Shown here piece by piece: positions 1 through 64,000 of a stretch of DNA of 64,000 nucleotides; position 1 is the first letter of the stretch; the number at the start of each line of letters is the position of its first letter. The notes under the pieces are model-generated. The model searched no databases, was not told where the DNA came from, and saw only the letters and a program-made list of their open reading frames with translations. The position numbers and the translations under genes were made by a program. The stretch is from Hyphococcus sp. (GTDB lineage Bacteria > Pseudomonadota > Alphaproteobacteria > Caulobacterales > Parvularculaceae). The stretch lies in NCBI GenBank assembly GCA_028289605.1, contig JANQON010000009.1:558001-622000 (forward strand), read 5' to 3'.

Positions 1-2
1 GC

Positions 3-338
3 CTCGACTGGGAGACGGATACGGTCCCGGTCAGTATGCAGACCAAAAGCGGCGCCGTCGCCGGGTTTCCGGTGCTCAACGAACTTGACGACCGTTTCCT
101 GCTGACAACGAAAAACCACACGGAAGCAGACTGGCGCGACCAGATTCTTGAGGCCGCCGACATGACCGCGTCGGAGGCGCCGCGATACGGCGCTCAAGTA
201 TTCGGCTTCACGATGACGCCCTATATCGCCGGCCAGCCCTTCCGCATGTGGGCGGTTCGCGACATACTGGAGAAACTAAGCCAACGCGAGGGCGTTATGT
301 TGGGCGCCGTTTCAGAGCTGACGGACGCCGCCTCATGA
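3..338 (+). CDS. Polysaccharide deacetylase/PuuE-like hydrolase, C-terminal part (5' truncated by window edge)
   Basis: The reading frame is open from the first bases of the window, so this is the C-terminal 111 residues of a longer protein. An ATG at 36 is internal. The tail contains YIAGQPFRMW followed by a late REGVM segment, which resembles the end of PuuE allantoinase / cyclic-imide-hydrolase type members of the polysaccharide deacetylase (NodB) superfamily. A complete relative lies at 18138-19013. The stop codon overlaps the start of the next gene (ATGA), so the two are translationally coupled. The metal-binding part is outside the window, so substrate and activity cannot be judged. Family assignment rests on a short tail and on the neighbouring context. 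Confidence 0.6.
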   Translation, partial: LDWETDTVPVSMQTKSGAVAGFPVLNELDDRFLLTTKNHTEADWRDQILEAADMTASEAPRYGAQVFGFTMTPYIAGQPFRMWAVRDILEKLSQREGVMLGAVSELTDAAS

Positions 339-1444
339 ACCGCCGCACCTTTCTCGCCGCATCAACCGCCGCCGGAGTTCTCATGACCAACGCCGCCGCT
401 GATTCTCGCGAACGATATACGGCGCTTGCGCTGCAGACGCTGTGCGACGCCGTCAATCAGGACAAGTCCCGGCGCGGGGCGCGCAAGCGGATGGAAGCGT
501 CCCTCGCCCGCGTCACCGGTCAAATCGCCGCCTCCAAAGGCTTCCTGAAAAGCTTCAACGGCTATGACCTGAAGCTCGTTGTCCTGCCGGAATACTGGAT
601 GACGGGTTTCCCGCTGGGAGAAACCCGCGAGGAGTGGCAGGACAAAGCCGTGATCGAGATGGACGGCGCCTTTGCGGGTATGATGGCCGACATGGCGAAG
701 AAGTTCGGCATCTATCTGTGCTCTAACCATTACGAGAACGATCCCAATTTTCCGGACCTCTATTTTCAGGCGAATGTCGTTTATTCTCCCGCCGGCGAGT
801 CCATATTGCGCTACCGGCGCATGATTTCTCTGTATTCGCCGAGCCCCTATGACGTTTGGGACCGCTATCTTGAAATCTACGGCGCCGATGCAATCTTCCC
901 GGTCGCCGATACGGAGATTGGCGTTGTCGGCACCATCGCAAGCGAGGAAATCCTGTTTCCGGAGATCGCGCGCATGCATGCAATGAAGGGGGCTGAACTT
1001 CTGTTGCATCCAACGTCGGAAGTGGGATCGCCGAAACTGACGCCGAAGGACGTCGCCAAGCGCGCCCGCGCGCTTGAAAACATCGCCTATGTGATATCCG
1101 CCAATTCGGGCGGCATTGCCGGCACGGCCGTACCGCAAACATCGACCGACGGCATGTCGAAAATCGTCGACTGGAAAGGCGCCGTCGCCGCCGAAGCCAA
1201 TCAGGGCGAAACCATGAACGCCAACGCGGTGATCGACCTCGAAGGACTGCGCTCCGCACGCCGCAAGACCGGCATGTCGAATTTCCTCTCGCGCTTGCCC
1301 ATGGCCGCCTTTGCGCCGACCTATGATGGCGACATCGCGCCGGCCAATCGTACGCCGGACGGCAAGATGATCGAACGCAAAGACGCGATCGCCGGACAAC
1401 AGAACGTCATTGATCGCTTGGTCGCTGACGGCATTATCAAATAG
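335..1444 (+). CDS. Tat-exported nitrilase-superfamily (carbon-nitrogen hydrolase) protein lacking the catalytic Cys
   Basis: The protein has 369 residues. I start it at the ATG at 335, where a twin-arginine signal begins (NRRTFLAAS, then a hydrophobic stretch to about residue 22); the frame extends further upstream but those residues look non-coding. The nitrilase fold is indicated by LVVLPEYWMTGFP (Glu86) and by an MKGAELLLHPT segment after the nucleophile loop. By eye, the nucleophile Cys of the usual ICYDxRFPE motif is Ser203 here (IASEEILFPE), and the Lys position falls in YRRM. Family members normally hydrolyse amides or nitriles with a Glu-Lys-Cys triad, so this one is either non-catalytic or uses different chemistry. 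A paralogue with the same change is at 44197-45339. It overlaps the previous gene by 4 bp. Confidence 0.75.
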   Translation: MNRRTFLAASTAAGVLMTNAAADSRERYTALALQTLCDAVNQDKSRRGARKRMEASLARVTGQIAASKGFLKSFNGYDLKLVVLPEYWMTGFPLGETREEWQDKAVIEMDGAFAGMMADMAKKFGIYLCSNHYENDPNFPDLYFQANVVYSPAGESILRYRRMISLYSPSPYDVWDRYLEIYGADAIFPVADTEIGVVGTIASEEILFPEIARMHAMKGAELLLHPTSEVGSPKLTPKDVAKRARALENIAYVISANSGGIAGTAVPQTSTDGMSKIVDWKGAVAAEANQGETMNANAVIDLEGLRSARRKTGMSNFLSRLPMAAFAPTYDGDIAPANRTPDGKMIERKDAIAGQQNVIDRLVADGIIK

Positions 1445-1450
1445 CGCGCG

Positions 1451-2230
1451 ATGACCGAAACGCTGCAATACAGGCCGGGGAGCCCCATCGGCGAGATCAT
1501 TCTCAACCAGCCGTCGAAACGCAACGCAATCAATGCGGACATGTGGCGCGGCCTTGGCGAGACTGTTGCAAAGGCGACGGCGGACGCGAGCGTGAAAGTC
1601 GTTGTTGTGCGCGGGCAAGGCGACCATTTCGCGGCCGGCGCCGACATCAGCGAGTTCGAACAAACCTACGCCACCACACAGAGCGCTGCCCGCTACACGC
1701 AGACCATGCTCGACTCATTGGCGGCGCTTGAACACTGCCCCAAGCCGACGATCGCCATGATCCGAGGCTCGTGCGTCGGCGGCGGCTGTTCGATCGCGCT
1801 CGCCTGCGATTTCCGGTTTGCCAGCGATACGGCGCGGTTCGGTGCGACGCCCGGCAAACTGGGGCTGGTCTATTCGCTGGCGGATACAAGGCGTCTCGTT
1901 CAGACCGTCGGCGTCAGCGGCGCGAAAGACCTTCTGTTCACCGGGCGCTTGATTGATGCGAGCGAAGCGCAGGCGATGGGACTGTGTGACCGCATCTATC
2001 GGGACGACGCCGTTGAAACGGAAACGCAAGCTTATGCGCAATCCATCGCATCAACGTCGCAGTGGTCGGCGCGCGCAACAAAGCGAACCTTCCAGATGCT
2101 GAGCGACGGCGTCGCGGACGATGACGAAGCCGCAATGAAAATTATGCTCGAGGCTTTTGAGGGTGCGGATTTCAAGGAGGGCTACCGCGCTTTCCTCGAG
2201 AAGCGAAAGCCGAAATTTCCAACGGAATAA
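1451..2230 (+). CDS. Enoyl-CoA hydratase/isomerase family protein (crotonase fold)
   Basis: The protein has 259 residues, the usual size for a single-domain crotonase. The CoA/oxyanion-hole segments are clear: FAAGADISEF near residue 60 and GSCVGGGCSIALACDFRF near residue 108. The segment that normally carries the two acid/base Glu residues of enoyl-CoA hydratase reads ATPGKLGLVYSL and later GAKDLLFTG. The first Glu therefore appears absent and the second is Asp. A different reaction on an acyl-CoA thioester (isomerisation, hydrolysis, C-C cleavage) is more likely than simple hydration. It follows the nitrilase-like gene by 6 bp, probably in the same operon, and converges on the amidase gene with only 2 bp between the stop codons. 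Confidence 0.85.
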   Translation: MTETLQYRPGSPIGEIILNQPSKRNAINADMWRGLGETVAKATADASVKVVVVRGQGDHFAAGADISEFEQTYATTQSAARYTQTMLDSLAALEHCPKPTIAMIRGSCVGGGCSIALACDFRFASDTARFGATPGKLGLVYSLADTRRLVQTVGVSGAKDLLFTGRLIDASEAQAMGLCDRIYRDDAVETETQAYAQSIASTSQWSARATKRTFQMLSDGVADDDEAAMKIMLEAFEGADFKEGYRAFLEKRKPKFPTE

Positions 2231-2232
2231 TA

Positions 2233-3573
2233 CTAAAAGTGGTCGGGCGGAAACGGCGCCGGCCCGCGTGCGTCTTCAAACGCCGCCGCGGCGGCGAGCG
2301 CGACATGGTCCATGCCTTTGCGGGCGATAAATTGAATCGACGCCGGCGGCGCGCCTGCGGTGGATGCAGGAACGGCGACGGCGGGCGCGCCGGCGAAATT
2401 CGCAATGCAGGTGAAGTCCGCCTGATTAGCGGGAACCGTCTCGCCGAAAGAAAAAGGTCCCTGCGGCGCCGTCGGGGTGATGATGACGTCAACATCATCG
2501 AACAACCGGTCTACAGCCTTGCCTGCAGCGCGAACATCGTCATACGCCGCGTCGATCTTTTCGCGGTTTTGACCAATGCCCCATTCCAGCATACCGCGAA
2601 ACTCATCGGAAAATCCCGACGGGTCTTTCGCCAACATGACTTGATGCGCATGATGGCCTTCAACCTCGCTCACCAATAAGCCGCGCCGTCGCAGCGCACC
2701 GAAGTCGAAGGAAGAAATATCGACGGACTTCGTTTGAGCATATGTCATAATGATGTCTGTCGCTGCGGCGAACGCGACGGCCACGTCTTCGTCGATGTCG
2801 ACGGCGCCGCCCCAGTCTGCGATCCCGATACGAATACTCTGATGATCAACGTCGGCGTTCACCTGTCCGCGGAGATGGGGAAGCACAAGGCGAATGTCCG
2901 CCGCGGTGCGCGCATGGGGGCCGATATGATCAAGGGTCGGAGAGAGGTCAATAAGCCCGTCGCCCGGAACAGCGCCGTAGCTTGGCTTTAGACCCGCAAC
3001 ACTGCAATAGGCGGACGGGATGCGCACACTGCCCATCGTATCCGTCCCCAGCGCGAATGCGCACAGCCCGGCGGCGACTGAAGCGCCGGAACCACCCGAG
3101 GAACCGCCGGGAGTCTTATTCTCCCCCCACGGATTATAACAGCGACCGAAATGTGGATTATCGGTCGTAGCGCCAAGCGCGCCTTCATGCATATTGAGAA
3201 TACCCAACGGGATCGCCCCCGCTCGACGCAACGCAGCGACGCAAGCGGCGTCCTCCCCCGCGACGCGGCCGCGATAGGCGGCGATACCGCCGTGCCAAGG
3301 GAGCCCGCCGACGGCGATATTGGCCTTCACGCCGAACGCAACGCCGTCGATCGGTGATAAGGCCGCGCCCGTGCGCCAGCGTTCGGTTGCATCGCGCGCT
3401 TCTTTAGCCGCGTCCGCCAGTCTGAGGTCGAGAAAAGCGTTGAGCGCCGGATTGAACTGGTGGATCCGCCGCGTATATGCCTCAACTGCATCCGACGGCG
3501 TGAGTGATCCGTCGGCAAAGGCCGCCGCCTGTCCGTGGACGCCAAGCGCGGCGATTGACGCATCGCCCCGCAT
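2233..3573 (-). CDS. Amidase signature family hydrolase
   Basis: The protein has 446 residues. The Ser-cisSer-Lys machinery of the amidase signature family is complete: Lys83 in FGVKANI, the GGSSGGSGA loop around residues 157-164, and the nucleophile Ser182 in GTDTMGSVRIPSA. Members hydrolyse amides, including half-amides of dicarboxylic acids and aryl or acyl amides; the substrate cannot be read from the sequence. It is the last gene of a minus-strand operon with a PaaK-like CoA ligase and two MmgE/PrpD proteins, and its start overlaps the ligase stop (ATGA). That order suggests an amide is hydrolysed and the freed acid is activated to a CoA thioester. Confidence 0.9.
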   Translation of the reverse strand: MRGDASIAALGVHGQAAAFADGSLTPSDAVEAYTRRIHQFNPALNAFLDLRLADAAKEARDATERWRTGAALSPIDGVAFGVKANIAVGGLPWHGGIAAYRGRVAGEDAACVAALRRAGAIPLGILNMHEGALGATTDNPHFGRCYNPWGENKTPGGSSGGSGASVAAGLCAFALGTDTMGSVRIPSAYCSVAGLKPSYGAVPGDGLIDLSPTLDHIGPHARTAADIRLVLPHLRGQVNADVDHQSIRIGIADWGGAVDIDEDVAVAFAAATDIIMTYAQTKSVDISSFDFGALRRRGLLVSEVEGHHAHQVMLAKDPSGFSDEFRGMLEWGIGQNREKIDAAYDDVRAAGKAVDRLFDDVDVIITPTAPQGPFSFGETVPANQADFTCIANFAGAPAVAVPASTAGAPPASIQFIARKGMDHVALAAAAAFEDARGPAPFPPDHF

Positions 3574-4967
3574 CAGAACCGTTCGTCTATGAGCCGGATC
3601 GGCTTTTGCCGCACGTCGATCTGCGTTAGCGGCGCAAGCGATCCGACCTCTGCAAGTTCGACAATTGGGGCGATGCCGATTTTGCGTTTCAGTACTCGCT
3701 GTAACTCTTCCTCGACGGCGCCGGATATCTCGCGCACCTCTGCAACGACAATAAACTCATCACGGCCGTTTTCATCGCGGCGCGCCTTACAGATGAATTC
3801 TCCGGCGAAAGCGCTCGCTTCTTCCAGCATGGGCCCCACAGCCTGGGGGAAGATGTTGATGCCTCGGATTTTTACCATATTGTCTGAGCGGCCGAGAAAC
3901 CCTTCGATGCGCTGGAAATTCACGCCAATCTGCGAATCCGACTGTATGGCGCGCGTAACGTCATGGGTGTTGAAACGAATGATCGGGTATAAATCGTCCT
4001 TGTAGAGACAGGTAACCACCATGTCGCCTTCTGCGCCCGGCGAAACCGGCTTGTGATCGTCGATATCGCAAATTTCCAGATATTGCGCGTCTTCCATGAC
4101 ATACAACCCGTCCTGATCCGGTCCCTCGCCGGCGATCGCGCCGGTGTCGCCTACGCCGTACCAGTCAAAACACTTGGCGCCGCCCCAGCTTTCGGACAGC
4201 GCTTTTTTGTCTTCGCGGCCGAGATGACCCGAAATCATGCGGATATTGATATCGCGGCCCGGCTCAATCCCCGCCTCTTTTGCGACGCCGGCCAGTTTCT
4301 TGATATAGTCGGCAAACCCGACGATGACGGTCGCGCGAAAGTCGCGCATCAGCTCCACCTGACGAACAGAGCGGGTTTCAACGCCTGTGCCGGCGGACAT
4401 AAAAATCGCGCTCGTCCAGTGGATCGCCGCCTCGCGCACATAGTGGCCGCCATTGATCATGCCGTGTCCGTAGACGGAATGAATAACGTCATCCGGCCTC
4501 AGGCCTTGAAATCGGTAAAGCCGACCAAGCAAGAGGTTCTGCACCTCACGGCTTTTCGGACCAAACAGCAGCACTTGCGGCGTTCCGGTTGTGCCAGACG
4601 TCGTGTGAAAGATAACAGGCGGTTTTTCACCGGCGCCGTAGCTCTCGAAGCCGGCGAAATCGCCGATCGGCGGCGCGGCGGCGATCGACTCCATGATATC
4701 CTGTTTATCGAACACCGGCAGGCTCGGCAGATCGTCTAGAGAACGAATATCGCCCCGCTCAATTCCGACCGAACCCCACAACCGCTGGTAAAACGGCGTC
4801 GCCCATGCGCGCTCGACACAGCGAAGGAAGAGCTTGTTTTGATGCGCCCGCAACTCGTCACGCGACGTCTTTGTCGCAAATTCCGTGAACGCATCGCCGA
4901 TCGGATGATCGCGTTCCATCGCCGCCCAGTCGACGCTGTTAAAATATGTCTTGTGTCCGTCCATCAT
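3573..4967 (-). CDS. Phenylacetate-CoA ligase (PaaK)-like AMP-forming acyl-CoA ligase
   Basis: The protein has 464 residues. The ATP-binding loop HTTSGTTGTP lies at about 121-130. YPIIRFNTHDVT and the C-terminal hinge RSDNMVKIRGINIFP are typical of the PaaK branch of the adenylate-forming enzymes. The reaction would be carboxylic acid + ATP + CoA to acyl-CoA. Two consecutive ATG codons occur at the start, preceded by a GGGGG Shine-Dalgarno run. The stop codon of the upstream MmgE/PrpD gene is immediately adjacent and the amidase start overlaps its own stop. The substrate need not be aromatic; PaaK-like enzymes in catabolic islands vary. Confidence 0.88.
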   Translation of the reverse strand: MMDGHKTYFNSVDWAAMERDHPIGDAFTEFATKTSRDELRAHQNKLFLRCVERAWATPFYQRLWGSVGIERGDIRSLDDLPSLPVFDKQDIMESIAAAPPIGDFAGFESYGAGEKPPVIFHTTSGTTGTPQVLLFGPKSREVQNLLLGRLYRFQGLRPDDVIHSVYGHGMINGGHYVREAAIHWTSAIFMSAGTGVETRSVRQVELMRDFRATVIVGFADYIKKLAGVAKEAGIEPGRDINIRMISGHLGREDKKALSESWGGAKCFDWYGVGDTGAIAGEGPDQDGLYVMEDAQYLEICDIDDHKPVSPGAEGDMVVTCLYKDDLYPIIRFNTHDVTRAIQSDSQIGVNFQRIEGFLGRSDNMVKIRGINIFPQAVGPMLEEASAFAGEFICKARRDENGRDEFIVVAEVREISGAVEEELQRVLKRKIGIAPIVELAEVGSLAPLTQIDVRQKPIRLIDERF

Positions 4968-6332
4968 TCACCCCCGCCGTCCCGAGGCGAGACGCGACAG
5001 CGCGCCCATGTCGGATTGCGTTTCCAAGGTTTCAACAAACTCAATAATCGCTTCGGCCTGATCGACAGCTTCGTCATGGAAACCGAACGCCATGCAATTC
5101 CGGAATTTTTCCAGATGAGCATCGTAGGTCATCGGGCTCGCTGGAGATCCGTACAGGGCTGTGACCTCAACCTCGAGCGCGTCGCCATTGTTCAGCTTAG
5201 CTACAGCCCGTTGCGGCGCAAACGCCGCAGGGTCCGTCGAACCATCGTCCACAACGTCGATCTTTTGCGCTACCGATTTGATATCAGCGTCGCTCAAGCG
5301 GTCCGGTGCAAAGTCGGAGAGTCCAACGGTTCCCTGCAGCAGCGCGACTGCGCCGCAATAGGCAAAACAGAGCCGTGCGTAGTTCGCGGTCATATCTTCT
5401 GTATAGGGACGGCCCACCAGGCGATGAATTAGCGGCGGCGCCGTCAATGTCAGTCGGTCAAGGTTCGGCGGTGTAAGCCCTTTGTCCCGCAACTGCTGAA
5501 CGGCCGTGATGCCGCCCTGCGCCGCCCGGCCGGTGGGAAAAGGCTTGTGCGAGACTTCCGCGATGCGCCATGTCTTGCCGAGAGACGCCAGGACGGGCGC
5601 AATTTTCGCTTCCGTTTCAAACAGCGCCAAGTATCCGAACGCGCCGTCAAAAACGTCGTTTGGTCCCGGCAATCCGGCGCCGGCGATGTCACAGGCTGCA
5701 ACCGCGCCGCGCGCTGCATTCGCGATCTGCACCGGCAGCGCCGGTTTGCCTTCAACATGAGCCTGCATAGTGCCGGACGCGAACGCCAGCGCATAGCCAA
5801 GTGCATCGAGGGCTTCTTGTTCGGAAAACCCACGCAGCCGCGCTATTCCTAGCGTTGCGCCGAATATGCCGGCGGTCGCGGGCCTGAAGAACCGAATCCC
5901 CGATCTCGCCGCAACGCCAAGCCCTGCCGCGACATCGACGGCGACCGTGATCGCGATAAGGAAATCCTTCCCCGGTACGGGCCTGCGCGCGTCTGCATCA
6001 GCCAGCAACGCCGCTAGAATTGTCGCCATGGGATGAACAACGGCGGGCTCGTGAACGCAGTCAAACTCCTGGCAGTGAATTTGAAATCCGTTGACAAACG
6101 CCGCGCCGGGCGCGGGCAACGCAACGCCGCGAGCGAATATATGCGCGCCCTCGCCAGCGCCCCAGGCGGCGGCCGCTGCAAAAATCTCATCCGCATAAGG
6201 CGCGTTTTTGCCGGCAATCCCGACGCCGATCGTGTCGAGTATGAATGTCTTCGCCGCACGAATCGCGTCCGCCGGCACCTGGTCAAACGTTGTCGACAAT
6301 GCGTGACGGGTAAATGCTTCAGCGCTGGTCAT
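4968..6332 (-). CDS. MmgE/PrpD family protein
   Basis: The protein has 454 residues and covers the whole MmgE/PrpD fold: an N-terminal helical domain (ILDTIGVGIAGKNAPYADEIF, then FVNGFQIHCQEFDCVHEPAVVHP) and a C-terminal alpha/beta part with SHKPFPTGRAAQGGI. Characterised relatives include 2-methylcitrate dehydratase (PrpD), cis-aconitate decarboxylase and iminodisuccinate epimerase, all acting on tricarboxylic or dicarboxylic acids. A second member lies directly upstream with an ATGA overlap. The pairing suggests either a heteromer or two steps on related acids. The exact reaction cannot be assigned. Confidence 0.88.
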   Translation of the reverse strand: MTSAEAFTRHALSTTFDQVPADAIRAAKTFILDTIGVGIAGKNAPYADEIFAAAAAWGAGEGAHIFARGVALPAPGAAFVNGFQIHCQEFDCVHEPAVVHPMATILAALLADADARRPVPGKDFLIAITVAVDVAAGLGVAARSGIRFFRPATAGIFGATLGIARLRGFSEQEALDALGYALAFASGTMQAHVEGKPALPVQIANAARGAVAACDIAGAGLPGPNDVFDGAFGYLALFETEAKIAPVLASLGKTWRIAEVSHKPFPTGRAAQGGITAVQQLRDKGLTPPNLDRLTLTAPPLIHRLVGRPYTEDMTANYARLCFAYCGAVALLQGTVGLSDFAPDRLSDADIKSVAQKIDVVDDGSTDPAAFAPQRAVAKLNNGDALEVEVTALYGSPASPMTYDAHLEKFRNCMAFGFHDEAVDQAEAIIEFVETLETQSDMGALSRLASGRRG

Positions 6333-7663
6333 GAAAGTCCCTCGCCAAACAGGAGATTAAAATACTCGTCCAGCGCACCGCCGTCAGCTAGGCTTGTCGC
6401 CGCCATGCGCAATGCGCTCGAACCGTTGTCGGACATACCGCCGGCGGCCATCAAACGCACTGCTTTCTCCTTGATGACATCGTCCGACGCCGGATTTTCC
6501 GGATCGCCTAAAGCGTCTGGAATTGTTGCGATCATGTCCTCTCGATCGGCGTTGTGCGCATCAAGCCGCGCCCCGAACCGCGCCGGATAGACGCGCGTAA
6601 AGTCCTCGTCCTCTATAACGGAGATCTTGTCGCGCAAAGCGGCGATGTCAGGCGCGGCCAGCGCCTCGCCCTCGAAATCAGAAAGCTTCGGCTCGCCGCG
6701 CAGCAAAGCAACAGCCACGCTATGCTGAAGCGAAAACTTCGCGCTGAGCGTATCGGCGGGCGCCGGCTTGTCGCAAAACGTGAGCGCGTCTTTGTAAGTC
6801 CGGACAGTGAACGCGCCCGCGTCACGCCATCGAGAATTATCAGCGCGCAAGGCGAGCGCGGCGTCGATCGCTGCATGAACGTGACGGCACGCCGGCCACG
6901 GCTTGAAGCTGACCTCGTGAATGCACCACGGCGCGTCAACGTCGACGTCAACCACGGCGTCCGGATCGTCGCCCCCGCACGTCGCCGCAAAAAACCCTTG
7001 CGGTCCCTCCAGCAGCGTTTTCAATCCGACGAATCCGGCGCGCGTCAGTTTTGCGGCGAAGAGGCCCGCATGGGCGGCGCGCGCGGTGTGCAATTGTTTC
7101 GCATGCGACTGGGGCTCGTGACGGGTCTGCCAGAACCCGCTGGCTTGCGTCCCGGCGAGGCCGAGCGCCCATACCGTTTTTTCCGTATCAAGACCGAATA
7201 ATGATGCTGCGGCGGCGGCAGCGCCGAAAGGACCACATGTTCCGGTATTGTGCCAGTAGCGATAATGATCGGGACCCACCGCGCGTCCGATGCGGATGAC
7301 GGCTTCGTAGCCCCGAACCACCGCATCCAGAAACGCGTCAGCTGTCGCGTTCGCTTCCCTCGCGGCGGCAATCGTCGCCGGAATAACGACGGGCCCGGGA
7401 TGCAACAGGGCGCGTTTATCAACGTCGTCCATCTCAAGGATGTTGCCGAGGGCGCCGAGATACAAAACGTCATGTTTCGCGTCCTCGCCGAGCGCGGTCG
7501 CCATCGCCGCCGCCGCAGGCGCCGCCGTCCCGGCCACCGCGCAGCCGGTCCAGTCGAGGACGTGAAGCGCCGCCCGTTGACGATCGGCCGCGGCCGCCGG
7601 CCGCTCGAGGCGCGCCGCCAACCGTTCGGTCACGGTCCGCGGATTTGGACTTTGTCCGGACAT
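6329..7663 (-). CDS. MmgE/PrpD family protein (second copy)
   Basis: The protein has 444 residues when started at the ATG at 7663 (MSGQSPNPRTV). The frame extends to 7708 but the added residues do not look family-like. Recognisable MmgE/PrpD segments are HVLDWTGCAVAGT, NILEMDDVDKRALLHPGPVVIPA and SFKPWPACRHVHAAIDAAL. It is the first gene of a four-gene minus-strand operon (MmgE/PrpD, MmgE/PrpD, CoA ligase, amidase). The TGTCCGGACA palindrome at 7653-7662 overlaps its start codon, which would place repressor directly on the translation start region. The residues are clearly diverged from the neighbouring copy, so this is not a recent duplication. Confidence 0.87.
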   Translation of the reverse strand: MSGQSPNPRTVTERLAARLERPAAAADRQRAALHVLDWTGCAVAGTAAPAAAAMATALGEDAKHDVLYLGALGNILEMDDVDKRALLHPGPVVIPATIAAAREANATADAFLDAVVRGYEAVIRIGRAVGPDHYRYWHNTGTCGPFGAAAAAASLFGLDTEKTVWALGLAGTQASGFWQTRHEPQSHAKQLHTARAAHAGLFAAKLTRAGFVGLKTLLEGPQGFFAATCGGDDPDAVVDVDVDAPWCIHEVSFKPWPACRHVHAAIDAALALRADNSRWRDAGAFTVRTYKDALTFCDKPAPADTLSAKFSLQHSVAVALLRGEPKLSDFEGEALAAPDIAALRDKISVIEDEDFTRVYPARFGARLDAHNADREDMIATIPDALGDPENPASDDVIKEKAVRLMAAGGMSDNGSSALRMAATSLADGGALDEYFNLLFGEGLS

Positions 7664-7665
7664 TT
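7649..7665. promoter_or_regulatory. Candidate GntR operator (TGTCCGGACA) between divergent operons
   Basis: The sequence around 7653-7662 is the palindrome TGTCCGGACA. On the minus strand it continues as TGTCCGGACAAAGT, the same 14 bases found in the perfect palindrome at 14591-14614. It lies between the MmgE/PrpD operon (minus strand) and the CoA-transferase/GntR operon (plus strand), overlapping the MmgE/PrpD start codon. The GntR regulator encoded at 8993-9721 is the likely ligand. One arm is weaker than at the 14.6 kb site. Binding is inferred, not shown. Confidence 0.55.
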
Positions 7666-7725
7666 GGCATAAGTAGCATGAAGCCCGGAAATGGGGAACA
7701 CAAACCATAGGAAATCTTGCTGCTA

Positions 7726-8991
7726 ATGCGCGCCGCCAGCCCCGTTGAGGCCTTGAAAACCCTGCGCGACAGGCTTCCCGCCGGCGGACGGATCTATGCG
7801 CCGGGATGTTCCGGGGAACCGTCCGTTTTCGTGGACGCGATGCGCGCCGAGCCTTCTCTGGCTGCAGACATGACGTTTCTGGGCGTGTGGATTCCGGGCG
7901 TCAATAATGTCGACTACGCGGGACTGCATGATCGCGCGCGGGCGGAAGCGATCTTTATGGCGCCGCCCTTACGCGAAAGCTTTGATCGCGGCGCCCTTGC
8001 GCTGAAGCCCCTGTCCTATACGCAAGCCTATCCGTGGCTGGAGACGACGCCGCTAAACGCAGCGCTTTTTCAGGTGACGGCGCCCGACGCCGCAGGCATG
8101 GTTTCGCTCGGCGTCAGCGCGGACTTTTCTCCCGCCGTTTGGTCGCGCGACGACATTGTAAAGGTTGCCCACGTCAATCCCGGCATGCCGCGTCCGGCGG
8201 CGACGCCGGCTATTTCACTCGATACGTTCGATATCGTGACCGAACAGAAGGCGCCGCTCCTGCAATACGCCCCGCCCCCCCTGTCGCCAGTGTTTGAAGA
8301 AATCGCCAAAACCATTGCAGCGCTGATCAGTGACGGGGATGTTCTGCAGTTCGGTTTAGGCAATGTTCAGCTCGCCGTCCTGCGCGCGCTCGCCGGCAAA
8401 CAAAACCTGAGCATTCATTCCGGCATGATCTCAGATCCGGTGTTGAGCGCGGTTGAGGCAGGGGCGATCTCGAATGAGCCCGGCGCAATCACAACCGGTG
8501 TCGCGCTTGGATCGGACACGCTCTACGCGTATTGCGAGCGGGACGGGCGCTTGCGTTTCGCGCCCGTCTGCGAGACCCATTCGATTTCGACCCTCAGCGC
8601 CATTGAAAACTTCGTCGCCATCAACTCTGTCATAGAAGTCGACCTCTTTGGCCAGGCGAACGCGGAGTATATCGGTCCGCGGCAAGTATCCGGCGCCGGC
8701 GGGCTTGTGGACTTTCTGCGCGGCGCCGCCGCGTCAAAAGGCGGAAAGCCTATTCTCGCTCTTGCATCGACGGCCAAGAACGGCGCAATGTCACGCATTG
8801 TTCCGTCGTTGACCGCGCCCAGCGTTTCCATCGGACGCGCAGATGTTGGGCTCGTCGTCACCGAACACGGATTTGCCGACTTGCGCGGCAAGTCTGTGAG
8901 CGAATGCGCAGCAGCGATGATTTCAGTTGCAGACCCGCGTCATCGCGAAGCGCTGACAGACGCTTGGCGCAAAATTGAGAGCGCGCTCTGA
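7726..8991 (+). CDS. Acetyl-CoA hydrolase/transferase family CoA-transferase
   Basis: The protein has 421 residues from the ATG at 7726; a TTG three codons upstream, closer to a GGA motif, is an alternative. It resembles the 4-hydroxybutyrate/acetate CoA-transferase branch, with an N-terminal Rossmann-like half, DGDVLQFGLGNVQ near residue 205 and the C-terminal VVTEHGFADLRGKS motif. It would move CoA between an acyl-CoA donor and a free acid. It is divergent from the MmgE/PrpD operon across the TGTCCGGACA site and is followed at 1 bp by the GntR regulator gene, so regulator and enzyme form one transcription unit. Confidence 0.85.
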   Translation: MRAASPVEALKTLRDRLPAGGRIYAPGCSGEPSVFVDAMRAEPSLAADMTFLGVWIPGVNNVDYAGLHDRARAEAIFMAPPLRESFDRGALALKPLSYTQAYPWLETTPLNAALFQVTAPDAAGMVSLGVSADFSPAVWSRDDIVKVAHVNPGMPRPAATPAISLDTFDIVTEQKAPLLQYAPPPLSPVFEEIAKTIAALISDGDVLQFGLGNVQLAVLRALAGKQNLSIHSGMISDPVLSAVEAGAISNEPGAITTGVALGSDTLYAYCERDGRLRFAPVCETHSISTLSAIENFVAINSVIEVDLFGQANAEYIGPRQVSGAGGLVDFLRGAAASKGGKPILALASTAKNGAMSRIVPSLTAPSVSIGRADVGLVVTEHGFADLRGKSVSECAAAMISVADPRHREALTDAWRKIESAL

Positions 8992-8992
8992 G

Positions 8993-9721
8993 ATGCCCCG
9001 CAAACCCCGCTATATTGAACTCGCCGCAACCCTCCGCAAACAGATCGCGGGCGGCGAATATGCTCTTGGCGAACAGCTACCGACGGAACATCAACTCTGT
9101 GAAGCGCACACCGTGTCTCGCTATACAGCCCGGGCCGCCTTGCAGGTGCTCGAAGACGAAGGTTTGATCGAACGCAAACCGGGACTGGGCACAACGGTCA
9201 ATTCAACGGGGGAATCATCTGCGTACACGCAAATGCTCGGCGGGCTCGACGACCTGCTGCAATACGCCCATCAAGCTCGCTTGAAGACGCTTTCGACGGA
9301 GACAGTGACCCTGACGCAAACACAGGCGCGCCGGCTGGGTGCGCCGCGCGGCTCGCGCTGGCTGGTTCTACACGGCGTTCGCGTTGCGAAGGATAAGGCA
9401 ATCGCCGCAACGTCGATATACGTTTCCGACGTGATTGGGGCGAAGCCAAACGACTTCAAGAACGCGGCAAAGGCCGTGACGGAACATATCGAGGCGTGCT
9501 ACGGCGTCGGCGTTTCCGCTATCAAGCAGCGGATTGTGGCCGACGCGTTATCCGCTGAAGATGCGTCGAAAGTAAATGCCGCGGCAGGCCAACCGGCGCT
9601 CCGCACAACACGCCGCTACTACGACGCCGCCGAACGCCTGTTTGTTATTTCGGATACGCGCCACCCTTCCGACCGCTTCGTTTACGAAATGGCGTACAAG
9701 CGCAAGGTCGGCCCTAAATAA
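8993..9721 (+). CDS. GntR family transcriptional regulator, HutC/UTRA type
   Basis: The protein has 242 residues from ATG 8993; a TTG at 8975 inside the preceding gene is a less likely start. The N-terminal winged helix is clear: IAGGEYALGEQLPTEHQLCEAHTVSRYTARAALQVLEDEGLIERKPGLGT, residues about 16-65. The rest fits a UTRA ligand domain of the HutC subfamily, ending DTRHPSDRFVYEMAYKRK. These regulators usually repress until a pathway metabolite binds. It probably controls the TGTCCGGACA sites at 7.65 kb and 14.6 kb, and with them most of region A including its own operon. Its 3' end overlaps the convergent CaiB gene by 8 bp. Confidence 0.9.
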   Translation: MPRKPRYIELAATLRKQIAGGEYALGEQLPTEHQLCEAHTVSRYTARAALQVLEDEGLIERKPGLGTTVNSTGESSAYTQMLGGLDDLLQYAHQARLKTLSTETVTLTQTQARRLGAPRGSRWLVLHGVRVAKDKAIAATSIYVSDVIGAKPNDFKNAAKAVTEHIEACYGVGVSAIKQRIVADALSAEDASKVNAAAGQPALRTTRRYYDAAERLFVISDTRHPSDRFVYEMAYKRKVGPK

Positions 9722-10874
9722 CGCCTTTGTCGCGCAGCGTCTCGATCTCTGCGGTTCCGTAACCCAGCGTCGACAGCAACGCGTCCGCATCGCCGCCGCG
9801 ATCAGAAATCGCGGGATTGGGCTGCGCCGGATCATTTTGAAACTTGATCGGCGTTCCCACGATCTCATTGCCGTATTCATCGAAGGAGATCATACCGCGC
9901 TCGGCGGTGTTCGGATCGTCAAACGCCTCTTTCAGATTGAGAACCGGAGCAAACGCCACATCCTTGTCGGCGAACCAGTCGATCCATTCCTGCCGCTTCC
10001 GAGATTTAAACTTGTCGCGTAAAAAGGCGCGCAACGGCTCCTGCCCCGGTCCGGGCGGCAATGTCGCGAACTCAAAGAGATCCATTCGCCCGAAAGCTTC
10101 CAACAGGTTTTTGGCGAATTTGGGTTCGGCGCCGCCCAGCGCAATCCAGGCGCCGTCGGCGCATTCATAGAGATTGTACATCGCGTTGCCGCCCCAGGAG
10201 CGTTCCTCTTTGGGGGCATGTGCTTCGCCCGTCGCAAAGATCCGCCCGGTGACGTTCGGCGTCCAGGCGAGCACGCTGTCGAGCATCGCAATATCGACAT
10301 AATCGCCTTCGCCGGTTTCACGCGCCTTTAGCAGCGCCATTAAAACACCGGAAAGAGCCGTCAATGAAGCGAAAGCATCGGCCGCAGGCATGTGGGGCAT
10401 CGTCGGCTTGCCGTCTTGGCCCTCGTTCAGCGCAATGACGCCGGAAAGCGCCTGCACCGCTAGATCGTGCGCAGGTTTCTTCACATAAGCGCCGGTTTGT
10501 CCGAAAGCAGAGATCGAGCAATAAACGACTTTCGGGTGAATCGCTCGCACCGCATCGTAGCCGACGCCAAGACGATCAACGACACCGGGCCGAAAAGCTT
10601 CGACGACGATATCCGCATCTTTGATCAACTTAAAAAATATTTCTTTGCCTTCGGGCGCTTTGAGATCAAGCTGCAAACACTTCTTGCCGCGATGCGTGTT
10701 GCGAAACCAAACGCTGGCGCCATTCTTTTTGTATCCGATATCGCGGGTCGGCTCGCCTTCGCCGCGCGGTTCGATTTTGATGACCTCTGCGCCGTGATCG
10801 GCCATCATCAGCGTCAGCATCGGCCCCGGCAGAAACAGCGAAAGATCGATGACTTTAACACCGTCGAGCTTCAT
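9714..10874 (-). CDS. CaiB/BaiF family CoA-transferase
   Basis: The protein has 386 residues, a standard length for class III CoA-transferases. It begins KLDGVKVIDLSLFLPGPMLTLMMADHGAEVIKIEP, the family's N-terminal signature. The conserved catalytic Asp is visible in KKPAHDLAVQALSG near residue 140. Members transfer CoA between carboxylic acids, for example formyl-CoA:oxalate, succinyl-CoA:L-malate or citramalate. It is the last gene of the 14578-to-9714 minus-strand operon, and its start overlaps the stop of a second CaiB protein. Such pairs can form heteromers, as in succinyl-CoA:malate CoA-transferase; whether that holds here is unknown. Confidence 0.93.
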   Translation of the reverse strand: MKLDGVKVIDLSLFLPGPMLTLMMADHGAEVIKIEPRGEGEPTRDIGYKKNGASVWFRNTHRGKKCLQLDLKAPEGKEIFFKLIKDADIVVEAFRPGVVDRLGVGYDAVRAIHPKVVYCSISAFGQTGAYVKKPAHDLAVQALSGVIALNEGQDGKPTMPHMPAADAFASLTALSGVLMALLKARETGEGDYVDIAMLDSVLAWTPNVTGRIFATGEAHAPKEERSWGGNAMYNLYECADGAWIALGGAEPKFAKNLLEAFGRMDLFEFATLPPGPGQEPLRAFLRDKFKSRKRQEWIDWFADKDVAFAPVLNLKEAFDDPNTAERGMISFDEYGNEIVGTPIKFQNDPAQPNPAISDRGGDADALLSTLGYGTAEIETLRDKGVI

Positions 10875-12025
10875 GATTTGTCGCCCAGGTATTCTCTATT
10901 GTGTTCGCCGAGCTTCGGCGCGCGCGTCGCCGCCGCGCGGGCGCCGTTCACTTTGATCGGCGCCGCGAGCATGTTGAGCGCGCCGCCAGGCGCATCGCCG
11001 TGCTCGACGCGGTCACGCATGGCGACATCTTTCACATATGGGTTCGCGAGCGCCTCTTCGATGTCGTAAACCGGCGCAAACGGAACTTTGCCGCCGAGCA
11101 GCGCCGTCCATTCGGCCGTTGTTTTTTCCGACATAACGTTGTCGATTTCTTCGGTAAGATCAGCGAGATTTTTCCGTCGCGCGGGAATTGACGAAAACCG
11201 CTCATCCTCCGCCATCCACGCGCAATCTGCGAGCGCGCAAAAAGTATCCCAGAATTTCGGCGTCTGGCACATCAAAAGGCCCCAGCCGTCCTTGGTTTTG
11301 ACGGTCTGAGACGGGGCAATCGCCGGATGAGCGCCGCGCGGAAGACGGCCGACAATGTCGCCGCCGTTCATCGCCCAGACGCCGGGATAGGTAAGCTGAT
11401 GTAGCGCGACATCAAACAGGGAAACGTCGATATCGCATCCTTCCCCCGTCTCGCGCGCCTTCATGACGGCGGCGAGGCAGCCGAGCGCCATTTGCGCGCC
11501 AGTCATGAAATCAACCATGGAAAGTCCGAACCGCGTCGGCGGCGCGTCCGGCTCCCCGGTCACCGACATAAACCCGGCCTCCGCCTGCATCAGATAATCG
11601 TAACCGGGCCAGGCGGCGCGCTCGTTGTCGCGTCCGTATGCGGACAGATGCGCACAGACAATCGCCGGCTTGATCGCCTTCAGATCGTCATAGGTGATCT
11701 TGAGCTTCGCCGGCTGGTCGCCGCGAAGGTTGTTGACGACGGCGTCTGCCGATCGCACCAGTTGTTCAAAATCCCTGCGCCCATCATCCGTTTTGATCTC
11801 CAGCGCAACGGACTTCTTTGAACGGGAAAAGGTTTGATAAAACTGGCTGTCCTTGTCGCCGAGGAAATAGGGCCCGACGCTGCGCGACACGTCGCCGCCC
11901 ATGGACGGCGCTTCGATCTTGATGACTTCCGCGCCCAACTCGGCGAGCAGCATCGTGCCGTAAGGCCCGGCGCCGTATTGTTCGACGGCGAGAATACGCA
12001 GACCTTTCAAAAGGTCGGGCGTCAT
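10871..12025 (-). CDS. CaiB/BaiF family CoA-transferase (partner of the downstream copy)
   Basis: The protein has 384 residues and begins LKGLRILAVEQYGAGPYGTMLLAELGAEVIKIEAP. The expected catalytic Asp is in WPGYDYLMQAEAGFMSVTGE near residue 145. It overlaps by 4 bp both the upstream acyl-CoA dehydrogenase gene and the downstream CaiB gene, so the three are tightly coupled. The family moves CoA onto a carboxylic acid. Placed beside the dehydrogenase, MaoC and CitE genes, its acceptor is probably the acid processed by them, possibly a dicarboxylate. Confidence 0.93.
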   Translation of the reverse strand: MTPDLLKGLRILAVEQYGAGPYGTMLLAELGAEVIKIEAPSMGGDVSRSVGPYFLGDKDSQFYQTFSRSKKSVALEIKTDDGRRDFEQLVRSADAVVNNLRGDQPAKLKITYDDLKAIKPAIVCAHLSAYGRDNERAAWPGYDYLMQAEAGFMSVTGEPDAPPTRFGLSMVDFMTGAQMALGCLAAVMKARETGEGCDIDVSLFDVALHQLTYPGVWAMNGGDIVGRLPRGAHPAIAPSQTVKTKDGWGLLMCQTPKFWDTFCALADCAWMAEDERFSSIPARRKNLADLTEEIDNVMSEKTTAEWTALLGGKVPFAPVYDIEEALANPYVKDVAMRDRVEHGDAPGGALNMLAAPIKVNGARAAATRAPKLGEHNREYLGDKS

Positions 12026-13221
12026 ACGGGATTCCGCTTGACGAGCTGTTTGGCGATGATGATCCGCTGCATTTCATTGGTGCCTTCGCCGATGCACATC
12101 AGCGGCGCGTCGCGGTAGAGCCGCTCTATCGGATATTCTTTCGAATAGCCGTAACCGCCGTGAATGCGCATGGCTTCAGTTGCGACCTCGACGGCTGTCT
12201 CACTGGCGAAGTACTTCGCCATGCCCGCTTCCATATCGACCCGCTGCCCTGTGTCATACATGCGCGCCGCGTCCTCAACGAGCAGCTCAGCGGCGCGGGT
12301 TTTGGCGCCCATTTCCCCGAGCTTCAGTTGGATCGCCTGGTGCTCGCAGATCGGTTTGCCCATAGTCTTGCGGGTTTGCGCATAGGCGATGCTTTCTTCC
12401 AGCGCCCGCTGCGCGATCCCGACCGAACGCGCGGCGATGTTGATGCGCCCAATCTCCAGCCCGCCGGTGGCCATGAAGAAACCCTGCCCCTCTTCGCCGC
12501 CAACGAGGGCGAGCTCGGCGTCGCACTCATAATCTTCAAAAATGAACTCGCCGGAATCGATGCCTTTGTAGCCAAGCTTTTCCAGCTTCTTGCCGTTCTT
12601 GACGCCGGGCAGCGGATCGCCGGTTTCCGGATCGACCTTGCTGACGATCAGCATCGACATGCCCTTGTAGCGGGGCTCAGCCGACGGATCGGTTTTGACC
12701 AGAAGCGCGTTCGCATGGCCTTCGATCGCATTGGAGATCCACGTCTTCGCGCCATTGACCACATATTTGTCGCCCTTGCGAATTGCGGTTGTCCGGATCG
12801 CCTGAAGATCGGTGCCTGCATCAGGTTCGGTCAGGCCAAGCCCGCCGCGCAATTCGCCGGTCGCAAACTTCGGCAGCCAGTAATCTTTCTGTTTCTGCGT
12901 GCCGAACTTCTGAACGATCTGCGCCATCATGAGATGGGAGTTAAAAATTCCCGTGAGCGACATCCACTCTTTGGCGATCCGCGTGACGATCTTTGCGTAG
13001 GTCGTCGCCGAAAGACCTAGCCCGCCATATTCGGGCTGAATCAAGGCGCCGAAGAGACCGAGTTCTTTCATGTCTTCGACAAGGTCTACCGGGTAGATAT
13101 CGTCATGTTCAAGTTGCATGGCGACCGGCGCCACTTTTCCGACCACCCACTTGTCAATCGATTCAAGGACAAGCGCTTCGTCTTCCGCGCTCAGGCCCTC
13201 ATATCCGCTTGCGTCCGCCAT
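12022..13221 (-). CDS. Acyl-CoA dehydrogenase (FAD)
   Basis: The protein has 399 residues from the ATG at 13221, chosen because a GAGAGG ribosome site lies 9 bases upstream; the frame itself continues 18 bases further. The acyl-CoA dehydrogenase pattern is complete: GGLGLTEPDAGTDLQAIRTTA, WISNAIEGHANALLV and the C-terminal MRIHGGYGYSKEYPIERLYRDA, ending in GEGTNEMQR with the usual catalytic Glu. It would introduce an alpha,beta double bond into an acyl-CoA and feed electrons to ETF. The next upstream gene encodes a MaoC hydratase, the natural following step. Confidence 0.95.
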   Translation of the reverse strand: MADASGYEGLSAEDEALVLESIDKWVVGKVAPVAMQLEHDDIYPVDLVEDMKELGLFGALIQPEYGGLGLSATTYAKIVTRIAKEWMSLTGIFNSHLMMAQIVQKFGTQKQKDYWLPKFATGELRGGLGLTEPDAGTDLQAIRTTAIRKGDKYVVNGAKTWISNAIEGHANALLVKTDPSAEPRYKGMSMLIVSKVDPETGDPLPGVKNGKKLEKLGYKGIDSGEFIFEDYECDAELALVGGEEGQGFFMATGGLEIGRINIAARSVGIAQRALEESIAYAQTRKTMGKPICEHQAIQLKLGEMGAKTRAAELLVEDAARMYDTGQRVDMEAGMAKYFASETAVEVATEAMRIHGGYGYSKEYPIERLYRDAPLMCIGEGTNEMQRIIIAKQLVKRNPV

Positions 13222-13235
13222 GTTCGCCGCCTCTC

Positions 13236-13757
13236 TCAATATGTTTCGATCTTGTCTTCCACCGCCTCGCCTTTCGCCGGGATCAGCATGTTCCGCTTAA
13301 AAGTGCAGACCATGGTTCCGTCCTGGTTGAAGCCGCGGGTAACGATAGTGACGATGCCCTGACCGGGACGCGATTTCGATTCGCGTTTCTCCAGCACTTC
13401 GCTCTCGCCGTAGATGGTGTCTCCGGCGAAGACGGGCGCGGTAAACTTCACCTCTTCCATGCCCAAATTGGCGATCGCTTTTTGCGAACAGTCGGTCACG
13501 CTCATGCCGATCAACAGCGCCAGCGTGTAAGGACTAACGACGAGATTGCGCTTGAATTCCGAGGCCTTCGCGAATTCCGCGTCGAAATGCATCGGGTGCG
13601 TGTTCATCGTCATCAGCGTGAACAGATGATTGTCGTACTCTGTGACAGTCTTGCCCGGGCGATGTTCGTAAATGTCGCCAATCGTGAAGTCTTCGTAATA
13701 GCGCCCAAAGGTTTCCCGATATCGATTGGGCCCGACCTGTTTGACGGTTCCGACCAT
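13236..13757 (-). CDS. MaoC family enoyl-CoA hydratase
   Basis: The protein has 173 residues from the ATG at 13757, preceded by AAAAGGA; the frame's first Met six codons earlier lacks such a site. The hot-dog fold signature is clear: YYEDFTIGDIYEHRPGKTVTEYDNHLFTLMTMNTHPMHFD near residues 20-60, with the conserved Asp/His region, then VSPYTLALLIGMSV. It closely resembles mesaconyl-CoA hydratase-type MaoC proteins, which act beside CitE-like lyases. It sits between the CitE-like gene (2 bp gap) and the acyl-CoA dehydrogenase. Predicted reaction: reversible hydration of a 2-enoyl-CoA, perhaps a branched dicarboxylyl-CoA. Confidence 0.9.
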   Translation of the reverse strand: MVGTVKQVGPNRYRETFGRYYEDFTIGDIYEHRPGKTVTEYDNHLFTLMTMNTHPMHFDAEFAKASEFKRNLVVSPYTLALLIGMSVTDCSQKAIANLGMEEVKFTAPVFAGDTIYGESEVLEKRESKSRPGQGIVTIVTRGFNQDGTMVCTFKRNMLIPAKGEAVEDKIETY

Positions 13758-13759
13758 GA

Positions 13760-14578
13760 CTAGTCCTTTTTGCAATCCAGAATGCGTTGCGCTGCGCGCA
13801 AGACTGGTTTTTCGATAAGTCTGCCGTCGAGGAGCGCGACGCCGCCGTCGGCCGCGTTATAGGCGGCGGCGATCTTTTCCGCTTTGCTCACTTCATCCGC
13901 AGACGGCGTAAAGATGCGATTGACCGCTGAGACTTGAGCAGGATGAATACAAGCGCGACCGGTAAAGCCCATGGATTTGACACGGGTCGTTTCCGCATCC
14001 AGTCCGTCCTCGTCCTTCACATCGAGATAGGGCACGTCCATCGTTGCGCAGCCCGCAATCGCAGCGGCGTTCACAATCGCGCCGCGCGCAAAGGCTAACG
14101 CATCCCAACCCATGTCCGACCCAATGGAGGCGGAATAATCTGCGCCGCCGAACATGACGCCGCCGGTCTCGCCAACCGCGCGCGCAATCGCAGGCGCCTC
14201 AAGCAATCCTTCCGGCGTTTCAACGAGCGGCCATAACGGCGGGCATTGCTCTCCAAGCGCCGCACGGACGGTCTCGATGTCGTCGGTGCCTGACGCTTTC
14301 GGAACCATCACGAATGCGGGCGTCACACCGGCGGCGACGAGTGCGTCGAGATCGGGCCGCCATAACTCCGTATCGAGCGCATTGACGCGCAGGCCGATGG
14401 CGGCGCCGGCGTCCGGATCAGCGAGGTATTGGATCGCCGCCTCGCGGGCGTCGGCCTTGAGATGCGGCGCGACGGCGTCCTCCAGGTCGATGCAAACCGC
14501 ATCAGCGCCGGAAGCAGCCGCCTTGGCGAACCGGTCGGCGCGCGCGCCGGGCACGAACAGCAGAGAGCGAAAAGCCAT
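13760..14578 (-). CDS. HpcH/HpaI aldolase / citrate lyase beta (CitE)-like acyl-CoA lyase
   Basis: The protein has 272 residues from ATG 14578 (MAFRSLLFVPGARADRF, the usual CitE-like N-terminus). The frame runs on to 14635, but that stretch is occupied by a palindromic operator and is not coding. Family motifs include GADAVCIDLEDAV (Mg-binding acids), LRVNA, LWPLVETPEG, MFGGADYSASIG and KSMGFTGRACIHPAQV. Characterised relatives cleave malyl-CoA, beta-methylmalyl-CoA or citramalyl-CoA into an acyl-CoA plus glyoxylate or pyruvate. It is the first gene of a five-gene operon (CitE, MaoC, acyl-CoA dehydrogenase, CaiB, CaiB) and probably supplies the carbon-carbon cleavage step. Confidence 0.9.
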   Translation of the reverse strand: MAFRSLLFVPGARADRFAKAAASGADAVCIDLEDAVAPHLKADAREAAIQYLADPDAGAAIGLRVNALDTELWRPDLDALVAAGVTPAFVMVPKASGTDDIETVRAALGEQCPPLWPLVETPEGLLEAPAIARAVGETGGVMFGGADYSASIGSDMGWDALAFARGAIVNAAAIAGCATMDVPYLDVKDEDGLDAETTRVKSMGFTGRACIHPAQVSAVNRIFTPSADEVSKAEKIAAAYNAADGGVALLDGRLIEKPVLRAAQRILDCKKD

Positions 14579-14590
14579 GGGCGGTCCATT

Positions 14591-14614
14591 GGTACTTTGT
14601 CCGGACAAAGTACC
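14591..14614. promoter_or_regulatory. Perfect 24-bp palindromic operator, probable target of the 8993-9721 GntR protein
   Basis: GGTACTTTGTCC is followed without a spacer by its exact reverse complement. The palindrome ends 12 bases before the CitE-like start codon. Its centre, TGTCCGGACAAAGT, recurs at 7.65 kb beside the GntR-containing operon. A perfect 24-bp palindrome immediately upstream of a catabolic operon is best explained as a repressor site. It could also fold as a hairpin, but no T-run follows on the minus strand, so terminator function is unlikely. Confidence 0.7.
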
Positions 14615-14650
14615 TAACCCGGGAACCGGGGTCAATGGCGGGACGCCCTG

Positions 14651-15343
14651 TTAAAACGGCTTCACGGCCCCGAAAAAGCCCGTCAACGCAATGCCGAACC
14701 AATAGAGATAGGCGACGCTCCGTCCGAGCCGGATCGAATTTTTCAGCTTCGCCTCCACCTCGGCGTTGGGTCCCTCAGCAAGGATGGGAAACATCTTGCG
14801 CCACTCATGCATGATGAGACGCAGGATCACGCCGATGATCAGCAGGGATCCATAGGTCAGGACTTTCGCCGCAAACCAGCGCTGGCCGGGACCGGCTTCA
14901 AACGGTCCGGCGCCGAACAATGACGTTAGCCCGGTAATGATCAGCACCGGTATCAAGATGTAGCGGGACCAGTCTTCAATCGTGGAGAGAAGGTCTCCGC
15001 GCGGCGTGTTGCGCCAGGCGAAGGCGCCCCAAGTGACCGCCATCAACAGCGCCCACAATATCCACATCAAGATGAGCCAACCGCCGCCATAGGGCTGCAC
15101 GCCCCAGAGGTAGCCCATATGCAACCCCAGCGGCAGCAAGGAGATGATGCCGTTGCGCGCAAGGATGTCGATGCGATACGCGGTTTCCATATGGCGACCG
15201 CGCTCTTCCAGCGACAGCGCCGGGTTCACGACTTTGTAGGATGTCTGGAACACGCCCCACTCCCCGCCGAGCCAATAGACCATGGCGAGGATATGCAGCC
15301 ATCGCAGAATCGCGAGTTCGTATGAGGACAGAAATTCAATCAC
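14651..15343 (-). CDS. Predicted membrane protein, CopD/PuuD/DUF2269-like
   Basis: The protein has 230 residues and five or six predicted membrane helices. A GTG start at 15343 is supported by GGGAGGG seven bases upstream. The first helix carries RWLHILAMVYWLGGEWGVF, whose His and YWLGG pattern recurs in helix-bundle membrane proteins of the CopD, PuuD and DUF2269 groups, some of which bind b-type haem. Later helices contain LLPLGLHMGYLWG and YILIPVLIITGLTSLFG. The function is unknown. One copy of the 16-bp palindrome lies 44 bases upstream, so it belongs to the region-B regulon. It could be an electron carrier for the exported oxidases of the regulon, but that is speculation. Confidence 0.7.
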   Translation of the reverse strand: MIEFLSSYELAILRWLHILAMVYWLGGEWGVFQTSYKVVNPALSLEERGRHMETAYRIDILARNGIISLLPLGLHMGYLWGVQPYGGGWLILMWILWALLMAVTWGAFAWRNTPRGDLLSTIEDWSRYILIPVLIITGLTSLFGAGPFEAGPGQRWFAAKVLTYGSLLIIGVILRLIMHEWRKMFPILAEGPNAEVEAKLKNSIRLGRSVAYLYWFGIALTGFFGAVKPF

Positions 15344-15387
15344 GCCGACCCTCCCTGATTGCGTCGCGTAGAAAGAACGCTCTTTTT

Positions 15388-15403
15388 AAATGATATACCA
15401 TTT
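15388..15403. promoter_or_regulatory. Region-B regulon operator, site 1 (AAATGATATACCATTT)
   Basis: An exact copy of the repeated 16-bp near-palindrome, 44 bases upstream of the membrane protein start at 15343 and downstream of the cupin gene stop. The core GATATACC fits the GTATAC-like centre known for HutC-type GntR operators. The candidate ligand is the GntR protein encoded at 31165-31956. Confidence 0.75.
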
Positions 15404-15470
15404 ACCGGCAAAAACCATCTCTGCGACAATTTATGCCGGTTCTTTGCGGGCTTTTTCCCGAAATGAGGGA

Positions 15471-16319
15471 TCAATAGCGCGGCGGTTGACGCCACGGCGC
15501 ATAGGCGAAAGCCGCCATTTCATCGGGCAAAACCGGGTCGTAAGGCGCATCAAAAGAGAACGGCGCTGAGGCCTCTGACCAGACATTGCGGTGCTCGCCG
15601 CCGACAAATCGGATTAACGCAACGCACCCCCATCGCGTGCCGAATGGGCCATGGGCGACGCCCGGCGGACGCCAGAAATAGGCGCCCGGGGCCATCGTGC
15701 CCTGCGGCCCGGTCAAAGAACCGGAAATCACATAGGCTTCTTCGACCACCGGATGGGTCTCTTGCGGGCCTTCCCTTCCCGGAGGTTCCGAGTGCGGCAG
15801 AATCATCGACAGGAAGGTGCGCTCGCCGGTTTTTTCGTCCTTCCGCAGATCTTTTCGCGATATGCCGAGATGGGCCAGCTTTGGATCGTTCAGGGTCATA
15901 TCCCAAGGCATATGGAGCGCATCAAGATGGATGATATCGCGATCCGCCTCGCTGTCGCCCGCTCCGGCGATGAATGTCGGCTCTTCTGAAAAACACGTCA
16001 GGACGACGGCGCCGCCCTCTGTCGACATAGACGTTCGCGTGATGCGGCTCGGAAAATATCCATAGTGATCATAAGAGAAAGACTCGCCGTTGCATTCGAT
16101 CTCGCCTTCGAGAACGTAGAATTCTTCACTTGCGGCGATATGCTCTACGGCTATGCGCCGCCAGCCGGGCGGATAGCGGATGATCGCCGTGCACGCGCCG
16201 GTATCCGGATCGCGGCTGAGAAACTTGTATTCCGCGTCGGGACGCGCATTGCCTGGCGCAATGCGCCGCCATGGCAGTAATTGAGCCTGGATAAACTCAA
16301 TATGCGGACGATTGAGCAT
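15471..16319 (-). CDS. Double-cupin protein, DUF4437-like
   Basis: The protein has 282 residues with two cupin-like halves. The first includes AVEHIAASEEFYVLEGEIECNGESFSYDHYGYFPS. The second includes THPVVEEAYVISGSLTGPQGTMAPGAYFWRPPGVAHGPFGT. Each repeats the bend-and-strand pattern of metal-binding cupins, and the His and Glu spacing in the second half fits a metal site. Proteins of this type (often labelled DUF4437) have no settled function; ring-cleaving dioxygenase or isomerase roles are possible. It is in the minus-strand run starting at 20166 and follows the exported VOC gene by 10 bp. Confidence 0.75.
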   Translation of the reverse strand: MLNRPHIEFIQAQLLPWRRIAPGNARPDAEYKFLSRDPDTGACTAIIRYPPGWRRIAVEHIAASEEFYVLEGEIECNGESFSYDHYGYFPSRITRTSMSTEGGAVVLTCFSEEPTFIAGAGDSEADRDIIHLDALHMPWDMTLNDPKLAHLGISRKDLRKDEKTGERTFLSMILPHSEPPGREGPQETHPVVEEAYVISGSLTGPQGTMAPGAYFWRPPGVAHGPFGTRWGCVALIRFVGGEHRNVWSEASAPFSFDAPYDPVLPDEMAAFAYAPWRQPPRY

Positions 16320-16329
16320 TGCTATGCAT

Positions 16330-16911
16330 CTACTTTGCGTCGCGACGAGGATCGCGAATCAGTTTGTTCAGTTCCACCGCATGTCCGTCGGGATCAATCA
16401 ACATGGACACCATGACTTCGATATCCCCAGCGGGCGACGGGTATTTTCGCGGTTTCGGCTCGCCGACGACTTGCACGCCGTCGACCGCGGCCGCTTTGGG
16501 AAACGCCTCTTCGAGATTGTCTACGTTGAAGAGGAGCACAATTTCTCCAGGCGTGAAGTCGGCCGCATCAGGATCGGCTTTATCCTTGTCGGTCTGGTCT
16601 AGAAACTGCCAAAGGCCGAGCATCCCGATATAGTCGTCATTCGCCTTGAGCAGCACCAGGCGCGACCTGTTCTTCCCGTCCGCGCCGGCGCGAATCGAGA
16701 GGCCCGGCGAGGTCAGTTCCTGATCATATTCGACCGTCATGCCCAAGGCGTCACGATAAAAGGCGAGCGACGTTTCGATGTCCCGAACCACCAATGTTGT
16801 GCGCCGCAAATCCAGCGGGTTGGCTGCCGTCTCCGTGGGCTCGGCCACGCCTTGGGAAATGCCGGCGATCGCAACGCCAGCTGCTGCAATCAGTAAAAGC
16901 AGAGATCTCAT
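16330..16911 (-). CDS. Exported VOC (glyoxalase/bleomycin-resistance/dioxygenase) family protein
   Basis: The protein has 193 residues from ATG 16911, where a Sec-type signal peptide begins (RSLLLLIAAAGVAIAGISQGVAEP). The frame extends upstream into the preceding gene and was not used. The mature part has the VOC layout: LRRTTLVVRDIETSLAFYRDALGMTVEYDQ near residues 35-65, and DPDGHAVELNKLI at the end. Export of a VOC protein is uncommon; most are cytoplasmic. The family includes extradiol dioxygenases and lyases that use a divalent metal. It lies between the cupin and CpcT-like genes. Confidence 0.82.
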   Translation of the reverse strand: MRSLLLLIAAAGVAIAGISQGVAEPTETAANPLDLRRTTLVVRDIETSLAFYRDALGMTVEYDQELTSPGLSIRAGADGKNRSRLVLLKANDDYIGMLGLWQFLDQTDKDKADPDAADFTPGEIVLLFNVDNLEEAFPKAAAVDGVQVVGEPKPRKYPSPAGDIEVMVSMLIDPDGHAVELNKLIRDPRRDAK

Positions 16912-16930
16912 GCGGCGCGCTCCTTTGCGT

Positions 16931-17575
16931 CTACTGTTTCCGTTTGAAAATATATCCGCCCGACGCGGGTCCCCAGACATGCCGTCCGTCGTCTGTGAAA
17001 CCGCGATCCCAGTTGGCGTATTCGTTTTTCGTCACAACGCCGAAGCTGAGGGCGTAAGATGCGCCCTTGTAGGCGTTGGGGCACCTTTCAGATTCGCTTC
17101 GCCAGAAATTTTCCGCGACGCGCTGGACCGTAATTTCGCATTCGCTGTCTTCAAGGTCCGCCGCCGACAGGTTCTCCAACGGCGCCTCGCGCCGCCAGGC
17201 GCCGCGTGCTTCGTCCGGCGATTTTAGTTTGTGCACAGTACGCTTGACGACGCCTGGTTCGACCTCGCGACTGTGGATAACACGGGCGAAATACGGCCGG
17301 TCTTTCATGGCAGGATCAAGATCAGCCGCGTCATAGCCGAGCAGCGCCTGTTCCTGATAGAACCACACGCCGTCTTTGCGCGCGGGCCAAATGCGCACAA
17401 TTTCCGCCTCGGCGACGCCATAGCGATCATCGCGCTTGGCGTGATCGAGCGTCGTGAAGCTGCCTATGGAAAGGGCCGTCAGTTCCGCGTGATGGGACTC
17501 ATCGGCCGCGGCGGCGTTCGCCCCAACGCTGACCGCCAACACCGCACTTGCAAAAGCTGTTCTCATCACTGTCAT
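16931..17575 (-). CDS. CpcT/CpeT-like secreted protein (bilin lyase-like), copy 1
   Basis: The protein has 214 residues, with a signal peptide over the first 24 or so (ending NAAAADES). The rest follows the CpcT/CpeT pattern: LTALSIGSFTTLDHAKRDD, then IWPARKDGVWFYQEQA, RPYFARV, a Cys segment DSECEITVQRV, FWRSESERCPNAYKGASYA, and a WDRGFTDDGRHVWG tail. In cyanobacteria this family attaches phycobilins to phycobiliproteins. Here export and the catabolic neighbourhood suggest bilin or another linear pyrrole binding rather than antenna assembly. The start overlaps the stop of the carboxymuconolactone-decarboxylase-like gene (ATGA), which supports 17575. Two other CpcT-like proteins occur at 21889 and 43198. 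Confidence 0.72.
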   Translation of the reverse strand: MTVMRTAFASAVLAVSVGANAAAADESHHAELTALSIGSFTTLDHAKRDDRYGVAEAEIVRIWPARKDGVWFYQEQALLGYDAADLDPAMKDRPYFARVIHSREVEPGVVKRTVHKLKSPDEARGAWRREAPLENLSAADLEDSECEITVQRVAENFWRSESERCPNAYKGASYALSFGVVTKNEYANWDRGFTDDGRHVWGPASGGYIFKRKQ

Positions 17576-18141
17576 TGGCCTTTCAGATCGAGCGCCCCGA
17601 GGGTCGCCGCTGGTCGAGGCTCCAGCGTCGTCTTTAATGTTGAATTCCAGCGGTTGAGAAATCCGAACATCGCAATGACGCCGACGATTTCGATGACTTC
17701 GTCATCATCAAAGTGCCGTTGCAACGTCCTGAAATCGTCGTCCGTGGTTTCGTTCGGCGACATGCCCGCTTTCATCGCAACGCGGATCGCCGCCCGCTCG
17801 GCGTCAGTGAAGAGATCGCTGTCCTCAAACGACCAGACGGCGGCGATGCGTTCTGGATCGACGCCCTGATCGCGGGCGCCGTTCGCCGCGTGTGCGGCGC
17901 AGTAAAAACATCCGGCCGCCTTTGAGGTCGCCTCGCCGATAAGGCGCTTCAATCCGGCGTCCACCTTCCCGGGACCGTAGATCGCACCGACCAGCGCCGC
18001 CGCCGCATTCATCAGCGCCGGATTGCGCGCCATAATGAGTGCGTCATTAGGCGCAAACCCCATGAGCTTCTCGGCGGCGTCGATGCGATCGCGCAAGTCA
18101 GCGTCCAACGCCTCCCGGTCAAGCGGCGCGACGCGGCTCAT
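17572..18141 (-). CDS. Carboxymuconolactone decarboxylase/AhpD-like family protein
   Basis: The protein has 189 residues. The CMD/AhpD helical bundle is indicated by KLMGFAPNDALIMARNPALM and by the redox motif AAGCFYCAAHAA, with Cys78, Cys81 and His84. This Cys-x-x-Cys with a following His is the active site of AhpD-type peroxidase-related proteins. It could reduce peroxides generated by the oxidases of this regulon, or act on a ring product. It overlaps both neighbours by 4 bp, being coupled to the deacetylase-like gene upstream and the CpcT-like gene downstream. Confidence 0.87.
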   Translation of the reverse strand: MSRVAPLDREALDADLRDRIDAAEKLMGFAPNDALIMARNPALMNAAAALVGAIYGPGKVDAGLKRLIGEATSKAAGCFYCAAHAANGARDQGVDPERIAAVWSFEDSDLFTDAERAAIRVAMKAGMSPNETTDDDFRTLQRHFDDDEVIEIVGVIAMFGFLNRWNSTLKTTLEPRPAATLGALDLKGQ

Positions 18142-19013
18142 AGCGGCGGAAACGCATCGGCGAAGGCGCGCGCGATATCCTCGCGGCTGGCGATCCAGAT
18201 GTCGTCGCGATCGTTAATATGGTCAAAAAAGCTTTTGAGGGCGCCGATGCGGCCTGGCCGCCCAATGATCCGCAAGTGGAGGCCCAGGGACATCATTCGC
18301 GCGCCTTCCTCCGCTGCTTCGGCATGCAGCCAGTCAAAACTGTCGGTCGCGTATTGCAGCCAATCCTTTGCGGTCAGCGACGGCGCCAACCAGAATTTCA
18401 TATCGTTGGAGTCGAGCGCATAAGGCATGATAACCATCGGTTTTGCGCCGCCGCCGGTCTCAACGAGGTCCCAGAAGGGAAAATCGCCTGAGTAGTCATC
18501 CATGTGATAAAAGAAGCCTTCTTCGGCTAGGATGCGCCGCGTTTCCTCCGTATGGAGATAACGGGAGAGCCACCCGACCGGGCGCTTGCCGCAGGTCTTT
18601 TCAATAGACTGCCACCCCTTGCGGATGAATTCGCGCTCTTTGTCTTCGTCCATCCAGAACTGGTGCGCCCAACGAAATCCATGGCAACAGACTTCGTCGC
18701 CGCGCGCGACGATGGCGTCGGCGATTTGCGGCGCACGCTCCAGCGCCAGCGACGCCGCGGTCCAGGTCGCACGTATGTCGTAGTCATTGAGGAGCCTCAG
18801 GATGCGCGGAAAGCCAGCGTTGATCCCGTATTGATAATTGGACTCATTGCCGTGCATGCGGATCGGCTTTCTGGGAACAGCAGACAATTCGTCCACCGGC
18901 TCCGGCCCTTTGTCGCCGTCGCGAACGTTTTGCTCTGCGCCTTCCTCGACATTGACGACGATAGAGAGCGCGAGCTTGGCGCCGTTGGGCCAGACGAAAT
19001 CCTTTTGATCCAT
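18138..19013 (-). CDS. PuuE allantoinase / cyclic-imide-hydrolase-like member of the polysaccharide deacetylase family
   Basis: The protein has 291 residues from ATG 19013, which overlaps the SDR stop (ATGA); a TTG one codon earlier is not needed. It shows the PuuE-type variant of the NodB fold: SIVVNVEEG in place of the NodB Asp motif, RATWTAASLAL, the metal-binding pair in VCCHGFRWAHQFW (His111 and His117) and SLGLHLRIIGRPGRI near the C-terminus. Characterised members hydrolyse cyclic amides: allantoinase PuuE and, as I recall, the roughly 293-residue cyclic imide hydrolase of Pseudomonas putida. I therefore favour a cyclic amide/imide substrate over a polysaccharide. Confidence 0.82.
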   Translation of the reverse strand: MDQKDFVWPNGAKLALSIVVNVEEGAEQNVRDGDKGPEPVDELSAVPRKPIRMHGNESNYQYGINAGFPRILRLLNDYDIRATWTAASLALERAPQIADAIVARGDEVCCHGFRWAHQFWMDEDKEREFIRKGWQSIEKTCGKRPVGWLSRYLHTEETRRILAEEGFFYHMDDYSGDFPFWDLVETGGGAKPMVIMPYALDSNDMKFWLAPSLTAKDWLQYATDSFDWLHAEAAEEGARMMSLGLHLRIIGRPGRIGALKSFFDHINDRDDIWIASREDIARAFADAFPPL

Positions 19014-19849
19014 CAATGCGGCTCCTCTCCGCCCGACACGTTCATGCTTTCGCCGGTGATGTATTGCGCATCATCGGAACACAAGAACGCCACCGCGGCC
19101 GCCGTGTCCTCCGGCAAGCCGGGGCGCCGCAGCGGAATGCGATTCTTCATCGCCTCCAGATACTCCTCGACGGACGCTGCGCCGACGACCTTGGAAAAGT
19201 ATTCGTTCTGCCAGGCGCCGAGACCGGTAGTGACATGGTTCGGGCACACATTGTTGACGGTGATATTGTCCGGACCCAGTTCAATCGACGCCGAGCGGAC
19301 AAGGCCGACCAAGCCGTGCTTCGACGACGTATAGGCCTGCGCATGAGGAAAGCCCGATTTCGCCGCCTGGCTGGCGATATTGATGATGCGTCCGCCTTTT
19401 CCCTGCGCCAGCATCTGTTTCGCCGCCGCTTTCACGCCGAAAAACGAGCCAGTGAGATTAACGTCGATGACAGCGCGCCAATCGTCTTCGGTGACATCCA
19501 TCAGCGGCTTCATGATGTAACCGATGCCGGCGTTGTTCACCCAGATGTCGAGGGAGCCGTGTTCTTTGACGGCGTGCGCGGCCAAGTCTTCCATTTCCGA
19601 AAGACTGCGCACGTCGGCGACGCAAGTCGACGCCTCGCCGCCCGCATCGCGAATGTCAGCGGCGATGGCCTCCATCTCCTCAGTCGCGCCGATATGGTCC
19701 GCGCCTGTCGAGGCGTCCCGCGACTTGCCGATGTCGGAAATCACAATCGCCGCGCCTTCCGACGCAAGCCGTTTGGCGATCGCTTCGCCCAGTCCCTTTT
19801 TGCGGCCGGAACCGGTGATGACGGCGGTTTTTCCCGAAAAGCGGCCCAT
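19013..19849 (-). CDS. Short-chain dehydrogenase/reductase
   Basis: The protein has 278 residues. The nucleotide-binding loop reads VITGSGRKKGLGEAIA (residues 10-25), NNAG is at 105-108, and the catalytic set is Ser160, Tyr173 and Lys177 in INIASQAAKSGFPHAQAYTSSKHG. An extended insertion around residues 42-58 distinguishes it from the shortest classical SDRs. It would oxidise a secondary alcohol or reduce a ketone with NAD(P). It is second in the minus-strand operon after the HapK-like gene (2 bp gap) and is coupled by ATGA overlap to the cyclic-imidase-like gene. Confidence 0.93.
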   Translation of the reverse strand: MGRFSGKTAVITGSGRKKGLGEAIAKRLASEGAAIVISDIGKSRDASTGADHIGATEEMEAIAADIRDAGGEASTCVADVRSLSEMEDLAAHAVKEHGSLDIWVNNAGIGYIMKPLMDVTEDDWRAVIDVNLTGSFFGVKAAAKQMLAQGKGGRIINIASQAAKSGFPHAQAYTSSKHGLVGLVRSASIELGPDNITVNNVCPNHVTTGLGAWQNEYFSKVVGAASVEEYLEAMKNRIPLRRPGLPEDTAAAVAFLCSDDAQYITGESMNVSGGEEPH

Positions 19850-19851
19850 GA

Positions 19852-20166
19852 CTATTTGACGTCTTCGCTCAAGATAAAGACGAGATCATCCGTCATCGCC
19901 TGAAACTCGGCGGCGACCTTTTGCATGGTTTCGCTCCCCACATCCTGGCCGAATTGATCCATGTCATTGACGTCGATGGTCTCAAAATAGGCGTAAGGGG
20001 GCGCCTCCTCGGAACCAAGCAATCCCGTGGACTTAAAAACGTCGAAGCTGGCGATGGAGCCGAGCCCGTTGACCGTTGGAATGTCGACCGTTTTCGCCCA
20101 GGTCTCATAATCGCTGACCGAAACGCCCGGTTTCAGGTTAAAAAGGGCTAGAATGCGCGTGGCCAT
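19852..20166 (-). CDS. HapK/RedY-like dimeric alpha/beta-barrel protein
   Basis: The protein has 104 residues: ILALFNLKPGVSVSDYETWAKTVDIPTVNGLGSIASFDVFKSTG, then PPYAYFETIDVNDMDQFGQDVGSETMQKVAAEFQ. This matches my memory of the REDY-like HapK family, first named from the Hahella prodigiosin (tripyrrole) cluster and built as a small ferredoxin-like barrel. Its biochemical role is not settled. It is the first gene of the minus-strand operon running to the cupin gene, and an operator copy lies 51 bases upstream in the divergent promoter region. The pyrrole-pigment association is one of several hints about the substrate. Confidence 0.65.
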   Translation of the reverse strand: MATRILALFNLKPGVSVSDYETWAKTVDIPTVNGLGSIASFDVFKSTGLLGSEEAPPYAYFETIDVNDMDQFGQDVGSETMQKVAAEFQAMTDDLVFILSEDVK

Positions 20167-20217
20167 TTGCCGCCTCCCTCGCCGACCTAAATGGCTGGCG
20201 TTTCGAGTGAAAAAATG

Positions 20218-20233
20218 AAATGATATATCAATT
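20218..20233. promoter_or_regulatory. Region-B regulon operator, site 2 (AAATGATATATCAATT)
   Basis: A two-mismatch variant of the repeated palindrome, between the divergent HapK-like gene (start 20166, minus strand) and the methyltransferase gene (start 20294, plus strand). The symmetric TGATATATCA core is perfect. It could regulate both directions. Confidence 0.7.
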
Positions 20234-20293
20234 CAAATCTGCGCGGAGCGCAAGGGCGCCGCGCCGACTTTTACGCCGCAGGGAGCATGGCTG

Positions 20294-21532
20294 ATGGCGA
20301 ACGAAACGAACACCCCCAATTCCTATGACGGGCCGCCCGATTACCGCGTCGTGGGCCGCCACGGCATGTATCCTGAGGTCAGCCACGACGAAATCGCGCG
20401 ATTTAATTTCCTGGCGCACATGAACCGACATCTTTCGACCAAGGTCATGCCCGGGGTCGCCGACGCCTATGGAGCCCGCGTCGAACCGGCCTTTCGCAAA
20501 ACGAATAGCCGCGATTTCGCGGATCGTCATGAAGTGCGCAAGGCGTTGTTGGCCGACCCGATGTTTCAGTGGTGGTCGGCGCTGCGCCGCGCCACCATGG
20601 AACAGCGTCAACAAGCGGGACGCTGGGTTACGCTTCGCCAGGCGGATGCGATTAACGCACGGGCGGCCGAACTGACCGACGGCGACAATCGGCTGATGCT
20701 CGACGCCGATCTTGAAATCCCGCGATATGTCGCCGCCATCGATCATCACTGCATGCCGGGCAGTTATCACACGGAGCTGGCGCAAGGGGACGTCACCGGC
20801 GCGGCGAACTACGACATCGGCCTGTTTGCGACGACGGGCGGTATGCTCGGCCGTTACAACGACGGCGGCGGCGTCGCCGTTGCGAAATGGGTCAAAGAGA
20901 ATATGCCGGACTTCAATCCGAAACGCATTCTCGATATCGGTTGCGGCCTTGGGCACAATGTTTTGCCCATCGCAGAAGCTTTCCCGGATGCGGAAATTGT
21001 CGCTGTCGATGTCGGCGCGCCCATGCTGCGATACGGGCTGGCGCGCGCTAAAACCATGGGCGTCGACAATGTGCGGTTTGTGCAAGGCGATGTTTCGAAA
21101 CTCGCAGAGTTCGAGGATGAGAGTTTCGACTGGATCCAGTCGACCATGTTCCTGCACGAAACGAGCTATCGCTCAATGCAGGAGATCTTCGCTGAAACGC
21201 AACGCCTTTTGAAGCCCGGCGGCGTTGTGTTGCATGTGGAGCAGCCGCAATATTCAGACGACATGCCGCTTTTTGAACAAGCTATGCGCGACTGGGATGC
21301 GTTCTATAACAATGAACCCTTCTGGACGAAGATGCATGAGGTTGATCTGGACGCCTATATGGCCAGGGCCGGATTTGCGCCAGAAACACTGATTCACGGC
21401 GGCGTCGCCGCTGTCGTCGATGCGGACGTTTTCCCGGAGGCGGCGAACGACGACGAACAGGAAGATTACGGCCGCAAAGCCGCCTGGCATGTCATCGGCG
21501 CGCGAAAAGAACCGGCGGGCGCAGTGCAATGA
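20294..21532 (+). CDS. SAM-dependent methyltransferase
   Basis: The protein has 412 residues with a GGGAG ribosome site 8 bases before the ATG. The class I methyltransferase domain occupies roughly residues 190-330: ILDIGCGLGHN (about 211-221), EIVAVDVGAPML, FVQGDVSKL, SFDWIQSTMFLHE and LKPGGVVLHVEQP. The N-terminal 190 residues, including MPGSYHTELAQGDVTGAANYDIGLF, are not a domain I recognise. The acceptor is unknown. It is followed, with an ATGA overlap, by a small coiled-coil protein gene and then by the DUF7282-CpcT lipoprotein gene. Confidence 0.88.
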   Translation: MANETNTPNSYDGPPDYRVVGRHGMYPEVSHDEIARFNFLAHMNRHLSTKVMPGVADAYGARVEPAFRKTNSRDFADRHEVRKALLADPMFQWWSALRRATMEQRQQAGRWVTLRQADAINARAAELTDGDNRLMLDADLEIPRYVAAIDHHCMPGSYHTELAQGDVTGAANYDIGLFATTGGMLGRYNDGGGVAVAKWVKENMPDFNPKRILDIGCGLGHNVLPIAEAFPDAEIVAVDVGAPMLRYGLARAKTMGVDNVRFVQGDVSKLAEFEDESFDWIQSTMFLHETSYRSMQEIFAETQRLLKPGGVVLHVEQPQYSDDMPLFEQAMRDWDAFYNNEPFWTKMHEVDLDAYMARAGFAPETLIHGGVAAVVDADVFPEAANDDEQEDYGRKAAWHVIGARKEPAGAVQ

Positions 21533-21885
21533 CCGGGATCGATCCCCTCGCCCTTTCGAGCGCCAAGGCCAAGGGCAAACGGCCTTACTTTCTTGGCGAT
21601 CCGGATGTCGAACGACTGATGACCATCGTCATGGCCGTTGCCCAGGAAGTTTCAGTCCTGCGCGAGCGCCTCGATACGGTCGAGCGGTTGCTCGACAAAA
21701 ACGGAACCATTTCCCGCAGCGATATCGAAAACTTTGAACCGACCAAGGCGGAGGCCGACGAGCGCGGCGCCTGGACGCAGGAGTATCTCAACCGGATCCT
21801 GCGCATTCTCCAGCAGGAGCGCGAGGCGCTCGCCGCTAAAGATCAGTCATCGGAAGATATCGCTGAAGAACTGGCGAAGGACTAA
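21529..21885 (+). CDS. Small coiled-coil protein of unknown function
   Basis: The protein has 118 residues, with no signal peptide and no family I recognise. Residues 28-60 (ERLMTIVMAVAQEVSVLRERLDTVERLLDKNG) have a heptad pattern that suggests a coiled coil. A second helical, charged segment follows (AWTQEYLNRILRILQQEREALAA). Its start overlaps the methyltransferase stop, so it may be a subunit or partner of that enzyme. Nothing in the sequence suggests catalysis. Confidence 0.75.
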   Translation: MTGIDPLALSSAKAKGKRPYFLGDPDVERLMTIVMAVAQEVSVLRERLDTVERLLDKNGTISRSDIENFEPTKAEADERGAWTQEYLNRILRILQQEREALAAKDQSSEDIAEELAKD

Positions 21886-21888
21886 ACC

Positions 21889-22920
21889 ATGCGCGGTTTT
21901 CTTTGCATGGCGCTGGTTGCCGCCGTCCAAGCGGTTGGCTTGATTGGATGCACGACTTCCATCTCGTCAGCCGCAAATGAAAAGACCGCCGCCGCGCCGA
22001 CACAAACAGGAAACGGGACAAACAACCTAATCGTTGTCGACGGCGTTTCCAGATCCGGAGCGACTTTTACGTTCCGTCGCGTCGTCATCGAGCGTGACGG
22101 CTGGATCGTTTTCCACCCCTTCAAAAATGGCGCGCCTTCGCCGACGGAAGTGGCAGGATACGCCTTTGTCGGAGCCGGTGCGCACGAACCGGCCGTCATC
22201 ACGATCGATTATGCCCCTGAAGTCGGCGAAAAGTTCGTCGCCATGCTGCATTTCGACATGAATGAGGACGGCGTTTTTGACTTCAATGACGGCGTGACGG
22301 TGCCGGACGCTCCGGTGTTCGAAGACGGCGTTCTCGTCGCCCACCGCATCGCCGCGCCATCGGACGACGGATCCGGCGCCGATGCGCTGGCGGAGCTCAT
22401 GACCGATACGTTTCAAACGGCGCCCGACGATCCCGACAACACAATCCGCGACCATCGTGTTCGGATATCATCGGCAAGCTTCGACGGCGTTTGGCTCTAC
22501 TACCAGCTCAATACTGGAGACGACTGGAAGGTCTATCGCCAGCGCGTCGTTGAACTAATCGACGACGGCGACGGTTCCGTCATCCAGAAAACCTACGGGC
22601 TGAAAGACCCGGAACGTTTCGTCGATGCATGGGACAAGCCGGGCCTGCTAACCTCGATGACCGCAAGCGACATCGAACCCTATTTCGACGGGGGATGCGA
22701 ACAGCGCTGGCGCCGGAGCGCCGAGGACGAATGGCGGGGCTATGTGGACCCCGCAACCTGCAAAATCTTCTCAGAGCGTCGCCAGGCGCATATCAGTATC
22801 GAAGCCGAGGCGCGCCTGAGCCAGGAAACCTATCGTCAGACGGAACGGGGGTTTGACGAAAACGGCGAGAAGCTGTTCGGGACCGAGCCGGGCGAGTTTA
22901 TTGTGCTTTACCGGCAATAA
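21889..22920 (+). CDS. Lipoprotein fusing a DUF7282-like domain to a CpcT/CpeT-like domain (CpcT copy 2)
   Basis: The protein has 343 residues. A lipoprotein signal ends at Cys21 (GLIGC). Residues about 43-145 resemble the DUF7282 type of exported beta-domain (RRVVIERDGWIVFHPF, then GYAFVGAGAH and KFVAMLHFDMNEDGVFDFNDG). Residues about 185-343 follow the CpcT/CpeT pattern: SFDGVWLYYQLN, WKVYRQRVVEL, DGGCEQRWRRSAEDEWRGYVDPATCKI and a final FIVLYRQ. A membrane-anchored bilin-lyase-like domain joined to another exported domain is unusual. It closes the plus-strand operon from 20294 and converges on the hydrolase gene, with 17 bp between stops and no clear terminator. Confidence 0.65.
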   Translation: MRGFLCMALVAAVQAVGLIGCTTSISSAANEKTAAAPTQTGNGTNNLIVVDGVSRSGATFTFRRVVIERDGWIVFHPFKNGAPSPTEVAGYAFVGAGAHEPAVITIDYAPEVGEKFVAMLHFDMNEDGVFDFNDGVTVPDAPVFEDGVLVAHRIAAPSDDGSGADALAELMTDTFQTAPDDPDNTIRDHRVRISSASFDGVWLYYQLNTGDDWKVYRQRVVELIDDGDGSVIQKTYGLKDPERFVDAWDKPGLLTSMTASDIEPYFDGGCEQRWRRSAEDEWRGYVDPATCKIFSERRQAHISIEAEARLSQETYRQTERGFDENGEKLFGTEPGEFIVLYRQ

Positions 22921-22937
22921 ATCGCGACAACAAATCT

Positions 22938-23834
22938 TTAGGGCTTATCCAAAAACGCACGCGTTTCATGAGCAAGCGCTTCCACAGCGACGTCGAATGC
23001 GCCGCGGGTGACGCCGTCGATATGCACATGCTCGGCATGACTGATCACGCGCCGCGCGGCCTTCGTTTCCTCACTGAGGCTGCCGTCATAGGAAATCAGC
23101 AATACCGGATGGTTTAGATCTGGCAATCGGTCTTCGGACGGATAGGAGAACACGCCGTGATACGACCACCAGCATCGCGGCTCGCATTGCATCATGTCGT
23201 TGAAATGCTGCTGGGCGCGCTCAAGCGTGACGCCGACCGGCATCGCGTAAGCGGCGAACGCCCATTTGTCTCCTAAATGCGATCCGTCCTCAGACAACAC
23301 GTCAGGTTTGACATATTTCTCATAGGCGTCGCGTTGCGCCTCTCCCGTCAGAAAAGGAAAGCCCGGCAGAACCAGCCGGCGCACAATCGCAGGCTGGGCC
23401 AGCGCCAGTTCCGCCGCAATCAGCCCGCCGGTGTGATAGCCGAGAATGTCGACAGCGGCGCCGTCGCCGTAACCGAGTTGTTGAAGGGCTTGCGCCGCCG
23501 ACGCCGCGTAGTTGGCGATCGACGGCGGCGCCGGCGGCGCATCAGAGTCGCCATAGCCCGGCGTATCCATCGCGATAACGATGCGATCGCGCGCCATTTC
23601 CTCCATGAACGGCAGAAAATAATGGCTGGAATAAGGGCTTGCGTGAAACAGGACCAGGGGCGTCTTGCCTGACTCGCCAGCGGGCCGTGCAATGCGAACA
23701 TGCACCTGTCCGAACGGGCCGTCGACGAAGGCGCGCTCTATCGACGTCGCCGCTTCTGAGTCCGCGTGGGCCGGCGCTGCGATCGTTAATCCGCACCAGG
23801 CCGCCGCAAGAATCGTCAAGACACGCATTGTCAT
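22938..23834 (-). CDS. Exported alpha/beta-hydrolase-fold protein with His at the nucleophile position (GYHTG)
   Basis: The protein has 298 residues with a signal peptide to about residue 24 (APAHADS). The fold is clear: LVLFHASPYSSHYF (oxyanion strand), VIAMDTPGYGDSD and the nucleophile elbow DILGYHTGGLIAAELA. The elbow has His134 where Ser, Asp or Cys normally sits. The segment that usually supplies the catalytic His reads VHIDGVTRGAFD, with no His at the expected place. Standard esterase chemistry is therefore unlikely. Two paralogues with the same His (37383 and 45350) argue for purpose rather than decay. It is coupled by ATGA overlap to the LolA-like gene, downstream of an MFS transporter. 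Confidence 0.8.
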   Translation of the reverse strand: MTMRVLTILAAAWCGLTIAAPAHADSEAATSIERAFVDGPFGQVHVRIARPAGESGKTPLVLFHASPYSSHYFLPFMEEMARDRIVIAMDTPGYGDSDAPPAPPSIANYAASAAQALQQLGYGDGAAVDILGYHTGGLIAAELALAQPAIVRRLVLPGFPFLTGEAQRDAYEKYVKPDVLSEDGSHLGDKWAFAAYAMPVGVTLERAQQHFNDMMQCEPRCWWSYHGVFSYPSEDRLPDLNHPVLLISYDGSLSEETKAARRVISHAEHVHIDGVTRGAFDVAVEALAHETRAFLDKP

Positions 23835-24619
23835 GGGTTCTCAACGACGAACAAATCATCGCTGAGCGGCGCATTGATCTCAAAGTCCGTCCAGATCACT
23901 TCGTTCTGTTTGACGCCGTCGTAAAAAAGGCGGACACGCCCCGGCTGCACCCAGCTGACGTCAGGTTTTGAAAAAAAGTTTGAGTAGCGGCGTTCATGCC
24001 AGCCGCGGTCAGTGTCAAAACCAACATAGAGAATATGCGCCGTTTCCTGATCGATGCCGAAACGGGTTGTCCCGCCCGCGGGATCGGTCAGCTCCACAAG
24101 GAAAGCCGGCCGCCCGTCGATCAAATCGTCCGGCAGGCGCTTTTGCGCCCACCCATCGTCCAGCGCATGACGAATAGCCCCGAAGCCAAAATTCGACGCC
24201 CACCGAGCATTGGCCGTCTGGTCTTCAATCGGGCCGGCGGCGTTGTACGTGGTCTCTCCGTCAAAGGCGATGACAAAGACCTGTTCCCCGTCTTTCTTCG
24301 CTTCAATCCGCACCTTGCCGTCAGCGACATGGGCGTTGTCTTTCTGCGCCGCATAGACGCGCAGCATACGGTAATCGTCATAGGTCGCAGCGCCGCCGCC
24401 GCGATAGAAAACGCCGTACCCTTTCATCGACAGCGTTTTGGGACGCAGCCAACTTCGCCCCCCTGCCGCTTCATGGGCGGCGGCGATGATGTCTTGAGCC
24501 GATTTTTCAGCCTTTGCAGGATAGAGCGCCGGCAGGCTCTGCTCATGATCGTCCGCAACAGCGGCGCTCGCCGCGGCAATGAATACGATAAAGAGGAACG
24601 GCGAGTAGAGTTTCTTCAT
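23831..24619 (-). CDS. Exported protein of LolA/LolB-like (lipoprotein-sorting) fold, function unknown
   Basis: The protein has 262 residues with a signal peptide ending near AAVADD (residue 23). It begins SAQDIIAAAHEAAGGRSWLRPKTLSMKGYGVFYRGG and continues with strand-rich segments such as VFVIAFDGETTYNAAGPIEDQ and RPAFLVELTDPAGGTTRFGIDQETAHILYVGFD. This is the half-barrel layout of outer-membrane lipoprotein-sorting relatives, which bind hydrophobic ligands. A periplasmic carrier for a hydrophobic substrate is plausible. It lies between the MFS gene and the GYHTG hydrolase gene, overlapping each by 4 bp. The fold assignment is by pattern only. Confidence 0.6.
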   Translation of the reverse strand: MKKLYSPFLFIVFIAAASAAVADDHEQSLPALYPAKAEKSAQDIIAAAHEAAGGRSWLRPKTLSMKGYGVFYRGGGAATYDDYRMLRVYAAQKDNAHVADGKVRIEAKKDGEQVFVIAFDGETTYNAAGPIEDQTANARWASNFGFGAIRHALDDGWAQKRLPDDLIDGRPAFLVELTDPAGGTTRFGIDQETAHILYVGFDTDRGWHERRYSNFFSKPDVSWVQPGRVRLFYDGVKQNEVIWTDFEINAPLSDDLFVVENP

Positions 24620-26067
24620 GCGCCCCCGCTTTCCCTGGAAAAGTTGCGATACCGGCCTAGGAACAGCAACGGCAGGGTTGAAACAAAGAGAATGATCGCC
24701 GCCTGCGTCAGCGTCGACTCCCAGCCGTTGGCGTCGGCGAGACGGGTCAGAATCGTTGGGCCGAGACCGGCGCCGAGGGCGAAGAAGCCATAAATGGCGC
24801 CATAGATCGCCGAATAGGAACGCATGCCGAAATATTTTGACACCATATACGCCATGAAGTCGTATTCAACGCCGGCGCCGAACCCGATCATCAAAATCGC
24901 AATGGTGGCGGCGTTGGCGTCAATGTTCGGCTGGCCCAGCATCCACAAGGCAATTGCCGGCGAAGCCAGGAATACAAACGCAACCCCAGGCGCCCAGAAA
25001 CGGTCGATCAGGAAACCGCCGATGACGCGCCCGCCGAGAACGGCGAGACCGGTGAGGGTCGCAAGCCCAACCGCCTCGCTCATGGCGAAACCGCTCGCCG
25101 TCAAGACGCGCTCGATATTGGGGATGATTGCGCCGACCGCGTAAGAAATCGGTACAAAGATAATCGCCAGCAACCAGAAACGCCATTCCCGCAAGGCTTG
25201 CGGCAAGGTGAGCCCCGGCAACTTGGCGGCGCTGTGGGCGACATCGGCGGCCGGGGGCGCCTTTCGAATATCAAGAAAAATCATGGCCAGGATCGGCACA
25301 AGGACGAGCCCCATAAAGGCGACAGCCATGACGTACTCCAGGCGCCAGCCGCGCTCGGCGACCAATGGAAAGACCTGCTGCGCCACGATGTAAAGAAACG
25401 CCGCCGTGCCGGCCAACGCGACAGCGAGGATCGGGAGTTTCAACTTCGTCGCCGCCGCGTCGCGCGCCGGCTTGTCGGTGATGTCGCGCAACCCGAGCCA
25501 GGCGATCGGCAACGCGATCGTTAGCGGCAGCAACCCAAGCGCACGATAGGCCGTGCGCCAGTCGGCCATCTCAACGATCTGTTGCGCAAAAAACTTCGAC
25601 AGCGCGCCGTAGATGCCTGTCGCGATCAGGGCGATGCCGAGGGCGATGCCGCGGTTCTTGTCGAACCAATTGTTGACGGGCCTGGTGAAAGTGATCGGCA
25701 GCGTGCCCGCGCCGGCGAAAGCCAATACCAACCACAACCCGATATAGAGCGCCTTGTCGCCGGTGTTGAACGACAGCCCCATCATGGCGAAGCTGAAGGT
25801 GACGATGGAGACGAGCGCGACATTGCGCGCGCCAAATCGTTCCGCCAGCACACCAATCACCGGCGCCGCCGCAAAAGCGCCGAAGGTGTAGATCGCAAGG
25901 GCGTTCAGAATGTCGCCCGGGCTCCATCCCATGGGCCCGAACTCCTGAAGCAAAGGCGGGATAAAAACGCCGATCGTGTAGAAGGGCAAAGGCGACAGAC
26001 CGAGGCCCACCCCGACGGCAGCCGCGCCGATCACCGGCCAACCCCTTTGAAATTCATTCCCACTCAT
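24616..26067 (-). CDS. MFS transporter
   Basis: The protein has 483 residues from the ATG at 26067; a TTG seven codons upstream is less likely. About twelve hydrophobic segments are visible, with the MFS loop 2-3 pattern near VIGVLAERFGARNVALV. It resembles the oxalate/monocarboxylate-type branch in layout (N-terminal VIGAAAVGVGLGLSPLPFYTIGVFIPPL). It is the first gene of the operon MFS, LolA-like, GYHTG hydrolase, and an operator copy lies 59 bases upstream in the divergent region shared with the amine oxidase gene. It probably imports a carboxylate or another pathway intermediate across the inner membrane. Confidence 0.92.
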   Translation of the reverse strand: MSGNEFQRGWPVIGAAAVGVGLGLSPLPFYTIGVFIPPLLQEFGPMGWSPGDILNALAIYTFGAFAAAPVIGVLAERFGARNVALVSIVTFSFAMMGLSFNTGDKALYIGLWLVLAFAGAGTLPITFTRPVNNWFDKNRGIALGIALIATGIYGALSKFFAQQIVEMADWRTAYRALGLLPLTIALPIAWLGLRDITDKPARDAAATKLKLPILAVALAGTAAFLYIVAQQVFPLVAERGWRLEYVMAVAFMGLVLVPILAMIFLDIRKAPPAADVAHSAAKLPGLTLPQALREWRFWLLAIIFVPISYAVGAIIPNIERVLTASGFAMSEAVGLATLTGLAVLGGRVIGGFLIDRFWAPGVAFVFLASPAIALWMLGQPNIDANAATIAILMIGFGAGVEYDFMAYMVSKYFGMRSYSAIYGAIYGFFALGAGLGPTILTRLADANGWESTLTQAAIILFVSTLPLLFLGRYRNFSRESGGA

Positions 26068-26126
26068 ACGCGTTATTCCGCTTTCCAATTATTCGGCTTG
26101 ACGAATTAGAGCTTGGCCGCGCCCCC

Positions 26127-26142
26127 AATTGATATATCATTT
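26127..26142. promoter_or_regulatory. Region-B regulon operator, site 3 (AATTGATATATCATTT)
   Basis: The reverse-complement form of site 2, between the divergent MFS gene (26067, minus strand) and the amine oxidase gene (26219, plus strand). The TGATATATCA core is intact. Confidence 0.7.
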
Positions 26143-26218
26143 CACCTTGGACCGGACAAAAGCGCAAGCGTTTTGATCGCTTGCCGCCCGAGAGGACGGA
26201 CAGGCCGCCGAAACAACC

Positions 26219-27649
26219 ATGAGCACATTTTCCTCCAGAATTGATCGCCGCGCCTTTTTGAACGGCGCTGCAGCAACGGCGCTCGTCGCGTGCGAACGGC
26301 GCGCCAGCGTTTCAAAAGACGCTGACGTCATTGTCGTCGGCGCCGGTCTTTCCGGCCTGTTCGCCGCTATGCTGCTTCAAGACGCGGGCCTGCGCGTCAT
26401 CGTGCTTGAAGCATCGACGCGCATCGGCGGGCGTTTGTTGACGCTCGACGATCTTCCCGGCCGTCCGGAAGCCGGCGGCTCGCAGGTCGGTCAGACCTAC
26501 GCGCGCATTCGCTTTGCCGCAGAGAAAACCGGCATTCGAATTGTCGACGACAAACAGCTGCCCCGCCTGGGCCGCGCCTTGGCCATTGGCGACACGGTGT
26601 TTGACCAGGGCGACTGGCCGGCGTCGCCGCTAAATCCGTTCCCTGAAGAGTTCCGGGGGACGCCGCCGGATTCGGTTCTTTTCGCGGCCGCTGCGCGCGA
26701 CAACCCGCTGGACTGGCCGGGCGCCTGGCGGACTGAGGGCGCTTTTACACGCGATGTTTCGGCGTCTCGATTCCTGGAACAAAAGGGATTTGACGAACGA
26801 GCGCGCGGCCTCATTGACGTGGCGCTAAACGCTAACGCCCTTTCCTCTTACTCGATGATCAATGTCTGGCGAACGCTTCAACTTTTTACCCTCGACCGGT
26901 CAATCGGACCGTCAGGCGATATCGAGGGCGGCTCACAGCGTCTTCCGGAAGCCATGGCCCGCATGCTCAACGACGGCGTCAGAACCTCTTTTGTCGTTGA
27001 CGCCGTCGCCCACGACGCGTCGGGTGTTTCCGTAACAGGCGCGAGTGATGCCTTGCGCGCTGATTTTTGCATTCTCGCGACGCCTTTTCCCGCGATCGCA
27101 AAGCTTTCCATCGATCCAGCGCCGGCGCCCCTGCGCGCTGAGGCGGTCGCCGGTTTGCCCTACACGCAGATCGTGCAGCTGCATCTCGCAGCGACGACGC
27201 CATTCTGGGAAAAGGACGGTCTCAGTCCCGTCATGTGGACGGACGGACCGCTGGAGCGGATTTTCGCCAACCGCGACGGCGACGCCGGCGAGATCACCAG
27301 CTTGATCGCATGGATCAACGGCGAGCCGGCGCGCGCCCTCGCGCTCGAAGACGACGCATCGCTAGAACGTCTGGCGCAATCGGAACTGAAACGGTTGCGA
27401 CCGGCGAGCGACGGGGCAATCAAGCTTTTAAAAGCAGTTCGCTGGACCGACCGAACCAGTCGCGCCGGCGGCGCCTATATGCATTGGGCGCCCGGCCAGG
27501 CGGCGTCCTGGGCCGAGGCGATGACTGAGCCGCTGGGCCGCGTCCATTTCGCCGGCGAGCACCTTTCCCATCTCCACACCGGCATGGAAGGCGCAATGGA
27601 AGCGGGCGAACGCGCAGCGCTCGCCGTCATAAACGCAAGCGGCGCATAA
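26219..27649 (+). CDS. Exported flavin amine oxidase (monoamine oxidase-like), Tat/lipoprotein signal
   Basis: The protein has 476 residues. The N-terminus is a twin-arginine signal (DRRAFLNGAAATALVAC) with a possible lipobox Cys25. The FAD-binding start DVIVVGAGLSGLFAAMLLQDAGLRVIVLEA covers residues 36-65, followed by the RIGGR motif. The C-terminal FAGEHLSHLHTGMEGAMEAGERAAL (from about residue 442) is the family's flavin-tail motif. Relatives oxidise amines or amino acids and release peroxide; some oxidise pyrrolidine or indole-like rings. It is divergent from the MFS gene across an operator. Periplasmic placement suggests an early attack on an imported, nitrogen-containing substrate. Confidence 0.88.
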   Translation: MSTFSSRIDRRAFLNGAAATALVACERRASVSKDADVIVVGAGLSGLFAAMLLQDAGLRVIVLEASTRIGGRLLTLDDLPGRPEAGGSQVGQTYARIRFAAEKTGIRIVDDKQLPRLGRALAIGDTVFDQGDWPASPLNPFPEEFRGTPPDSVLFAAAARDNPLDWPGAWRTEGAFTRDVSASRFLEQKGFDERARGLIDVALNANALSSYSMINVWRTLQLFTLDRSIGPSGDIEGGSQRLPEAMARMLNDGVRTSFVVDAVAHDASGVSVTGASDALRADFCILATPFPAIAKLSIDPAPAPLRAEAVAGLPYTQIVQLHLAATTPFWEKDGLSPVMWTDGPLERIFANRDGDAGEITSLIAWINGEPARALALEDDASLERLAQSELKRLRPASDGAIKLLKAVRWTDRTSRAGGAYMHWAPGQAASWAEAMTEPLGRVHFAGEHLSHLHTGMEGAMEAGERAALAVINASGA

Positions 27650-27677
27650 AAATTGGGCGCCGCGATGAGCGGCGCCC
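27648..27677 (-). terminator. Intrinsic terminator of the DUF1838 gene
   Basis: A 9-bp GC-only stem (GGGCGCCGC / GCGGCGCCC, 27655-27677) with the loop GATGA. On the minus strand it is followed by AATTTTTA (the A-run at 27648-27652). It lies just after the DUF1838 stop at 27699 and overlaps the end of the convergent amine oxidase gene. Confidence 0.8.
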
Positions 27678-27698
27678 GAATGTAGAAAGTCGCTGCGG

Positions 27699-28583
27699 CT
27701 ATTTCCGCTTTGGCGGGGTCTCTTTGCCTTTCCGAACCTGATCGTAATACGACCAGCTTGTGACGTTCTTGCGTTCATCATCCGTCGGCGGAGGATTGCG
27801 ATATTTCGGATAATGTTTCGCAATTTCCTTTTTGAACGCATCGGGCAATTCGTCCCAGGCGCCGAGCTTTTTGCCGGCGGTATGCATGTAAATAATGCCC
27901 TCGCGCCCGCTCATCTTCATCCAGGGCAACCAGTCGGACATCCGCGCCCAGCCGACTTCAACACCCGCGGCGGACGTCGTATTCGGATCGAGCAGCGATT
28001 CGGTCGTACCGAAAAAGTTGAACATCTCCGTCGCATGATACCAGGGGCCGACTTCCGCCTGATACTCAGAGCCCAGAACATTGGGGTAGAACAACGGCAC
28101 CGTTGCGGTTTGCCACCACACGTCCCCGCTGATGACGCCGCTCCATTTATAGTCGCTGCCGTCGCGCGATTTGACGCCGTATTTTCCGTTGACCGGATCG
28201 TTGGCCACGTGGAGGACGTCAACAGTCTCGCCCGTCCACGGATTGTCCCATGTTACGAGAACCTCTCCCGTTTCCTTGTCCTTGTAGAGAAGCAACTCTC
28301 TTGAAACGAGTTTGAAGCCGCCGTCCGGGGTAGATGCGCAGGTGCGGACATTCATTCCCTCAACATCGAACAAATGCTGGTCGCGCTCTCCCTGGCGGCG
28401 GGAAAAGGCTTTGCCGAACCACCAGTAAGTCGCGGGCTCGCCATCGACGGTCGTACAGGCGATCTTGCGGGTAATCGTCAGCGAATCGTCGGTTTTTGAC
28501 GGGTCGAGCTGTTGCGCTAGAGCGCCTGTCGCCGCCGCGCAGGCCCCCATTGCGGCCAGCAGCGTTTTCGAAAAAATGTGCAT
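27699..28583 (-). CDS. Exported DUF1838 family protein
   Basis: The protein has 294 residues with a signal peptide to about residue 23 (GALAQQ). The mature part contains YWWFGKAFSRRQGERDQHLFDVEGMNVRTC, VSRELLLYKDKETGEVLVTWDNPWTGETVDVLHVANDPVN and WARMSDWLPWMKMSGREGIIYMHTAGKKL. These are the features I associate with DUF1838, a family without assigned function that is often found in catabolic clusters of Sphingomonadales and related bacteria. An operator copy lies 20 bases upstream of the start, and a terminator follows the gene, so it is transcribed alone. The aromatic-rich conserved core suggests ligand binding or catalysis on a bulky substrate. Confidence 0.75.
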   Translation of the reverse strand: MHIFSKTLLAAMGACAAATGALAQQLDPSKTDDSLTITRKIACTTVDGEPATYWWFGKAFSRRQGERDQHLFDVEGMNVRTCASTPDGGFKLVSRELLLYKDKETGEVLVTWDNPWTGETVDVLHVANDPVNGKYGVKSRDGSDYKWSGVISGDVWWQTATVPLFYPNVLGSEYQAEVGPWYHATEMFNFFGTTESLLDPNTTSAAGVEVGWARMSDWLPWMKMSGREGIIYMHTAGKKLGAWDELPDAFKKEIAKHYPKYRNPPPTDDERKNVTSWSYYDQVRKGKETPPKRK

Positions 28584-28603
28584 ACATCCACCTCCATGAT
28601 TAC

Positions 28604-28619
28604 AAATGGTATATCATTT
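28604..28619. promoter_or_regulatory. Region-B regulon operator, site 4 (AAATGGTATATCATTT)
   Basis: The reverse-orientation form of the palindrome, 20 bases upstream of the DUF1838 start (28583, minus strand). It is very close to the coding start, so bound regulator would block the promoter or early transcription. Confidence 0.75.
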
Positions 28620-28652
28620 AACCGGCCATTCCAACCATGTCGGCGCCATACG

Positions 28653-28681
28653 TAAAAAAGCCGGCGCGAATTCGCGCCGGC
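28653..28681 (-). terminator. Intrinsic terminator of the TonB receptor gene 28718-30964
   Basis: A 22-bp perfect palindrome at 28660-28681 (GCCGGCGCGAA followed by its reverse complement). On the minus strand it is followed by CTTTTTTACG. It lies 37 bases past the receptor stop codon and insulates it from the DUF1838 operator. Confidence 0.85.
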
Positions 28682-28717
28682 CAGGTTGATGCGCCTCGGG
28701 AGGGGCGTGTTTTTTGT

Positions 28718-30964
28718 TCAAAAGCTCACCGCGAGGTCGACACCCCAGGTTAGCGGCGGCATGGCGTAGACCTGATTGACCGACGTCGTGGCGCGGAAGT
28801 ATTCCCGGTCGCCGAGATTCCTGCCCCAGAATGCGATGCGCCAGGGGCCGTCCGATGGGGCGTAGGCAATCCGGGCGTTGAAGGTGGCGCCGGGATCGAC
28901 GATTGATCCGGGATTGTTCGCGATCAACGCAAAGGACTCATCCTCATAGGCGACATCGGCGCCCAGAGAGAGATCGCCGCGCCACACCGGAAGAGTCGCC
29001 AAAAATCCTGCGCCGATTTTAAATTCAGGCGCGTTCTTAAGCTCTAGTCCGAGGGCGCAGTCGATCACCTGAGCGCCGCGCGCCGGATCGCCAAACGGAA
29101 CAATGCCCGCGCAGGGCGCGCCGGAGTTGGTGATCCCTTCCGCTTGGGATTCGGTGAGACTGTCATATTCAGCGTCGAGCCAACCGAGATTACCGAAAAC
29201 CTCAAAATACTCGGTCGGGAAGAAGGACGCTTCGATCTCGACGCCCTGGATCTGCGCCTTGTCCGCATTGATCCGCGTGAAGCCGAGGCCTGGAACAGTC
29301 GCGGAGAGCTGCAAGTCCTGGTAGTCGTTGTAAAAATAAGTGGCGTTGAAGATGACGCGATCGTCGAAAAACTGAGAACGCAAACCAGCTTCAAACGACT
29401 TGAGCTCTTCCTCATTGACTGGAAGAAAACACGCTGTCGGACCGAAACAGTCCGGCGAGAATCCCGGCGACTTAAAGCCTGTCGCATAAGAACCGTAAAC
29501 AAGCACGCCGTCGGTCAATTCGTAGTCCAGCTTGACGGTGAAATTCACATTATCCGTTTCCAGCGTTTCCACGCGGCCGCCGGGAGAAAACGGCGTGGCG
29601 GAAGCGGCGTTGGAAAGATTGAGGCCCGCGAAATCTCGGTTCTCATGGGTGTACCGGATCCCGCCGGTCAGGGTCAGCGCATCTGTGATGTCAAATTCGC
29701 CCTGACCGAAAACAGCGTAAGAGCGCGTTTCAACGTCGACGCGAAAATCGGAAAAGAACGTCGAATCAAGCCGGGCATTTTCATTATAGAAGTAAAAGCC
29801 CGAAACGAAGTTGAACGGACCGTCGAAATTGGAGGTCAGGGTCACTTCCTGGCTGAATTGTTCCTGATCGGTGTTTTGAAAGAACGGGAACGAAATATGC
29901 GTTGCCAAATCATCTTCCATCGATCGCCAGGCGGTGATCGACGCGACATCAAACACGCCGAGTTCGCCGTTGACGTTCAAAGACACGCCGAAAATTTCCG
30001 TAGAATTGTCGTGACCAGTGAAACAGCCGACCGCCTGGAATATTACCGGTACGAACGACGAACAGGTCACGCCCGGCGCCGGTTCGACCGTGAAGATGTT
30101 GCCGTCGACGTCTGTCGTAACGCTCGGATCGTTGCTTTCAGCAATGATACTGCTCGGCGTCGGGTCTGAGTTGTCCTCGGTGTAATCGACTGCAACCATG
30201 GCGGACCAGGCGTCATCGAATTGATGCAACAAGGTGCCGCGCATGGAGAAAACTTCTTCTTCGCCCACGTCGCGGGCGTCGCCCGCCTGATCGCCATTTG
30301 GCGTTATGCGGTGAAATCCATCTCGCTCTTTGTACAGAACAGCGAATCGCGCCGCCGTGTCGTCCGAAAACGCCACGTTTCCGGTAGCGTTTACGCTTCT
30401 GCGGTTATCGCTGCCGAAACCGAGACCGAAGTCGATAGTGTTTTCGAATTGCGGCTTGACGCTGACAAGCTTGATGGCGCCGCCATTGGTGTTGCGTCCG
30501 TAAAGAGTTCCTTGCGGGCCGCGCAGGACTTCGATGCGCTCCGCGTCAACGACATCGAGCAGCGAACCGACGGTGCGTCCCAGATAAACGCCGTCGATAT
30601 AAATGCCGACCGCGGGGTCGATGGCGCCCCGGGACTCGTCCTCGCCGACTCCGCGGAAGAAGATCCGCGCCGAATTCGCGGTACCGGTGCCGTTTGAAAT
30701 GAAAGCGTTGGGCACCTTTCCCTGCAGATCGAGCACATCGCGGATCTGTTGGGTTTCCAGGTCATCCGCGCCGAACGCGGTGATCGCCACCGGCACGTCC
30801 TGCAGACTTTCCTCACGCCGTTGCGCGGTGACGGTGATTATGTCCCGGCTGCCGGCGTCGGCGCCGTCCTGGGCAAGGGCTGCGGTTGGCAAAGACGCCG
30901 CCCCGCATGAAACCGCTATCGCTATAAGCGACGGCGCGGCGCGTGTTTTCTGTACCGAACACAT
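28718..30964 (-). CDS. TonB-dependent outer-membrane receptor
   Basis: The protein has 748 residues from the ATG at 30964 (MCSVQKT), chosen because GGAGGGCAGG lies just upstream; another ATG at 30994 lacks this. A signal peptide ends near TAALAQDG. The plug domain contains DIITVTAQRREESLQDVPVAITAFGADDLE, RIFFRGVGEDES and RIEVLRGPQGTLYGRNTNGGAIKLVS, the standard pattern of small-molecule or steroid-type receptors common in sphingomonads. The C-terminus ends in an aromatic residue, as outer-membrane barrels do. It is divergent from the regulator gene 31165 across two operator copies and has its own terminator. It is probably the main uptake channel of the regulon. Confidence 0.95.
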   Translation of the reverse strand: MCSVQKTRAAPSLIAIAVSCGAASLPTAALAQDGADAGSRDIITVTAQRREESLQDVPVAITAFGADDLETQQIRDVLDLQGKVPNAFISNGTGTANSARIFFRGVGEDESRGAIDPAVGIYIDGVYLGRTVGSLLDVVDAERIEVLRGPQGTLYGRNTNGGAIKLVSVKPQFENTIDFGLGFGSDNRRSVNATGNVAFSDDTAARFAVLYKERDGFHRITPNGDQAGDARDVGEEEVFSMRGTLLHQFDDAWSAMVAVDYTEDNSDPTPSSIIAESNDPSVTTDVDGNIFTVEPAPGVTCSSFVPVIFQAVGCFTGHDNSTEIFGVSLNVNGELGVFDVASITAWRSMEDDLATHISFPFFQNTDQEQFSQEVTLTSNFDGPFNFVSGFYFYNENARLDSTFFSDFRVDVETRSYAVFGQGEFDITDALTLTGGIRYTHENRDFAGLNLSNAASATPFSPGGRVETLETDNVNFTVKLDYELTDGVLVYGSYATGFKSPGFSPDCFGPTACFLPVNEEELKSFEAGLRSQFFDDRVIFNATYFYNDYQDLQLSATVPGLGFTRINADKAQIQGVEIEASFFPTEYFEVFGNLGWLDAEYDSLTESQAEGITNSGAPCAGIVPFGDPARGAQVIDCALGLELKNAPEFKIGAGFLATLPVWRGDLSLGADVAYEDESFALIANNPGSIVDPGATFNARIAYAPSDGPWRIAFWGRNLGDREYFRATTSVNQVYAMPPLTWGVDLAVSF

Positions 30965-31003
30965 AACCTGCCCTCCACGATGCTGAATTGGCATGTTCTA
31001 CGG

Positions 31004-31019
31004 AAATGGTATGCCAAAT
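31004..31019. promoter_or_regulatory. Region-B regulon operator, site 5a (AAATGGTATGCCAAAT)
   Basis: A weaker copy of the palindrome, 39 bases upstream of the receptor start. It is paired with site 5b, whose centre lies 18 bp away, so two dimers could bind side by side between the receptor gene and the regulator's own gene. Confidence 0.6.
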
Positions 31020-31021
31020 TG

Positions 31022-31037
31022 AAATGATATACCATTT
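31022..31037. promoter_or_regulatory. Region-B regulon operator, site 5b (AAATGATATACCATTT)
   Basis: An exact copy of the consensus between the TonB receptor (minus strand) and the GntR gene (plus strand). The position suggests autoregulation of the GntR protein together with control of the receptor. Confidence 0.78.
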
Positions 31038-31164
31038 GCCGGGCCTGGTCCAGACACATCGCCGCGCCGCCCGCCACTGGCCCAGCCGGCGGTTATCCCC
31101 TAGGGTTACGCCGGAGGCGCCGTCCGGCGGCGGCCGCGCAAACGAGAAAAGAGCCTGTCAAAGC

Positions 31165-31956
31165 ATGCCGCCCCCTGCACAATTCAATCTCGCCGGAGCG
31201 CGCCTGTCCGAGGGCGGCGGAACGCCGCTCTATCGCCAGATCTACGATCATTTCCGCAAGCAGATCGTTTCCGGCCGAGTGGAGAAAAACGCCCACTTGC
31301 CTTCCGAGCAGGAAATTACTGAGCGGCTCGGCGTATCGCGTATCACCGTCCGGCGCGCGCTTAACGAGCTCGCAGCGTCCGGTCTGGTCACGCGTCAGCG
31401 CGGGCGCGGCACCGTCGTTACGTTCAACGCCGCGGCGCCGACCATCCGGGCAAGCTTCGATCAATTGCTAGAAGGCCTGACGCGGATGGGCGTGGAAACC
31501 CAGGTTCGCCTCATCAGCTGCGCAACCGTGTCGCCTGACCTTGAATTGCGCGAAATGCTGGAATTGCCGCGCGGGGAAAAACTGCAGCGCATTGTTCGCC
31601 TGCGCCTGCTCGACGGCGAGCCGTTTTCCTATCTCGTGACGCATATTCCGAAGCATGTCGCCGAAGGCTATGACGAAAAAGAACTCGCCAACGCATCGCT
31701 GATCGACCTCCTCGATCGCGCCGGTCACCGCCCGGAATCAGCGACACAATCAATCACGGCGGTCGCCGCCGAGGGCGAGGCCGCGAAATCGCTGGAGATC
31801 GCCGAGGGTGTCCCGCTACTGCGCATTCACCGGATCATGCGAGACGCCGACGACAACATCGTCCAGGACATCAACGCCCATTATCGCGCCGACCGGTTCC
31901 AGTACCAGATGAACCTCGTGCGCCAGTCGGACGCGCGCTGGTCGGCAGACGACTGA
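31165..31956 (+). CDS. GntR family regulator (HutC/UTRA type), candidate master regulator of region B
   Basis: The protein has 263 residues from ATG 31165; the open frame extends upstream through the operator region and is not coding there. The winged helix is at about residues 20-85: TPLYRQIYDHFRKQIVSGRVEKNAHLPSEQEITERLGVSRITVRRALNELAASGLVTRQRGRGT. The UTRA ligand domain follows, ending RIMRDADDNIVQDINAHYRADRFQYQM. HutC-type proteins bind palindromes with a GTATAC-like centre, which matches the repeated AAATGATATACCATTT. Two copies lie in its own promoter and nine more lie in nine other intergenic regions of the window. It is probably a repressor relieved by a pathway intermediate. Confidence 0.92.
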   Translation: MPPPAQFNLAGARLSEGGGTPLYRQIYDHFRKQIVSGRVEKNAHLPSEQEITERLGVSRITVRRALNELAASGLVTRQRGRGTVVTFNAAAPTIRASFDQLLEGLTRMGVETQVRLISCATVSPDLELREMLELPRGEKLQRIVRLRLLDGEPFSYLVTHIPKHVAEGYDEKELANASLIDLLDRAGHRPESATQSITAVAAEGEAAKSLEIAEGVPLLRIHRIMRDADDNIVQDINAHYRADRFQYQMNLVRQSDARWSADD

Positions 31957-32003
31957 GGCGTCTCGTCGCCATTAGTTCGGAAAGCGCTGGCCACGCCCGC
32001 GGC

Positions 32004-32019
32004 AAATGATATACCATTT
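32004..32019. promoter_or_regulatory. Region-B regulon operator, site 6 (AAATGATATACCATTT)
   Basis: An exact consensus copy, 44 bases upstream of the VAO-ALDH fusion gene start at 32064 (plus strand) and after the GntR stop codon. It serves the fusion gene alone. Confidence 0.75.
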
Positions 32020-32063
32020 CCCAGCGCTTGCCGCCATGCGGCGCCAGCCCGGAAAGGTCCGCT

Positions 32064-35000
32064 ATGAACAACCCGATATTGCCCGGCCTATCCCGCGAAT
32101 TGCGGTCGGCGCTGACGGACATTCTCGGCGCTGACGGCTTTGACGACCGCAGCGCCCGCGTCGCGCTCTTCAGCCAGGACATTTGGGCGCGCGGCGAGCA
32201 GGCGGCCTTCGTCGCGGCGCCGGATTCGCTGCAGAGCCTGTCCAGGCTCGTCGCTGAGATGAATAAACGCGGCGTGTCGCTCAATCCGCGCGGCGCCGGC
32301 ATGTCATACACAAAGGGATATGCGCCTGATCGACCTGGCGTCGGCATCGTTGATTTTTCAAGGCTGAACAGGATCATCGAGATCAACACCGACGACATGT
32401 ATGTGACGGTCGAAGCCGGTTGCACGTGGATCGATCTTTACAACGCCGTGCGCGAGCGAGGATTTCGCACGCCGTTCTGGGGACCGCTTTCGGGCCTAAC
32501 GTCGACTATCGGCGGCGGCGTCTCACAAAATAACGCCTTTTTCGGCGGCGGCCTTTACGGCGCGACAGCCGAGAGCGTGCTTTCAGTCACCGTCGTGCTG
32601 GCCGACGGGAGTGTCGTCCGTACGGGATCAGCGGCAATGAAAAACGGCAAACCGTTCTTTCGCAATTACGGGCCGGACTTGACCGGACTGTTTTGCGGCG
32701 ACGCCGGGGCGCTCGGATTCAAAGCGGATATCACCTTCAAGCTCATCCCCCTGCCCGCCCACGAAGACTGGGCGAGTTTCGAGTTTCGGTCTCGCGACGC
32801 CTGCGCAGCGGCGATGGCCGCGATGATGCGCGAGAACAAGGCGTGCGAACTCTTCGGTTTCGATCCAAATCTGCAGCGCGTTCGGCTGGAGCGCGCATCG
32901 TTGACGGCCGACGCCAAAACGCTCGGCAACGTGGTCAAAAAACAGGGATCGCTTCTCAAAGGGTTGAAGGAAGGCGCCAAAGTCGCCTTCGCCGGCCGGT
33001 CCTTTGTCGATAAGGCGGCTTTTTCTCTGCACTTCGTGGTCGAAGGACATTCCCAAACCGGCGTTGGCGACGACATCGCCGCCCTGAAAAAGATTTGCAC
33101 AGAGCATCAGGGCAAGGAAATCGAAAACTCAATCCCCAAGATCATTCGCGCAAATCCGTTTGGGCCGCTCAACAATATCGTCGGCCCCCGAGGCGAACGC
33201 TGGGCGCCGGTGCATGGGATCGTTCCGGTATCCGAAGGCCCCGCGGTCTGGGCCGAGATTGACGCACTGTTCGACCGGATGACCGAAGACTTTGAAACGC
33301 ATGACGTCACCACAGGTTTTCTGATCACTAACCTCGGCGCGACCGGATATTTGATCGAACCGGTGTTTCTATGGCCGGAAGCGCTCGATGCGATCCACAA
33401 GGAAACACTCGGCGCGGACTATCTTTCGAAGCTGAAACCATTTGACGCAAATCCGGCGGCGACAGCTGTTGTGGCGAAGGCGCGGCAGGCTGTGATCGAC
33501 ATCTTTTCAGATCACGGCGCAGCACATTTCCAGATCGGCAGGACCTATCCGTATAAGGACGGCATGCGGCCGGAAACTTTGTCGCTGCTGACAAAGATTA
33601 AGGGTGCGGTCGATCCGGACGGCCATATCAATCCGGGCGCGCTTGGCCTTGCCGCGGCATCGTCCGGCCGCGAGCGACAGCTTACGGCCCGCAATCCGCG
33701 AACCGGCGAACATGATTACATCTTTGCCGCCGCTGATAATGCCGACATCACGGCGCGCGCTGCGCAATTGCGGCATGCGCAAAAATCGTGGTCGGCGCTC
33801 TCCCTTGCAGAGCGCGGCGAGCGAATGCTCAATCTTGCCGGCGCGCTGCGCCGGCGCAAAGACGCCATCGCCGCGGCGCTTGAAACCGATACGGGGCGTC
33901 GGCGCATCGCAGGCCTCGAGGTCGACGGCGCAGCCGCATCAATCGACGCATGGGTCGCGCATGCGCCCAGCCTCGCCCCCGATGGTTGGACGCAAGGGCG
34001 ATCTCGCCCCGAGATCAGCCACGCGCCGCAATTCGTCCCCTATGGACTCGTCGGCGTCATCTCACCGTGGAATTTTCCCATGACGCTGTCGATGATCGAT
34101 ACCATTCCAGCGCTGCTGGCGGGATCGGCGGTCATTGTGAAACCGTCCGAAGTCACGCCCCGCTTCGTCGAACCGTTGACGGCGGCGATTGCAGACGCGG
34201 GCATGGAAGATGTGCTGGTGTTTGTACAAGGAGACGGCGCGACCGGCGCAGCGCTGATCGATGCAGCCGATCTTATTTGCTTTACCGGATCAGTGGCGAC
34301 GGGTCGCAAAGTGGCCATGGGGTGTGCGGCGCGCATGATACCGGCGTTTCTGGAACTTGGCGGCAAGGATCCCCTGGTCGTACTCGCCAGCGCCGATTTG
34401 GAGAAAGCGACGGACGCCGCATTGCGCGGTTCGGTGCTCTCTACCGGCCAGGCCTGCCAGTCAATTGAGCGCATCTATGTCCATCGCTCCTTATACGGTG
34501 CATTTTGTGAGAGGCTGGCGGAGAAAGCCAAAGCGGTGCGATTGAACTGGCCGGAGATTTCATCGGGCGAACTCGGACCGATAATTTTCGAAAAGCAGGC
34601 TGACACGCTCAAGGCGCATATCAGCGACGCCTTAAAAAAGGGAGCTCGTCTGCTCGCTGGCGGTGAAGTCGAAAATCTCGGCGGCGGCCTGTGGTTAAAA
34701 CCGACTGTCCTAGCGGATGCTGTTCAGGACATGGTCGTCATGCGTGAGGAGACGTTCGGACCGATTATGCCGATCGCGCCTTTCGAGACTACTGAGGAAG
34801 CCGTAACCCTCGCGAACGATACCGAATACGGCCTTTCAGCCGCCGTCATGGCCGGAACGCTCGAAGAAGCCGAAGCGGTTGCGCGTCGCATCGACGCCGG
34901 CGCCGTCAGCCTCAATGACGCAGCGTTGACCGCACAATTCCATGAAGCGGAGAAACACTCATTCAAATGCTCAGGGCTCGGCGGGTCGCGCATGGGCGCG

Positions 35001-35090
35001 GCGGGATTTCAACGCTTCCTGCGGCGCAAGGCGTTGATCGCCAATACCGGAAGCCCGGCGAAGATCTCCGACTATGCCGAGGACGCATAG
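32064..35090 (+). CDS. Fusion of a VAO-type FAD-linked oxidase with an aldehyde dehydrogenase
   Basis: The protein has 1008 residues. GGAAAGG lies 7 bases before the ATG at 32064. Residues 1-530 are a PCMH/VAO flavin oxidase: LNPRGAGMSYTKGYAPDR, GPLSGLTSTIGGGVSQNNAFFGGGLYGATAESVLSV and the family's closing DPDGHINPGALGL near 517-530. Residues about 545-1008 are an aldehyde dehydrogenase: VISPWNFPMTL (about 664), VIVKPSEVTP, FTGSVATG, the catalytic Glu in FLELGGKDP (about 761), the catalytic Cys in STGQACQS (about 797) and EETFGPIMPIAPF. One chain could oxidise an alcohol to an aldehyde and then to the acid. I know of no described enzyme with this pairing. No frame break is seen at the junction. 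Confidence 0.9.
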   Translation: MNNPILPGLSRELRSALTDILGADGFDDRSARVALFSQDIWARGEQAAFVAAPDSLQSLSRLVAEMNKRGVSLNPRGAGMSYTKGYAPDRPGVGIVDFSRLNRIIEINTDDMYVTVEAGCTWIDLYNAVRERGFRTPFWGPLSGLTSTIGGGVSQNNAFFGGGLYGATAESVLSVTVVLADGSVVRTGSAAMKNGKPFFRNYGPDLTGLFCGDAGALGFKADITFKLIPLPAHEDWASFEFRSRDACAAAMAAMMRENKACELFGFDPNLQRVRLERASLTADAKTLGNVVKKQGSLLKGLKEGAKVAFAGRSFVDKAAFSLHFVVEGHSQTGVGDDIAALKKICTEHQGKEIENSIPKIIRANPFGPLNNIVGPRGERWAPVHGIVPVSEGPAVWAEIDALFDRMTEDFETHDVTTGFLITNLGATGYLIEPVFLWPEALDAIHKETLGADYLSKLKPFDANPAATAVVAKARQAVIDIFSDHGAAHFQIGRTYPYKDGMRPETLSLLTKIKGAVDPDGHINPGALGLAAASSGRERQLTARNPRTGEHDYIFAAADNADITARAAQLRHAQKSWSALSLAERGERMLNLAGALRRRKDAIAAALETDTGRRRIAGLEVDGAAASIDAWVAHAPSLAPDGWTQGRSRPEISHAPQFVPYGLVGVISPWNFPMTLSMIDTIPALLAGSAVIVKPSEVTPRFVEPLTAAIADAGMEDVLVFVQGDGATGAALIDAADLICFTGSVATGRKVAMGCAARMIPAFLELGGKDPLVVLASADLEKATDAALRGSVLSTGQACQSIERIYVHRSLYGAFCERLAEKAKAVRLNWPEISSGELGPIIFEKQADTLKAHISDALKKGARLLAGGEVENLGGGLWLKPTVLADAVQDMVVMREETFGPIMPIAPFETTEEAVTLANDTEYGLSAAVMAGTLEEAEAVARRIDAGAVSLNDAALTAQFHEAEKHSFKCSGLGGSRMGAAGFQRFLRRKALIANTGSPAKISDYAEDA

Positions 35091-35094
35091 CCGG

Positions 35095-35388
35095 CTACGG
35101 CGCAGCGACCACCATAACGTGGCAGTCGGCGAGCGGCGCACGAACCCGTTTCAGGTCCTCATATTCCGGCGAAGACCAAAATTCTTCAATCGCCGCGCGG
35201 TTCGGCCATTTGGAAATCACCGCTGATTGCCCATCAAACAAGTCGCCTTCCAGCGCGGAAACGCCCGGCGCGCGCACGACATATTCGCCGCCGAACCTCG
35301 CAACGAGCGCCGCCGCCGGCGCGCCATACTCTTTGATGAACCGGTCCCGGTCATGGATTTCGGCGAAGACAATCATGTAAGCGGTCAT
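35095..35388 (-). CDS. DUF1330-like small alpha/beta-barrel protein
   Basis: The protein has 97 residues: TAYMIVFAEIHDRDRFIKEYGAPAAALVARFGGEYVVRAPGVSALEGD, then SAVISKWPNRAAIEEFWSSPEYEDLKRVR. This is the typical DUF1330 pattern, a dimeric ferredoxin-like fold with a conserved FW...PEY segment. Relatives have no firm function, but the fold is used by monooxygenases and isomerases. It shares a divergent operator with the VOC/MDR operon at 35478, and its 3' end is 4 bp from the convergent fusion-gene stop. Confidence 0.88.
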   Translation of the reverse strand: MTAYMIVFAEIHDRDRFIKEYGAPAAALVARFGGEYVVRAPGVSALEGDLFDGQSAVISKWPNRAAIEEFWSSPEYEDLKRVRAPLADCHVMVVAAP

Positions 35389-35423
35389 AAAATCGCACCC
35401 GCGTTGCTGGCCATGCCGATATT

Positions 35424-35439
35424 AAATGATATACCATTT
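35424..35439. promoter_or_regulatory. Region-B regulon operator, site 7 (AAATGATATACCATTT)
   Basis: An exact consensus copy between the divergent DUF1330-like gene (35388, minus strand) and the VOC gene (35478, plus strand), nearly midway between the two starts. Confidence 0.77.
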
Positions 35440-35477
35440 ACTGAAAAGCCGGCTATCCGCCAGAGAGGACGGATTTT

Positions 35478-36368
35478 ATGAAACTATTGCGCGCAGCGAC
35501 CGTCACCGTCGCAGATCTGGGCCGAGCAACCGCCAACTACGGCAAATACTTTGACTATGAGACGGTAGACGAAGGCCGGATTGCTCAGGATCTCGCGGAC
35601 AGCTGGGCGTCGCCGAACGCCGCCGGTCAGCCCTACGCGGTGATGCAACCGGCTTCGAAGGCCGACATCTATTTGCGGTTTGTCGAACAGCCGGCGCACC
35701 CCGATTATCTGCCGCTACGCAGTTACGGATGGAATTGCATTGAGATCTGCGTCGAGGACGTGCTTGCGGCAAACGCCCGGATGGAAGACTCGCCCTTTGA
35801 GATTATCGGCCCGCCGCGGGAGATTGAGGGCCTTCCGGCCATTTATCCGATGCAGGTCAAGGGACCCGACGGGGAAGTGGTCTACCTCACCCAAATCCGC
35901 GACGACCTGCCCGCGTACGATCTGCCGCGCGCGGCCAGTCCCATCGACAAGCTCTTTATATTCGTGATGGGGTGTTCCGATCTGGACGCATCGCTGAAGT
36001 GGATGGAAGACCATGTCGGCGTCCAGAAAGGTCGCGACATGGAAATTGTCTACACCATGCTCGCCGGCGCCTATGGCACGCCCATGGACGAACTCCATCG
36101 CATTGCGACCATGGTGCACGACCGCGACGTCTTTTTGGAAATGGATCAGTATCCGAAAGCTGCGGTCGTCCGCGCCCGACATGAAGGGATGCTGCCGCCT
36201 GGGTGCGCTGTCGGCACCTTGTGGACGCCGGATTTCGACGCCCTGCCCGGTCCATGGATTACGCCCCCGCAAGAACGCAACGGTCCAATCTACAAAGGCC
36301 GCCGGGCTGCGACGATCAAGGACCTTGACGGCGCGCTGATTGAAATTGTCGAAGGCGACGCGGCGTGA
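35478..36368 (+). CDS. Two-module VOC family protein
   Basis: The protein has 296 residues and no signal peptide. Two VOC modules are visible. The first, residues 1-140, begins KLLRAATVTVADLGRATANYGKYFDYETVDEG. The second, about 155-290, begins KLFIFVMGCSDLDASLKWMEDHVGVQKGRD and ends in RAATIKDLDGALIEIVEG, whose Glu is at the usual metal-ligand position. Two-module VOC proteins include extradiol ring-cleaving dioxygenases; lyases and isomerases also occur. The stop overlaps the GTG start of the MDR oxidoreductase gene. Start of a plus-strand operon: VOC, MDR, GHHTG hydrolase, DUF3598-like. Confidence 0.82.
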   Translation: MKLLRAATVTVADLGRATANYGKYFDYETVDEGRIAQDLADSWASPNAAGQPYAVMQPASKADIYLRFVEQPAHPDYLPLRSYGWNCIEICVEDVLAANARMEDSPFEIIGPPREIEGLPAIYPMQVKGPDGEVVYLTQIRDDLPAYDLPRAASPIDKLFIFVMGCSDLDASLKWMEDHVGVQKGRDMEIVYTMLAGAYGTPMDELHRIATMVHDRDVFLEMDQYPKAAVVRARHEGMLPPGCAVGTLWTPDFDALPGPWITPPQERNGPIYKGRRAATIKDLDGALIEIVEGDAA

Positions 36369-37378
36369 AACGCGTCGTTCTAAAGGCGCCGGTCGACCAT
36401 AAACCGCGTGCAGATGATTTTACGCTGATCGACGTTGCAACGTCGCCGTGCCCCGATAACGGGGTTGTTGCACGCGTCATATACGTGTCACTCGATCCGT
36501 ATGTCGGCAGCCGTATCCGCGGTCGACATATGGGGGAACCGCCGCCCGCCCCGATGGAAGACGCCATTCCCGGGGCCGTTGTCGCGCAGGTCATCGCCAC
36601 GCGCTCGGACGCATTCACGGAAGGCGACTACCTTTATTCCATGGATGGCGGCTGGCAGGAAACTGTCGCGCTTGGCGCCGATCAATGCCGAAAAGTCGAT
36701 CCCGATGTTGCGCCATTGAGCGCCCATGCGGGCGTCCTCGGCATGCCGGGCCTTACGGCTTGGGCCGGAATGACGCAGCTCGCTGATGTCGGCGCCGGCG
36801 ATGTGGTGCTGGTTGACGCTGCAGCGGGAACGGTCGGCGGCGCGGTCGGCCAGATCGCCAGATTACAAGGGGCAGCGCGCGTTGTCGGCATTGCGGGCGG
36901 CCCCGAGAAATGCGCGCTTGTCGAGAAACGCTACGGTTTTGATGCATGCGTCGACTACAAAGCCGACGGCTGGCGGGACCGTCTCGCCGAAGCCTTGCCG
37001 GACGGCTTGACCCTGTTTTTCGAAAACGTTTCAGCCGACATGGCGATGATCGCCCTGTCCCACGCACAGGTGTACGCCCGAGGCGTTCTCTGCGGCCTTG
37101 TCGACGCTTATCACACCGAACAGCAAAGCGCCCATCCGCTGAACGCCGGCCTCATTATCGGAAAGCGCGCGAAGGTTATGGGGCTTGTCGTTTATGATTT
37201 TTATCCGCGCTGGGACGAATTCGCCGCCGAAGCCGCCCCCTGGGTGAAAAGCGGTAAATTGACGATCGCCGAAGACCGAGCGGAAGGACTGGAACAGGCG
37301 CCGACGCTGTTTGAGAAGCTGATGGACGGACGCAACATCGGCAAATGCCTCGTTAGAGTCGCCGCAGAAACGGCGTAA
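36365..37378 (+). CDS. NADP-dependent oxidoreductase, zinc-independent MDR family
   Basis: The protein has 337 residues from a GTG at 36365 that overlaps the VOC stop (GTGA). It resembles leukotriene B4 12-hydroxydehydrogenase/2-alkenal reductase-type medium-chain reductases: VSLDPYVGSRIRGRHMGEP, GVLGMPGLTAWAGM, a nucleotide loop DAAAGTVGGAVGQIARLQGARVVGIAGG (about 158-185) and GLVVYDFYPRWDEF. No zinc-ligand cluster is seen. Such enzymes reduce carbon-carbon double bonds conjugated to a carbonyl. A second family member lies at 47949-49040. Confidence 0.92.
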   Translation: MKRVVLKAPVDHKPRADDFTLIDVATSPCPDNGVVARVIYVSLDPYVGSRIRGRHMGEPPPAPMEDAIPGAVVAQVIATRSDAFTEGDYLYSMDGGWQETVALGADQCRKVDPDVAPLSAHAGVLGMPGLTAWAGMTQLADVGAGDVVLVDAAAGTVGGAVGQIARLQGAARVVGIAGGPEKCALVEKRYGFDACVDYKADGWRDRLAEALPDGLTLFFENVSADMAMIALSHAQVYARGVLCGLVDAYHTEQQSAHPLNAGLIIGKRAKVMGLVVYDFYPRWDEFAAEAAPWVKSGKLTIAEDRAEGLEQAPTLFEKLMDGRNIGKCLVRVAAETA

Positions 37379-37382
37379 CGCG

Positions 37383-38189
37383 ATGGCGAAACCGAAACGA
37401 CAATTTGTTCACGGAGAATACGGACAAATCCATGTGCGGGTGTCAACGCCGAAACACAACTCAACGCAAGCCCCTCTATATTGCCTGCATATGAGCCCCA
37501 AGTCCGGGCGCCAGTTCGTCAAATTTATGACAGCGATGAGCGACGACCGCCTCGTTGTCGCGCCTGACTATCCAGGCTACGGCGAATCCGATCCGCCTCC
37601 GGAAGACCCCCATGTCACAGTGGTGGATTACGCCCGAAACGCATGGCTTGTCGCTGATGCGCTCGGGCACAAGGTTATCGACCTGTTCGGTCATCACACA
37701 GGATCAAAAGTCGCGGCTGAGATGGCGTTTCTTCGGCCCGACCGCGTGCGGTCCATCGTTATGGTTTCAGCCGCTGTGTTTTCGCCGGAAGAACGAGCGC
37801 AGTTTGAGGCGTATTTTTCACCAATCCCCCTGGATGAGGCGGGCACCCGGTTTCGCATCATGTGGGAGCGGATCATCCATCATCGCGGACCCGGGATGAC
37901 TTTGGAGATGATGGCGGAATCGATGGCGGAAAACTTGCGCGGCGGTGAAAACTATGAGTGGGGCCACCGCGCGGCGTTCTCCTATGGCGACCGTTTTAAC
38001 GACGTCGTTGGCGAGCTGCCGCACCCCATCACCCTCATCAATCCCGCCGACGAGCTACAGGAACACACCCGCCGCGCGAAAGAATTCCTGCGCAACGGCG
38101 TCATCGTCGAGCGCCCCGATTGGGGTCACGGATTCCTTGACGTGTTTACAGACGACGCGGTTGCAACCGTGAAGAAGGCGCTGAACTGA
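37383..38189 (+). CDS. Alpha/beta-hydrolase-fold protein with His at the nucleophile position (GHHTG)
   Basis: The protein has 268 residues and no signal peptide. Fold motifs are LYCLHMSPKSGRQF, LVVAPDYPGYGESDPP and the elbow IDLFGHHTGSKVAAEMAF, with His105 where the nucleophile should be. Unlike its two paralogues, it keeps a C-terminal His in ERPDWGHGFLDVF and an acidic loop NPADELQEHT. It may therefore still bind or activate a substrate, perhaps as a lyase or cofactor-free enzyme rather than an esterase. It follows the MDR gene by 4 bp in the operon from 35478. Compare 22938-23834 and 45350-46147. Confidence 0.85.
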   Translation: MAKPKRQFVHGEYGQIHVRVSTPKHNSTQAPLYCLHMSPKSGRQFVKFMTAMSDDRLVVAPDYPGYGESDPPPEDPHVTVVDYARNAWLVADALGHKVIDLFGHHTGSKVAAEMAFLRPDRVRSIVMVSAAVFSPEERAQFEAYFSPIPLDEAGTRFRIMWERIIHHRGPGMTLEMMAESMAENLRGGENYEWGHRAAFSYGDRFNDVVGELPHPITLINPADELQEHTRRAKEFLRNGVIVERPDWGHGFLDVFTDDAVATVKKALN

Positions 38190-38244
38190 CGCGCGGCCGC
38201 GGAAAGTCAATCGATTTCGAAACCGTTTGCAGAAGGAGGAAGCC

Positions 38245-38763
38245 GTGAACGACACGGTCACATCAAACGAACTGAAGAAGATCATGCCGCTTCTTGCGCG
38301 CCACGAAGGCGTTTGGGAAGGCCATTATCGGTACTACAATTCTATCGGAGACAAAATCGACGAACATCGATCGCGATTACTGTGCCGGTTTCCCGATGAG
38401 GGACATCCCTACCATCAAACGAATTACTACGCCTGGGCGGACGGGAAGACCGAATCGCGCGATTTTCCCGCCATGGTCCGCGACGGCCGCTTGTGGTGGG
38501 ACAATGATTTCATCAGGGGCTGGGCCTGCGACGTCGCCCTTGATGAAAACGCCCGCACGACCATGCTGCACTGGGTCAGGACCGGCGAGCCCGACCTGTA
38601 TCTCTATGAGATGATCCAACTCTCCGATGACGGAGAATCGCGGGCCCGCATTTGGCAGTGGTTCAAGAAAGACCGATTGTTCCAGCGCACGCTCGTTGAC
38701 GAAAAGCGCGTTAGCCATGACTGGCGCGCCTATGAAGGCAAAGACTTCACGTTTGAGAGCTGA
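38245..38763 (+). CDS. DUF3598-like / lipocalin-type beta-barrel protein
   Basis: The protein has 172 residues from the GTG at 38245, which has AAGGAGG just upstream; the in-frame TTG at 38227 lacks a site. It reads MPLLARHEGVWEGHYRYYNSIGDKIDEHRSRLLCRFP, then HQTNYYAWADGKTESRDFPAMVRDGRLWWDNDFIRGWACDV and SRARIWQWFKKDRLFQRTLVDEKRV. The repeated WxG/strand pattern resembles the DUF3598 proteins of cyanobacteria and other bacteria, which I recall as lipocalin-like barrels related in fold to bilin lyases of the CpcS group. A ligand-binding role is likely. It overlaps the convergent HMG-CoA-lyase-like gene by 17 bp. Confidence 0.68.
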   Translation: MNDTVTSNELKKIMPLLARHEGVWEGHYRYYNSIGDKIDEHRSRLLCRFPDEGHPYHQTNYYAWADGKTESRDFPAMVRDGRLWWDNDFIRGWACDVALDENARTTMLHWVRTGEPDLYLYEMIQLSDDGESRARIWQWFKKDRLFQRTLVDEKRVSHDWRAYEGKDFTFES

Positions 38764-39682
38764 CGAATCCCAAGGGGAGACCGGCGCGGGGCAGAAACCC
38801 GTAAAGGTCTTCATCGGGAACGCCTGCTGCGACAATCTCGCGGCAGGCCATTAGTTTCTCCAGATCGATACCAGTGGATACGCCCATCGACTCGAACATA
38901 AAGACCAGATCTTCTGTGACGATATTACCGCTGGCGCCGGGGGCGGTCGGACACCCGCCCAGGCCGCCGAGCGATGAATCAAACGTCGTAATCCCCTCTT
39001 CATAGGCGGCGAGCGCATTTGCGAGCCCGAGGCCGCGCGTGTTGTGCAGATGAACGCCCTGTAGCTTGTCGGCGCCGACGACGCCGCGCACGGCGCGGAT
39101 CAGTTTTTTGACCGACGCGGGGTCCGCGTATCCCGTGGTGTCGGAGAGGCCAACCTCGTCGCAGCCTGCTTCGACGAGGCGTTCTGCTAGGCGTAGAATA
39201 CTGTCTTCCTCGATCGGTCCCTCCAGGGTGCAGCCAAAAGCGGTGGACAGCGAGCCTTCAAAATGCGGTCGTTCGCCTTCCGGCAATCCTGACAGGAATT
39301 CGGCGATGGCGCGCGCTTCATCGATGACCTGATCATGGGTTCGGCGAATATTGCGCAAGGAATGGGTTTCGCTCACCGACAAAGGCAGCGTGATCTTGTG
39401 GGCGCCGGCGGCGACGGCGGCTTCAGCCCCGCGCATATTGGGCACCAGAACAGCGACCACGAGGCCAGGTATCGTTCTTGCGAACTCCACCACTTGCCCG
39501 GTATCCGCCATCTGCGGCAGAAGCCTTCGGGAAACGAAAGATCCGACCTCAATCTCTGTGACGCCTGCCTTCGCCTCCGCCTCAATCCAACGTTTCTTGA
39601 ACGCCAGCGGCATGGCGGCGGCGCAGTTCTGGAGGCCATCGCGGGGACCGACTTCGCTGATTAAGACCGCAGAATCGCTCAT
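38747..39682 (-). CDS. Hydroxymethylglutaryl-CoA lyase-like enzyme
   Basis: The protein has 311 residues from ATG 39682; the frame continues upstream through the operator but is not coding there. It begins with the DRE-TIM signature VLISEVGPRDGLQN. HLHNTRGLGLANALAAYEEG supplies the metal-binding His pair, and the C-terminal loop SSLGGLGGCPTAPGASGNIVTEDLVFMFESMG contains the active Cys of HMG-CoA lyases. It would split a 3-hydroxyacyl-CoA with a 3-carboxymethyl or similar branch into two pieces. Beside LeuCD and a CaiB transferase, the substrate may be a substituted malyl- or citramalyl-CoA rather than HMG-CoA. Confidence 0.93.
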   Translation of the reverse strand: MSDSAVLISEVGPRDGLQNCAAAMPLAFKKRWIEAEAKAGVTEIEVGSFVSRRLLPQMADTGQVVEFARTIPGLVVAVLVPNMRGAEAAVAAGAHKITLPLSVSETHSLRNIRRTHDQVIDEARAIAEFLSGLPEGERPHFEGSLSTAFGCTLEGPIEEDSILRLAERLVEAGCDEVGLSDTTGYADPASVKKLIRAVRGVVGADKLQGVHLHNTRGLGLANALAAYEEGITTFDSSLGGLGGCPTAPGASGNIVTEDLVFMFESMGVSTGIDLEKLMACREIVAAGVPDEDLYGFLPRAGLPLGFVSSQT

Positions 39683-39737
39683 TTTTTGGTTAATTCCGAC
39701 TTGTGTGACAACGCTTGCGCGCGACAGGGAATTTGTG

Positions 39738-39753
39738 AAATGATATACCAAAT
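39738..39753. promoter_or_regulatory. Region-B regulon operator, site 8 (AAATGATATACCAAAT)
   Basis: Near-consensus copy between the divergent HMG-CoA-lyase-like gene (39682, minus strand) and the CaiB gene (39784, plus strand). Confidence 0.72.
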
Positions 39754-39783
39754 TCAAGGACCCACCAACCGGACTTTTCTATA

Positions 39784-40989
39784 ATGGGCGCACCCAAGCC
39801 GCTGGCCGGCGTAAAAGTAGTCGAATTCACCCATATGGTGATGGGTCCGGCCGCGGGTCTGGTCTTTTCCGACCTTGGGGCCGACGTCATCAAGGTGGAG
39901 CCGATCGGCGGCGACAAAACCCGACGCCTGCGCGGGTCGGGCGCCGGCTATTTCTCCATGTACAACCGAAACAAGAAAAGTCTTTCGGTCGATCTGAAGT
40001 CGAAAGAAGGCGCAGAGATCGCCCTGCGACTGATCGACGATGCAGACATCTTCATCGAGAATTTTCGCCCGGGCGCCCTGGACAAACTTGGCTTCGGATA
40101 TGACGCTCTTGCAAAGCGCAATCCCAAGCTGATCTATTGTTCAGAAAAAGGATTTCTAGACGGTCCGTATGCGCATCGAACGGCGCTGGACGAAGTGGCG
40201 CAGATGATGGGCGGCCTCGCCTACATGACCGGCCCCCCAGGCCGGCCGTTGCGCGCAGGATCATCTGTTATCGATATCACCGGCGGCATGTTCGGGGCAA
40301 TCGCCGCTTTGGCGGCGCTTAACGAACGCGAACGAACCGGTAAAGGTCGTCACATCGCCGCTTCGCTTTTTGAAACGACCGTGTTCATGGTCGGCCAGCA
40401 CATTGCGCAGCTCGCAGTCACCGGTGCGCCTGCGGCGCCGATGCCGGCCCGCGTTTCCGCATGGGCGGTCTACGACGTCTTCGACGTAAAGGACGATGAA
40501 AAAGTCTTTGTCGGGGTCGTGTCCGACTCACAGTGGCGCAAATTCTGCGCCGCATTTGACCTGACCGACTGGGCGGAAGACGAATCTCTGGCGTCGAACA
40601 ACGACAGGGTCGCCAAACGGGATGAAATTCTGCCCCGCTTGCGCGAAATTTTCCTGCGTTACAGCAAGAACGAGCTGATGGAAAAGCTCGAACATACCGG
40701 GCTGCCGTTTGCGCCGATCGCGAAGCCGGAAGAATTGGTGGACGATCCGCACCTGAACGCCAGCGGCGGTCTTATCGATATGGATATTCCTGACGGCGGA
40801 CAAGTCGCCCTTCCCGCGCTTCCAGTCAGCATAGACGGGGCGCGCCCGCAGAAGCGTCTTGATCCGCCCCATATCGGCGAGCACAGCGGGGAAATACTGT
40901 CGGACCTTGGGTATACCGACCGTGAAATTGCAGACCTCTTTGCGCGCGGCGTCGTAGACGGTGTCGGCGCCGCGAAAGCCGCCGAATAG
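39784..40989 (+). CDS. CaiB/BaiF family CoA-transferase (third copy)
   Basis: The protein has 401 residues: LAGVKVVEFTHMVMGPAAGLVFSDLGADVIKVEPIGGDKTR at the N-terminus and the catalytic Asp in RTALDEVAQMMGGLAYMTGPPG near residue 137. The C-terminus carries an extra tail after FARGVVDGVG. Class III CoA-transferases exchange CoA between acids. It is divergent from the lyase gene and convergent with the LeuD-type gene. A sensible reading is that LeuCD hydrates the acid, this enzyme adds CoA and the lyase cleaves the product. Confidence 0.93.
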   Translation: MGAPKPLAGVKVVEFTHMVMGPAAGLVFSDLGADVIKVEPIGGDKTRRLRGSGAGYFSMYNRNKKSLSVDLKSKEGAEIALRLIDDADIFIENFRPGALDKLGFGYDALAKRNPKLIYCSEKGFLDGPYAHRTALDEVAQMMGGLAYMTGPPGRPLRAGSSVIDITGGMFGAIAALAALNERERTGKGRHIAASLFETTVFMVGQHIAQLAVTGAPAAPMPARVSAWAVYDVFDVKDDEKVFVGVVSDSQWRKFCAAFDLTDWAEDESLASNNDRVAKRDEILPRLREIFLRYSKNELMEKLEHTGLPFAPIAKPEELVDDPHLNASGGLIDMDIPDGGQVALPALPVSIDGARPQKRLDPPHIGEHSGEILSDLGYTDREIADLFARGVVDGVGAAKAAE

Positions 40990-40990
40990 C

Positions 40991-41623
40991 CTATTCGTAA
41001 ATCCAAGGCCGGCGTTTGACGTCATTCTTCAGAAAGGCGTCGATGTCGCTTTTGCGGGTCAGCGTCAATCCAATGGGATCAAGACCGCCCATCAACAGAC
41101 GCTTTTGATATGGATCAACGTCGAAGGAGAACGATAAGGACGCCGCCTGCGCCTTCACTCTTTGAGCGTCCAAGTCGATATTCAAAACGTGTTTTTGCGG
41201 GTCTTTGCGCACATGATCCGCCAAGACAAGGACGTCCGGCTTGTCCAGAATGATCGGCAAGACGCCGTTGCGGCCGCAATTGCCGTGAAAAATTTCACCA
41301 AACGATTCGGCAATGATGCTCCGGATCCCGTACTCGGCGAGCGCCCAAACCGCATGCTCGCGAGACGAGCCGCATCCGAAATTGGCGCCGGCGAGAATGA
41401 TCGACGCGTTTCGATACGGCGCTTGGTTGAGGATAAAGTCGGGATTCTCGGCGCGCGATTGAGACGACTGATACCGTTGGCCAGCGAACAGGCCGTCGCC
41501 TAATCCGTCTCGGCTCACTGTCTTCATTTCGCGAGACGGAATTATCTGATCCGTATCAATATTATCTGTTAACATCGGCGCAGCAACGCCGGTATGACTG
41601 GAAAATGGGGGACGCCGGCTCAT
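40991..41623 (-). CDS. leuD: Isopropylmalate/alkylmalate dehydratase small subunit (LeuD-like)
   Basis: The protein has 210 residues. Typical small-subunit features are TDNIDTDQIIPSREMKT near the N-terminus, GANFGCGSSREHAVWALAEYGIRSIIAESFGEIFHGNCGRNGVLPI and a C-terminal PWIYE-type tail. It completes the active site of the aconitase-family large subunit encoded directly upstream (4-bp overlap). Leucine biosynthesis would normally bring leuA or leuB nearby; none is here, and the pair lies in a catabolic regulon. It may hydrate a substituted maleate such as citraconate or dimethylmaleate, as DmdAB does in nicotinate fermentation. Confidence 0.93.
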   Translation of the reverse strand: MSRRPPFSSHTGVAAPMLTDNIDTDQIIPSREMKTVSRDGLGDGLFAGQRYQSSQSRAENPDFILNQAPYRNASIILAGANFGCGSSREHAVWALAEYGIRSIIAESFGEIFHGNCGRNGVLPIILDKPDVLVLADHVRKDPQKHVLNIDLDAQRVKAQAASLSFSFDVDPYQKRLLMGGLDPIGLTLTRKSDIDAFLKNDVKRRPWIYE

Positions 41624-43044
41624 GGCGCCGCCATTTTGTCGCCCGAGAGCGTGTCGGCTCCGACAATCTTTCCGACAACTGCGCTGGCGGCCACCGTTGC
41701 CGGGCTGGCGAGATGGGTGCGAACGCCGGGCCCTTGTCGACCTTCAAAGTTCCGATTGGTCGTCGACACGACACGGGCCCCGGGAGGAAAAGTCTCGCCT
41801 CCCGCATAAAAACACATGGCGCAGCCCGGTTCGCCCCATTCGAATCCAGCAGCTCTGAAGATCTGGTCGAGTCCCTCGGATTCGGCCTGGCACCGGACCC
41901 CTTGAGAGCCGGGAACGCACACAGCCCGCACGCCCGAGGCGACTTTGCGCCCTCTTAGGACCGACGCGGCCTCGCGCAGGTCCGAAAGACGTCCGTTTGT
42001 GCATGAGCCGATAAAGACGCCGTCAACGGAACAGGCTGACAGTCGCGCGCCGGGCGACACATCCATATACGCCATCGCCTTCGCCGCCTGGTCCCGCTTG
42101 GTCGCCGGCAATGCGTTGATGACCGGAATGGCTTCATCAACAGCAATGCACTGTTCAGGACTCGTTCCCCAACTGATCATCGGCTCGATCTTGTCAGCGT
42201 TCAGGACAATTTCCTCTTCGAATATCGCTTCATCATCTGTATAAAGATCGCTCCAAATGGCCTTGGCCTCATCCAAATTGCGCGCCGACGGCGCGAATGG
42301 ACGTCCCTCTACGTATTTCAGCACGTTTTCATCAGGCGCGATCAATGCGGTGAACGCTGCAAACTCAACGGCGAGATTGCACAAGGTCAGCCGCTGTTCG
42401 ATGCTGAGCGCATCAATCGCTGAGCCCGCATACTCAACGACGCGACGTTCAGCGCCGCCGGCGCCATAGGCGCTGATGATGTGCAGCGCGAGATCTTTGG
42501 CGGCAACGCCCGGACGCAAGCGACCATTCACGCGGATACGCATCTGCGCTGGTTTCTTGATGCGCATCACGCCCGTCGCCATGGCATGTTCGGCCTCGCT
42601 CGACCCGACCCCGACGGCGAACGCGCCCAGCGCGCCGAGACTGCAGGTATGGCTGTCTGGACAGATAAGGCTCACGCCAGGATGCGCGATGCCTTGTTCC
42701 GGCGCCGTGACGTGGACAATCCCCTGGCGCGGATCGTCCGTATCAATCAGGTGGACGCCGGCCTCCTGCGCCATTCTTCTCGTTTCTGTGATGAACACTT
42801 CTCCGCCCGGCAAACGCGCGTCGTTGGGGCCGCGCCCTTCACGAAACGATACAATATGATCCATCACCGCGAAAACGCGCGACGGCGCGCGCGGGCGCCG
42901 TCCGGTCTCCGCGAGCCCGCGCAGGGCGACGCCGCCGGTTCGCTCATGCAGCATGACGCGGTCAATGGCGATCAGGCTTGCGCCGTCGCCGTCTGGCGCG
43001 ACCTCGTGCATCGTCCACAACTTATCGAACAGGGTTTTCGCCAA
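41620..43044 (-). CDS. leuC: Isopropylmalate/alkylmalate dehydratase large subunit (LeuC-like)
   Basis: The protein has 474 residues, the normal LeuC length, when started at the TTG at 43044 (AKTLFDKLWTMHEV, with GGAAGG five bases upstream). The ATG at 43113 would place the operator inside the gene. The three iron-sulfur cysteines are present: FIGSCTNGRLSDL and EPGCAMCFYAG. DHIVSFR, PDSHTCSLGALGAFAVGVGSSEAEHAMATG and ISWGTSPEQ also match. It is diverged in the second exon-like block VDPD region from standard LeuC, consistent with an altered substrate. It is divergent from the CpcT-like gene 43198 across an operator copy. Confidence 0.9.
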   Translation of the reverse strand: MAKTLFDKLWTMHEVAPDGDGASLIAIDRVMLHERTGGVALRGLAETGRRPRAPSRVFAVMDHIVSFREGRGPNDARLPGGEVFITETRRMAQEAGVHLIDTDDPRQGIVHVTAPEQGIAHPGVSLICPDSHTCSLGALGAFAVGVGSSEAEHAMATGVMRIKKPAQMRIRVNGRLRPGVAAKDLALHIISAYGAGGAERRVVEYAGSAIDALSIEQRLTLCNLAVEFAAFTALIAPDENVLKYVEGRPFAPSARNLDEAKAIWSDLYTDDEAIFEEEIVLNADKIEPMISWGTSPEQCIAVDEAIPVINALPATKRDQAAKAMAYMDVSPGARLSACSVDGVFIGSCTNGRLSDLREAASVLRGRKVASGVRAVCVPGSQGVRCQAESEGLDQIFRAAGFEWGEPGCAMCFYAGGETFPPGARVVSTTNRNFEGRQGPGVRTHLASPATVAASAVVGKIVGADTLSGDKMAAP

Positions 43045-43099
43045 GCGGGCCTTCCGATTACGCCGTTCCGCCGAATTTCGACGGTTCACGGCCTCCTTC

Positions 43100-43115
43100 A
43101 AATGATATACCATTT
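43100..43115. promoter_or_regulatory. Region-B regulon operator, site 9 (AAATGATATACCATTT)
   Basis: An exact consensus copy between the divergent LeuC-like gene (TTG start 43044, minus strand) and the CpcT-like gene (43198, plus strand). Confidence 0.77.
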
Positions 43116-43197
43116 AAGCGGCGTTTGCGAAAATGCAATCGAGCGAACCGAAAACGCCAGCGCTGTCAGGGGCCAACGACAATCGGGAAACGTCGCT

Positions 43198-44187
43198 ATG
43201 ATGAAACAACTGCTACTCTCTTTCGCCGCCGCCGCCGCTGCGTCCACCGCTGCATACGCTGAAACCGCAGCGCCGGACAATGCGATTCTCGACCGCGACT
43301 TCCGCGAGATGATGGCGATGTTTCCCGGCCGCTATGACAATCAGGAACAGGTCTATTTTGAAATCAGTCTGGGCGTGCCCGAAGAAGACCGACATGAGCG
43401 CACGCACCATATCTTTCACCCCGTTAAACTGGAGAATTTTCCTGGCGAAACATTCTACGTTCAGCAATATCTAAATGATGATCCGGCCGATATTTATCGG
43501 CAGCGGGTTTATTCGTTTGAGCCGGACTACGATGAAAACGCCATCCGCCTGACCATCTACACGCCGAGCGAACCCGAATCGCTCGTCGATGCGCATCTTG
43601 AACCTGCAAAACTGGACGGGCTCTCGCCCGACGACATGATCATGCGGCCGGGCTGCGAGGTGTTCTGGAAACGGGAGATCGCGCAGTTCACGGGGTATAT
43701 GAAAGACGGCGCCTGCAGTTTTGTGTCTTCGCGCTCGGGCAAAAGAATCATCATCAACGACGATCTCCACCTGTCGGAAGATGCCATCTGGATTTCCGAT
43801 CGCGCCGTTGACGAAGACGGGAATTATGTATTCGGCAATCGCGCCGGCGTGCCGCATAAAAATAATCGCGCGAGCCTGTTCTCTTGCTGGGTCAGCGTAA
43901 AAAAGAAATCGGGTGACAAGGACTGGTCGTTCGACAATGATCTTGAGATTCACGATCAGGGCGGATGGATCTGGGTAACAACGGACGAACGCCGCCCGCA
44001 AAAGGTCGGCCTGAAGATGCGTAACGTCATCTGGCCGACCGGTTACAATCGCAACAGTCTGGTCCTTTATGCGTATCGCGACGGCGATGATAGCGCCCGC
44101 TCTTATGTCTGGACCGCGCCCGACGCAAAGCGTATCGCGCTCAATCTGCGTTGGGTGCAGGCCAGCTGCACGCGCAAGGAAGACTAG
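43198..44187 (+). CDS. CpcT/CpeT-like secreted protein (bilin lyase-like), copy 3
   Basis: The protein has 329 residues from ATG 43198 (or the adjacent ATG 43201). A signal peptide ends near TAAYAETA. It is the clearest CpcT relative in the window: MAMFPGRYDNQEQVYFE, FPGETFYVQQYLNDDPADIYRQRVYSFEPD, MRPGCEVFWKREIAQFTGYMKDGACSFVSSRSGKRIIINDDLHLSEDAIWISDRA. The C-terminal 120 residues (SLFSCWVSVKKKSGDK and on) are an extra domain I do not recognise. The frame is open far upstream through the LeuC gene on the other strand, which is coincidental. It converges on the second nitrilase-like gene with 9 bp between stops. Confidence 0.78.
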   Translation: MMKQLLLSFAAAAAASTAAYAETAAPDNAILDRDFREMMAMFPGRYDNQEQVYFEISLGVPEEDRHERTHHIFHPVKLENFPGETFYVQQYLNDDPADIYRQRVYSFEPDYDENAIRLTIYTPSEPESLVDAHLEPAKLDGLSPDDMIMRPGCEVFWKREIAQFTGYMKDGACSFVSSRSGKRIIINDDLHLSEDAIWISDRAVDEDGNYVFGNRAGVPHKNNRASLFSCWVSVKKKSGDKDWSFDNDLEIHDQGGWIWVTTDERRPQKVGLKMRNVIWPTGYNRNSLVLYAYRDGDDSARSYVWTAPDAKRIALNLRWVQASCTRKED

Positions 44188-44196
44188 CCGCGCGTT

Positions 44197-45339
44197 TTAC
44201 TTCCAGGCGTTTTTTCCATCGAGATAAGTTTTGGCGTCATCCAAGCTCGTTGGCTGATAGTCTGCGAACAATCCCGGCGCGTAACGCGGCCGGTACTGGT
44301 CGAAGATCGGTTCATAAAGCGCCATGTGCACATCGGGTATCTGATGGCGCGCCCGAAATGCGGCCAAGTTGATCCTCGAGGTTACGGCCTGTTCGAATTT
44401 TGACTCCGCCTCCGCCATCACTTCCCCGCGCGGCCCAAAGATCGTCGAACCGCCGGATCCCGCGTCATCGAAGAATCCCGGATTATTTGGCGACACAGCG
44501 TTGTTGACGATGACGCTGTAAACGCTGTTATAGATCGAGCACATCTTGATGTCGTCGATGGAAAACCCGCCCGTGGCGGTGCGCAGAAACAGTTCCGCGC
44601 CTTTCATCGCCATTGCGCGGAATAGCTCCGGCTCACGCTGCACCGAAGATGTGGTCAGATTACCGATATCGGTGCGGTGCACGGGGATAACTGCGTCCGC
44701 GCCGTACATTTCGGTGTATTGATCAAGCACATTGTAGATCGTTGTGGTGAAGAGTTCGAAGCCCGGAAAAACGCCTTTGATGTTGCGCGCCTTCCAATCG
44801 CGCGCAATGACAGCCCCGGTCGGATCAATGATACTCGTGATACTGAGAATATGGTTGGGCCAGTCGTCGTCGACGGCGTAGGATCCGAATTTGATATAGC
44901 ACTCATGTTCGCGTGCTTTTTTGGAAATAATTTCCGTCTCCGGACCCGGGATCTCAAGCGCAAGACGCAAGACCTCCTGCCGGCTCCACGTCGACCAGCC
45001 CGTAATGGGAAATTCGTGGAAACATAAAAGGTCTTTTTTTCCGCCGTAAAACTGCGCCTTATCGATCAGCTCCACCATGTGGTTAAGATTGTCGCGAATG
45101 CCGCGCCGCGGCGATCCGCCGTCAACGGCGCGCACTCGCGACTGGATCCCTGAAACGGCGATCGTGTCTTTCTTGAGAGGAACGCGTTCGTAGTTCTTGC
45201 CGTTCTCAGGGACCGAAAGGCCTGCGCTCAGATCTGGCTTGCGCGCCATGGACCCCTGGCCCAACCCCATCGCCCCTAAGGCTGCGCCGCCGGCGAACAG
45301 GCCCCTGCGCGACAGCTTCGGCGGGTTTACTTTGGTCAT
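44197..45339 (-). CDS. Tat-exported nitrilase-superfamily protein lacking the catalytic Cys (paralogue of 335-1444)
   Basis: The protein has 380 residues with a Tat signal (LSRRGLFAGGAALGAMGLG). Nitrilase features are LLCFHEFPITGW (Glu109) and ARDWKARN (Lys183). The nucleophile loop is IGNLTTSSVQREPELFRAMAMKGAELFLRTATG, with Ser around 231-232 in place of the Cys. It shares the segment YGADAVIPV with the protein at 335-1444, so both belong to one subgroup. Three residues of a normal triad are thus reduced to two. It is the last gene of a minus-strand run starting at the 50068 VOC gene, possibly at the TonB receptor 52670. Confidence 0.78.
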   Translation of the reverse strand: MTKVNPPKLSRRGLFAGGAALGAMGLGQGSMARKPDLSAGLSVPENGKNYERVPLKKDTIAVSGIQSRVRAVDGGSPRRGIRDNLNHMVELIDKAQFYGGKKDLLCFHEFPITGWSTWSRQEVLRLALEIPGPETEIISKKAREHECYIKFGSYAVDDDWPNHILSITSIIDPTGAVIARDWKARNIKGVFPGFELFTTTIYNVLDQYTEMYGADAVIPVHRTDIGNLTTSSVQREPELFRAMAMKGAELFLRTATGGFSIDDIKMCSIYNSVYSVIVNNAVSPNNPGFFDDAGSGGSTIFGPRGEVMAEAESKFEQAVTSRINLAAFRARHQIPDVHMALYEPIFDQYRPRYAPGLFADYQPTSLDDAKTYLDGKNAWK

Positions 45340-45349
45340 CCTCTTCTCC

Positions 45350-46147
45350 CTATTCAGCGTCCAAAAACGTTAGAATCTCCGCCGCCGTCGCTTCCGCTGC
45401 TTCGTCGAGGACGGCGCGTTTGATATCGAGGCGTTCAACGATCGAGGCGGACGGCATAACGTTCGCCGCCGCGCGCGTTGCGTCGAGCAATCCCGACTGT
45501 GTCGCAATGATCCGTGTCGGCGTCTTCACCTCTGGCAGGCGGTCTTCCCAAGGATATGAAAACGCAGCAATGAAAGCTTCGTTCATACGGGCGCCGGGAC
45601 GCAATTGTTCAACGAACATTTCAAACGCCCTGTCCGTTGGCTGACCTTCAAGGCGCTTGACGAACCCGGAAGCCCATGGGCCTTCAAGAGAAGCAATGTC
45701 CGGCGTGATTACGAGCGGGCCCATCCTGGACAGAAACGCAGTGCGTTTTTCCTCGTCGAACGCCGGAACGTCGATAAGCACAGCGCGGCGTACGCGCTCC
45801 GGCCTGTCAATGCATAGCTGCGCCGCCACAAGGCATCCAGTGTGAAAGCCGCAAATGTCGACCGGCGCGCTGTCGGAGCGATCATCAATCACCGACGCCA
45901 TCGCCTCAGCGAACATTTCGATGGACGCAGGCTCGAGCGTGGGATCGGATCCCCCATAGCCCGGGTAATCAGGGGCAAAAACCCGCCGTGTTGTCCCGAC
46001 ATGCTGCATAACGCCGGTGAAGGCGAGACCGCTGAACGGCGCCGGGTGAAAGCAATAAAGATCCGGCGCACTTGCGTTTTCAGACGCCGCAGCGCGCCAG
46101 TGAATCTGCCCGAGCGCGCCTTGGGAGTATCCCTTTGTTGTCTTCAT
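45350..46147 (-). CDS. Alpha/beta-hydrolase-fold protein with His at the nucleophile position (GFHTG)
   Basis: The protein has 265 residues from ATG 46147, which overlaps the MFS stop (ATGA); the frame extends 300 bases further but that is the antisense of the MFS gene end. Motifs are DLYCFHPAPFSGLAF, VFAPDYPGYGGSDP and the elbow PVDICGFHTGCLVAAQLC, with His102 replacing the nucleophile. The usual catalytic His region reads VERLDIKRAVLDEAAE, so that His is missing as well. Together with the paralogues at 22938 and 37383 this defines a His-elbow subfamily in one regulon. Confidence 0.83.
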   Translation of the reverse strand: MKTTKGYSQGALGQIHWRAAASENASAPDLYCFHPAPFSGLAFTGVMQHVGTTRRVFAPDYPGYGGSDPTLEPASIEMFAEAMASVIDDRSDSAPVDICGFHTGCLVAAQLCIDRPERVRRAVLIDVPAFDEEKRTAFLSRMGPLVITPDIASLEGPWASGFVKRLEGQPTDRAFEMFVEQLRPGARMNEAFIAAFSYPWEDRLPEVKTPTRIIATQSGLLDATRAAANVMPSASIVERLDIKRAVLDEAAEATAAEILTFLDAE

Positions 46148-47484
46148 TCGTCGCTGTCGCCCAGCCGCTTCATTTGCTTTAGATAAAGGCGGCGCGTAAT
46201 CGGGATGAGCACGAGCGGGATGACGCCGTAAATGATCGGCACCGCCGCGACGGCGAGGTTGAGATTGTCCTCGCCGAAAACGCGCGTCGACAAACTGCCC
46301 ACCGTCGTCGGGCCAAGAAACAGGCCCGAGAGCGAAATCGTCATGTAATACAGCGCCAGCACCTGCCCCCGAATTTGCGCCGGCGTAATCAGAAGCAACG
46401 CCGTCACGCCGACGGCGCTGACCATGCCGATTCCAACCGTGTTCACGCACAAGACCGCATAGGCGATGACGCCCGTCGGCATGAGCATGGCGACGGCGCC
46501 GGTCGGGACCATGATGAGGAATCCGATAACAAGAAGCCGAAACGGCGCATCGCGAACGCCGGCCTGCATCCAGCGATCCGAGAGATAGCCCATCAGCAAG
46601 ACGTTGGCGGGACCGATTATCAAAAGAGCGACGCCGTTGATAAACGCATACTGCTCACGCTCCCAGCCCCAGGTGCGTTCAAATGTCGACGGCAAATATC
46701 CCTGACTGTAGGCGATGATCGTCATCACCATAACGAGCGAAACGAAGGTGAAATAAGTGGCGCCGTTCTTCGCCACATAAGTCCACGCTTTAAAAATGCT
46801 GGCGCCCTGAAGCGCCGTATCACCGCCTACATGGGGGCGTCTTTCGGGCTCTTTCACGAAGAAAAAATACACAGCCAGCAACAACCCCGGCAGACCGACC
46901 GTCATGAAGACGAGCTGCCAGGGCGCCAGCAGCCCTAGCATCGGCAGGGTTACGCCGTTTGTCGTCTTCGCCCAAAGCAGCACGCCGCCGCCGATCAACG
47001 AGGCAATACCGGCGCCAAGCGTCAGCGCTGCGGTGTAGAATGCGATCGGTTTGCCGCGCTGTTCTTCCGGAAAACTGTCGGCAATCATGGAGAATGCAGA
47101 CGGGCTCAAAACAGATTCCCCGGCGCCGATGGTCATCCGGGCAAAGAACAACTGCCAAAAATTGGCGGCAAGCCCGGAAACCGCCGTCGCCGCAGACCAC
47201 ACCGCCATGCCGATGCCGACGATCCAGGTGCGCCGCCAGTTATCGACGAACCATCCGATAAAAAGCCCGCTGAATGCGTAAATCAGGCCGAAAGCAGGCC
47301 CCAGGATCAAACCGATCTGTTCGTCGGTTAGGCCTAGGTCTTCTTTAATCGGTTCGATGAGCAGACCAAGGATGTACCGGTCGACGAAGCTGAAAACATA
47401 CGCCATCGTCAGCATCGCAACGAGAAACCATGCGACGCTCGCGGGCGGATAAGGTTTGGACGGCGCTGAGGCTTCGTCGTTCAT
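46144..47484 (-). CDS. MFS transporter, spinster-like
   Basis: The protein has 446 residues with about twelve membrane segments. The first helix region FVDRYILGLLIEPIKEDLGLTDEQIGLILGPAFGLIYAFSGLFIGWFVD and GAGESVLSPSAFSMIADSFPEEQRGKPIAFY are typical of the spinster-like MFS branch often found next to TonB receptors in aerobic degraders. It would move the substrate or an intermediate across the inner membrane. It is coupled to the GFHTG hydrolase gene by ATGA overlap and follows the VOC gene by 11 bp. Confidence 0.93.
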   Translation of the reverse strand: MNDEASAPSKPYPPASVAWFLVAMLTMAYVFSFVDRYILGLLIEPIKEDLGLTDEQIGLILGPAFGLIYAFSGLFIGWFVDNWRRTWIVGIGMAVWSAATAVSGLAANFWQLFFARMTIGAGESVLSPSAFSMIADSFPEEQRGKPIAFYTAALTLGAGIASLIGGGVLLWAKTTNGVTLPMLGLLAPWQLVFMTVGLPGLLLAVYFFFVKEPERRPHVGGDTALQGASIFKAWTYVAKNGATYFTFVSLVMVMTIIAYSQGYLPSTFERTWGWEREQYAFINGVALLIIGPANVLLMGYLSDRWMQAGVRDAPFRLLVIGFLIMVPTGAVAMLMPTGVIAYAVLCVNTVGIGMVSAVGVTALLLITPAQIRGQVLALYYMTISLSGLFLGPTTVGSLSTRVFGEDNLNLAVAAVPIIYGVIPLVLIPITRRLYLKQMKRLGDSDE

Positions 47485-47495
47485 CTCGGCTCCGA

Positions 47496-47936
47496 CTAAA
47501 GCAGGTAAATCACAACAAGATTGCCGTCGAAATCGACAATGCCGATTTCGCGGCCAGTGCGGCCGTCATGGGTGACAAGTTTACCCTCTTCGTAGACGTG
47601 AAGACCAAGAGCGCGGGCGCCGGCCATCACCGCGTCGGGATCGGCGGTTTCAAGGACAATGGCGCTGCGTCGCGGAAACGGAACCGGCGCCAATTCAACA
47701 TTCTTGACCTCGCTAAGGGCCATCACCCGCGGCTGGTCCGGCGCGGAGAGAATGCAAAATCCAATCTCGGCTTCCTTGGGTATTTCAAAGACCGGAAATG
47801 AATAACTGTCAGGATTGTGGCCTTTCTGAAACGTCACCTCAAACCCCAACACATCGCGATAAAAAGTCAGCGCCCGCTCTATGTCCGAGACGATGAAATT
47901 CGCCCGTTGAAACCGAACTTGAGGCTTTCCCGTCAT
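47496..47936 (-). CDS. VOC family protein
   Basis: The protein has 146 residues and one VOC unit pair: VRFQRANFIVSDIERALTFYRDVLGFEVTFQKGHN at the N-terminus and REIGIVDFDGNLVVIYLL at the end. The Glu metal ligand usual near the C-terminus seems replaced in VVIYLL. It has no signal peptide. It belongs to the minus-strand run with two more VOC proteins and the MDR reductase. Possible roles include epimerase, lyase or dioxygenase; none can be chosen. Confidence 0.85.
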   Translation of the reverse strand: MTGKPQVRFQRANFIVSDIERALTFYRDVLGFEVTFQKGHNPDSYSFPVFEIPKEAEIGFCILSAPDQPRVMALSEVKNVELAPVPFPRRSAIVLETADPDAVMAGARALGLHVYEEGKLVTHDGRTGREIGIVDFDGNLVVIYLL

Positions 47937-47948
47937 CTCATCGTCTCC

Positions 47949-49040
47949 CTAAATCCATTCGTCGGGCTCGCCGCGGACTGAGCAACACTGCACGCCGACA
48001 TTTTGGCCGTAGTAAAGATTAGCGAGCGCGCGCGGCATGTTCTGAAATCCGTCGACAATGTCCTGGACGGGTTGCAATTTCCCGTCCTTGATCCATCCGG
48101 TCATGTCGTCCATCACCGCGTTCCATCGCGGTAAGTGATTGTAGACAAAAAACCCCTGCATCCGGCTGTCCGTTCTGCGCAGCTGTGTATAATTTGACAG
48201 CTTGAACGGAACGTCGCGCGTGTATTCGCTGATCGAGCCGCACAAAACGATTCGAGCATGCATGCGGAGGCGATCGAGACATGCCTCAAGCGTTTCCCCG
48301 CCGACATTGTCGAAGTAAAGATCAATTCCGTCAGGGCGGAGCGCGTCAAGACGTTCACCTATGTCTTCAGACTTGTAGTCGATCGCCGCCGAACAGCCGT
48401 GCTCGAGAATGAAGCGGCATTTGTCCGGGCCGCCGGCGATACCGACAACGTCGCAACCAATGACGTTCGCCGCCATTTGACTCACCATAGAGCCGACGCC
48501 GCCGGCCGCGCCCGACAACACCATCAGATCGCCGGGCCTCGGGTCGCCGCAGCCGAAAAACCCAGCATGTGCAGACAACCCCGTCATGCCAAGGACGCCG
48601 GCGCCCAATGCCGCGGGCAATCCGTTACTCGGCATCCGGAAAAACTTTTCCTGATCCGTCATGGCCGACACTTTGTAGGTGCGCCATCCCATTTGCCCTT
48701 GAACCATCTCGCCTTCGCGCCAATCCGGGTGGCGGGACTTGACGACCTGCGCAACGCCGCGGCCGTGAATGACGTCGCCCGGCTGCAACACGCGTTCGCC
48801 GGCGGCGCCCGTTCCTTGCATGTAAAACCGCATCACGGGCGCAAGACCGAGATAATACGTCTTTAGCAGAACCTCGCCATCGCCGGGCTCAGGAATGTCG
48901 CCGACCGTCCATTCAAAATCATCGGGCGTGACATTGCCGACAGGGCGATTTTTCACGCGCCATTCGAACAGCGCTTCATCATCAATCGACTTGTCCCTAG
49001 ACAGGGACTCAAATGCTGAAAGCGCGTCGGCCGCGATCAT
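47949..49040 (-). CDS. NADP-dependent oxidoreductase, zinc-independent MDR family (second copy)
   Basis: The protein has 363 residues. The N-terminus is about 25 residues longer than in the copy at 36365. Family features are YYLGLAPVMRFYMQGTG, GVLGMTGLSAHAGFFGCGDPRPGDLMVLSGAAGGVGSMVSQMAANVIGCDVVGIAGG and DLYFDNVGGETLEACLDRLRMHARIVLCGSISEY. These match prostaglandin/2-alkenal reductase-type enzymes that reduce conjugated double bonds. The start overlaps the stop of the VOC gene at 49037 by 4 bp. Confidence 0.92.
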   Translation of the reverse strand: MIAADALSAFESLSRDKSIDDEALFEWRVKNRPVGNVTPDDFEWTVGDIPEPGDGEVLLKTYYLGLAPVMRFYMQGTGAAGERVLQPGDVIHGRGVAQVVKSRHPDWREGEMVQGQMGWRTYKVSAMTDQEKFFRMPSNGLPAALGAGVLGMTGLSAHAGFFGCGDPRPGDLMVLSGAAGGVGSMVSQMAANVIGCDVVGIAGGPDKCRFILEHGCSAAIDYKSEDIGERLDALRPDGIDLYFDNVGGETLEACLDRLRMHARIVLCGSISEYTRDVPFKLSNYTQLRRTDSRMQGFFVYNHLPRWNAVMDDMTGWIKDGKLQPVQDIVDGFQNMPRALANLYYGQNVGVQCCSVRGEPDEWI

Positions 49041-49513
49041 TTAGGATGAACCCGGACAACCTGGTTGACTTCGAAAAAGTAACCGTCGAGGTCCCAGAAA
49101 GAACATCCGATCATGTCTTTTTGGGCCCCGTCAGCGCCGGTGACGGACCATTCGCGCGGCTCGCAATGAATGCGGGAACCAAGCGATCGCGCCCGTTCCA
49201 CCGCTCCCGCCGCATCTTCGGATGCGACAACAAAAATCGGCGCGCCGAAGCTGATTTCTGTTGGCAGTGTTTCCGGCGCGTCTTGCTTGGGATCGATCCA
49301 CTCGAGCAAGCCGATCATGCCGATGAGGTCGTGTTTGCATTTCAGAATAACGAGCCGGGTCTTGTCGCCTTTCTTGCCCGCCGCCAATTGGCTGCCGGAC
49401 AGGGTGAAAGGCGTGTCCATCCAGCGCGTCATGCCGAATACGGTTTCATACCAGTGCGCCGCCTTGTCGGCGTCGCGAACCATCATTGTCGTGCGTTTGA
49501 TTTCATCTGACAT
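49037..49513 (-). CDS. VOC family protein
   Basis: The protein has 158 residues: KRTTMMVRDADKAAHWYETVFGMTRWMDTPFTLSG, RLVILKCKHDLIGMIGLLEWIDPKQ and the terminal IGCSFWDLDGYFFEVNQVVRV, whose Glu fits the VOC metal ligand. The KANDDYIGMLGLWQF segment of the exported VOC protein at 16330 is closely similar to KCKHDLIGMIGLLEW here, so the two are probably paralogues. It lies between another VOC gene and the MDR gene. Confidence 0.87.
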   Translation of the reverse strand: MSDEIKRTTMMVRDADKAAHWYETVFGMTRWMDTPFTLSGSQLAAGKKGDKTRLVILKCKHDLIGMIGLLEWIDPKQDAPETLPTEISFGAPIFVVASEDAAGAVERARSLGSRIHCEPREWSVTGADGAQKDMIGCSFWDLDGYFFEVNQVVRVHPK

Positions 49514-49522
49514 GGCCGAGCC

Positions 49523-50068
49523 TCAATATTCGTACATTTCGACGCGCACGCCGTTCGGATCGAGGACGGCCATTGAAGTTGACTTTCCGCTGCCGGATTT
49601 TCCCAAGGGCGCGACGATGGGAACGCCCATCGCTTCAGCGCGGCGCGCAATCTCTGCGATATTCTGCACGCGATGGGCCAGAATCAATTCTCCTGCGCGA
49701 GAGGCGCGCGCGCCGTCTTGATCAAACGGCGTCGGTTCAGCGCCCTCAATTTGGATAAAGCTGACGCCCGCCCGCAGATCGGGATTCTCAATCGTCCACC
49801 CCGCCGGCGCCATGGATACGTAGCGCAGGACCTTGTTGTCGCCGACGGCGCCGACGACCTGTCGGGACTTCTCCGCCGTGATGGTCGATTCGCCAATCAC
49901 GGCGTAGCCAAGCAACTCTCGGTAGAACGCCACGCAGGCGTCAACGTCATTGCTTACAAAGCTCGCCGACCGCAAGGTTCCCTCGATCGGCGTATCGCTT
50001 TGCGCAAGCGCGTCGGGCGTTGCGGTAACGGTGACGGCGGCGATGAGAATTGAAATGAAGGCGCGCAT
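49523..50068 (-). CDS. Exported VOC family protein
   Basis: The protein has 181 residues from ATG 50068, preceded by GGGAGA; the long frame upstream is antisense of the receptor gene. A signal peptide ends near DALAQSD (residue 22). The VOC part reads LRSASFVSNDVDACVAFYRELLGYAVIGES and closes with SMAVLDPNGVRVEMYEY (Glu ligand). This is the second exported VOC protein in the regulon. It is separated from the receptor gene stop by 124 bp that contain an imperfect hairpin without a T-run, so read-through from the receptor promoter is possible. Confidence 0.84.
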   Translation of the reverse strand: MRAFISILIAAVTVTATPDALAQSDTPIEGTLRSASFVSNDVDACVAFYRELLGYAVIGESTITAEKSRQVVGAVGDNKVLRYVSMAPAGWTIENPDLRAGVSFIQIEGAEPTPFDQDGARASRAGELILAHRVQNIAEIARRAEAMGVPIVAPLGKSGSGKSTSMAVLDPNGVRVEMYEY

Positions 50069-50149
50069 GATCGTTCTCCCTAGCGCCCCCGCCAATAAAC
50101 GTTCGGCGGGCGCACGGCGCCGCGCCGATCTGAATACGCATGGTCGATT

Positions 50150-50175
50150 GTTGGCCGGCGGTTTCGCCGACCAAC
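50150..50175 (-). other. Imperfect hairpin between the TonB receptor and the downstream VOC operon
   Basis: GTTGG and CCAAC form the outer stem and CGGCG/CGCCG the inner stem, with one mismatch and the loop GTTT. No T-run follows on the minus strand, so it is not a standard terminator. It may lower or stabilise the downstream part of the receptor transcript. Confidence 0.4.
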
Positions 50176-50192
50176 GTGGTTTTGGTATCGAG

Positions 50193-52670
50193 CTAGAACT
50201 TCGCGCGAACCACAACACCCCAGCGGGCGCCGTTGCGGTTGTTATATTGGAAGCCGCGGGACTGACCAGCGGACGCCAGCTCGAATACTGTCGAGGGCGT
50301 GACGCCCGCAACCATGAAGCTGCCGTTGCCCGGGCTCGGATCGATAAACCGGAGCACGCCAATCGCCGCGTCCTCGTTGGTCAAGTTCTTCCCGTAAAAC
50401 GCCAAGCTGTACTTTTCGTCCAACTCCAAAGTGATTCTCGCATCGAGCTCGAAGGCCTCTCCGGTCTCGGCGAGGTTTTGGACTTGAGCAAAACGGCTGG
50501 AAAGATAATTGCCGTTGACTGAAAACGTAGTCGACAGTCGGTCGTTATTCTCGATCCTGTAATCGGCGAAGAACGACGCCTGGTGGCGCGCCTGCCGCGG
50601 CAACTCCTGGCCAACCAACGAACTGTCTCCAAATACGGCGCCTTGAGTCGCTTCGGTGCCGGCTGAGAACTCAGTATCGGTCCAGGCGTAGGTGCCGCCA
50701 ATAGTGAGGCCAGGCAACGCGTTCGGCGTGAAAGACGTCTCCAGCTCGAGGCCGAAAATGTCTACATCGCCGACGTTCGCCGTCACGGACCCTGTCGTTG
50801 TATTGGCGCCAAGCGCGGCCAGGTTTTCCGTCAACTGATAATCGGAAAGCGTTGAGTAGAACCCAGCCAGATTGAGCAGCCATTGATCATCGCAAAAGAC
50901 GTTCTTTGAACCGAGCTCAAACTGCCAGTTGGTTTCTTCTTCAAACGTCCCGAAACCGAACTGAAAGCCTTGCGCGCCATTAAACCCGCCCGGCTTCGTG
51001 CCGCGGGCGGCTGATGCGTATAGCAGGTTCGCATCCGAAGCTTGATAGTTCAGAATGAAGCGAGGCGTCCATGCCGTGAAGGTCGCTTCGACCTCGTCAT
51101 TCACGCCGTCAAGTTGAACGATCTGGCGGGTGTCAAAATCGACAACCTGTTGGGTGATCGTTTCCTCGGCCCAACGCAGTTCCGCCGTCGCCGTCAAGCG
51201 ATCGGTAAGATCGTAATACAATGACCCGAAGACCGAAATGTTTTCGGTTTCCGTATCGGTTAGGTCGGCGGGTCCGTAGTCAAACGGCACTAGTGGGACG
51301 ACAAAAAACTGTCCTAGCGCAGCCGCAATTTCAGCGTTCGCTTGATTGAACGAGTCCAGAGCAGCTTGCTCAAACTGGCCGTCCTCAAAGCGACCCAAGA
51401 GATCGCGATCGCGGTCAACGGATTTGAAGTAGTAGCCGCCCAATCGCCAGCGGAAGGGTCTATCCTGCGGCGAGTCGAAGCGCGCTTCCGCAACGAATGT
51501 TTCCGTTTCGTCGTCGTCCGTCGTCGTGAAGTCAAACGGGATGAGCCCCACGCCGAAAGGCGATCCCGGCGGGCCCAGGGGAAACGGTCCGAACAGGTGC
51601 GCCGTGCCGAAAGAGGTCAGCTGACCGTCGGAATCGAGTTCGTCTCGGAAGTTCTCTTTTGTGTAGCCGATGGTCGTGAAGAAGTTGTACCCATCGGCGA
51701 ACTCGAAATTGCTGTTGAGGGCGTAAAATTCTTCTTCGCGTTCAAGGCCGCCGCCCTCGCCCAGCGTATTTGACAGCTGATCGGATCCGCTTGGCGTCGG
51801 GAAGCTGGTCGGCACGACGCCGTCGAAGAAGGGCTGTACGCCGCCAAGTTGCGTGCCGCCTGGAACGTTGATGTTCAGGTCTTCAAATCCGAGCAGACCG
51901 ATTGGAAAGTGGCCGTCGTCATCCTCATTGTAGGCGGCGCGAGCGGTAATTTCCCAATTGTCGGTAGGAAGAAACCGAATAACGCCAGAAACGGACCGGG
52001 ACGATTCGTTACCAACGGAAGGATTGGGATTCGATTCAACGTCAAACTCGCTGTCGAATTCGTAAATTCGTCCTGACAGCGAGAAAAAGAGCTTGTCGTC
52101 GATAATCGGTCCTCGGATATTACCAAGGAACTGCATCAGCCCGTCGGCGCCGAATTCCGCCGACACTTCGCCTTCGAATTCGTTGGTAGGTTGACGCGTC
52201 GTGATGCTGATCGCGCCCGAATACGTGTTCCGGCCAAAGAGTGCGCTTTGCGGCCCCTTGATGATCTCGATACGGTCAATGTCGCCGAAGTTGATGGAAC
52301 GAATGGATTGCGGGACGTTTACGCCGTCGATGAAAACGGAGACCCCGGAAGCGCCAAGAATGTTCGCCTGCCCTCGAATGATGGGACGGTCAAACTGACG
52401 GCCGAACGGTGAATCAAAAATGAAGCCGGGCGTTCGCCGCGACAGCTCCTCAATATCTTTGATCCCTTGCTCAAACAGGTCCTCCGCGCCGAATGCGGTA
52501 ACCGCCACGGGAACATCCTGAATGTTCTCTTCCTTTTTCCGAGACGTCACGATGATCGTATCGCGCCGCGAGTCCCGGATTTCCTCCACGTCCTGCGCCG
52601 CCGCGGGGACGCTGACCGCCGTCGCCAAGGCCGCCGCAGCCGCCGTGCTCAGCAAATATCCGCTTTTCAT
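50193..52670 (-). CDS. TonB-dependent outer-membrane receptor
   Basis: The protein has 825 residues from ATG 52670, with GGGAGGG nine bases upstream. A signal peptide ends near SVPAAAQDVEE. The plug reads DTIIVTSRKKEENIQDVPVAVTAFGAEDLFEQGIKDIEELSRRTPGFIFDSP and RIEIIKGPQSALFGRNTYSGAISITTRQP. The protein ends VVVRAKF with the usual terminal Phe. It is the same broad receptor type as 28718-30964 but not a recent duplicate. An operator copy lies 56 bases upstream. It may lead an eight-gene operon continuing to 44197 (VOC, VOC, MDR, VOC, MFS, GFHTG hydrolase, nitrilase-like). Confidence 0.95.
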   Translation of the reverse strand: MKSGYLLSTAAAAALATAVSVPAAAQDVEEIRDSRRDTIIVTSRKKEENIQDVPVAVTAFGAEDLFEQGIKDIEELSRRTPGFIFDSPFGRQFDRPIIRGQANILGASGVSVFIDGVNVPQSIRSINFGDIDRIEIIKGPQSALFGRNTYSGAISITTRQPTNEFEGEVSAEFGADGLMQFLGNIRGPIIDDKLFFSLSGRIYEFDSEFDVESNPNPSVGNESSRSVSGVIRFLPTDNWEITARAAYNEDDDGHFPIGLLGFEDLNINVPGGTQLGGVQPFFDGVVPTSFPTPSGSDQLSNTLGEGGGLEREEEFYALNSNFEFADGYNFFTTIGYTKENFRDELDSDGQLTSFGTAHLFGPFPLGPPGSPFGVGLIPFDFTTTDDDETETFVAEARFDSPQDRPFRWRLGGYYFKSVDRDRDLLGRFEDGQFEQAALDSFNQANAEIAAALGQFFVVPLVPFDYGPADLTDTETENISVFGSLYYDLTDRLTATAELRWAEETITQQVVDFDTRQIVQLDGVNDEVEATFTAWTPRFILNYQASDANLLYASAARGTKPGGFNGAQGFQFGFGTFEEETNWQFELGSKNVFCDDQWLLNLAGFYSTLSDYQLTENLAALGANTTTGSVTANVGDVDIFGLELETSFTPNALPGLTIGGTYAWTDTEFSAGTEATQGAVFGDSSLVGQELPRQARHQASFFADYRIENNDRLSTTFSVNGNYLSSRFAQVQNLAETGEAFELDARITLELDEKYSLAFYGKNLTNEDAAIGVLRFIDPSPGNGSFMVAGVTPSTVFELASAGQSRGFQYNNRNGARWGVVVRAKF

Positions 52671-52726
52671 GCTCAAAACCCTCCCGTTAAGCCTCTTTCC
52701 GCCATCGGTCCGCCGAACCCGTGCGA

Positions 52727-52742
52727 AAATGATATACCATTT
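52727..52742. promoter_or_regulatory. Region-B regulon operator, site 10 (AAATGATATACCATTT)
   Basis: An exact consensus copy 56 bases upstream of the receptor start at 52670. The plus-strand YCII-like gene begins 174 bases away on the other side, so control in that direction is less certain. Confidence 0.75.
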
Positions 52743-52915
52743 GCAAGTGAACACCGGAATTGATTAGGCTGTCAACGGACCGAATCCGTTGAGGCGCCGC
52801 CGGTGTGGCGAAATAGCAACGTCTGGATTTGGGCAAGTTGCGCGCAATCAGGCGAATCCGCCGCTTTTCAGGCGCTGCCGGCGCGGGCGGCGGCCGGTCA
52901 AAGGAACGACTGAAA

Positions 52916-53314
52916 ATGATTAACGACAAGCCGCCCGTGGTGCAGCGATTGGACAAGCGGTGTTTTCTTGTCATCTGCCGGGACGCTCCGGGTTCGGCCG
53001 ATTCGCGGATACGTCATCTGGACGGCCATCTGAAACACGTCGAAGATCATTGGCGCTCTTACGTCACTGCGGGACCGATTCGCCAGCCGGGCGGCGATGA
53101 CATCATCGGTTCGGCGTTTCTCGTCCTGTCTGACAGCTTGGATTCCGCAAAAACGCTGATGAACGGCGATCCTTACATCACCTGCGGCATGTACCAATCT
53201 ATTGAGTATACGGAGTTTACCAATTCAATTGGGCTCTTTCCCGGCGGGAAGATTTGGGACACGGTAGACTCGATCCGCGACCGCGCCGCAGGCGGCCCTG
53301 TTGAGGAAGCGTAG
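52916..53314 (+). CDS. YCII-related domain protein
   Basis: The protein has 132 residues from ATG 52916, preceded by AAGGA. The YciI-like ferredoxin fold is indicated by CFLVICRDAPGSADSRIRHLDGHLKHVEDHWRSYVTAGPIRQPGG, whose HLxHVEDH is the expected His/Asp pocket, and by SAFLVLSDSLDSAKTLMNGDPYITCGMY. The frame extends upstream but without a ribosome site. The role of the family is poorly known; dimeric barrels of this type bind small acids or aromatic compounds. It lies beyond operator site 10 and may be the last member of region B. Confidence 0.83.
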   Translation: MINDKPPVVQRLDKRCFLVICRDAPGSADSRIRHLDGHLKHVEDHWRSYVTAGPIRQPGGDDIIGSAFLVLSDSLDSAKTLMNGDPYITCGMYQSIEYTEFTNSIGLFPGGKIWDTVDSIRDRAAGGPVEEA

Positions 53315-53423
53315 ACGAAAAGAATTCTTGGAGTCGCAAGCGGACGCCAACCGAGGAAGCATTTGGCGCAGCCAGAATCATGTGCGCACTGTTGCGACGC
53401 GCGCAATCTGCCGCCGATAGGAG

Positions 53424-54134
53424 TTACCTCTTCGTCGACCGAAAGCTCTTGGTGCGGCCGTGGCGCGTGAGTTGTGCGGTCGTTCGCGCGCTGCGCGGCG
53501 GCGACTGCAGGACCTGAATATTCGGCGTCGGCCTTGCAAGGTCTGCAGCCCGCAGGACGTTTCCAGCGTTGTTGGCGCCGCCCGGGCCTGGAATGGTAAT
53601 CTGTCCGCCCGGGGTGCGGCCCAGCCGCTGCAACCGTTCGCTGGTCACCGATTCGCGCCGCGCGGGCCGTCCCGGTTTTCGCGACTTCGACGAGCGAAAC
53701 GTAACGCTGCGGCCGCTCGGTTTGCGCTTCACCACGCGTTTTTCCGTTCGGTTGTAATAGGACCAAGGCTTGCCTTTCGCTTGGCGCGCGGCCGACCCGC
53801 GCCCGCCTCGGTTCGCCGATGCGTTGCGTCCCGGAACGGTCGCACGCTGCGAAACGCCGCCGCCGCGCGCGCCGGCGCCGCGCACCCGGTTCTTCGGCCG
53901 CGGCATGGCTTTGCCCGATTGCGCGCGCACCGCTGCAAACTGTCCGGCGGCGGCGCCGCGCCGGGAAGTCGCGGCTCTGTATTGTTGCGGCGGCCGGGCG
54001 GTTCTCGTGTTCGGCCGTTTGCCCGCGGTAGCCGATCCCCCTGTCGTCCGTTGCGCGCCGGCCTCGGATATGACCACCGGGGTAAAGGCTGTTAGTGCGA
54101 ATAACGCGCAGGCGGCAATCACCAATCGCAACAT
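53424..54134 (-). CDS. Exported, extremely Arg/Ser-rich low-complexity protein
   Basis: The protein has 236 residues with a signal peptide ending near SEAGAQRT (residue 28). The mature part is dominated by Arg, Ser, Gly, Ala and Thr, with very few acidic residues, and reads as repeated short basic clusters (RGGRGSAARQAKGK, KRVVKRKPSGR, RSSKSRKPGRPARR). It resembles no enzyme I know. A net positive exported protein could bind nucleic acid, acidic glycans or membranes. It is the last gene of the minus-strand set MACPF, LamG, basic protein, 24 bp past the LamG gene. Confidence 0.7.
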   Translation of the reverse strand: MLRLVIAACALFALTAFTPVVISEAGAQRTTGGSATAGKRPNTRTARPPQQYRAATSRRGAAAGQFAAVRAQSGKAMPRPKNRVRGAGARGGGVSQRATVPGRNASANRGGRGSAARQAKGKPWSYYNRTEKRVVKRKPSGRSVTFRSSKSRKPGRPARRESVTSERLQRLGRTPGGQITIPGPGGANNAGNVLRAADLARPTPNIQVLQSPPRSARTTAQLTRHGRTKSFRSTKR

Positions 54135-54158
54135 TGTCGTTTCTCCTCGCGTTGTTCG

Positions 54159-54863
54159 CTACTGTGCGGATGCGTCTGCTTCGGCGAAGTCGCCTTCTAT
54201 GGTCAGAACGTCCAGATTTTCGAAATCGCTAATCGCTTGCAGATAGTCGATGTCCGGATGCGGTTCGCTGGTCTCCGAAAACACGTCAATAAAGCGGTAA
54301 TCGGCGAGCGCATCTTGTTCCACGGGCACGCCCCAGATCCGCATGCCGCCGACCGCGCCTTTGAACGGCGCGGTTGCGCCGTCCGCCGTCCCGATCCAGA
54401 CGCCTGAAGCCGTAAGATCGACGAACCCGAACTCGAGCAAGCCTTGAGCCTCCCCATCAATAAAGACGACAACGGCCTCTTCATAAACATTGACGGCGAC
54501 GTGATGGACTTTTCCGTCAGCGAAATCGAACGGCACATACCCTTCCTCTTCGCCTGACAAGATCCCGAGGCCATCGCGATCGCGCAACAGCGCGATCATG
54601 TAAGCTGCGCCCTCTTCTCCCGCGCTTGAGATGATAACAGGATCATAGCCCGGGTCTTCCTCCCAATCGGGCTCGACCCAAAATTCGACCGTACCTCCTT
54701 CGGCGAGGGAAAACTCCGGGTCCGGAATTAAGGAAAGCCCGTTGGTCCCATTGAGTTCGATGAAGTCCGGTTGATAGCCTGCGTCTTGAGCAAGCGCGCC
54801 GGCGTTGAACACAGTTCCAGCGTAAAAGGCCCCGACGCCGATGGCGGTAATCAGTCTGCGCAT
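54159..54863 (-). CDS. Exported LamG/concanavalin-like domain protein
   Basis: The protein has 234 residues from ATG 54863, with GGAG six bases upstream; a GTG four codons earlier is possible. A signal peptide ends near GALAQDAG. The rest is one LamG-type jelly-roll: DFIELNGTNGLSLIPDPEFSLAEGGTVEFWVEPDW, GKVHHVAVNVYEEAVVVFIDGEAQG, ASGVWIGTADGATAPFKGAVGGMRIWGVPVEQDALADYR. Such domains bind glycans or proteins. It lies 35 bp after the MACPF gene and may give it target recognition, by analogy with lectin-coupled pore formers. Confidence 0.82.
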   Translation of the reverse strand: MRRLITAIGVGAFYAGTVFNAGALAQDAGYQPDFIELNGTNGLSLIPDPEFSLAEGGTVEFWVEPDWEEDPGYDPVIISSAGEEGAAYMIALLRDRDGLGILSGEEEGYVPFDFADGKVHHVAVNVYEEAVVVFIDGEAQGLLEFGFVDLTASGVWIGTADGATAPFKGAVGGMRIWGVPVEQDALADYRFIDVFSETSEPHPDIDYLQAISDFENLDVLTIEGDFAEADASAQ

Positions 54864-54898
54864 TTTTATCTCCACGAATTCAGTGAACGGAAAACTGA

Positions 54899-57595
54899 TC
54901 AGCCTTCCCAGACGATGAATGATCTTACTGGCGCCTGAGATCCATTTCGTCGTAGTCGGATCTCAGTTCCTTTGTCATCATTGAATTTCAGTATGACCTC
55001 GTCTTCGCCGGCAACGTGCCAGGTCGCCGTCTCCAACGGTATACGCTCGCCAAATGAAAGCGCTTCATACTTTCTTTTCCTGTCGGCGTTGGCGCTGATA
55101 CGCTTTTTCATGTTGCGCTCGCCGCGGATATGGCGATAGTCGGCGACTTCGGGGCTAAGTCGGACAAGCTCAAACGGGATCGGTTCTTCCAGGTTTTTGC
55201 GGATGTCCTCGCGGGTCACGCCGCTGGCGGTCAGGCGGTCAATTTCAGCTTCGTCCGGCGCGAGGAAAAACCTGCCGTCGCTGCTGAATATTGCGCCGCG
55301 GGTCGTTCCGTAATCCGTTTCGACAAATGAGAAATAATGATCGGGCCATTCCTCGGCGCTGAAGAACCCGGTCAGCGCCGGCCGTTTCTGCGCCGCGACG
55401 GCGTCGGCGGAAACGCGTTGAAACTTGATGGGCTTGGCGTCCGGATAGACATTGAGATGCAATGATCCGTCAAATTGCGGATGCCATCTGCTCTTCTCGT
55501 TCACGAGACCTTGAATGCTGATGAAGTCAAACCACTCCGGGTCAACAACGCCCACCTCAAGGGCCCTAAAAATCTCGCCGCGAGGGATATTCATCACTTT
55601 GGCGCCGTATCCGTAGCCCCCTTCCGCTGTCCGCTTGAGACTGTAAGGGCGCCTGAAGTGATGCCCTTCCCGGCTATAGATTTTAGCGAAGTCGATTCTG
55701 AGGTCCTCCATTGCGTGCGCCAATTGAGGAAGAGGCTTATGCGTTCCCTCCTTGATCCGCGAGCTCATCAGTTCGGCAAAGCTGCGTCCGTCCAGTCCGG
55801 TGATTTTTAGGGTGGATCTGGCGTAATCGTTGCGCGAAAACGAGAGCATCATGTCGGGAAACTGGTCTGAGACATATTGACCGTTCAGGGTGGTGTCGAC
55901 GATCGGCCAATCCGACAATCCCGCCGCCCGCAGCGACATGTAGTTGGCGATCCGGCTGGCGAGCTTGTCGCGCACCTTGCCGGTGACGTCTTCTTCACCC
56001 GGAAAGTTCATCGGATTGAGCAACTCATCGATAGGGCGAAGGTCCAGCAGTATCGGATACGGCGTCTGTCCCGCCGCATATCCCTTTTCATCCCACGACC
56101 CATTGCCGCCGACCGCCTCGAACGTGCTTTTTTCGTCGCTGGAGCCGCTTCCCGAACCGGAGCCGTTGGTGCGTTCGTTTTGGACGTAGGCTTCAACCGC
56201 CGCGTAAACCGCTTCCGCTTCCACGCTCGCGCCGTCAGACTCAAAACGATCCCTGCGACGATACGTTTCCTGCTCTGAATAGGAAAACGTCATCTTGGCG
56301 TTGGCGCCGTAGGTGACGGCGTAAGGATAGTGCGTGCCGAATTTATCGATAATCCGGTCGTACATTTTCGGTTCGTCGTCGCCGTACCGGCGCGCGTCTT
56401 CGACAGCGTCAATGAAGTCCGGATGCAATTGAATATAGGGGTGATCCAGAACGAGCGCATATTGCTTCGTACGCGAATAGCCGACCGCCTGTGACGCCAT
56501 GTTGGACGAACGCATGGTGTTCGCCGTCTCCCGGACAAAATCGACGCCGACAGAAAGGCTGGGATGGGCTCCCGTCACGTCAGCCGCTTTGCCGATCCGG
56601 GCCTTGCCGCCATAGGACCACCGGTTCTTGTCTTGAATTTCGCGCTCAGACGAACTTGACGTTCGCGTGTAAACCATCCCCTGGTCAATTTCCTGCACGA
56701 GATGAAATCCGAGCGGCACCGTTCGCCGCTCCAGGAGACGATAGCGTTTGCCGTAAACTTCCTCGAAAACCTCTGCGCGGTCATTGCGCAGGATACGGAA
56801 TGGATCTTGTTTGGTGATGTCGTAGCCTTTTCGGCTCGCAATCATGTTCTCCATGTTGAATGGAAACAGGAAGAGCTCGTCCATCGCATATTGCTTTTCC
56901 ATGGCCGCGCTGGTGATCCCGGGGCTTGGACGCTTGAACACTGCATTATCTATGCGCAGACGGATGAAGCCGCTGCGCGAAACATCAATTGTCAGCGTTT
57001 CGCCGAACGCGTTTTTCTCCCGCGCCTTGTATGTTTTTCGTTTGCCGCCGCGCTTTAGAACTTCTTCCAGCGCAACGCCGTCGTCGCTGGCGAAGATGCT
57101 CGTCGTCTCGGCGTCAAATGCGTCGGTGATGATGAGTTCGCCTTCCATCTCATCGCCGTTGGCAACGATCAGAAACCGCGGCGTAGTGTAGGTGCCGTGC
57201 GCCAGCGCGCGCATGGAAGGCGTTCCGCCAGCCCAGCTTTCCGGATCAACCGATTTATCAAGCAGAATGATTTTATCTTCGCGCCAAACGCCGTCGAGCC
57301 GCGACCAACAGGACGCATTGTTTGCAGCATCCGCTGTAATCTCCGCGCTATCGATGGGCTGGCCTTGTAAAATCCGTGTACGCGTCTTTGTTTGAATCTC
57401 GCGATCGCCGGATACGCGGTTCCGCTTCAGGTCCGCCACGCCGCCGTCGTCGTCGGATTGCGGCAGCGCGACGTCTTCGCATCCGTACCAAGCATCATCA
57501 GGGCCGGACAATGGCGGATCTTGCGGCTGGGCGAGCGAAGCGCCTGAAAACAAAAACAGCGCTATCAGCGACTGCGAAAATGTTCCGATGCGCAT
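54899..57595 (-). CDS. MACPF (membrane-attack-complex/perforin) domain protein, secreted
   Basis: The protein has 898 residues with a signal peptide ending near SLAQPQ (residue 24) and GGAGGGG just before the ATG. Residues 412-423 read YDRIIDKFGTHY, an exact match to the MACPF signature Y-x6-[FY]-G-T-H-[FY]. The MACPF core probably spans residues 250-560, and a Gly/Ser-rich stretch GSGSGSGSSDE lies near 477-486 where transmembrane-hairpin loops are often flexible. A separate N-terminal 240 residues and a C-terminal 330 residues are unassigned. Perforin-fold proteins form pores in membranes. They are rare in proteobacteria; known examples serve in defence, predation or host interaction. Confidence 0.85.
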   Translation of the reverse strand: MRIGTFSQSLIALFLFSGASLAQPQDPPLSGPDDAWYGCEDVALPQSDDDGGVADLKRNRVSGDREIQTKTRTRILQGQPIDSAEITADAANNASCWSRLDGVWREDKIILLDKSVDPESWAGGTPSMRALAHGTYTTPRFLIVANGDEMEGELIITDAFDAETTSIFASDDGVALEEVLKRGGKRKTYKAREKNAFGETLTIDVSRSGFIRLRIDNAVFKRPSPGITSAAMEKQYAMDELFLFPFNMENMIASRKGYDITKQDPFRILRNDRAEVFEEVYGKRYRLLERRTVPLGFHLVQEIDQGMVYTRTSSSSEREIQDKNRWSYGGKARIGKAADVTGAHPSLSVGVDFVRETANTMRSSNMASQAVGYSRTKQYALVLDHPYIQLHPDFIDAVEDARRYGDDEPKMYDRIIDKFGTHYPYAVTYGANAKMTFSYSEQETYRRRDRFESDGASVEAEAVYAAVEAYVQNERTNGSGSGSGSSDEKSTFEAVGGNGSWDEKGYAAGQTPYPILLDLRPIDELLNPMNFPGEEDVTGKVRDKLASRIANYMSLRAAGLSDWPIVDTTLNGQYVSDQFPDMMLSFSRNDYARSTLKITGLDGRSFAELMSSRIKEGTHKPLPQLAHAMEDLRIDFAKIYSREGHHFRRPYSLKRTAEGGYGYGAKVMNIPRGEIFRALEVGVVDPEWFDFISIQGLVNEKSRWHPQFDGSLHLNVYPDAKPIKFQRVSADAVAAQKRPALTGFFSAEEWPDHYFSFVETDYGTTRGAIFSSDGRFFLAPDEAEIDRLTASGVTREDIRKNLEEPIPFELVRLSPEVADYRHIRGERNMKKRISANADRKRKYEALSFGERIPLETATWHVAGEDEVILKFNDDKGTEIRLRRNGSQAPVRSFIVWEG

Positions 57596-57971
57596 TGTCG
57601 TCCCCTCCGCCTGTGCTCGTTATCTCGAGCCAGCAATCACGTAAGCCCTACAGAATTTTTGCGTTTGCGTCTATGACGCCGTGCCAGGAAGTCAAACCCC
57701 GGCGCACGGTTAGGTGTCGGAGTGCTGGTCGCGGCGCCGGAAAGAAGCGTTTCCTGAGTCGCGCCTTCGCACGCTGCACAAAAAATATCTGCGCCCGACA
57801 CATCCGTCGTCAAACCATCGCTGTTGATCCTAACGCGCCCGATCTTTTCGGTTCATTGAAGCTGACAGCTTGCGTTGCGACAATCGCAAAAGAAACCTCT
57901 CAACACAGTTTTGAGTAACGCCTCTACGCCTTAATGACGCAATCGCACTGACAGGTAGACAAACCTGCGCG
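57596..57971. other. Gene-free stretch between the LacI gene and the MACPF gene
   Basis: 376 bases. The end next to 57595 holds the MACPF gene's ribosome site. Near 57899-57915 the sequence CTCAA...TTGAG can form a short hairpin followed on the minus strand by a T-rich stretch, a weak terminator candidate for the LacI gene. No convincing small gene or operator is seen. Confidence 0.45.
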
Positions 57972-59024
57972 TCATGATGCGGGCGGCGCTACGGAGTCGC
58001 GCTGCACCAGCCTTGCGGGCTCCACAACCTCTTGTTCAGGAGGCGGCTCTCCGCGCTGTGCGGCGATTATCAGCTCGACGGCAACGGCGGCGGTTTGGGC
58101 GATCGGCTGATCGATAGCGGTGAGCGGCGGCTGACAAAATCTCACACCCGGCGTGTCTTCAAAGCTGATAAGCGACAAATCGTTAGGCACCGACAGGCCT
58201 AGTTCGCCAGCGGCTTTCAGTGTGCCGAACGCCATCTGATCATTGTTGGCGATTATAGCCGTCGGGCGACTTTTTCCCGTGAGCAATTGACGCGCCGCCG
58301 CCATCCCGGATTCGAAACTGAAGTCTCCGCGAGCGAAAAGGCCCTTTGTTGAGAGATTCAGCGCTTTCATTGAGGCTCTCCAACCGTCTTCACGCCACTT
58401 GCTGAACTCGTAGTCAGACGCGCCGGCGATGAACCCGATGCGCCGATGCCCAAACTGATGGAGGTGCTCCGTCGCCAACTGCGACGATCTCTCGTCATCC
58501 ATCGAAACCGGAATGCCGTCGCCGTTACTGTGAGCGCCAATCCTGACAAAGGGCACGCTCTCGGCCGCGAGGAGTTTGATGACCTTCCCATTGTTTGAGT
58601 GGGGCGGCGTCAGGATCACGCCGTCTGGCTGGAGCGAGGCGATCGCCGCCGACAATTCGCGCTCGACGTGATCATCATGCGTGTCCACCAATTCAATAAG
58701 CAAGCGGTAGCCATGCTCAGCGCATTTAAGCATCCCGCCGAGCAACATCTGGTCAACCCAATCATTGCCTTCCCGTTCGCGCCACTGCGCGATCGTGCGC
58801 TCGCGGTCATTAAGGGCGAGAATCAAATAGGACCGAGAACCGCTCATCCGCTGCGCCGCGATTGACGGCACGTATCCCAGCTTGTCGATCGAAGACTGCA
58901 CCCGCTCTTTCATCGCGGGACGAACATTCGGCTCCTTATTGATAACGCGGCTGACCGTTTGCAAGGAAACGCCCGCGTCGGCGGCGACGTGCTTGATCGT
59001 TACTGACTGACGCCGTCTGGCCAT
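57972..59024 (-). CDS. LacI family transcriptional regulator
   Basis: The protein has 350 residues from ATG 59024 (MARRRQSVTIKHVAADAGVSLQTVSRVINKEPNVRPAMKERV); the frame continues 17 codons upstream without a site. The helix-turn-helix is at residues 8-55. The periplasmic-binding-like domain includes DGVILTPPHSNNGKVIKLL, QFGHRRIGFIAGASDYEFSKWREDGW, RPTAIIANNDQMAFGTLKAAGELGLSVPNDLSLISFEDTPG and PPLTAIDQPIAQTAAVAVELI. LacI proteins in TonB-receptor loci usually sense a sugar. The tandem palindromes near 62857-62890 are the likely targets. Confidence 0.94.
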   Translation of the reverse strand: MARRRQSVTIKHVAADAGVSLQTVSRVINKEPNVRPAMKERVQSSIDKLGYVPSIAAQRMSGSRSYLILALNDRERTIAQWREREGNDWVDQMLLGGMLKCAEHGYRLLIELVDTHDDHVERELSAAIASLQPDGVILTPPHSNNGKVIKLLAAESVPFVRIGAHSNGDGIPVSMDDERSSQLATEHLHQFGHRRIGFIAGASDYEFSKWREDGWRASMKALNLSTKGLFARGDFSFESGMAAARQLLTGKSRPTAIIANNDQMAFGTLKAAGELGLSVPNDLSLISFEDTPGVRFCQPPLTAIDQPIAQTAAVAVELIIAAQRGEPPPEQEVVEPARLVQRDSVAPPAS

Positions 59025-59431
59025 ACTTCCTAGACCTGTTCGTGGTTCCTCTGGCTTCGACCCGGCAATCGACAACTCGAAGGTCTTACTATAACACGAA
59101 TCTGCGGCAAACGCTCTAAACGCGCGGCTTTTTGTGATCCGCGACGCGCTGACAGCCCTGCGCCCAATCGATCAACATTCCGTCGGCGCGGCATTGTCGC
59201 TGACGACGGCTCTAGTGGTTTCAATACGCCGTTACCCGAACGCAAGAACGGGCGCGATACAAAGTTGCTGATGAAATGACGCATGCGGCCGGCCTCAGCG
59301 AAATCTTCGGCGACTGCTTTTGCGCTTCATAAACACCTCAATTCGATACGCCTCAGATGACCTTATGGAAAAAGGGCCCCTGATGAACAGAAGCCCTCTT
59401 TCCGGGAGGATTCACATGAAAACCGCCCGTG
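59025..59431. other. Gene-free stretch between the TonB receptor and the LacI gene
   Basis: 407 bases. It contains the receptor's terminator (59369-59397) and the promoter region of the LacI gene. Apart from this I see no coding frame with a plausible start and ribosome site. Confidence 0.55.
59369..59397 (-). terminator. Intrinsic terminator of the 1120-residue TonB receptor gene
   Basis: On the minus strand AGGGCTTCTG pairs with CAGGGGCCCT (10 pairs, two of them G-T) around the loop TTCAT. TTTTT follows directly. It lies 35 bases past the receptor stop codon. Confidence 0.8.
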
Positions 59432-62400
59432 TCAGAACGAAAACCGCATGAGGAACGAGTATCGTCGGTCATTTCGGAACGCCGAACGCGTGACCCGCGT
59501 CCCGTCAAAGTCGATAACCTGCGTCGTCTCGGTGATTTGATCCAGCAAGTTCACCGCCTGAACACCGACCTTCACGCTGTCGGTCACGTCATAGAAGATC
59601 GACGCGTCAAGCTGCCCGCCTGATTCTTGCCAAATTGGCGAATACGGCCAGATGTCATCGCGAGGCGTGATCAGGAATTCCGACCGCCAATTATACGCCG
59701 CGCGCATGGCCAGTGGACCCATTTCATAAAAGACGGTCGCGTTGACCGTATGCTTTGAGATCCCGGCCAAAGGCTGACCGTCTGTAAACAGCCCGCCGCC
59801 AAGCGGATCAACGGCGGTCGTTACCGACGCCTGTCCCACGGACGACAAGTTCGGATTAGTGAAGTCGCTGCCGTCTACATATGTATATGTGACCTGCGTG
59901 CCCAATCCGGCGAGAAGGCCAGGCAGGAAGTCATATGTTTGCTGATGGGTAAATTCGATGCCCTTCAGATTACCGCCTTGATCATTGGACGGACCTTCGA
60001 CGAGAACATCCACAGATGTTCCGGTGTCACTGGTGTAGTTTACCGTCGAGAAGCCCGTATTCACGAAGCCCGAGATATCCGTCAGGAAAACTGACAGCGT
60101 GATGGCGCCCACATCGTCGAAATACCATTCCGCTGACAGATCATAGTTCCAGGATTCAACCGGGCGCAGGTTCCGGTTGCCCGTCTGGATGGTGAAAAGC
60201 GGACCGGTGTCGAGCGTCCCTGCGTCTCTCAGCGCAATGGTGTTGTCGGCGATAAACCCGCCTGCGCGGAACAATTGCAGGTCGGGCCGCGATATGCCTT
60301 TCGACACGGCGAAGCGGAACAACAAGCCGTCGCCGACATCGAGCTTGGCGTTAAAACTCGGCAGCCAATGATCGAACGTGATGTCGCGATCATCAACAAT
60401 GACTTCCCCGGTTAAGGCGGCGGCGTATTCAGCAACCCGGTCGGGCGACAACGAACAAACGCCCGGCAGCACGGCGCCGACCAGACCGCTGGAGAATACG
60501 CAAAAATCATTGATCTCATCGACTTGCACGATGCCGTCGCCGTTGCCCCCGGCCGCTACGGCGTCAAACTGGTCCGGTGTCGGGAATCCGATTAGCCCTC
60601 CGGTCTTGACCGTTGTTTCGACATAACGAACGCCGAAATTGCCTTCGAGCAGGAAGCCGTTGTCGAACTCATGTCCGTAGTCGATCCGCGCATATCCAGC
60701 TAATGTTTGTTCCGAAACATCCGACACCTGATCCGGGCAGAACGGATCGCATTCGACCGTTTCGCCGGTCACCGCATTTGTGAAGGTTCGACCATTGATG
60801 CCGTATGTGGCGTTCGGCGTTTGGGAGAAGATGTTGATCTCTTCAACCTGTTGATCCGTCGCGCCAGAGAGGTATTCGCCAAGAAAATCATCTCCGCCAA
60901 AGAACCACGCCGCGCCGCCGGGAATGGGCGTCGGCGCGTTGCCGCGTTGAAACCCGTTCGCGAACGGGCTGCGAAGTTGCGAGTAGTCCGGGAAATCGTC
61001 CGTAAAGGCGCCGCCGCCTGTCGCAAATTCCTGACCAGGAAGGCCGGTGTACAAACGCCCCGGAATAAATCCGTTCCCAAACGGTCCCGGCCCGCTAACG
61101 CCGCATCCGGGTCCTGCGCCCCAAGGCGCGCAACCGGCGCGGCCGGCCCATGGCGCGGAGAGATTGCCCCACGTGCTGAAGTTCGTGTTTCGCGTGACCC
61201 GATCACGTTCCGCCCAGCGCGCGCCGAAACGCGCCGCCTTGAAGAAACCGTCGTCGCTAATGTCGTACTCGCCGTCAAAACGAACGCTGTTGAGGTCGCC
61301 TTCATTCAGCTCGGCGCTATCGAGCGCAAACCAGTAATAGGTATAGAAACCGCTGGAGAGATAGTCGTCCGGCGCGCCAGGCGTGAAGCTCGGATTGATG
61401 AACTCGACCTGGGGCGTTGATCCGGTAAGGTCCAGCGCAATATCCGCCCAAGATTGCATGGCGCCGATAATGGAGTCGCGCCGCAAATCAGACGTGATCC
61501 GCTGCGCCTCCACATTGAAGCGAAGGCGGTCGGTCGGCGAATAGGAAAGATCAAAAGAGAAATCTTGGGTCTTCGCGTCTGTTGCGCGGTCAAACCGCAA
61601 TGCTTCAAAAGGAAGACCGCCGAACGGGCTCGCATAACCGCCGGCGTCCGTGCGCGATAAAATCCCGCTTTGGAAAAGGCCATTGTTGTCGAACTGCCAC
61701 GTCGTCCCCGGGGCCGGCACGGCGATGATGTCGGTGTCGCTGTTGACTTGCGCCAACAGTGAAAACTCTTCTGTTTCGAAACTGGTTTCCGAACGCAGCC
61801 ATTCAAAGGTGGCGAGCCAGCGCCCGTCCGGGCTTTCATACTGCGCTACGGCCGAAAACGCCTCGCGTTCACGATACAGATCCGTTGTGCGAACCCCCGC
61901 CCCTTTGGGAACGATAACCGAACCGGCTGGCGGGAAATTTGTTGAATCAAACAAAGGATCGCCGTCGAAGCCGCCATCGATGACATTCAGGGCGCGAATA
62001 CATGTGCCGTCCAATGTAGGCGCGCGGTAACAAGGGTCCGTTACTTGCGATGCGTCTGTTCGGCTCCTCAACTCCGAATAGGCGTATCCCGCCTGAAGAC
62101 CAAAGGTGCCTGCATTGGTTTCCCAGTTATTCGAAATCAGGCCGGAAAACTCAGGCGACCATTCCTCGCTGAGATCGCCATAATTGGCGCCGATGGTGCC
62201 CGCAACTTGGAAGCCGTCTCTGTCCAGCGGCTTTCGAGTAACAAGATTGACCGTACCAGCGATTGCGCCCTCGATCATGTCCGGCGTGACGTTTTTGAAA
62301 ACTTCGACACGGCCCAAGAGTTCAGGCGAAATATCGTTGAAGCTGAGAACGCGGCCGCCTGTTGCGGAGAAAATTTCGCGCCCGTTAAGCTCAGAACGCA

Positions 62401-62794
62401 CAAACGGCAGACCACGGATGATAACGCCAGTGCCTTCGACAGAGAAACGATCCGGGTCCGTTGTTTTCTCGAAGCGGCCGATATTGACGCCGGGCACGCG
62501 TTGCAGCGATTCAGCCACGGAACGATCTGGAAGAGCGCCAATGTCTTCCGCCGTAATCGCATCGACAAACGTCTCCGCGTTCTGTTTCAAATCCTGCGCA
62601 GACTTAAGTGACGAACGAAACCCCTGAACGACAATGACGTCGCCGTCTTCTGCGGCGAGCGTCGCGTCATCGTCCTGGTCCTGCGCAACCGCTGCAGGGC
62701 TCAGCACCATCGAAATCGCCAGGCTTGACGCCGCCGCGAGCATCGCAGAGCGATTTGATGGTGAGCCAAATTGAATTGGATTTTTCTTGTTCAC
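59432..62794 (-). CDS. Large TonB-dependent receptor of the carbohydrate-uptake type
   Basis: The protein has 1120 residues from a GTG start at 62794 with GGGAG upstream. A signal peptide ends near AAVAQDQD. The segment VIVVQGFRSSLKSAQDLKQNAETFVDAITAEDIGALPDRSVAESLQRVPGVNIGR is the hallmark plug of long receptors found in glycan loci of Caulobacter and Xanthomonas types. RVEVFKNVTPDMIEGAIAGTVNLVTRKP and a terminal RFSF follow. At about 1100 residues it is much longer than the two region-B receptors. Two LacI-type operators lie upstream, and a flavin-dependent halogenase-like gene is divergent. Confidence 0.95.
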   Translation of the reverse strand: MNKKNPIQFGSPSNRSAMLAAASSLAISMVLSPAAVAQDQDDDATLAAEDGDVIVVQGFRSSLKSAQDLKQNAETFVDAITAEDIGALPDRSVAESLQRVPGVNIGRFEKTTDPDRFSVEGTGVIIRGLPFVRSELNGREIFSATGGRVLSFNDISPELLGRVEVFKNVTPDMIEGAIAGTVNLVTRKPLDRDGFQVAGTIGANYGDLSEEWSPEFSGLISNNWETNAGTFGLQAGYAYSELRSRTDASQVTDPCYRAPTLDGTCIRALNVIDGGFDGDPLFDSTNFPPAGSVIVPKGAGVRTTDLYREREAFSAVAQYESPDGRWLATFEWLRSETSFETEEFSLLAQVNSDTDIIAVPAPGTTWQFDNNGLFQSGILSRTDAGGYASPFGGLPFEALRFDRATDAKTQDFSFDLSYSPTDRLRFNVEAQRITSDLRRDSIIGAMQSWADIALDLTGSTPQVEFINPSFTPGAPDDYLSSGFYTYYWFALDSAELNEGDLNSVRFDGEYDISDDGFFKAARFGARWAERDRVTRNTNFSTWGNLSAPWAGRAGCAPWGAGPGCGVSGPGPFGNGFIPGRLYTGLPGQEFATGGGAFTDDFPDYSQLRSPFANGFQRGNAPTPIPGGAAWFFGGDDFLGEYLSGATDQQVEEINIFSQTPNATYGINGRTFTNAVTGETVECDPFCPDQVSDVSEQTLAGYARIDYGHEFDNGFLLEGNFGVRYVETTVKTGGLIGFPTPDQFDAVAAGGNGDGIVQVDEINDFCVFSSGLVGAVLPGVCSLSPDRVAEYAAALTGEVIVDDRDITFDHWLPSFNAKLDVGDGLLFRFAVSKGISRPDLQLFRAGGFIADNTIALRDAGTLDTGPLFTIQTGNRNLRPVESWNYDLSAEWYFDDVGAITLSVFLTDISGFVNTGFSTVNYTSDTGTSVDVLVEGPSNDQGGNLKGIEFTHQQTYDFLPGLLAGLGTQVTYTYVDGSDFTNPNLSSVGQASVTTAVDPLGGGLFTDGQPLAGISKHTVNATVFYEMGPLAMRAAYNWRSEFLITPRDDIWPYSPIWQESGGQLDASIFYDVTDSVKVGVQAVNLLDQITETTQVIDFDGTRVTRSAFRNDRRYSFLMRFSF

Positions 62795-62856
62795 GGTCCC
62801 GCTCCCTAAAACGAAGGACTTTTTCGCCCCTTATTGATTTTCGCATTAGCATCGAA

Positions 62857-62890
62857 TGTGAACGTTCACAACTTAAAAAGTGAACGTTCC
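62857..62890. promoter_or_regulatory. Tandem LacI-type operators (TGAACGTTC) 22 bp apart
   Basis: The first site is the perfect palindrome TGTGAACGTTCACA at 62857-62870. The second, core TGAACGTTC at 62881-62889, is flanked by AG and CC. Their centres are 22 bp apart, about two helical turns, so two dimers would face the same side of the DNA. They lie between the receptor (62794, minus strand) and the halogenase-like gene (62973, plus strand). The LacI protein at 57972-59024 is the likely ligand. Confidence 0.78.
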
Positions 62891-62972
62891 CAAATCGTCC
62901 CAGCCTTGTTACATAATTGTCTCACACAACGTGGCGCCCTTGCTGCAGCGCAAGATGACGGAGTGAACTGTT

Positions 62973-64000
62973 ATGGCAATTGGCAAAATCGTAATCGTCG
63001 GCGGCGGGACCGCAGGATGGATGGCGGCGGCTGCACTGAGCCGTTTAAAATCCGGCAATCCCCTTACGATCCAACTTATCGAATCCGAACAAATCGGCAC
63101 GGTTGGCGTTGGCGAAGCGACAATTCCGCCCTTTGTGGAATTCAACCAACTGCTGAACATCGACGAACCGGCGCTTCTCTCTGCGGTTCAGGGAACGTTC
63201 AAGGTCGGCATTCAATTCGTGAATTGGGGAAACATCGGCGACAGTTACATCCACCCGTTTGGCAATTACGGCTATGAAATTGGCGGGATCTCGTTTCACC
63301 AGATCTGGCGCAAATTACGGAATGACGGGGACAAAAGGCCGCTTCAAGCCTTCAATCTGGAAACCATGGCCGCCTATTTTGGCAAATTTGCGCGGACCGC
63401 TGATTATCAGCGTGAAGATCTTCCGCCCATGAATTACGCCTATCACATTGATGCGACCGCCTATGCGCGTTTCCTGCGCTCGGATGCTGAATCGCGCGGC
63501 GTTGTCCGACGCGAAGGCAAGGTCATTGACGTGTCTTTGGATAGTGAAACCGGTTTTGTCACGTCCGTTACGATGGACGACGATGAAATTGTCGACGGCG
63601 ACTTATTTATTGATTGTTCAGGCTTTCGCGGCTTGCTGATCGAACAGGCCCTGAAGACCGGTTACGAAGACTGGCGCCAATTTTTGCCGTGCGATCGAGC
63701 CGTCGCGCTACCCTGCAAACGAGAAGACGGCAGCCCCCCGCCTCCCTTTACCCGCGCCACCGCCCACACCGCGGGCTGGCAATGGCAAGTGCCGCTGCAA
63801 CATCGAAATGGTAACGGCCATGTCTATTGCAGCGAGTTCATGGACGACGACGAAGCGCACGGCATTCTCGTTAACAATATCGCCGGCAAACCGGGCGCCG
63901 ACCCGAATTTTCTCCGCTTTGTAACGGGCCGGCGCAAAAAGTTCTGGAACAAGAACGTGGTCGCGCTGGGCCTGGCGGCTGGCTTTATGGAGCCGCTGGA
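62973..64000 (+). CDS. Tryptophan halogenase-family flavoprotein (3' end beyond window)
   Basis: The frame is open to the window edge, giving the first 342 residues. It begins KIVIVGGGTAGWMAAAALSRL (FAD loop at 10-16). Lys77 in QGTFKVGIQFVNWG matches the conserved Lys of flavin-dependent halogenases, and GWQWQVP near 267 is the WxWxIP-type motif with Val for Ile. SGFRGLLIEQAL and GFMEPLE also fit. Family members chlorinate or brominate aromatic compounds using reduced FAD. Genes of this type are common next to TonB receptors in glycan loci, where the true substrate is unknown, so a natural-product role should not be assumed. Confidence 0.88.
   Translation, partial: MAIGKIVIVGGGTAGWMAAAALSRLKSGNPLTIQLIESEQIGTVGVGEATIPPFVEFNQLLNIDEPALLSAVQGTFKVGIQFVNWGNIGDSYIHPFGNYGYEIGGISFHQIWRKLRNDGDKRPLQAFNLETMAAYFGKFARTADYQREDLPPMNYAYHIDATAYARFLRSDAESRGVVRREGKVIDVSLDSETGFVTSVTMDDDEIVDGDLFIDCSGFRGLLIEQALKTGYEDWRQFLPCDRAVALPCKREDGSPPPPFTRATAHTAGWQWQVPLQHRNGNGHVYCSEFMDDDEAHGILVNNIAGKPGADPNFLRFVTGRRKKFWNKNVVALGLAAGFMEPL

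Follow-up and report, generated by a model that had tools for sequence, protein, structure and literature searches.

What a short, repeated, near-palindromic sequence controls in an alphaproteobacterial genome, and through which regulator, is the question raised by a 64,000-nt window of Hyphococcus sp. contig JANQON010000009.1 (positions 558,001-622,000, forward strand). The initial annotation had proposed eleven operators governing about 35 genes over 37 kb and linked them to a GntR-type gene at 31165, and all eleven sixteen-base copies were recovered at the coordinates it had listed. Seven of them, one (28604) on the other strand, are identical to AAATGATATACCATTT, in line with its count of six or more identical copies. 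The operator can be written as the degenerate palindrome AAATGRTATAYCATTT, from which 20218 and 26127 are each one mismatch away, 39738 two and 31004 three. Allowing up to three mismatches, the window yields 19 strand-matches, spread over 10 places; shuffled sequence gives a mean of 0.10 and a maximum of 2. Genome-wide, exact copies of AAATGATATACCATTT number seven, all within the window, and only one other strong copy exists, the perfect palindrome AAATGATATATCATTT, located between divergent genes 2.25 kb to the left of the window (G000:C17:555746). The system consequently comprises 12 sites across 55 kb and about 50 genes, a larger extent than first described. Seven weaker places elsewhere in the genome (up to three mismatches), the best of which (C8:4597, two mismatches) falls within an unrelated reading frame, were rejected as regulon members since relatives of the regulon proteins are absent from their 3-kb loci. 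A looser pattern gives many more two-mismatch matches genome-wide, with about one third as many for the control. Searches of the window for Rfam families at the gathering threshold and for tRNAs returned none.

All sites are intergenic given a sensible choice of gene starts, as had been claimed, the apparent gene overlaps at 39738, 43100 and 52727 being due to over-long ORFs. Divergent arrangements had been undercounted at five of ten: seven of the ten site-bearing regions in the window (20218, 26127, 31004/31022, 35424, 39738, 43100 and 52727) separate divergent genes, as does the twelfth site. Judged by orientation and spacing, the flanked genes form 19 runs (about 50 genes) of a catabolic island, and most, which had been taken to be of unknown function, have a family assignment: TonB receptors, ring-opening and amide-hydrolysing enzymes, a LeuCD-type hydratase, CoA transferases and C-C lyases.

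Downstream of the twelfth site lie, on the plus strand (248-2230), a carbon-nitrogen hydrolase (ORF 248-1444, true start probably near 335) and an enoyl-CoA hydratase family gene (1451-2230). The minus-strand genes at 2233-7708, encoding an amidase, a PaaK-like CoA ligase and two MmgE/PrpD proteins, have no site of their own here; one precedes MmgE2 in two relatives. They are followed by GntR2 (8975-9721, plus), the second GntR-UTRA regulator of the island, which carries no motif at its own gene. The site at 15388-15403 (plus) stands 45 nt before the membrane-protein gene (14651-15343, minus) that heads an HpcH/MaoC/acyl-CoA dehydrogenase/CoA-transferase run (9714-15343, minus) encoding two CoA-transferases, an acyl-CoA dehydrogenase, a RipB-like hydratase and a RipC-like lyase. 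The site at 20218-20233 (plus), kept in position in 10-11 genomes, separates a minus-strand run (15471-20166) of HapK-like, SDR, PuuE-type ring hydrolase (18138-19016), CMD, CpeT family 1 (16931-17575), VOC and cupin genes from a plus-strand run (20294-22920) encoding a methyltransferase, a 118-aa protein and CpeT family 2 with DUF7282. Likewise, the site at 26127-26142 (plus) lies between an MFS transporter, part of a minus-strand run (22938-26088) with an alpha/beta hydrolase and a 262-aa protein with a signal-like N-terminus, and a flavin amine oxidase family protein (26219-27649, plus), the N-terminus of which, read by eye, resembles a Tat export signal; a scan of viral contigs found no relatives of this oxidase. 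The minus-strand site at 28604-28619 is 21 nt before the DUF1838 gene (27699-28583, minus), a position kept in 14 genomes.

A strong site (31022-31037, plus) and, 18 bp away, a weak secondary one (31004-31019, plus; three mismatches to the degenerate palindrome) lie between TonB-dependent receptor 1 (28718-30994, minus) and the gene at 31165-31956 (plus), GntR1, which suggests probable autoregulation. The next site (32004-32019, plus) is 45 nt before an FAD-binding oxidoreductase fused to an aldehyde dehydrogenase (32064-35090, plus). Further plus-strand sites separate a DUF1330 gene (35095-35388, minus) from VOC, zinc alcohol dehydrogenase, alpha/beta hydrolase and DUF3598-like genes (35478-38763, plus; the last a weak match below cut-off) at 35424-35439; an HMG-CoA-lyase-like C-C lyase (38747-39682, minus) from a Family III CoA-transferase (39784-40989, plus) at 39738-39753; LeuD- and LeuC-type hydratase subunits (40991-43011, minus) from CpeT family 3 (43198-44187, plus) at 43100-43115; and, at 52727-52742, the run of TonB receptor 2, three VOC proteins, an alcohol dehydrogenase, an MFS transporter, an alpha/beta hydrolase and a carbon-nitrogen hydrolase (44197-52670, minus) from a YCII-domain gene (52829-53314, plus).

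The exact motif occurs in 26 of the 299 genomes of the order, against one for a reversed-pattern control, and in no genome among the 189 others of a class-wide sample; a similar density elsewhere, which the initial annotation had named as grounds for abandoning its reading, was thus found neither in the genome nor in the class-wide sample. In stretches from 61 relatives, 116 sites with at most one mismatch were found, three of them inside a homologue match, and most stand no more than about 110 bases from where the same genes start. Sites precede the DUF1838 gene in 14 genomes, the isochorismatase gene in 13 plus Hyphomonas, the methyltransferase gene in 11 and the HapK-like gene in 10, counts inflated by the choice of stretches around exact sites or GntR1. 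On contigs without GntR1, sites precede the same families (DUF1838, VOC, TonB receptor and membrane protein). For these comparisons, tblastn matches were left out where they covered less than 30% of the query or overlapped a stronger match, gene starts were counted within 600 nt for positions and within 130 nt for the flank alignment, and locus L042, a probable duplicate of G020, was excluded from both. The motif represents a conserved regulatory element.

The enzymes of the island were compared with curated family models. Two of the three PuuE-type proteins score 119 and 248 bits against the PuuE allantoinase model TIGR03212, under its cut-off of 424.6, and the RipB-like (NF038241, 229.5 of 340) and RipC-like (NF038242, 236.2 of 375) proteins are likewise below cut-off. 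For CoA transfer the best match is mesaconate or glutarate CoA-transferase, below curated cut-offs. The large hydratase subunit passes NF009116 (637.7, cut-off 531) and misses the leuC equivalog TIGR00170 (496.8, cut-off 560.25), the small subunit passes leuD TIGR00171 (195.7, cut-off 116.25), and the lyase exceeds the cut-off of the HMG-CoA lyase subfamily NF004283 (273.4 bits, cut-off 246). Three proteins belong to the CpeT/CpcT family PF06206 (79-107 bits, cut-off 21), and CpeT family 3 has a weak match to the phycocyanobilin lyase CpcT (PDB 4o4o, E 5e-4). The N-termini of the CpeT proteins, read by eye, resemble export signals. Profile comparison did not support DUF1838 as a CpeT relative (probability 0.3-2.5%) and showed no link among the HapK, DUF1330 and YCII proteins; for CpeT1, CpeT2, VOC1, cupin and CMD it drew on 1 to 6 sequences including the query, too few for strong statements. 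A structure prediction of DUF1838 from a two-sequence alignment gave a mean pLDDT of 30.6, too low to be informative.

Taken together, the locus is probably a GntR/HutC-family repressor regulon for the breakdown of a nitrogen-containing compound that yields substituted cyclic imides. The model that we infer, including its operons, the order of its pathway, its effector and its substrate, has the two TonB receptors importing this compound, which exported and cytoplasmic oxidoreductases would then process. Three PuuE-type hydrolases would open the rings of cyclic imides or of similar cyclic amides, and an isochorismatase-type hydrolase and amidases would remove ammonia; the resulting substituted dicarboxylic acids would be hydrated by the LeuCD-type enzyme, linked to CoA by transferases and split by C-C cleavage into central metabolites. 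To several families of the island, namely DUF1838, HapK-like, methyltransferase and CpeT, the model gives no step. Parts of such a scheme are known. In the cyclic imide pathway an imidase is followed by a half-amidase, and dimethylmaleate hydratase and dimethylmalate lyase constitute a known route; the island, too, is predicted to open the ring, hydrolyse the half-amide and carry out a LeuCD-type hydration ahead of C-C cleavage, whereas its ring-opening candidates are PuuE/polysaccharide-deacetylase-type proteins. With the itaconate (Rip) and citramalyl-CoA pathways the island shares CoA-transferases, a MaoC-type hydratase (best match RipB/Ich) and a lyase (best match RipC), but its proteins score under the family cut-offs and ring-hydrolase, amidase and TonB genes are intermixed.

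A bilin or other tetrapyrrole as the imported compound is a speculative extension of this model: a complete aerobic pathway importing and mineralising linear tetrapyrroles (phycobilins, or chlorophyll- or haem-derived bilins) under one GntR repressor is a tentative and rather unlikely reading. After TonB uptake, exported CpeT-type and DUF1838 proteins would handle the bilin, oxidative cleavage would release ring-derived alkyl maleimides and succinimides, and imide opening by the three PuuE-type hydrolases, deamidation and LeuCD hydration would lead to lyase cleavage into pyruvate plus acyl-CoAs. Cyanobacterial CpeT/CpcT phycobiliprotein lyases belong to the same Pfam family as the three island proteins, which in contrast occur in an alphaproteobacterium, within a catabolic island. 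A literature search, limited to the best matches in open-licence PubMed Central, found neither this regulon nor such a bacterial pathway. There is about an even chance that the substrate is instead another nitrogen ring compound (a hydantoin, lactam, alkaloid or simple cyclic imide) and that the CpeT, DUF1838 and HapK-like proteins are carriers or enzymes with no connection to pigments. The best characterised PuuE-type and isochorismatase-type relatives act on ureides and N-carbamoyl compounds, and CpeT is absent from 7 of the 26 motif genomes. Two sphingomonad plasmids carry a cluster of isochorismatase, PuuE, LeuCD, CoA-transferase and HMG-CoA-lyase genes as well, and on a plasmid of Burkholderia plantarii isochorismatase/PuuE/LeuCD genes adjoin a GntR gene, which counts in favour of the pathway as such; across the five regions read from such plasmids of soil and plant bacteria, CpeT or DUF1838 found no match. 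Against this, the LeuCD, RipB/RipC-like and CoA-transferase genes indicate alkyl-substituted dicarboxylates, of which simple hydantoins would be expected to yield none, and the only three CpeT genes of the genome all lie within the island.

The candidate regulator, GntR1, combines a GntR DNA-binding domain (PF00392, 77.5 bits, cut-off 27) with a UTRA effector domain (PF07702, 119.1 bits, cut-off 23.8), so its earlier designation as HutC-type is right at the subfamily level, although the protein scores below the curated equivalog cut-offs of both HutC (TIGR02018, 117.1 bits against 220) and PhnF (TIGR02325, 117.7 against 156.8). The HutC/NagR(YvoA)/DasR/PhnF repressors have the same GntR winged helix plus UTRA domain, YvoA and DasR are among the closest solved relatives, and a palindromic 16-bp site near gene starts is common to that subfamily and this system, which differs in having twelve sites in 55 kb over about 50 catabolic-looking genes. 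The known operators of NagR, DasR and HutC differ from AAATGRTATAYCATTT. A GntR1 homologue (E<=1e-40) is present in all 26 motif genomes and in 33 of the 273 others, which lack the exact motif (Fisher p 2e-21; product of within-genus probabilities 4e-13, neither amounting to a full phylogenetic correction). Among 30 of the 59 GntR1 loci, each of the 17 most closely related has a site with three mismatches or fewer within 1.5 kb of the gene, and sites with at most two occur at 16 of these 17 versus none of the 13 remoter loci; three of the 30 carry the symmetric variant AAAAGATATATCTTTT. The palindromic site near gene starts is therefore conserved together with the regulator, adjacency to GntR1 holding for close homologues only. 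Six motif genomes (G257, G173, G237, G128, G063 and G144) have no site with at most two mismatches beside GntR1 in the fetched stretches, so autoregulation is not universal.

These comparisons support both the regulon and its assignment to the GntR gene at 31165. The palindrome AAATGRTATAYCATTT is most likely the operator of GntR1, a dimer of which would bind near the promoters of the 19 runs and repress them, its own gene included, until an effector that is imported alongside the substrate, or derived from it, occupies the UTRA domain and relieves the repression. It is unlikely that the motif instead serves as the operator of GntR2 or of some regulator encoded outside the island. GntR2 shares both subfamily and island with GntR1 and occurs in 22 of the 26 motif genomes, so co-occurrence alone separates the candidate regulators weakly, the p-values of GntR2 and DUF1838 resembling that of GntR1. 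Yet a GntR2 homologue at E<=1e-40 is absent from four motif genomes (G015, G115, G165 and G279; a weaker one is found in G015 and G165), one of which, G279, has five exact sites, whereas GntR1 is present in every one, and the GntR2 gene lacks the motif here while three sites flank GntR1. Activation by GntR1 or another factor, or an alternative sigma factor promoter element, would fit sites that stand at promoter distance and in many cases serve two divergent genes, and is decidedly improbable. In 133 unique aligned rows, chosen for palindrome fit so that conservation inside the 16 bp is by construction, neither a -35-like hexamer at fixed spacing nor any other conserved element surrounds the site; the site, being a palindrome, has no direction, and characterised members of the HutC/UTRA subfamily are mostly repressors. 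That the copies are a mobile or selfish repeat spread through the island without regulatory role, as their near-identity and high local density might suggest, is very improbable, given that they stand at the same place ahead of orthologues in different families and genera, are absent from the 189 other class-wide genomes and have no equal in quality outside the 55-kb island of this genome.

The regulator is of a familiar type. One short operator marking about 50 genes lets an apparently undescribed catabolic pathway be read from genomes and reveals members that annotation would leave unconnected. If the substrate is indeed a bilin or other tetrapyrrole, these would be the genes by which some of Earth's most abundant pigments are broken down.

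The sixteen-base palindrome lies in the window at 15388, 20218, 26127, 28604, 31004, 31022, 32004, 35424, 39738, 43100 and 52727, and all eleven copies listed by the initial annotation were confirmed, seven of them being identical (AAATGATATACCATTT), one of these on the other strand. Allowing up to three mismatches, 19 strand-matches fall at 10 places in the window, compared with a mean of 0.10 and a maximum of 2 in dinucleotide shuffles. Base composition (59% GC) predicts roughly 0.0005 occurrences of the degenerate palindrome AAATGRTATAYCATTT over 4.29 Mb; the genome has 8, clustered in a single stretch of contig C17. Among these eight is a perfect-palindrome copy at C17:555746, 2.25 kb to the left of the window; this twelfth site is flanked on one side by a symporter gene with VOC and DUF1330 genes (symporter and VOC named by eye) and on the other by an isochorismatase gene and, behind it, PuuE-type genes. 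The set of eleven sites first noted is real and its reading as a single regulon is supported, but it had been drawn too small: the twelve sites span 55 kb rather than 37 kb and about 50 genes rather than some thirty-five. Seven other genomic places match with up to three mismatches, the best of them within an unrelated reading frame, and their loci contain no relative of any regulon protein, while two 20-kb stretches beyond the catabolic island of site-flanked genes, to its right and left, hold no match better than four mismatches.

Between a window site and the start codon in front of it there are 10 to 89 nt, except for the start of GntR1, a GntR-UTRA protein (31165-31956, plus strand), where the distances are 128 and 146 nt. 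The site-bearing intergenic region is divergent in 7 of 10 cases in the window, and that of the twelfth site is divergent too; apparent gene overlaps at 39738, 43100 and 52727 vanish once the next start codon is taken. Because both operator strands carry an ATG, mechanical ORF callers can start inside the operator, and automatic annotation of such genes could be mis-started; ORFs begun there read MVYHL or MIYHL (window 43100-43115; position 10001 of the relative's stretch L125). From orientation and spacing, and assuming operons, 19 gene runs comprising about 51 genes are headed by a site, 8 of these genes lying in the pair of runs that the twelfth site heads. Outside the regulon sites, a MACPF (perforin-domain) protein adjoins a LamG-domain protein (54899-57595), and a LacI regulator adjoins a large TonB receptor (57972-62794), forming a distinct locus to the right of the island. 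To its left, three consecutive genes (L019:8428-13876) seem by eye to encode an ECF sigma factor, a FecR-type anti-sigma factor and a large TonB receptor that has a signalling domain at its N-terminus.

Among 299 genomes of the order, 26, belonging to 12 of the 54 genera, contain the exact degenerate palindrome, and 1 contains the reversed control pattern; in a class-wide sample of 190 genomes, of which 2 of the 189 others share the order, the Hyphococcus genome alone has it. Sixty stretches were read from 22 of the 25 remaining motif genomes (all except G208, G227 and G262), labelled with the island's own proteins only; a Hyphomonas polymorpha locus was added, and a Marinicaulis locus was kept out of the counts as a probable duplicate of G020. 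In two genomes of the same genus (G139 and G020) almost every gene of the island has its counterpart in place, and the sites stand at matching positions; in other families the island is present as rearranged pieces. Across the sixty stretches and the Hyphomonas locus, 116 sites have one mismatch at most; 3 fall within a homologue match and 19 have no labelled gene start within 600 nt. The number of genomes with a site before the gene is 14 for DUF1838, 13 (and Hyphomonas) for isochorismatase, 11 for the methyltransferase, 10 for the HapK-like protein, 8 for the membrane protein and 7 (and Hyphomonas) for TonB receptor 1; these position counts are enriched by design, since the stretches were picked around exact sites or GntR1. 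Most sites lie less than about 110 nt from the start, and isochorismatase and TonB receptor 1 have second sites at 200-600 nt. Sites on contigs other than that of GntR1 precede a DUF1838 paralogue with a weak Pfam match (L094) and a VOC protein (L098) in G165, a TonB receptor in G135 (L104), and the membrane protein in G173, G237 and G138 (L125, L131, L136); on GntR1 contigs, sites precede DUF1838 (L089) and a YCII-like match with a related membrane protein (L117). Across 133 unique of 135 aligned rows, whose conservation inside the 16 bp is by construction because they were selected for palindrome fit, the surroundings show no -35-like or other conserved element and a slight base preference in the 2-3 adjoining positions. 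In G297, the segment of isochorismatase, PuuE, DUF1330, motif and membrane protein occurs at both ends of contig C1 (L090, L093) with the same match values, which suggests a recent duplication.

Two transcription factors are encoded among the island sites and runs, both GntR-UTRA proteins: GntR1, whose gene has sites on both sides, and GntR2 (8975-9721, plus strand). Homologues of GntR1 (E<=1e-40) are present in 59 of the 299 genomes, including all 26 motif genomes; the other 33 lack the exact motif, and the remaining 240 genomes contain neither motif nor GntR1. The association persists inside genera: in the genus of the window, GntR1 occurs in 3 of 27 genomes and the motif in those same 3; within-genus probabilities multiply to 4e-13, a guide only, as genomes in a genus are taken as independent. 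Association with the motif is about as strong for GntR2 (22 of 26 motif genomes, p = 6e-21) and DUF1838 (24 of 26, 3e-21) as for GntR1 (2e-21), so co-occurrence mainly reflects the motif and island travelling together. Thirty GntR1-homologue loci were examined. Each of the 17 closest carries a site with at most three mismatches within 1.5 kb (16 with at most two), and of the 13 remoter ones none has a site with at most two and 7 have one with three; several motif genomes, mainly of family f5, have no site with at most two mismatches beside GntR1. Its completeness in the motif genomes and its adjacency to sites in the closest loci make GntR1 the probable regulator, as judged from sequence. By NCBIfam this protein is neither HutC nor PhnF, and YvoA/NagR and DasR are among its closest relatives of solved structure. 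Six distant GntR1 homologues, all from genus g12, share the sequence AAATGATCTATCTTTA or a one-base variant some 580-650 nt away (L067, L070, L076; as reverse complement in L072, L073, L075), possibly a diverged operator.

The island has genes for two TonB receptors (another lies right of the sites at 59432), MFS transporters and a symporter, together with VOC, cupin, DUF1330, YCII and HapK-like proteins; export-signal-like N-termini, seen by eye, occur in proteins including a flavin amine oxidase-like protein, carbon-nitrogen hydrolases, DUF1838 and CpeT proteins. Its enzymes comprise an amidase, an isochorismatase-family protein closest in the PDB to N-carbamoylsarcosine amidohydrolase, three PuuE-type hydrolases (one recognised solely through likeness to the other two), three family III CoA-transferases, a LeuCD pair and an HMG-CoA-lyase-like protein, both passing curated subfamily cut-offs, and a hydratase and a lyase that best match the itaconate enzymes RipB and RipC, under their cut-offs. 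An FAD oxidoreductase and an aldehyde dehydrogenase form one protein at 32064-35090, with a one-piece match in G020, G139, G015 and G195 and two pieces in most other relatives; the aldehyde dehydrogenase part scores 499 bits against PDB 4h7n, far above the 235 bits of the next best solved structure. The proposed pathway would lead from a cyclic imide or amide through a half-amide, a substituted dicarboxylate, a hydroxy acid and a CoA ester to C-C cleavage.

The same core genes also sit together on plasmids from other bacteria. Those of Sphingobium sp. TomTYG65 and Sphingomonas sp. JE1 carry isochorismatase, two PuuE-type genes, two LeuCD pairs, CoA-transferase, an HMG-CoA-lyase-like gene and an isocitrate-lyase/PEP-mutase family gene, and that of Burkholderia plantarii carries isochorismatase, two PuuE-type genes, LeuCD, an isocitrate-lyase family gene and a GntR gene whose product is 30% identical to GntR1. 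Dimethylmalate lyase belongs to this isocitrate-lyase superfamily, and such a gene would fit dialkylmalates. The operator was not found in five plasmid regions, the best match having three mismatches. Among the plasmids with the isochorismatase/PuuE/PuuE'/LeuCD core, PuuE' being the third PuuE-type hydrolase (L139 B. plantarii, L140 TomTYG65, L141 JE1), two are typed conjugative and one mobilizable, and the catabolic module may therefore spread horizontally.

That the substrate is a tetrapyrrole is a possible but rather doubtful reading. In its favour, the genome's only three CpeT-family genes all lie inside the island, the family occurs in 1 of 14 control genomes (Synechococcus elongatus), and 36 of 46 CpeT genomes of the order have GntR1; yet the other 10 lack it, 7 of 26 motif genomes lack CpeT, and CpeT proteins outside cyanobacteria are not known to have a function, which counts against the idea. 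Also in favour, oxidative breakdown of bilins and haem gives alkyl maleimides such as hematinic acid, which a route from imide through half-amide to substituted maleate would use up, and two lyase branches would suit two ring types; however, no enzyme of known bilin activity was recognised, DUF1838 has no detectable relation to CpeT, and the core in the five plasmid regions is accompanied by neither CpeT nor DUF1838. The twelve-site system of the island is best read as a regulon whose regulator belongs to a known type and whose pathway is undescribed.
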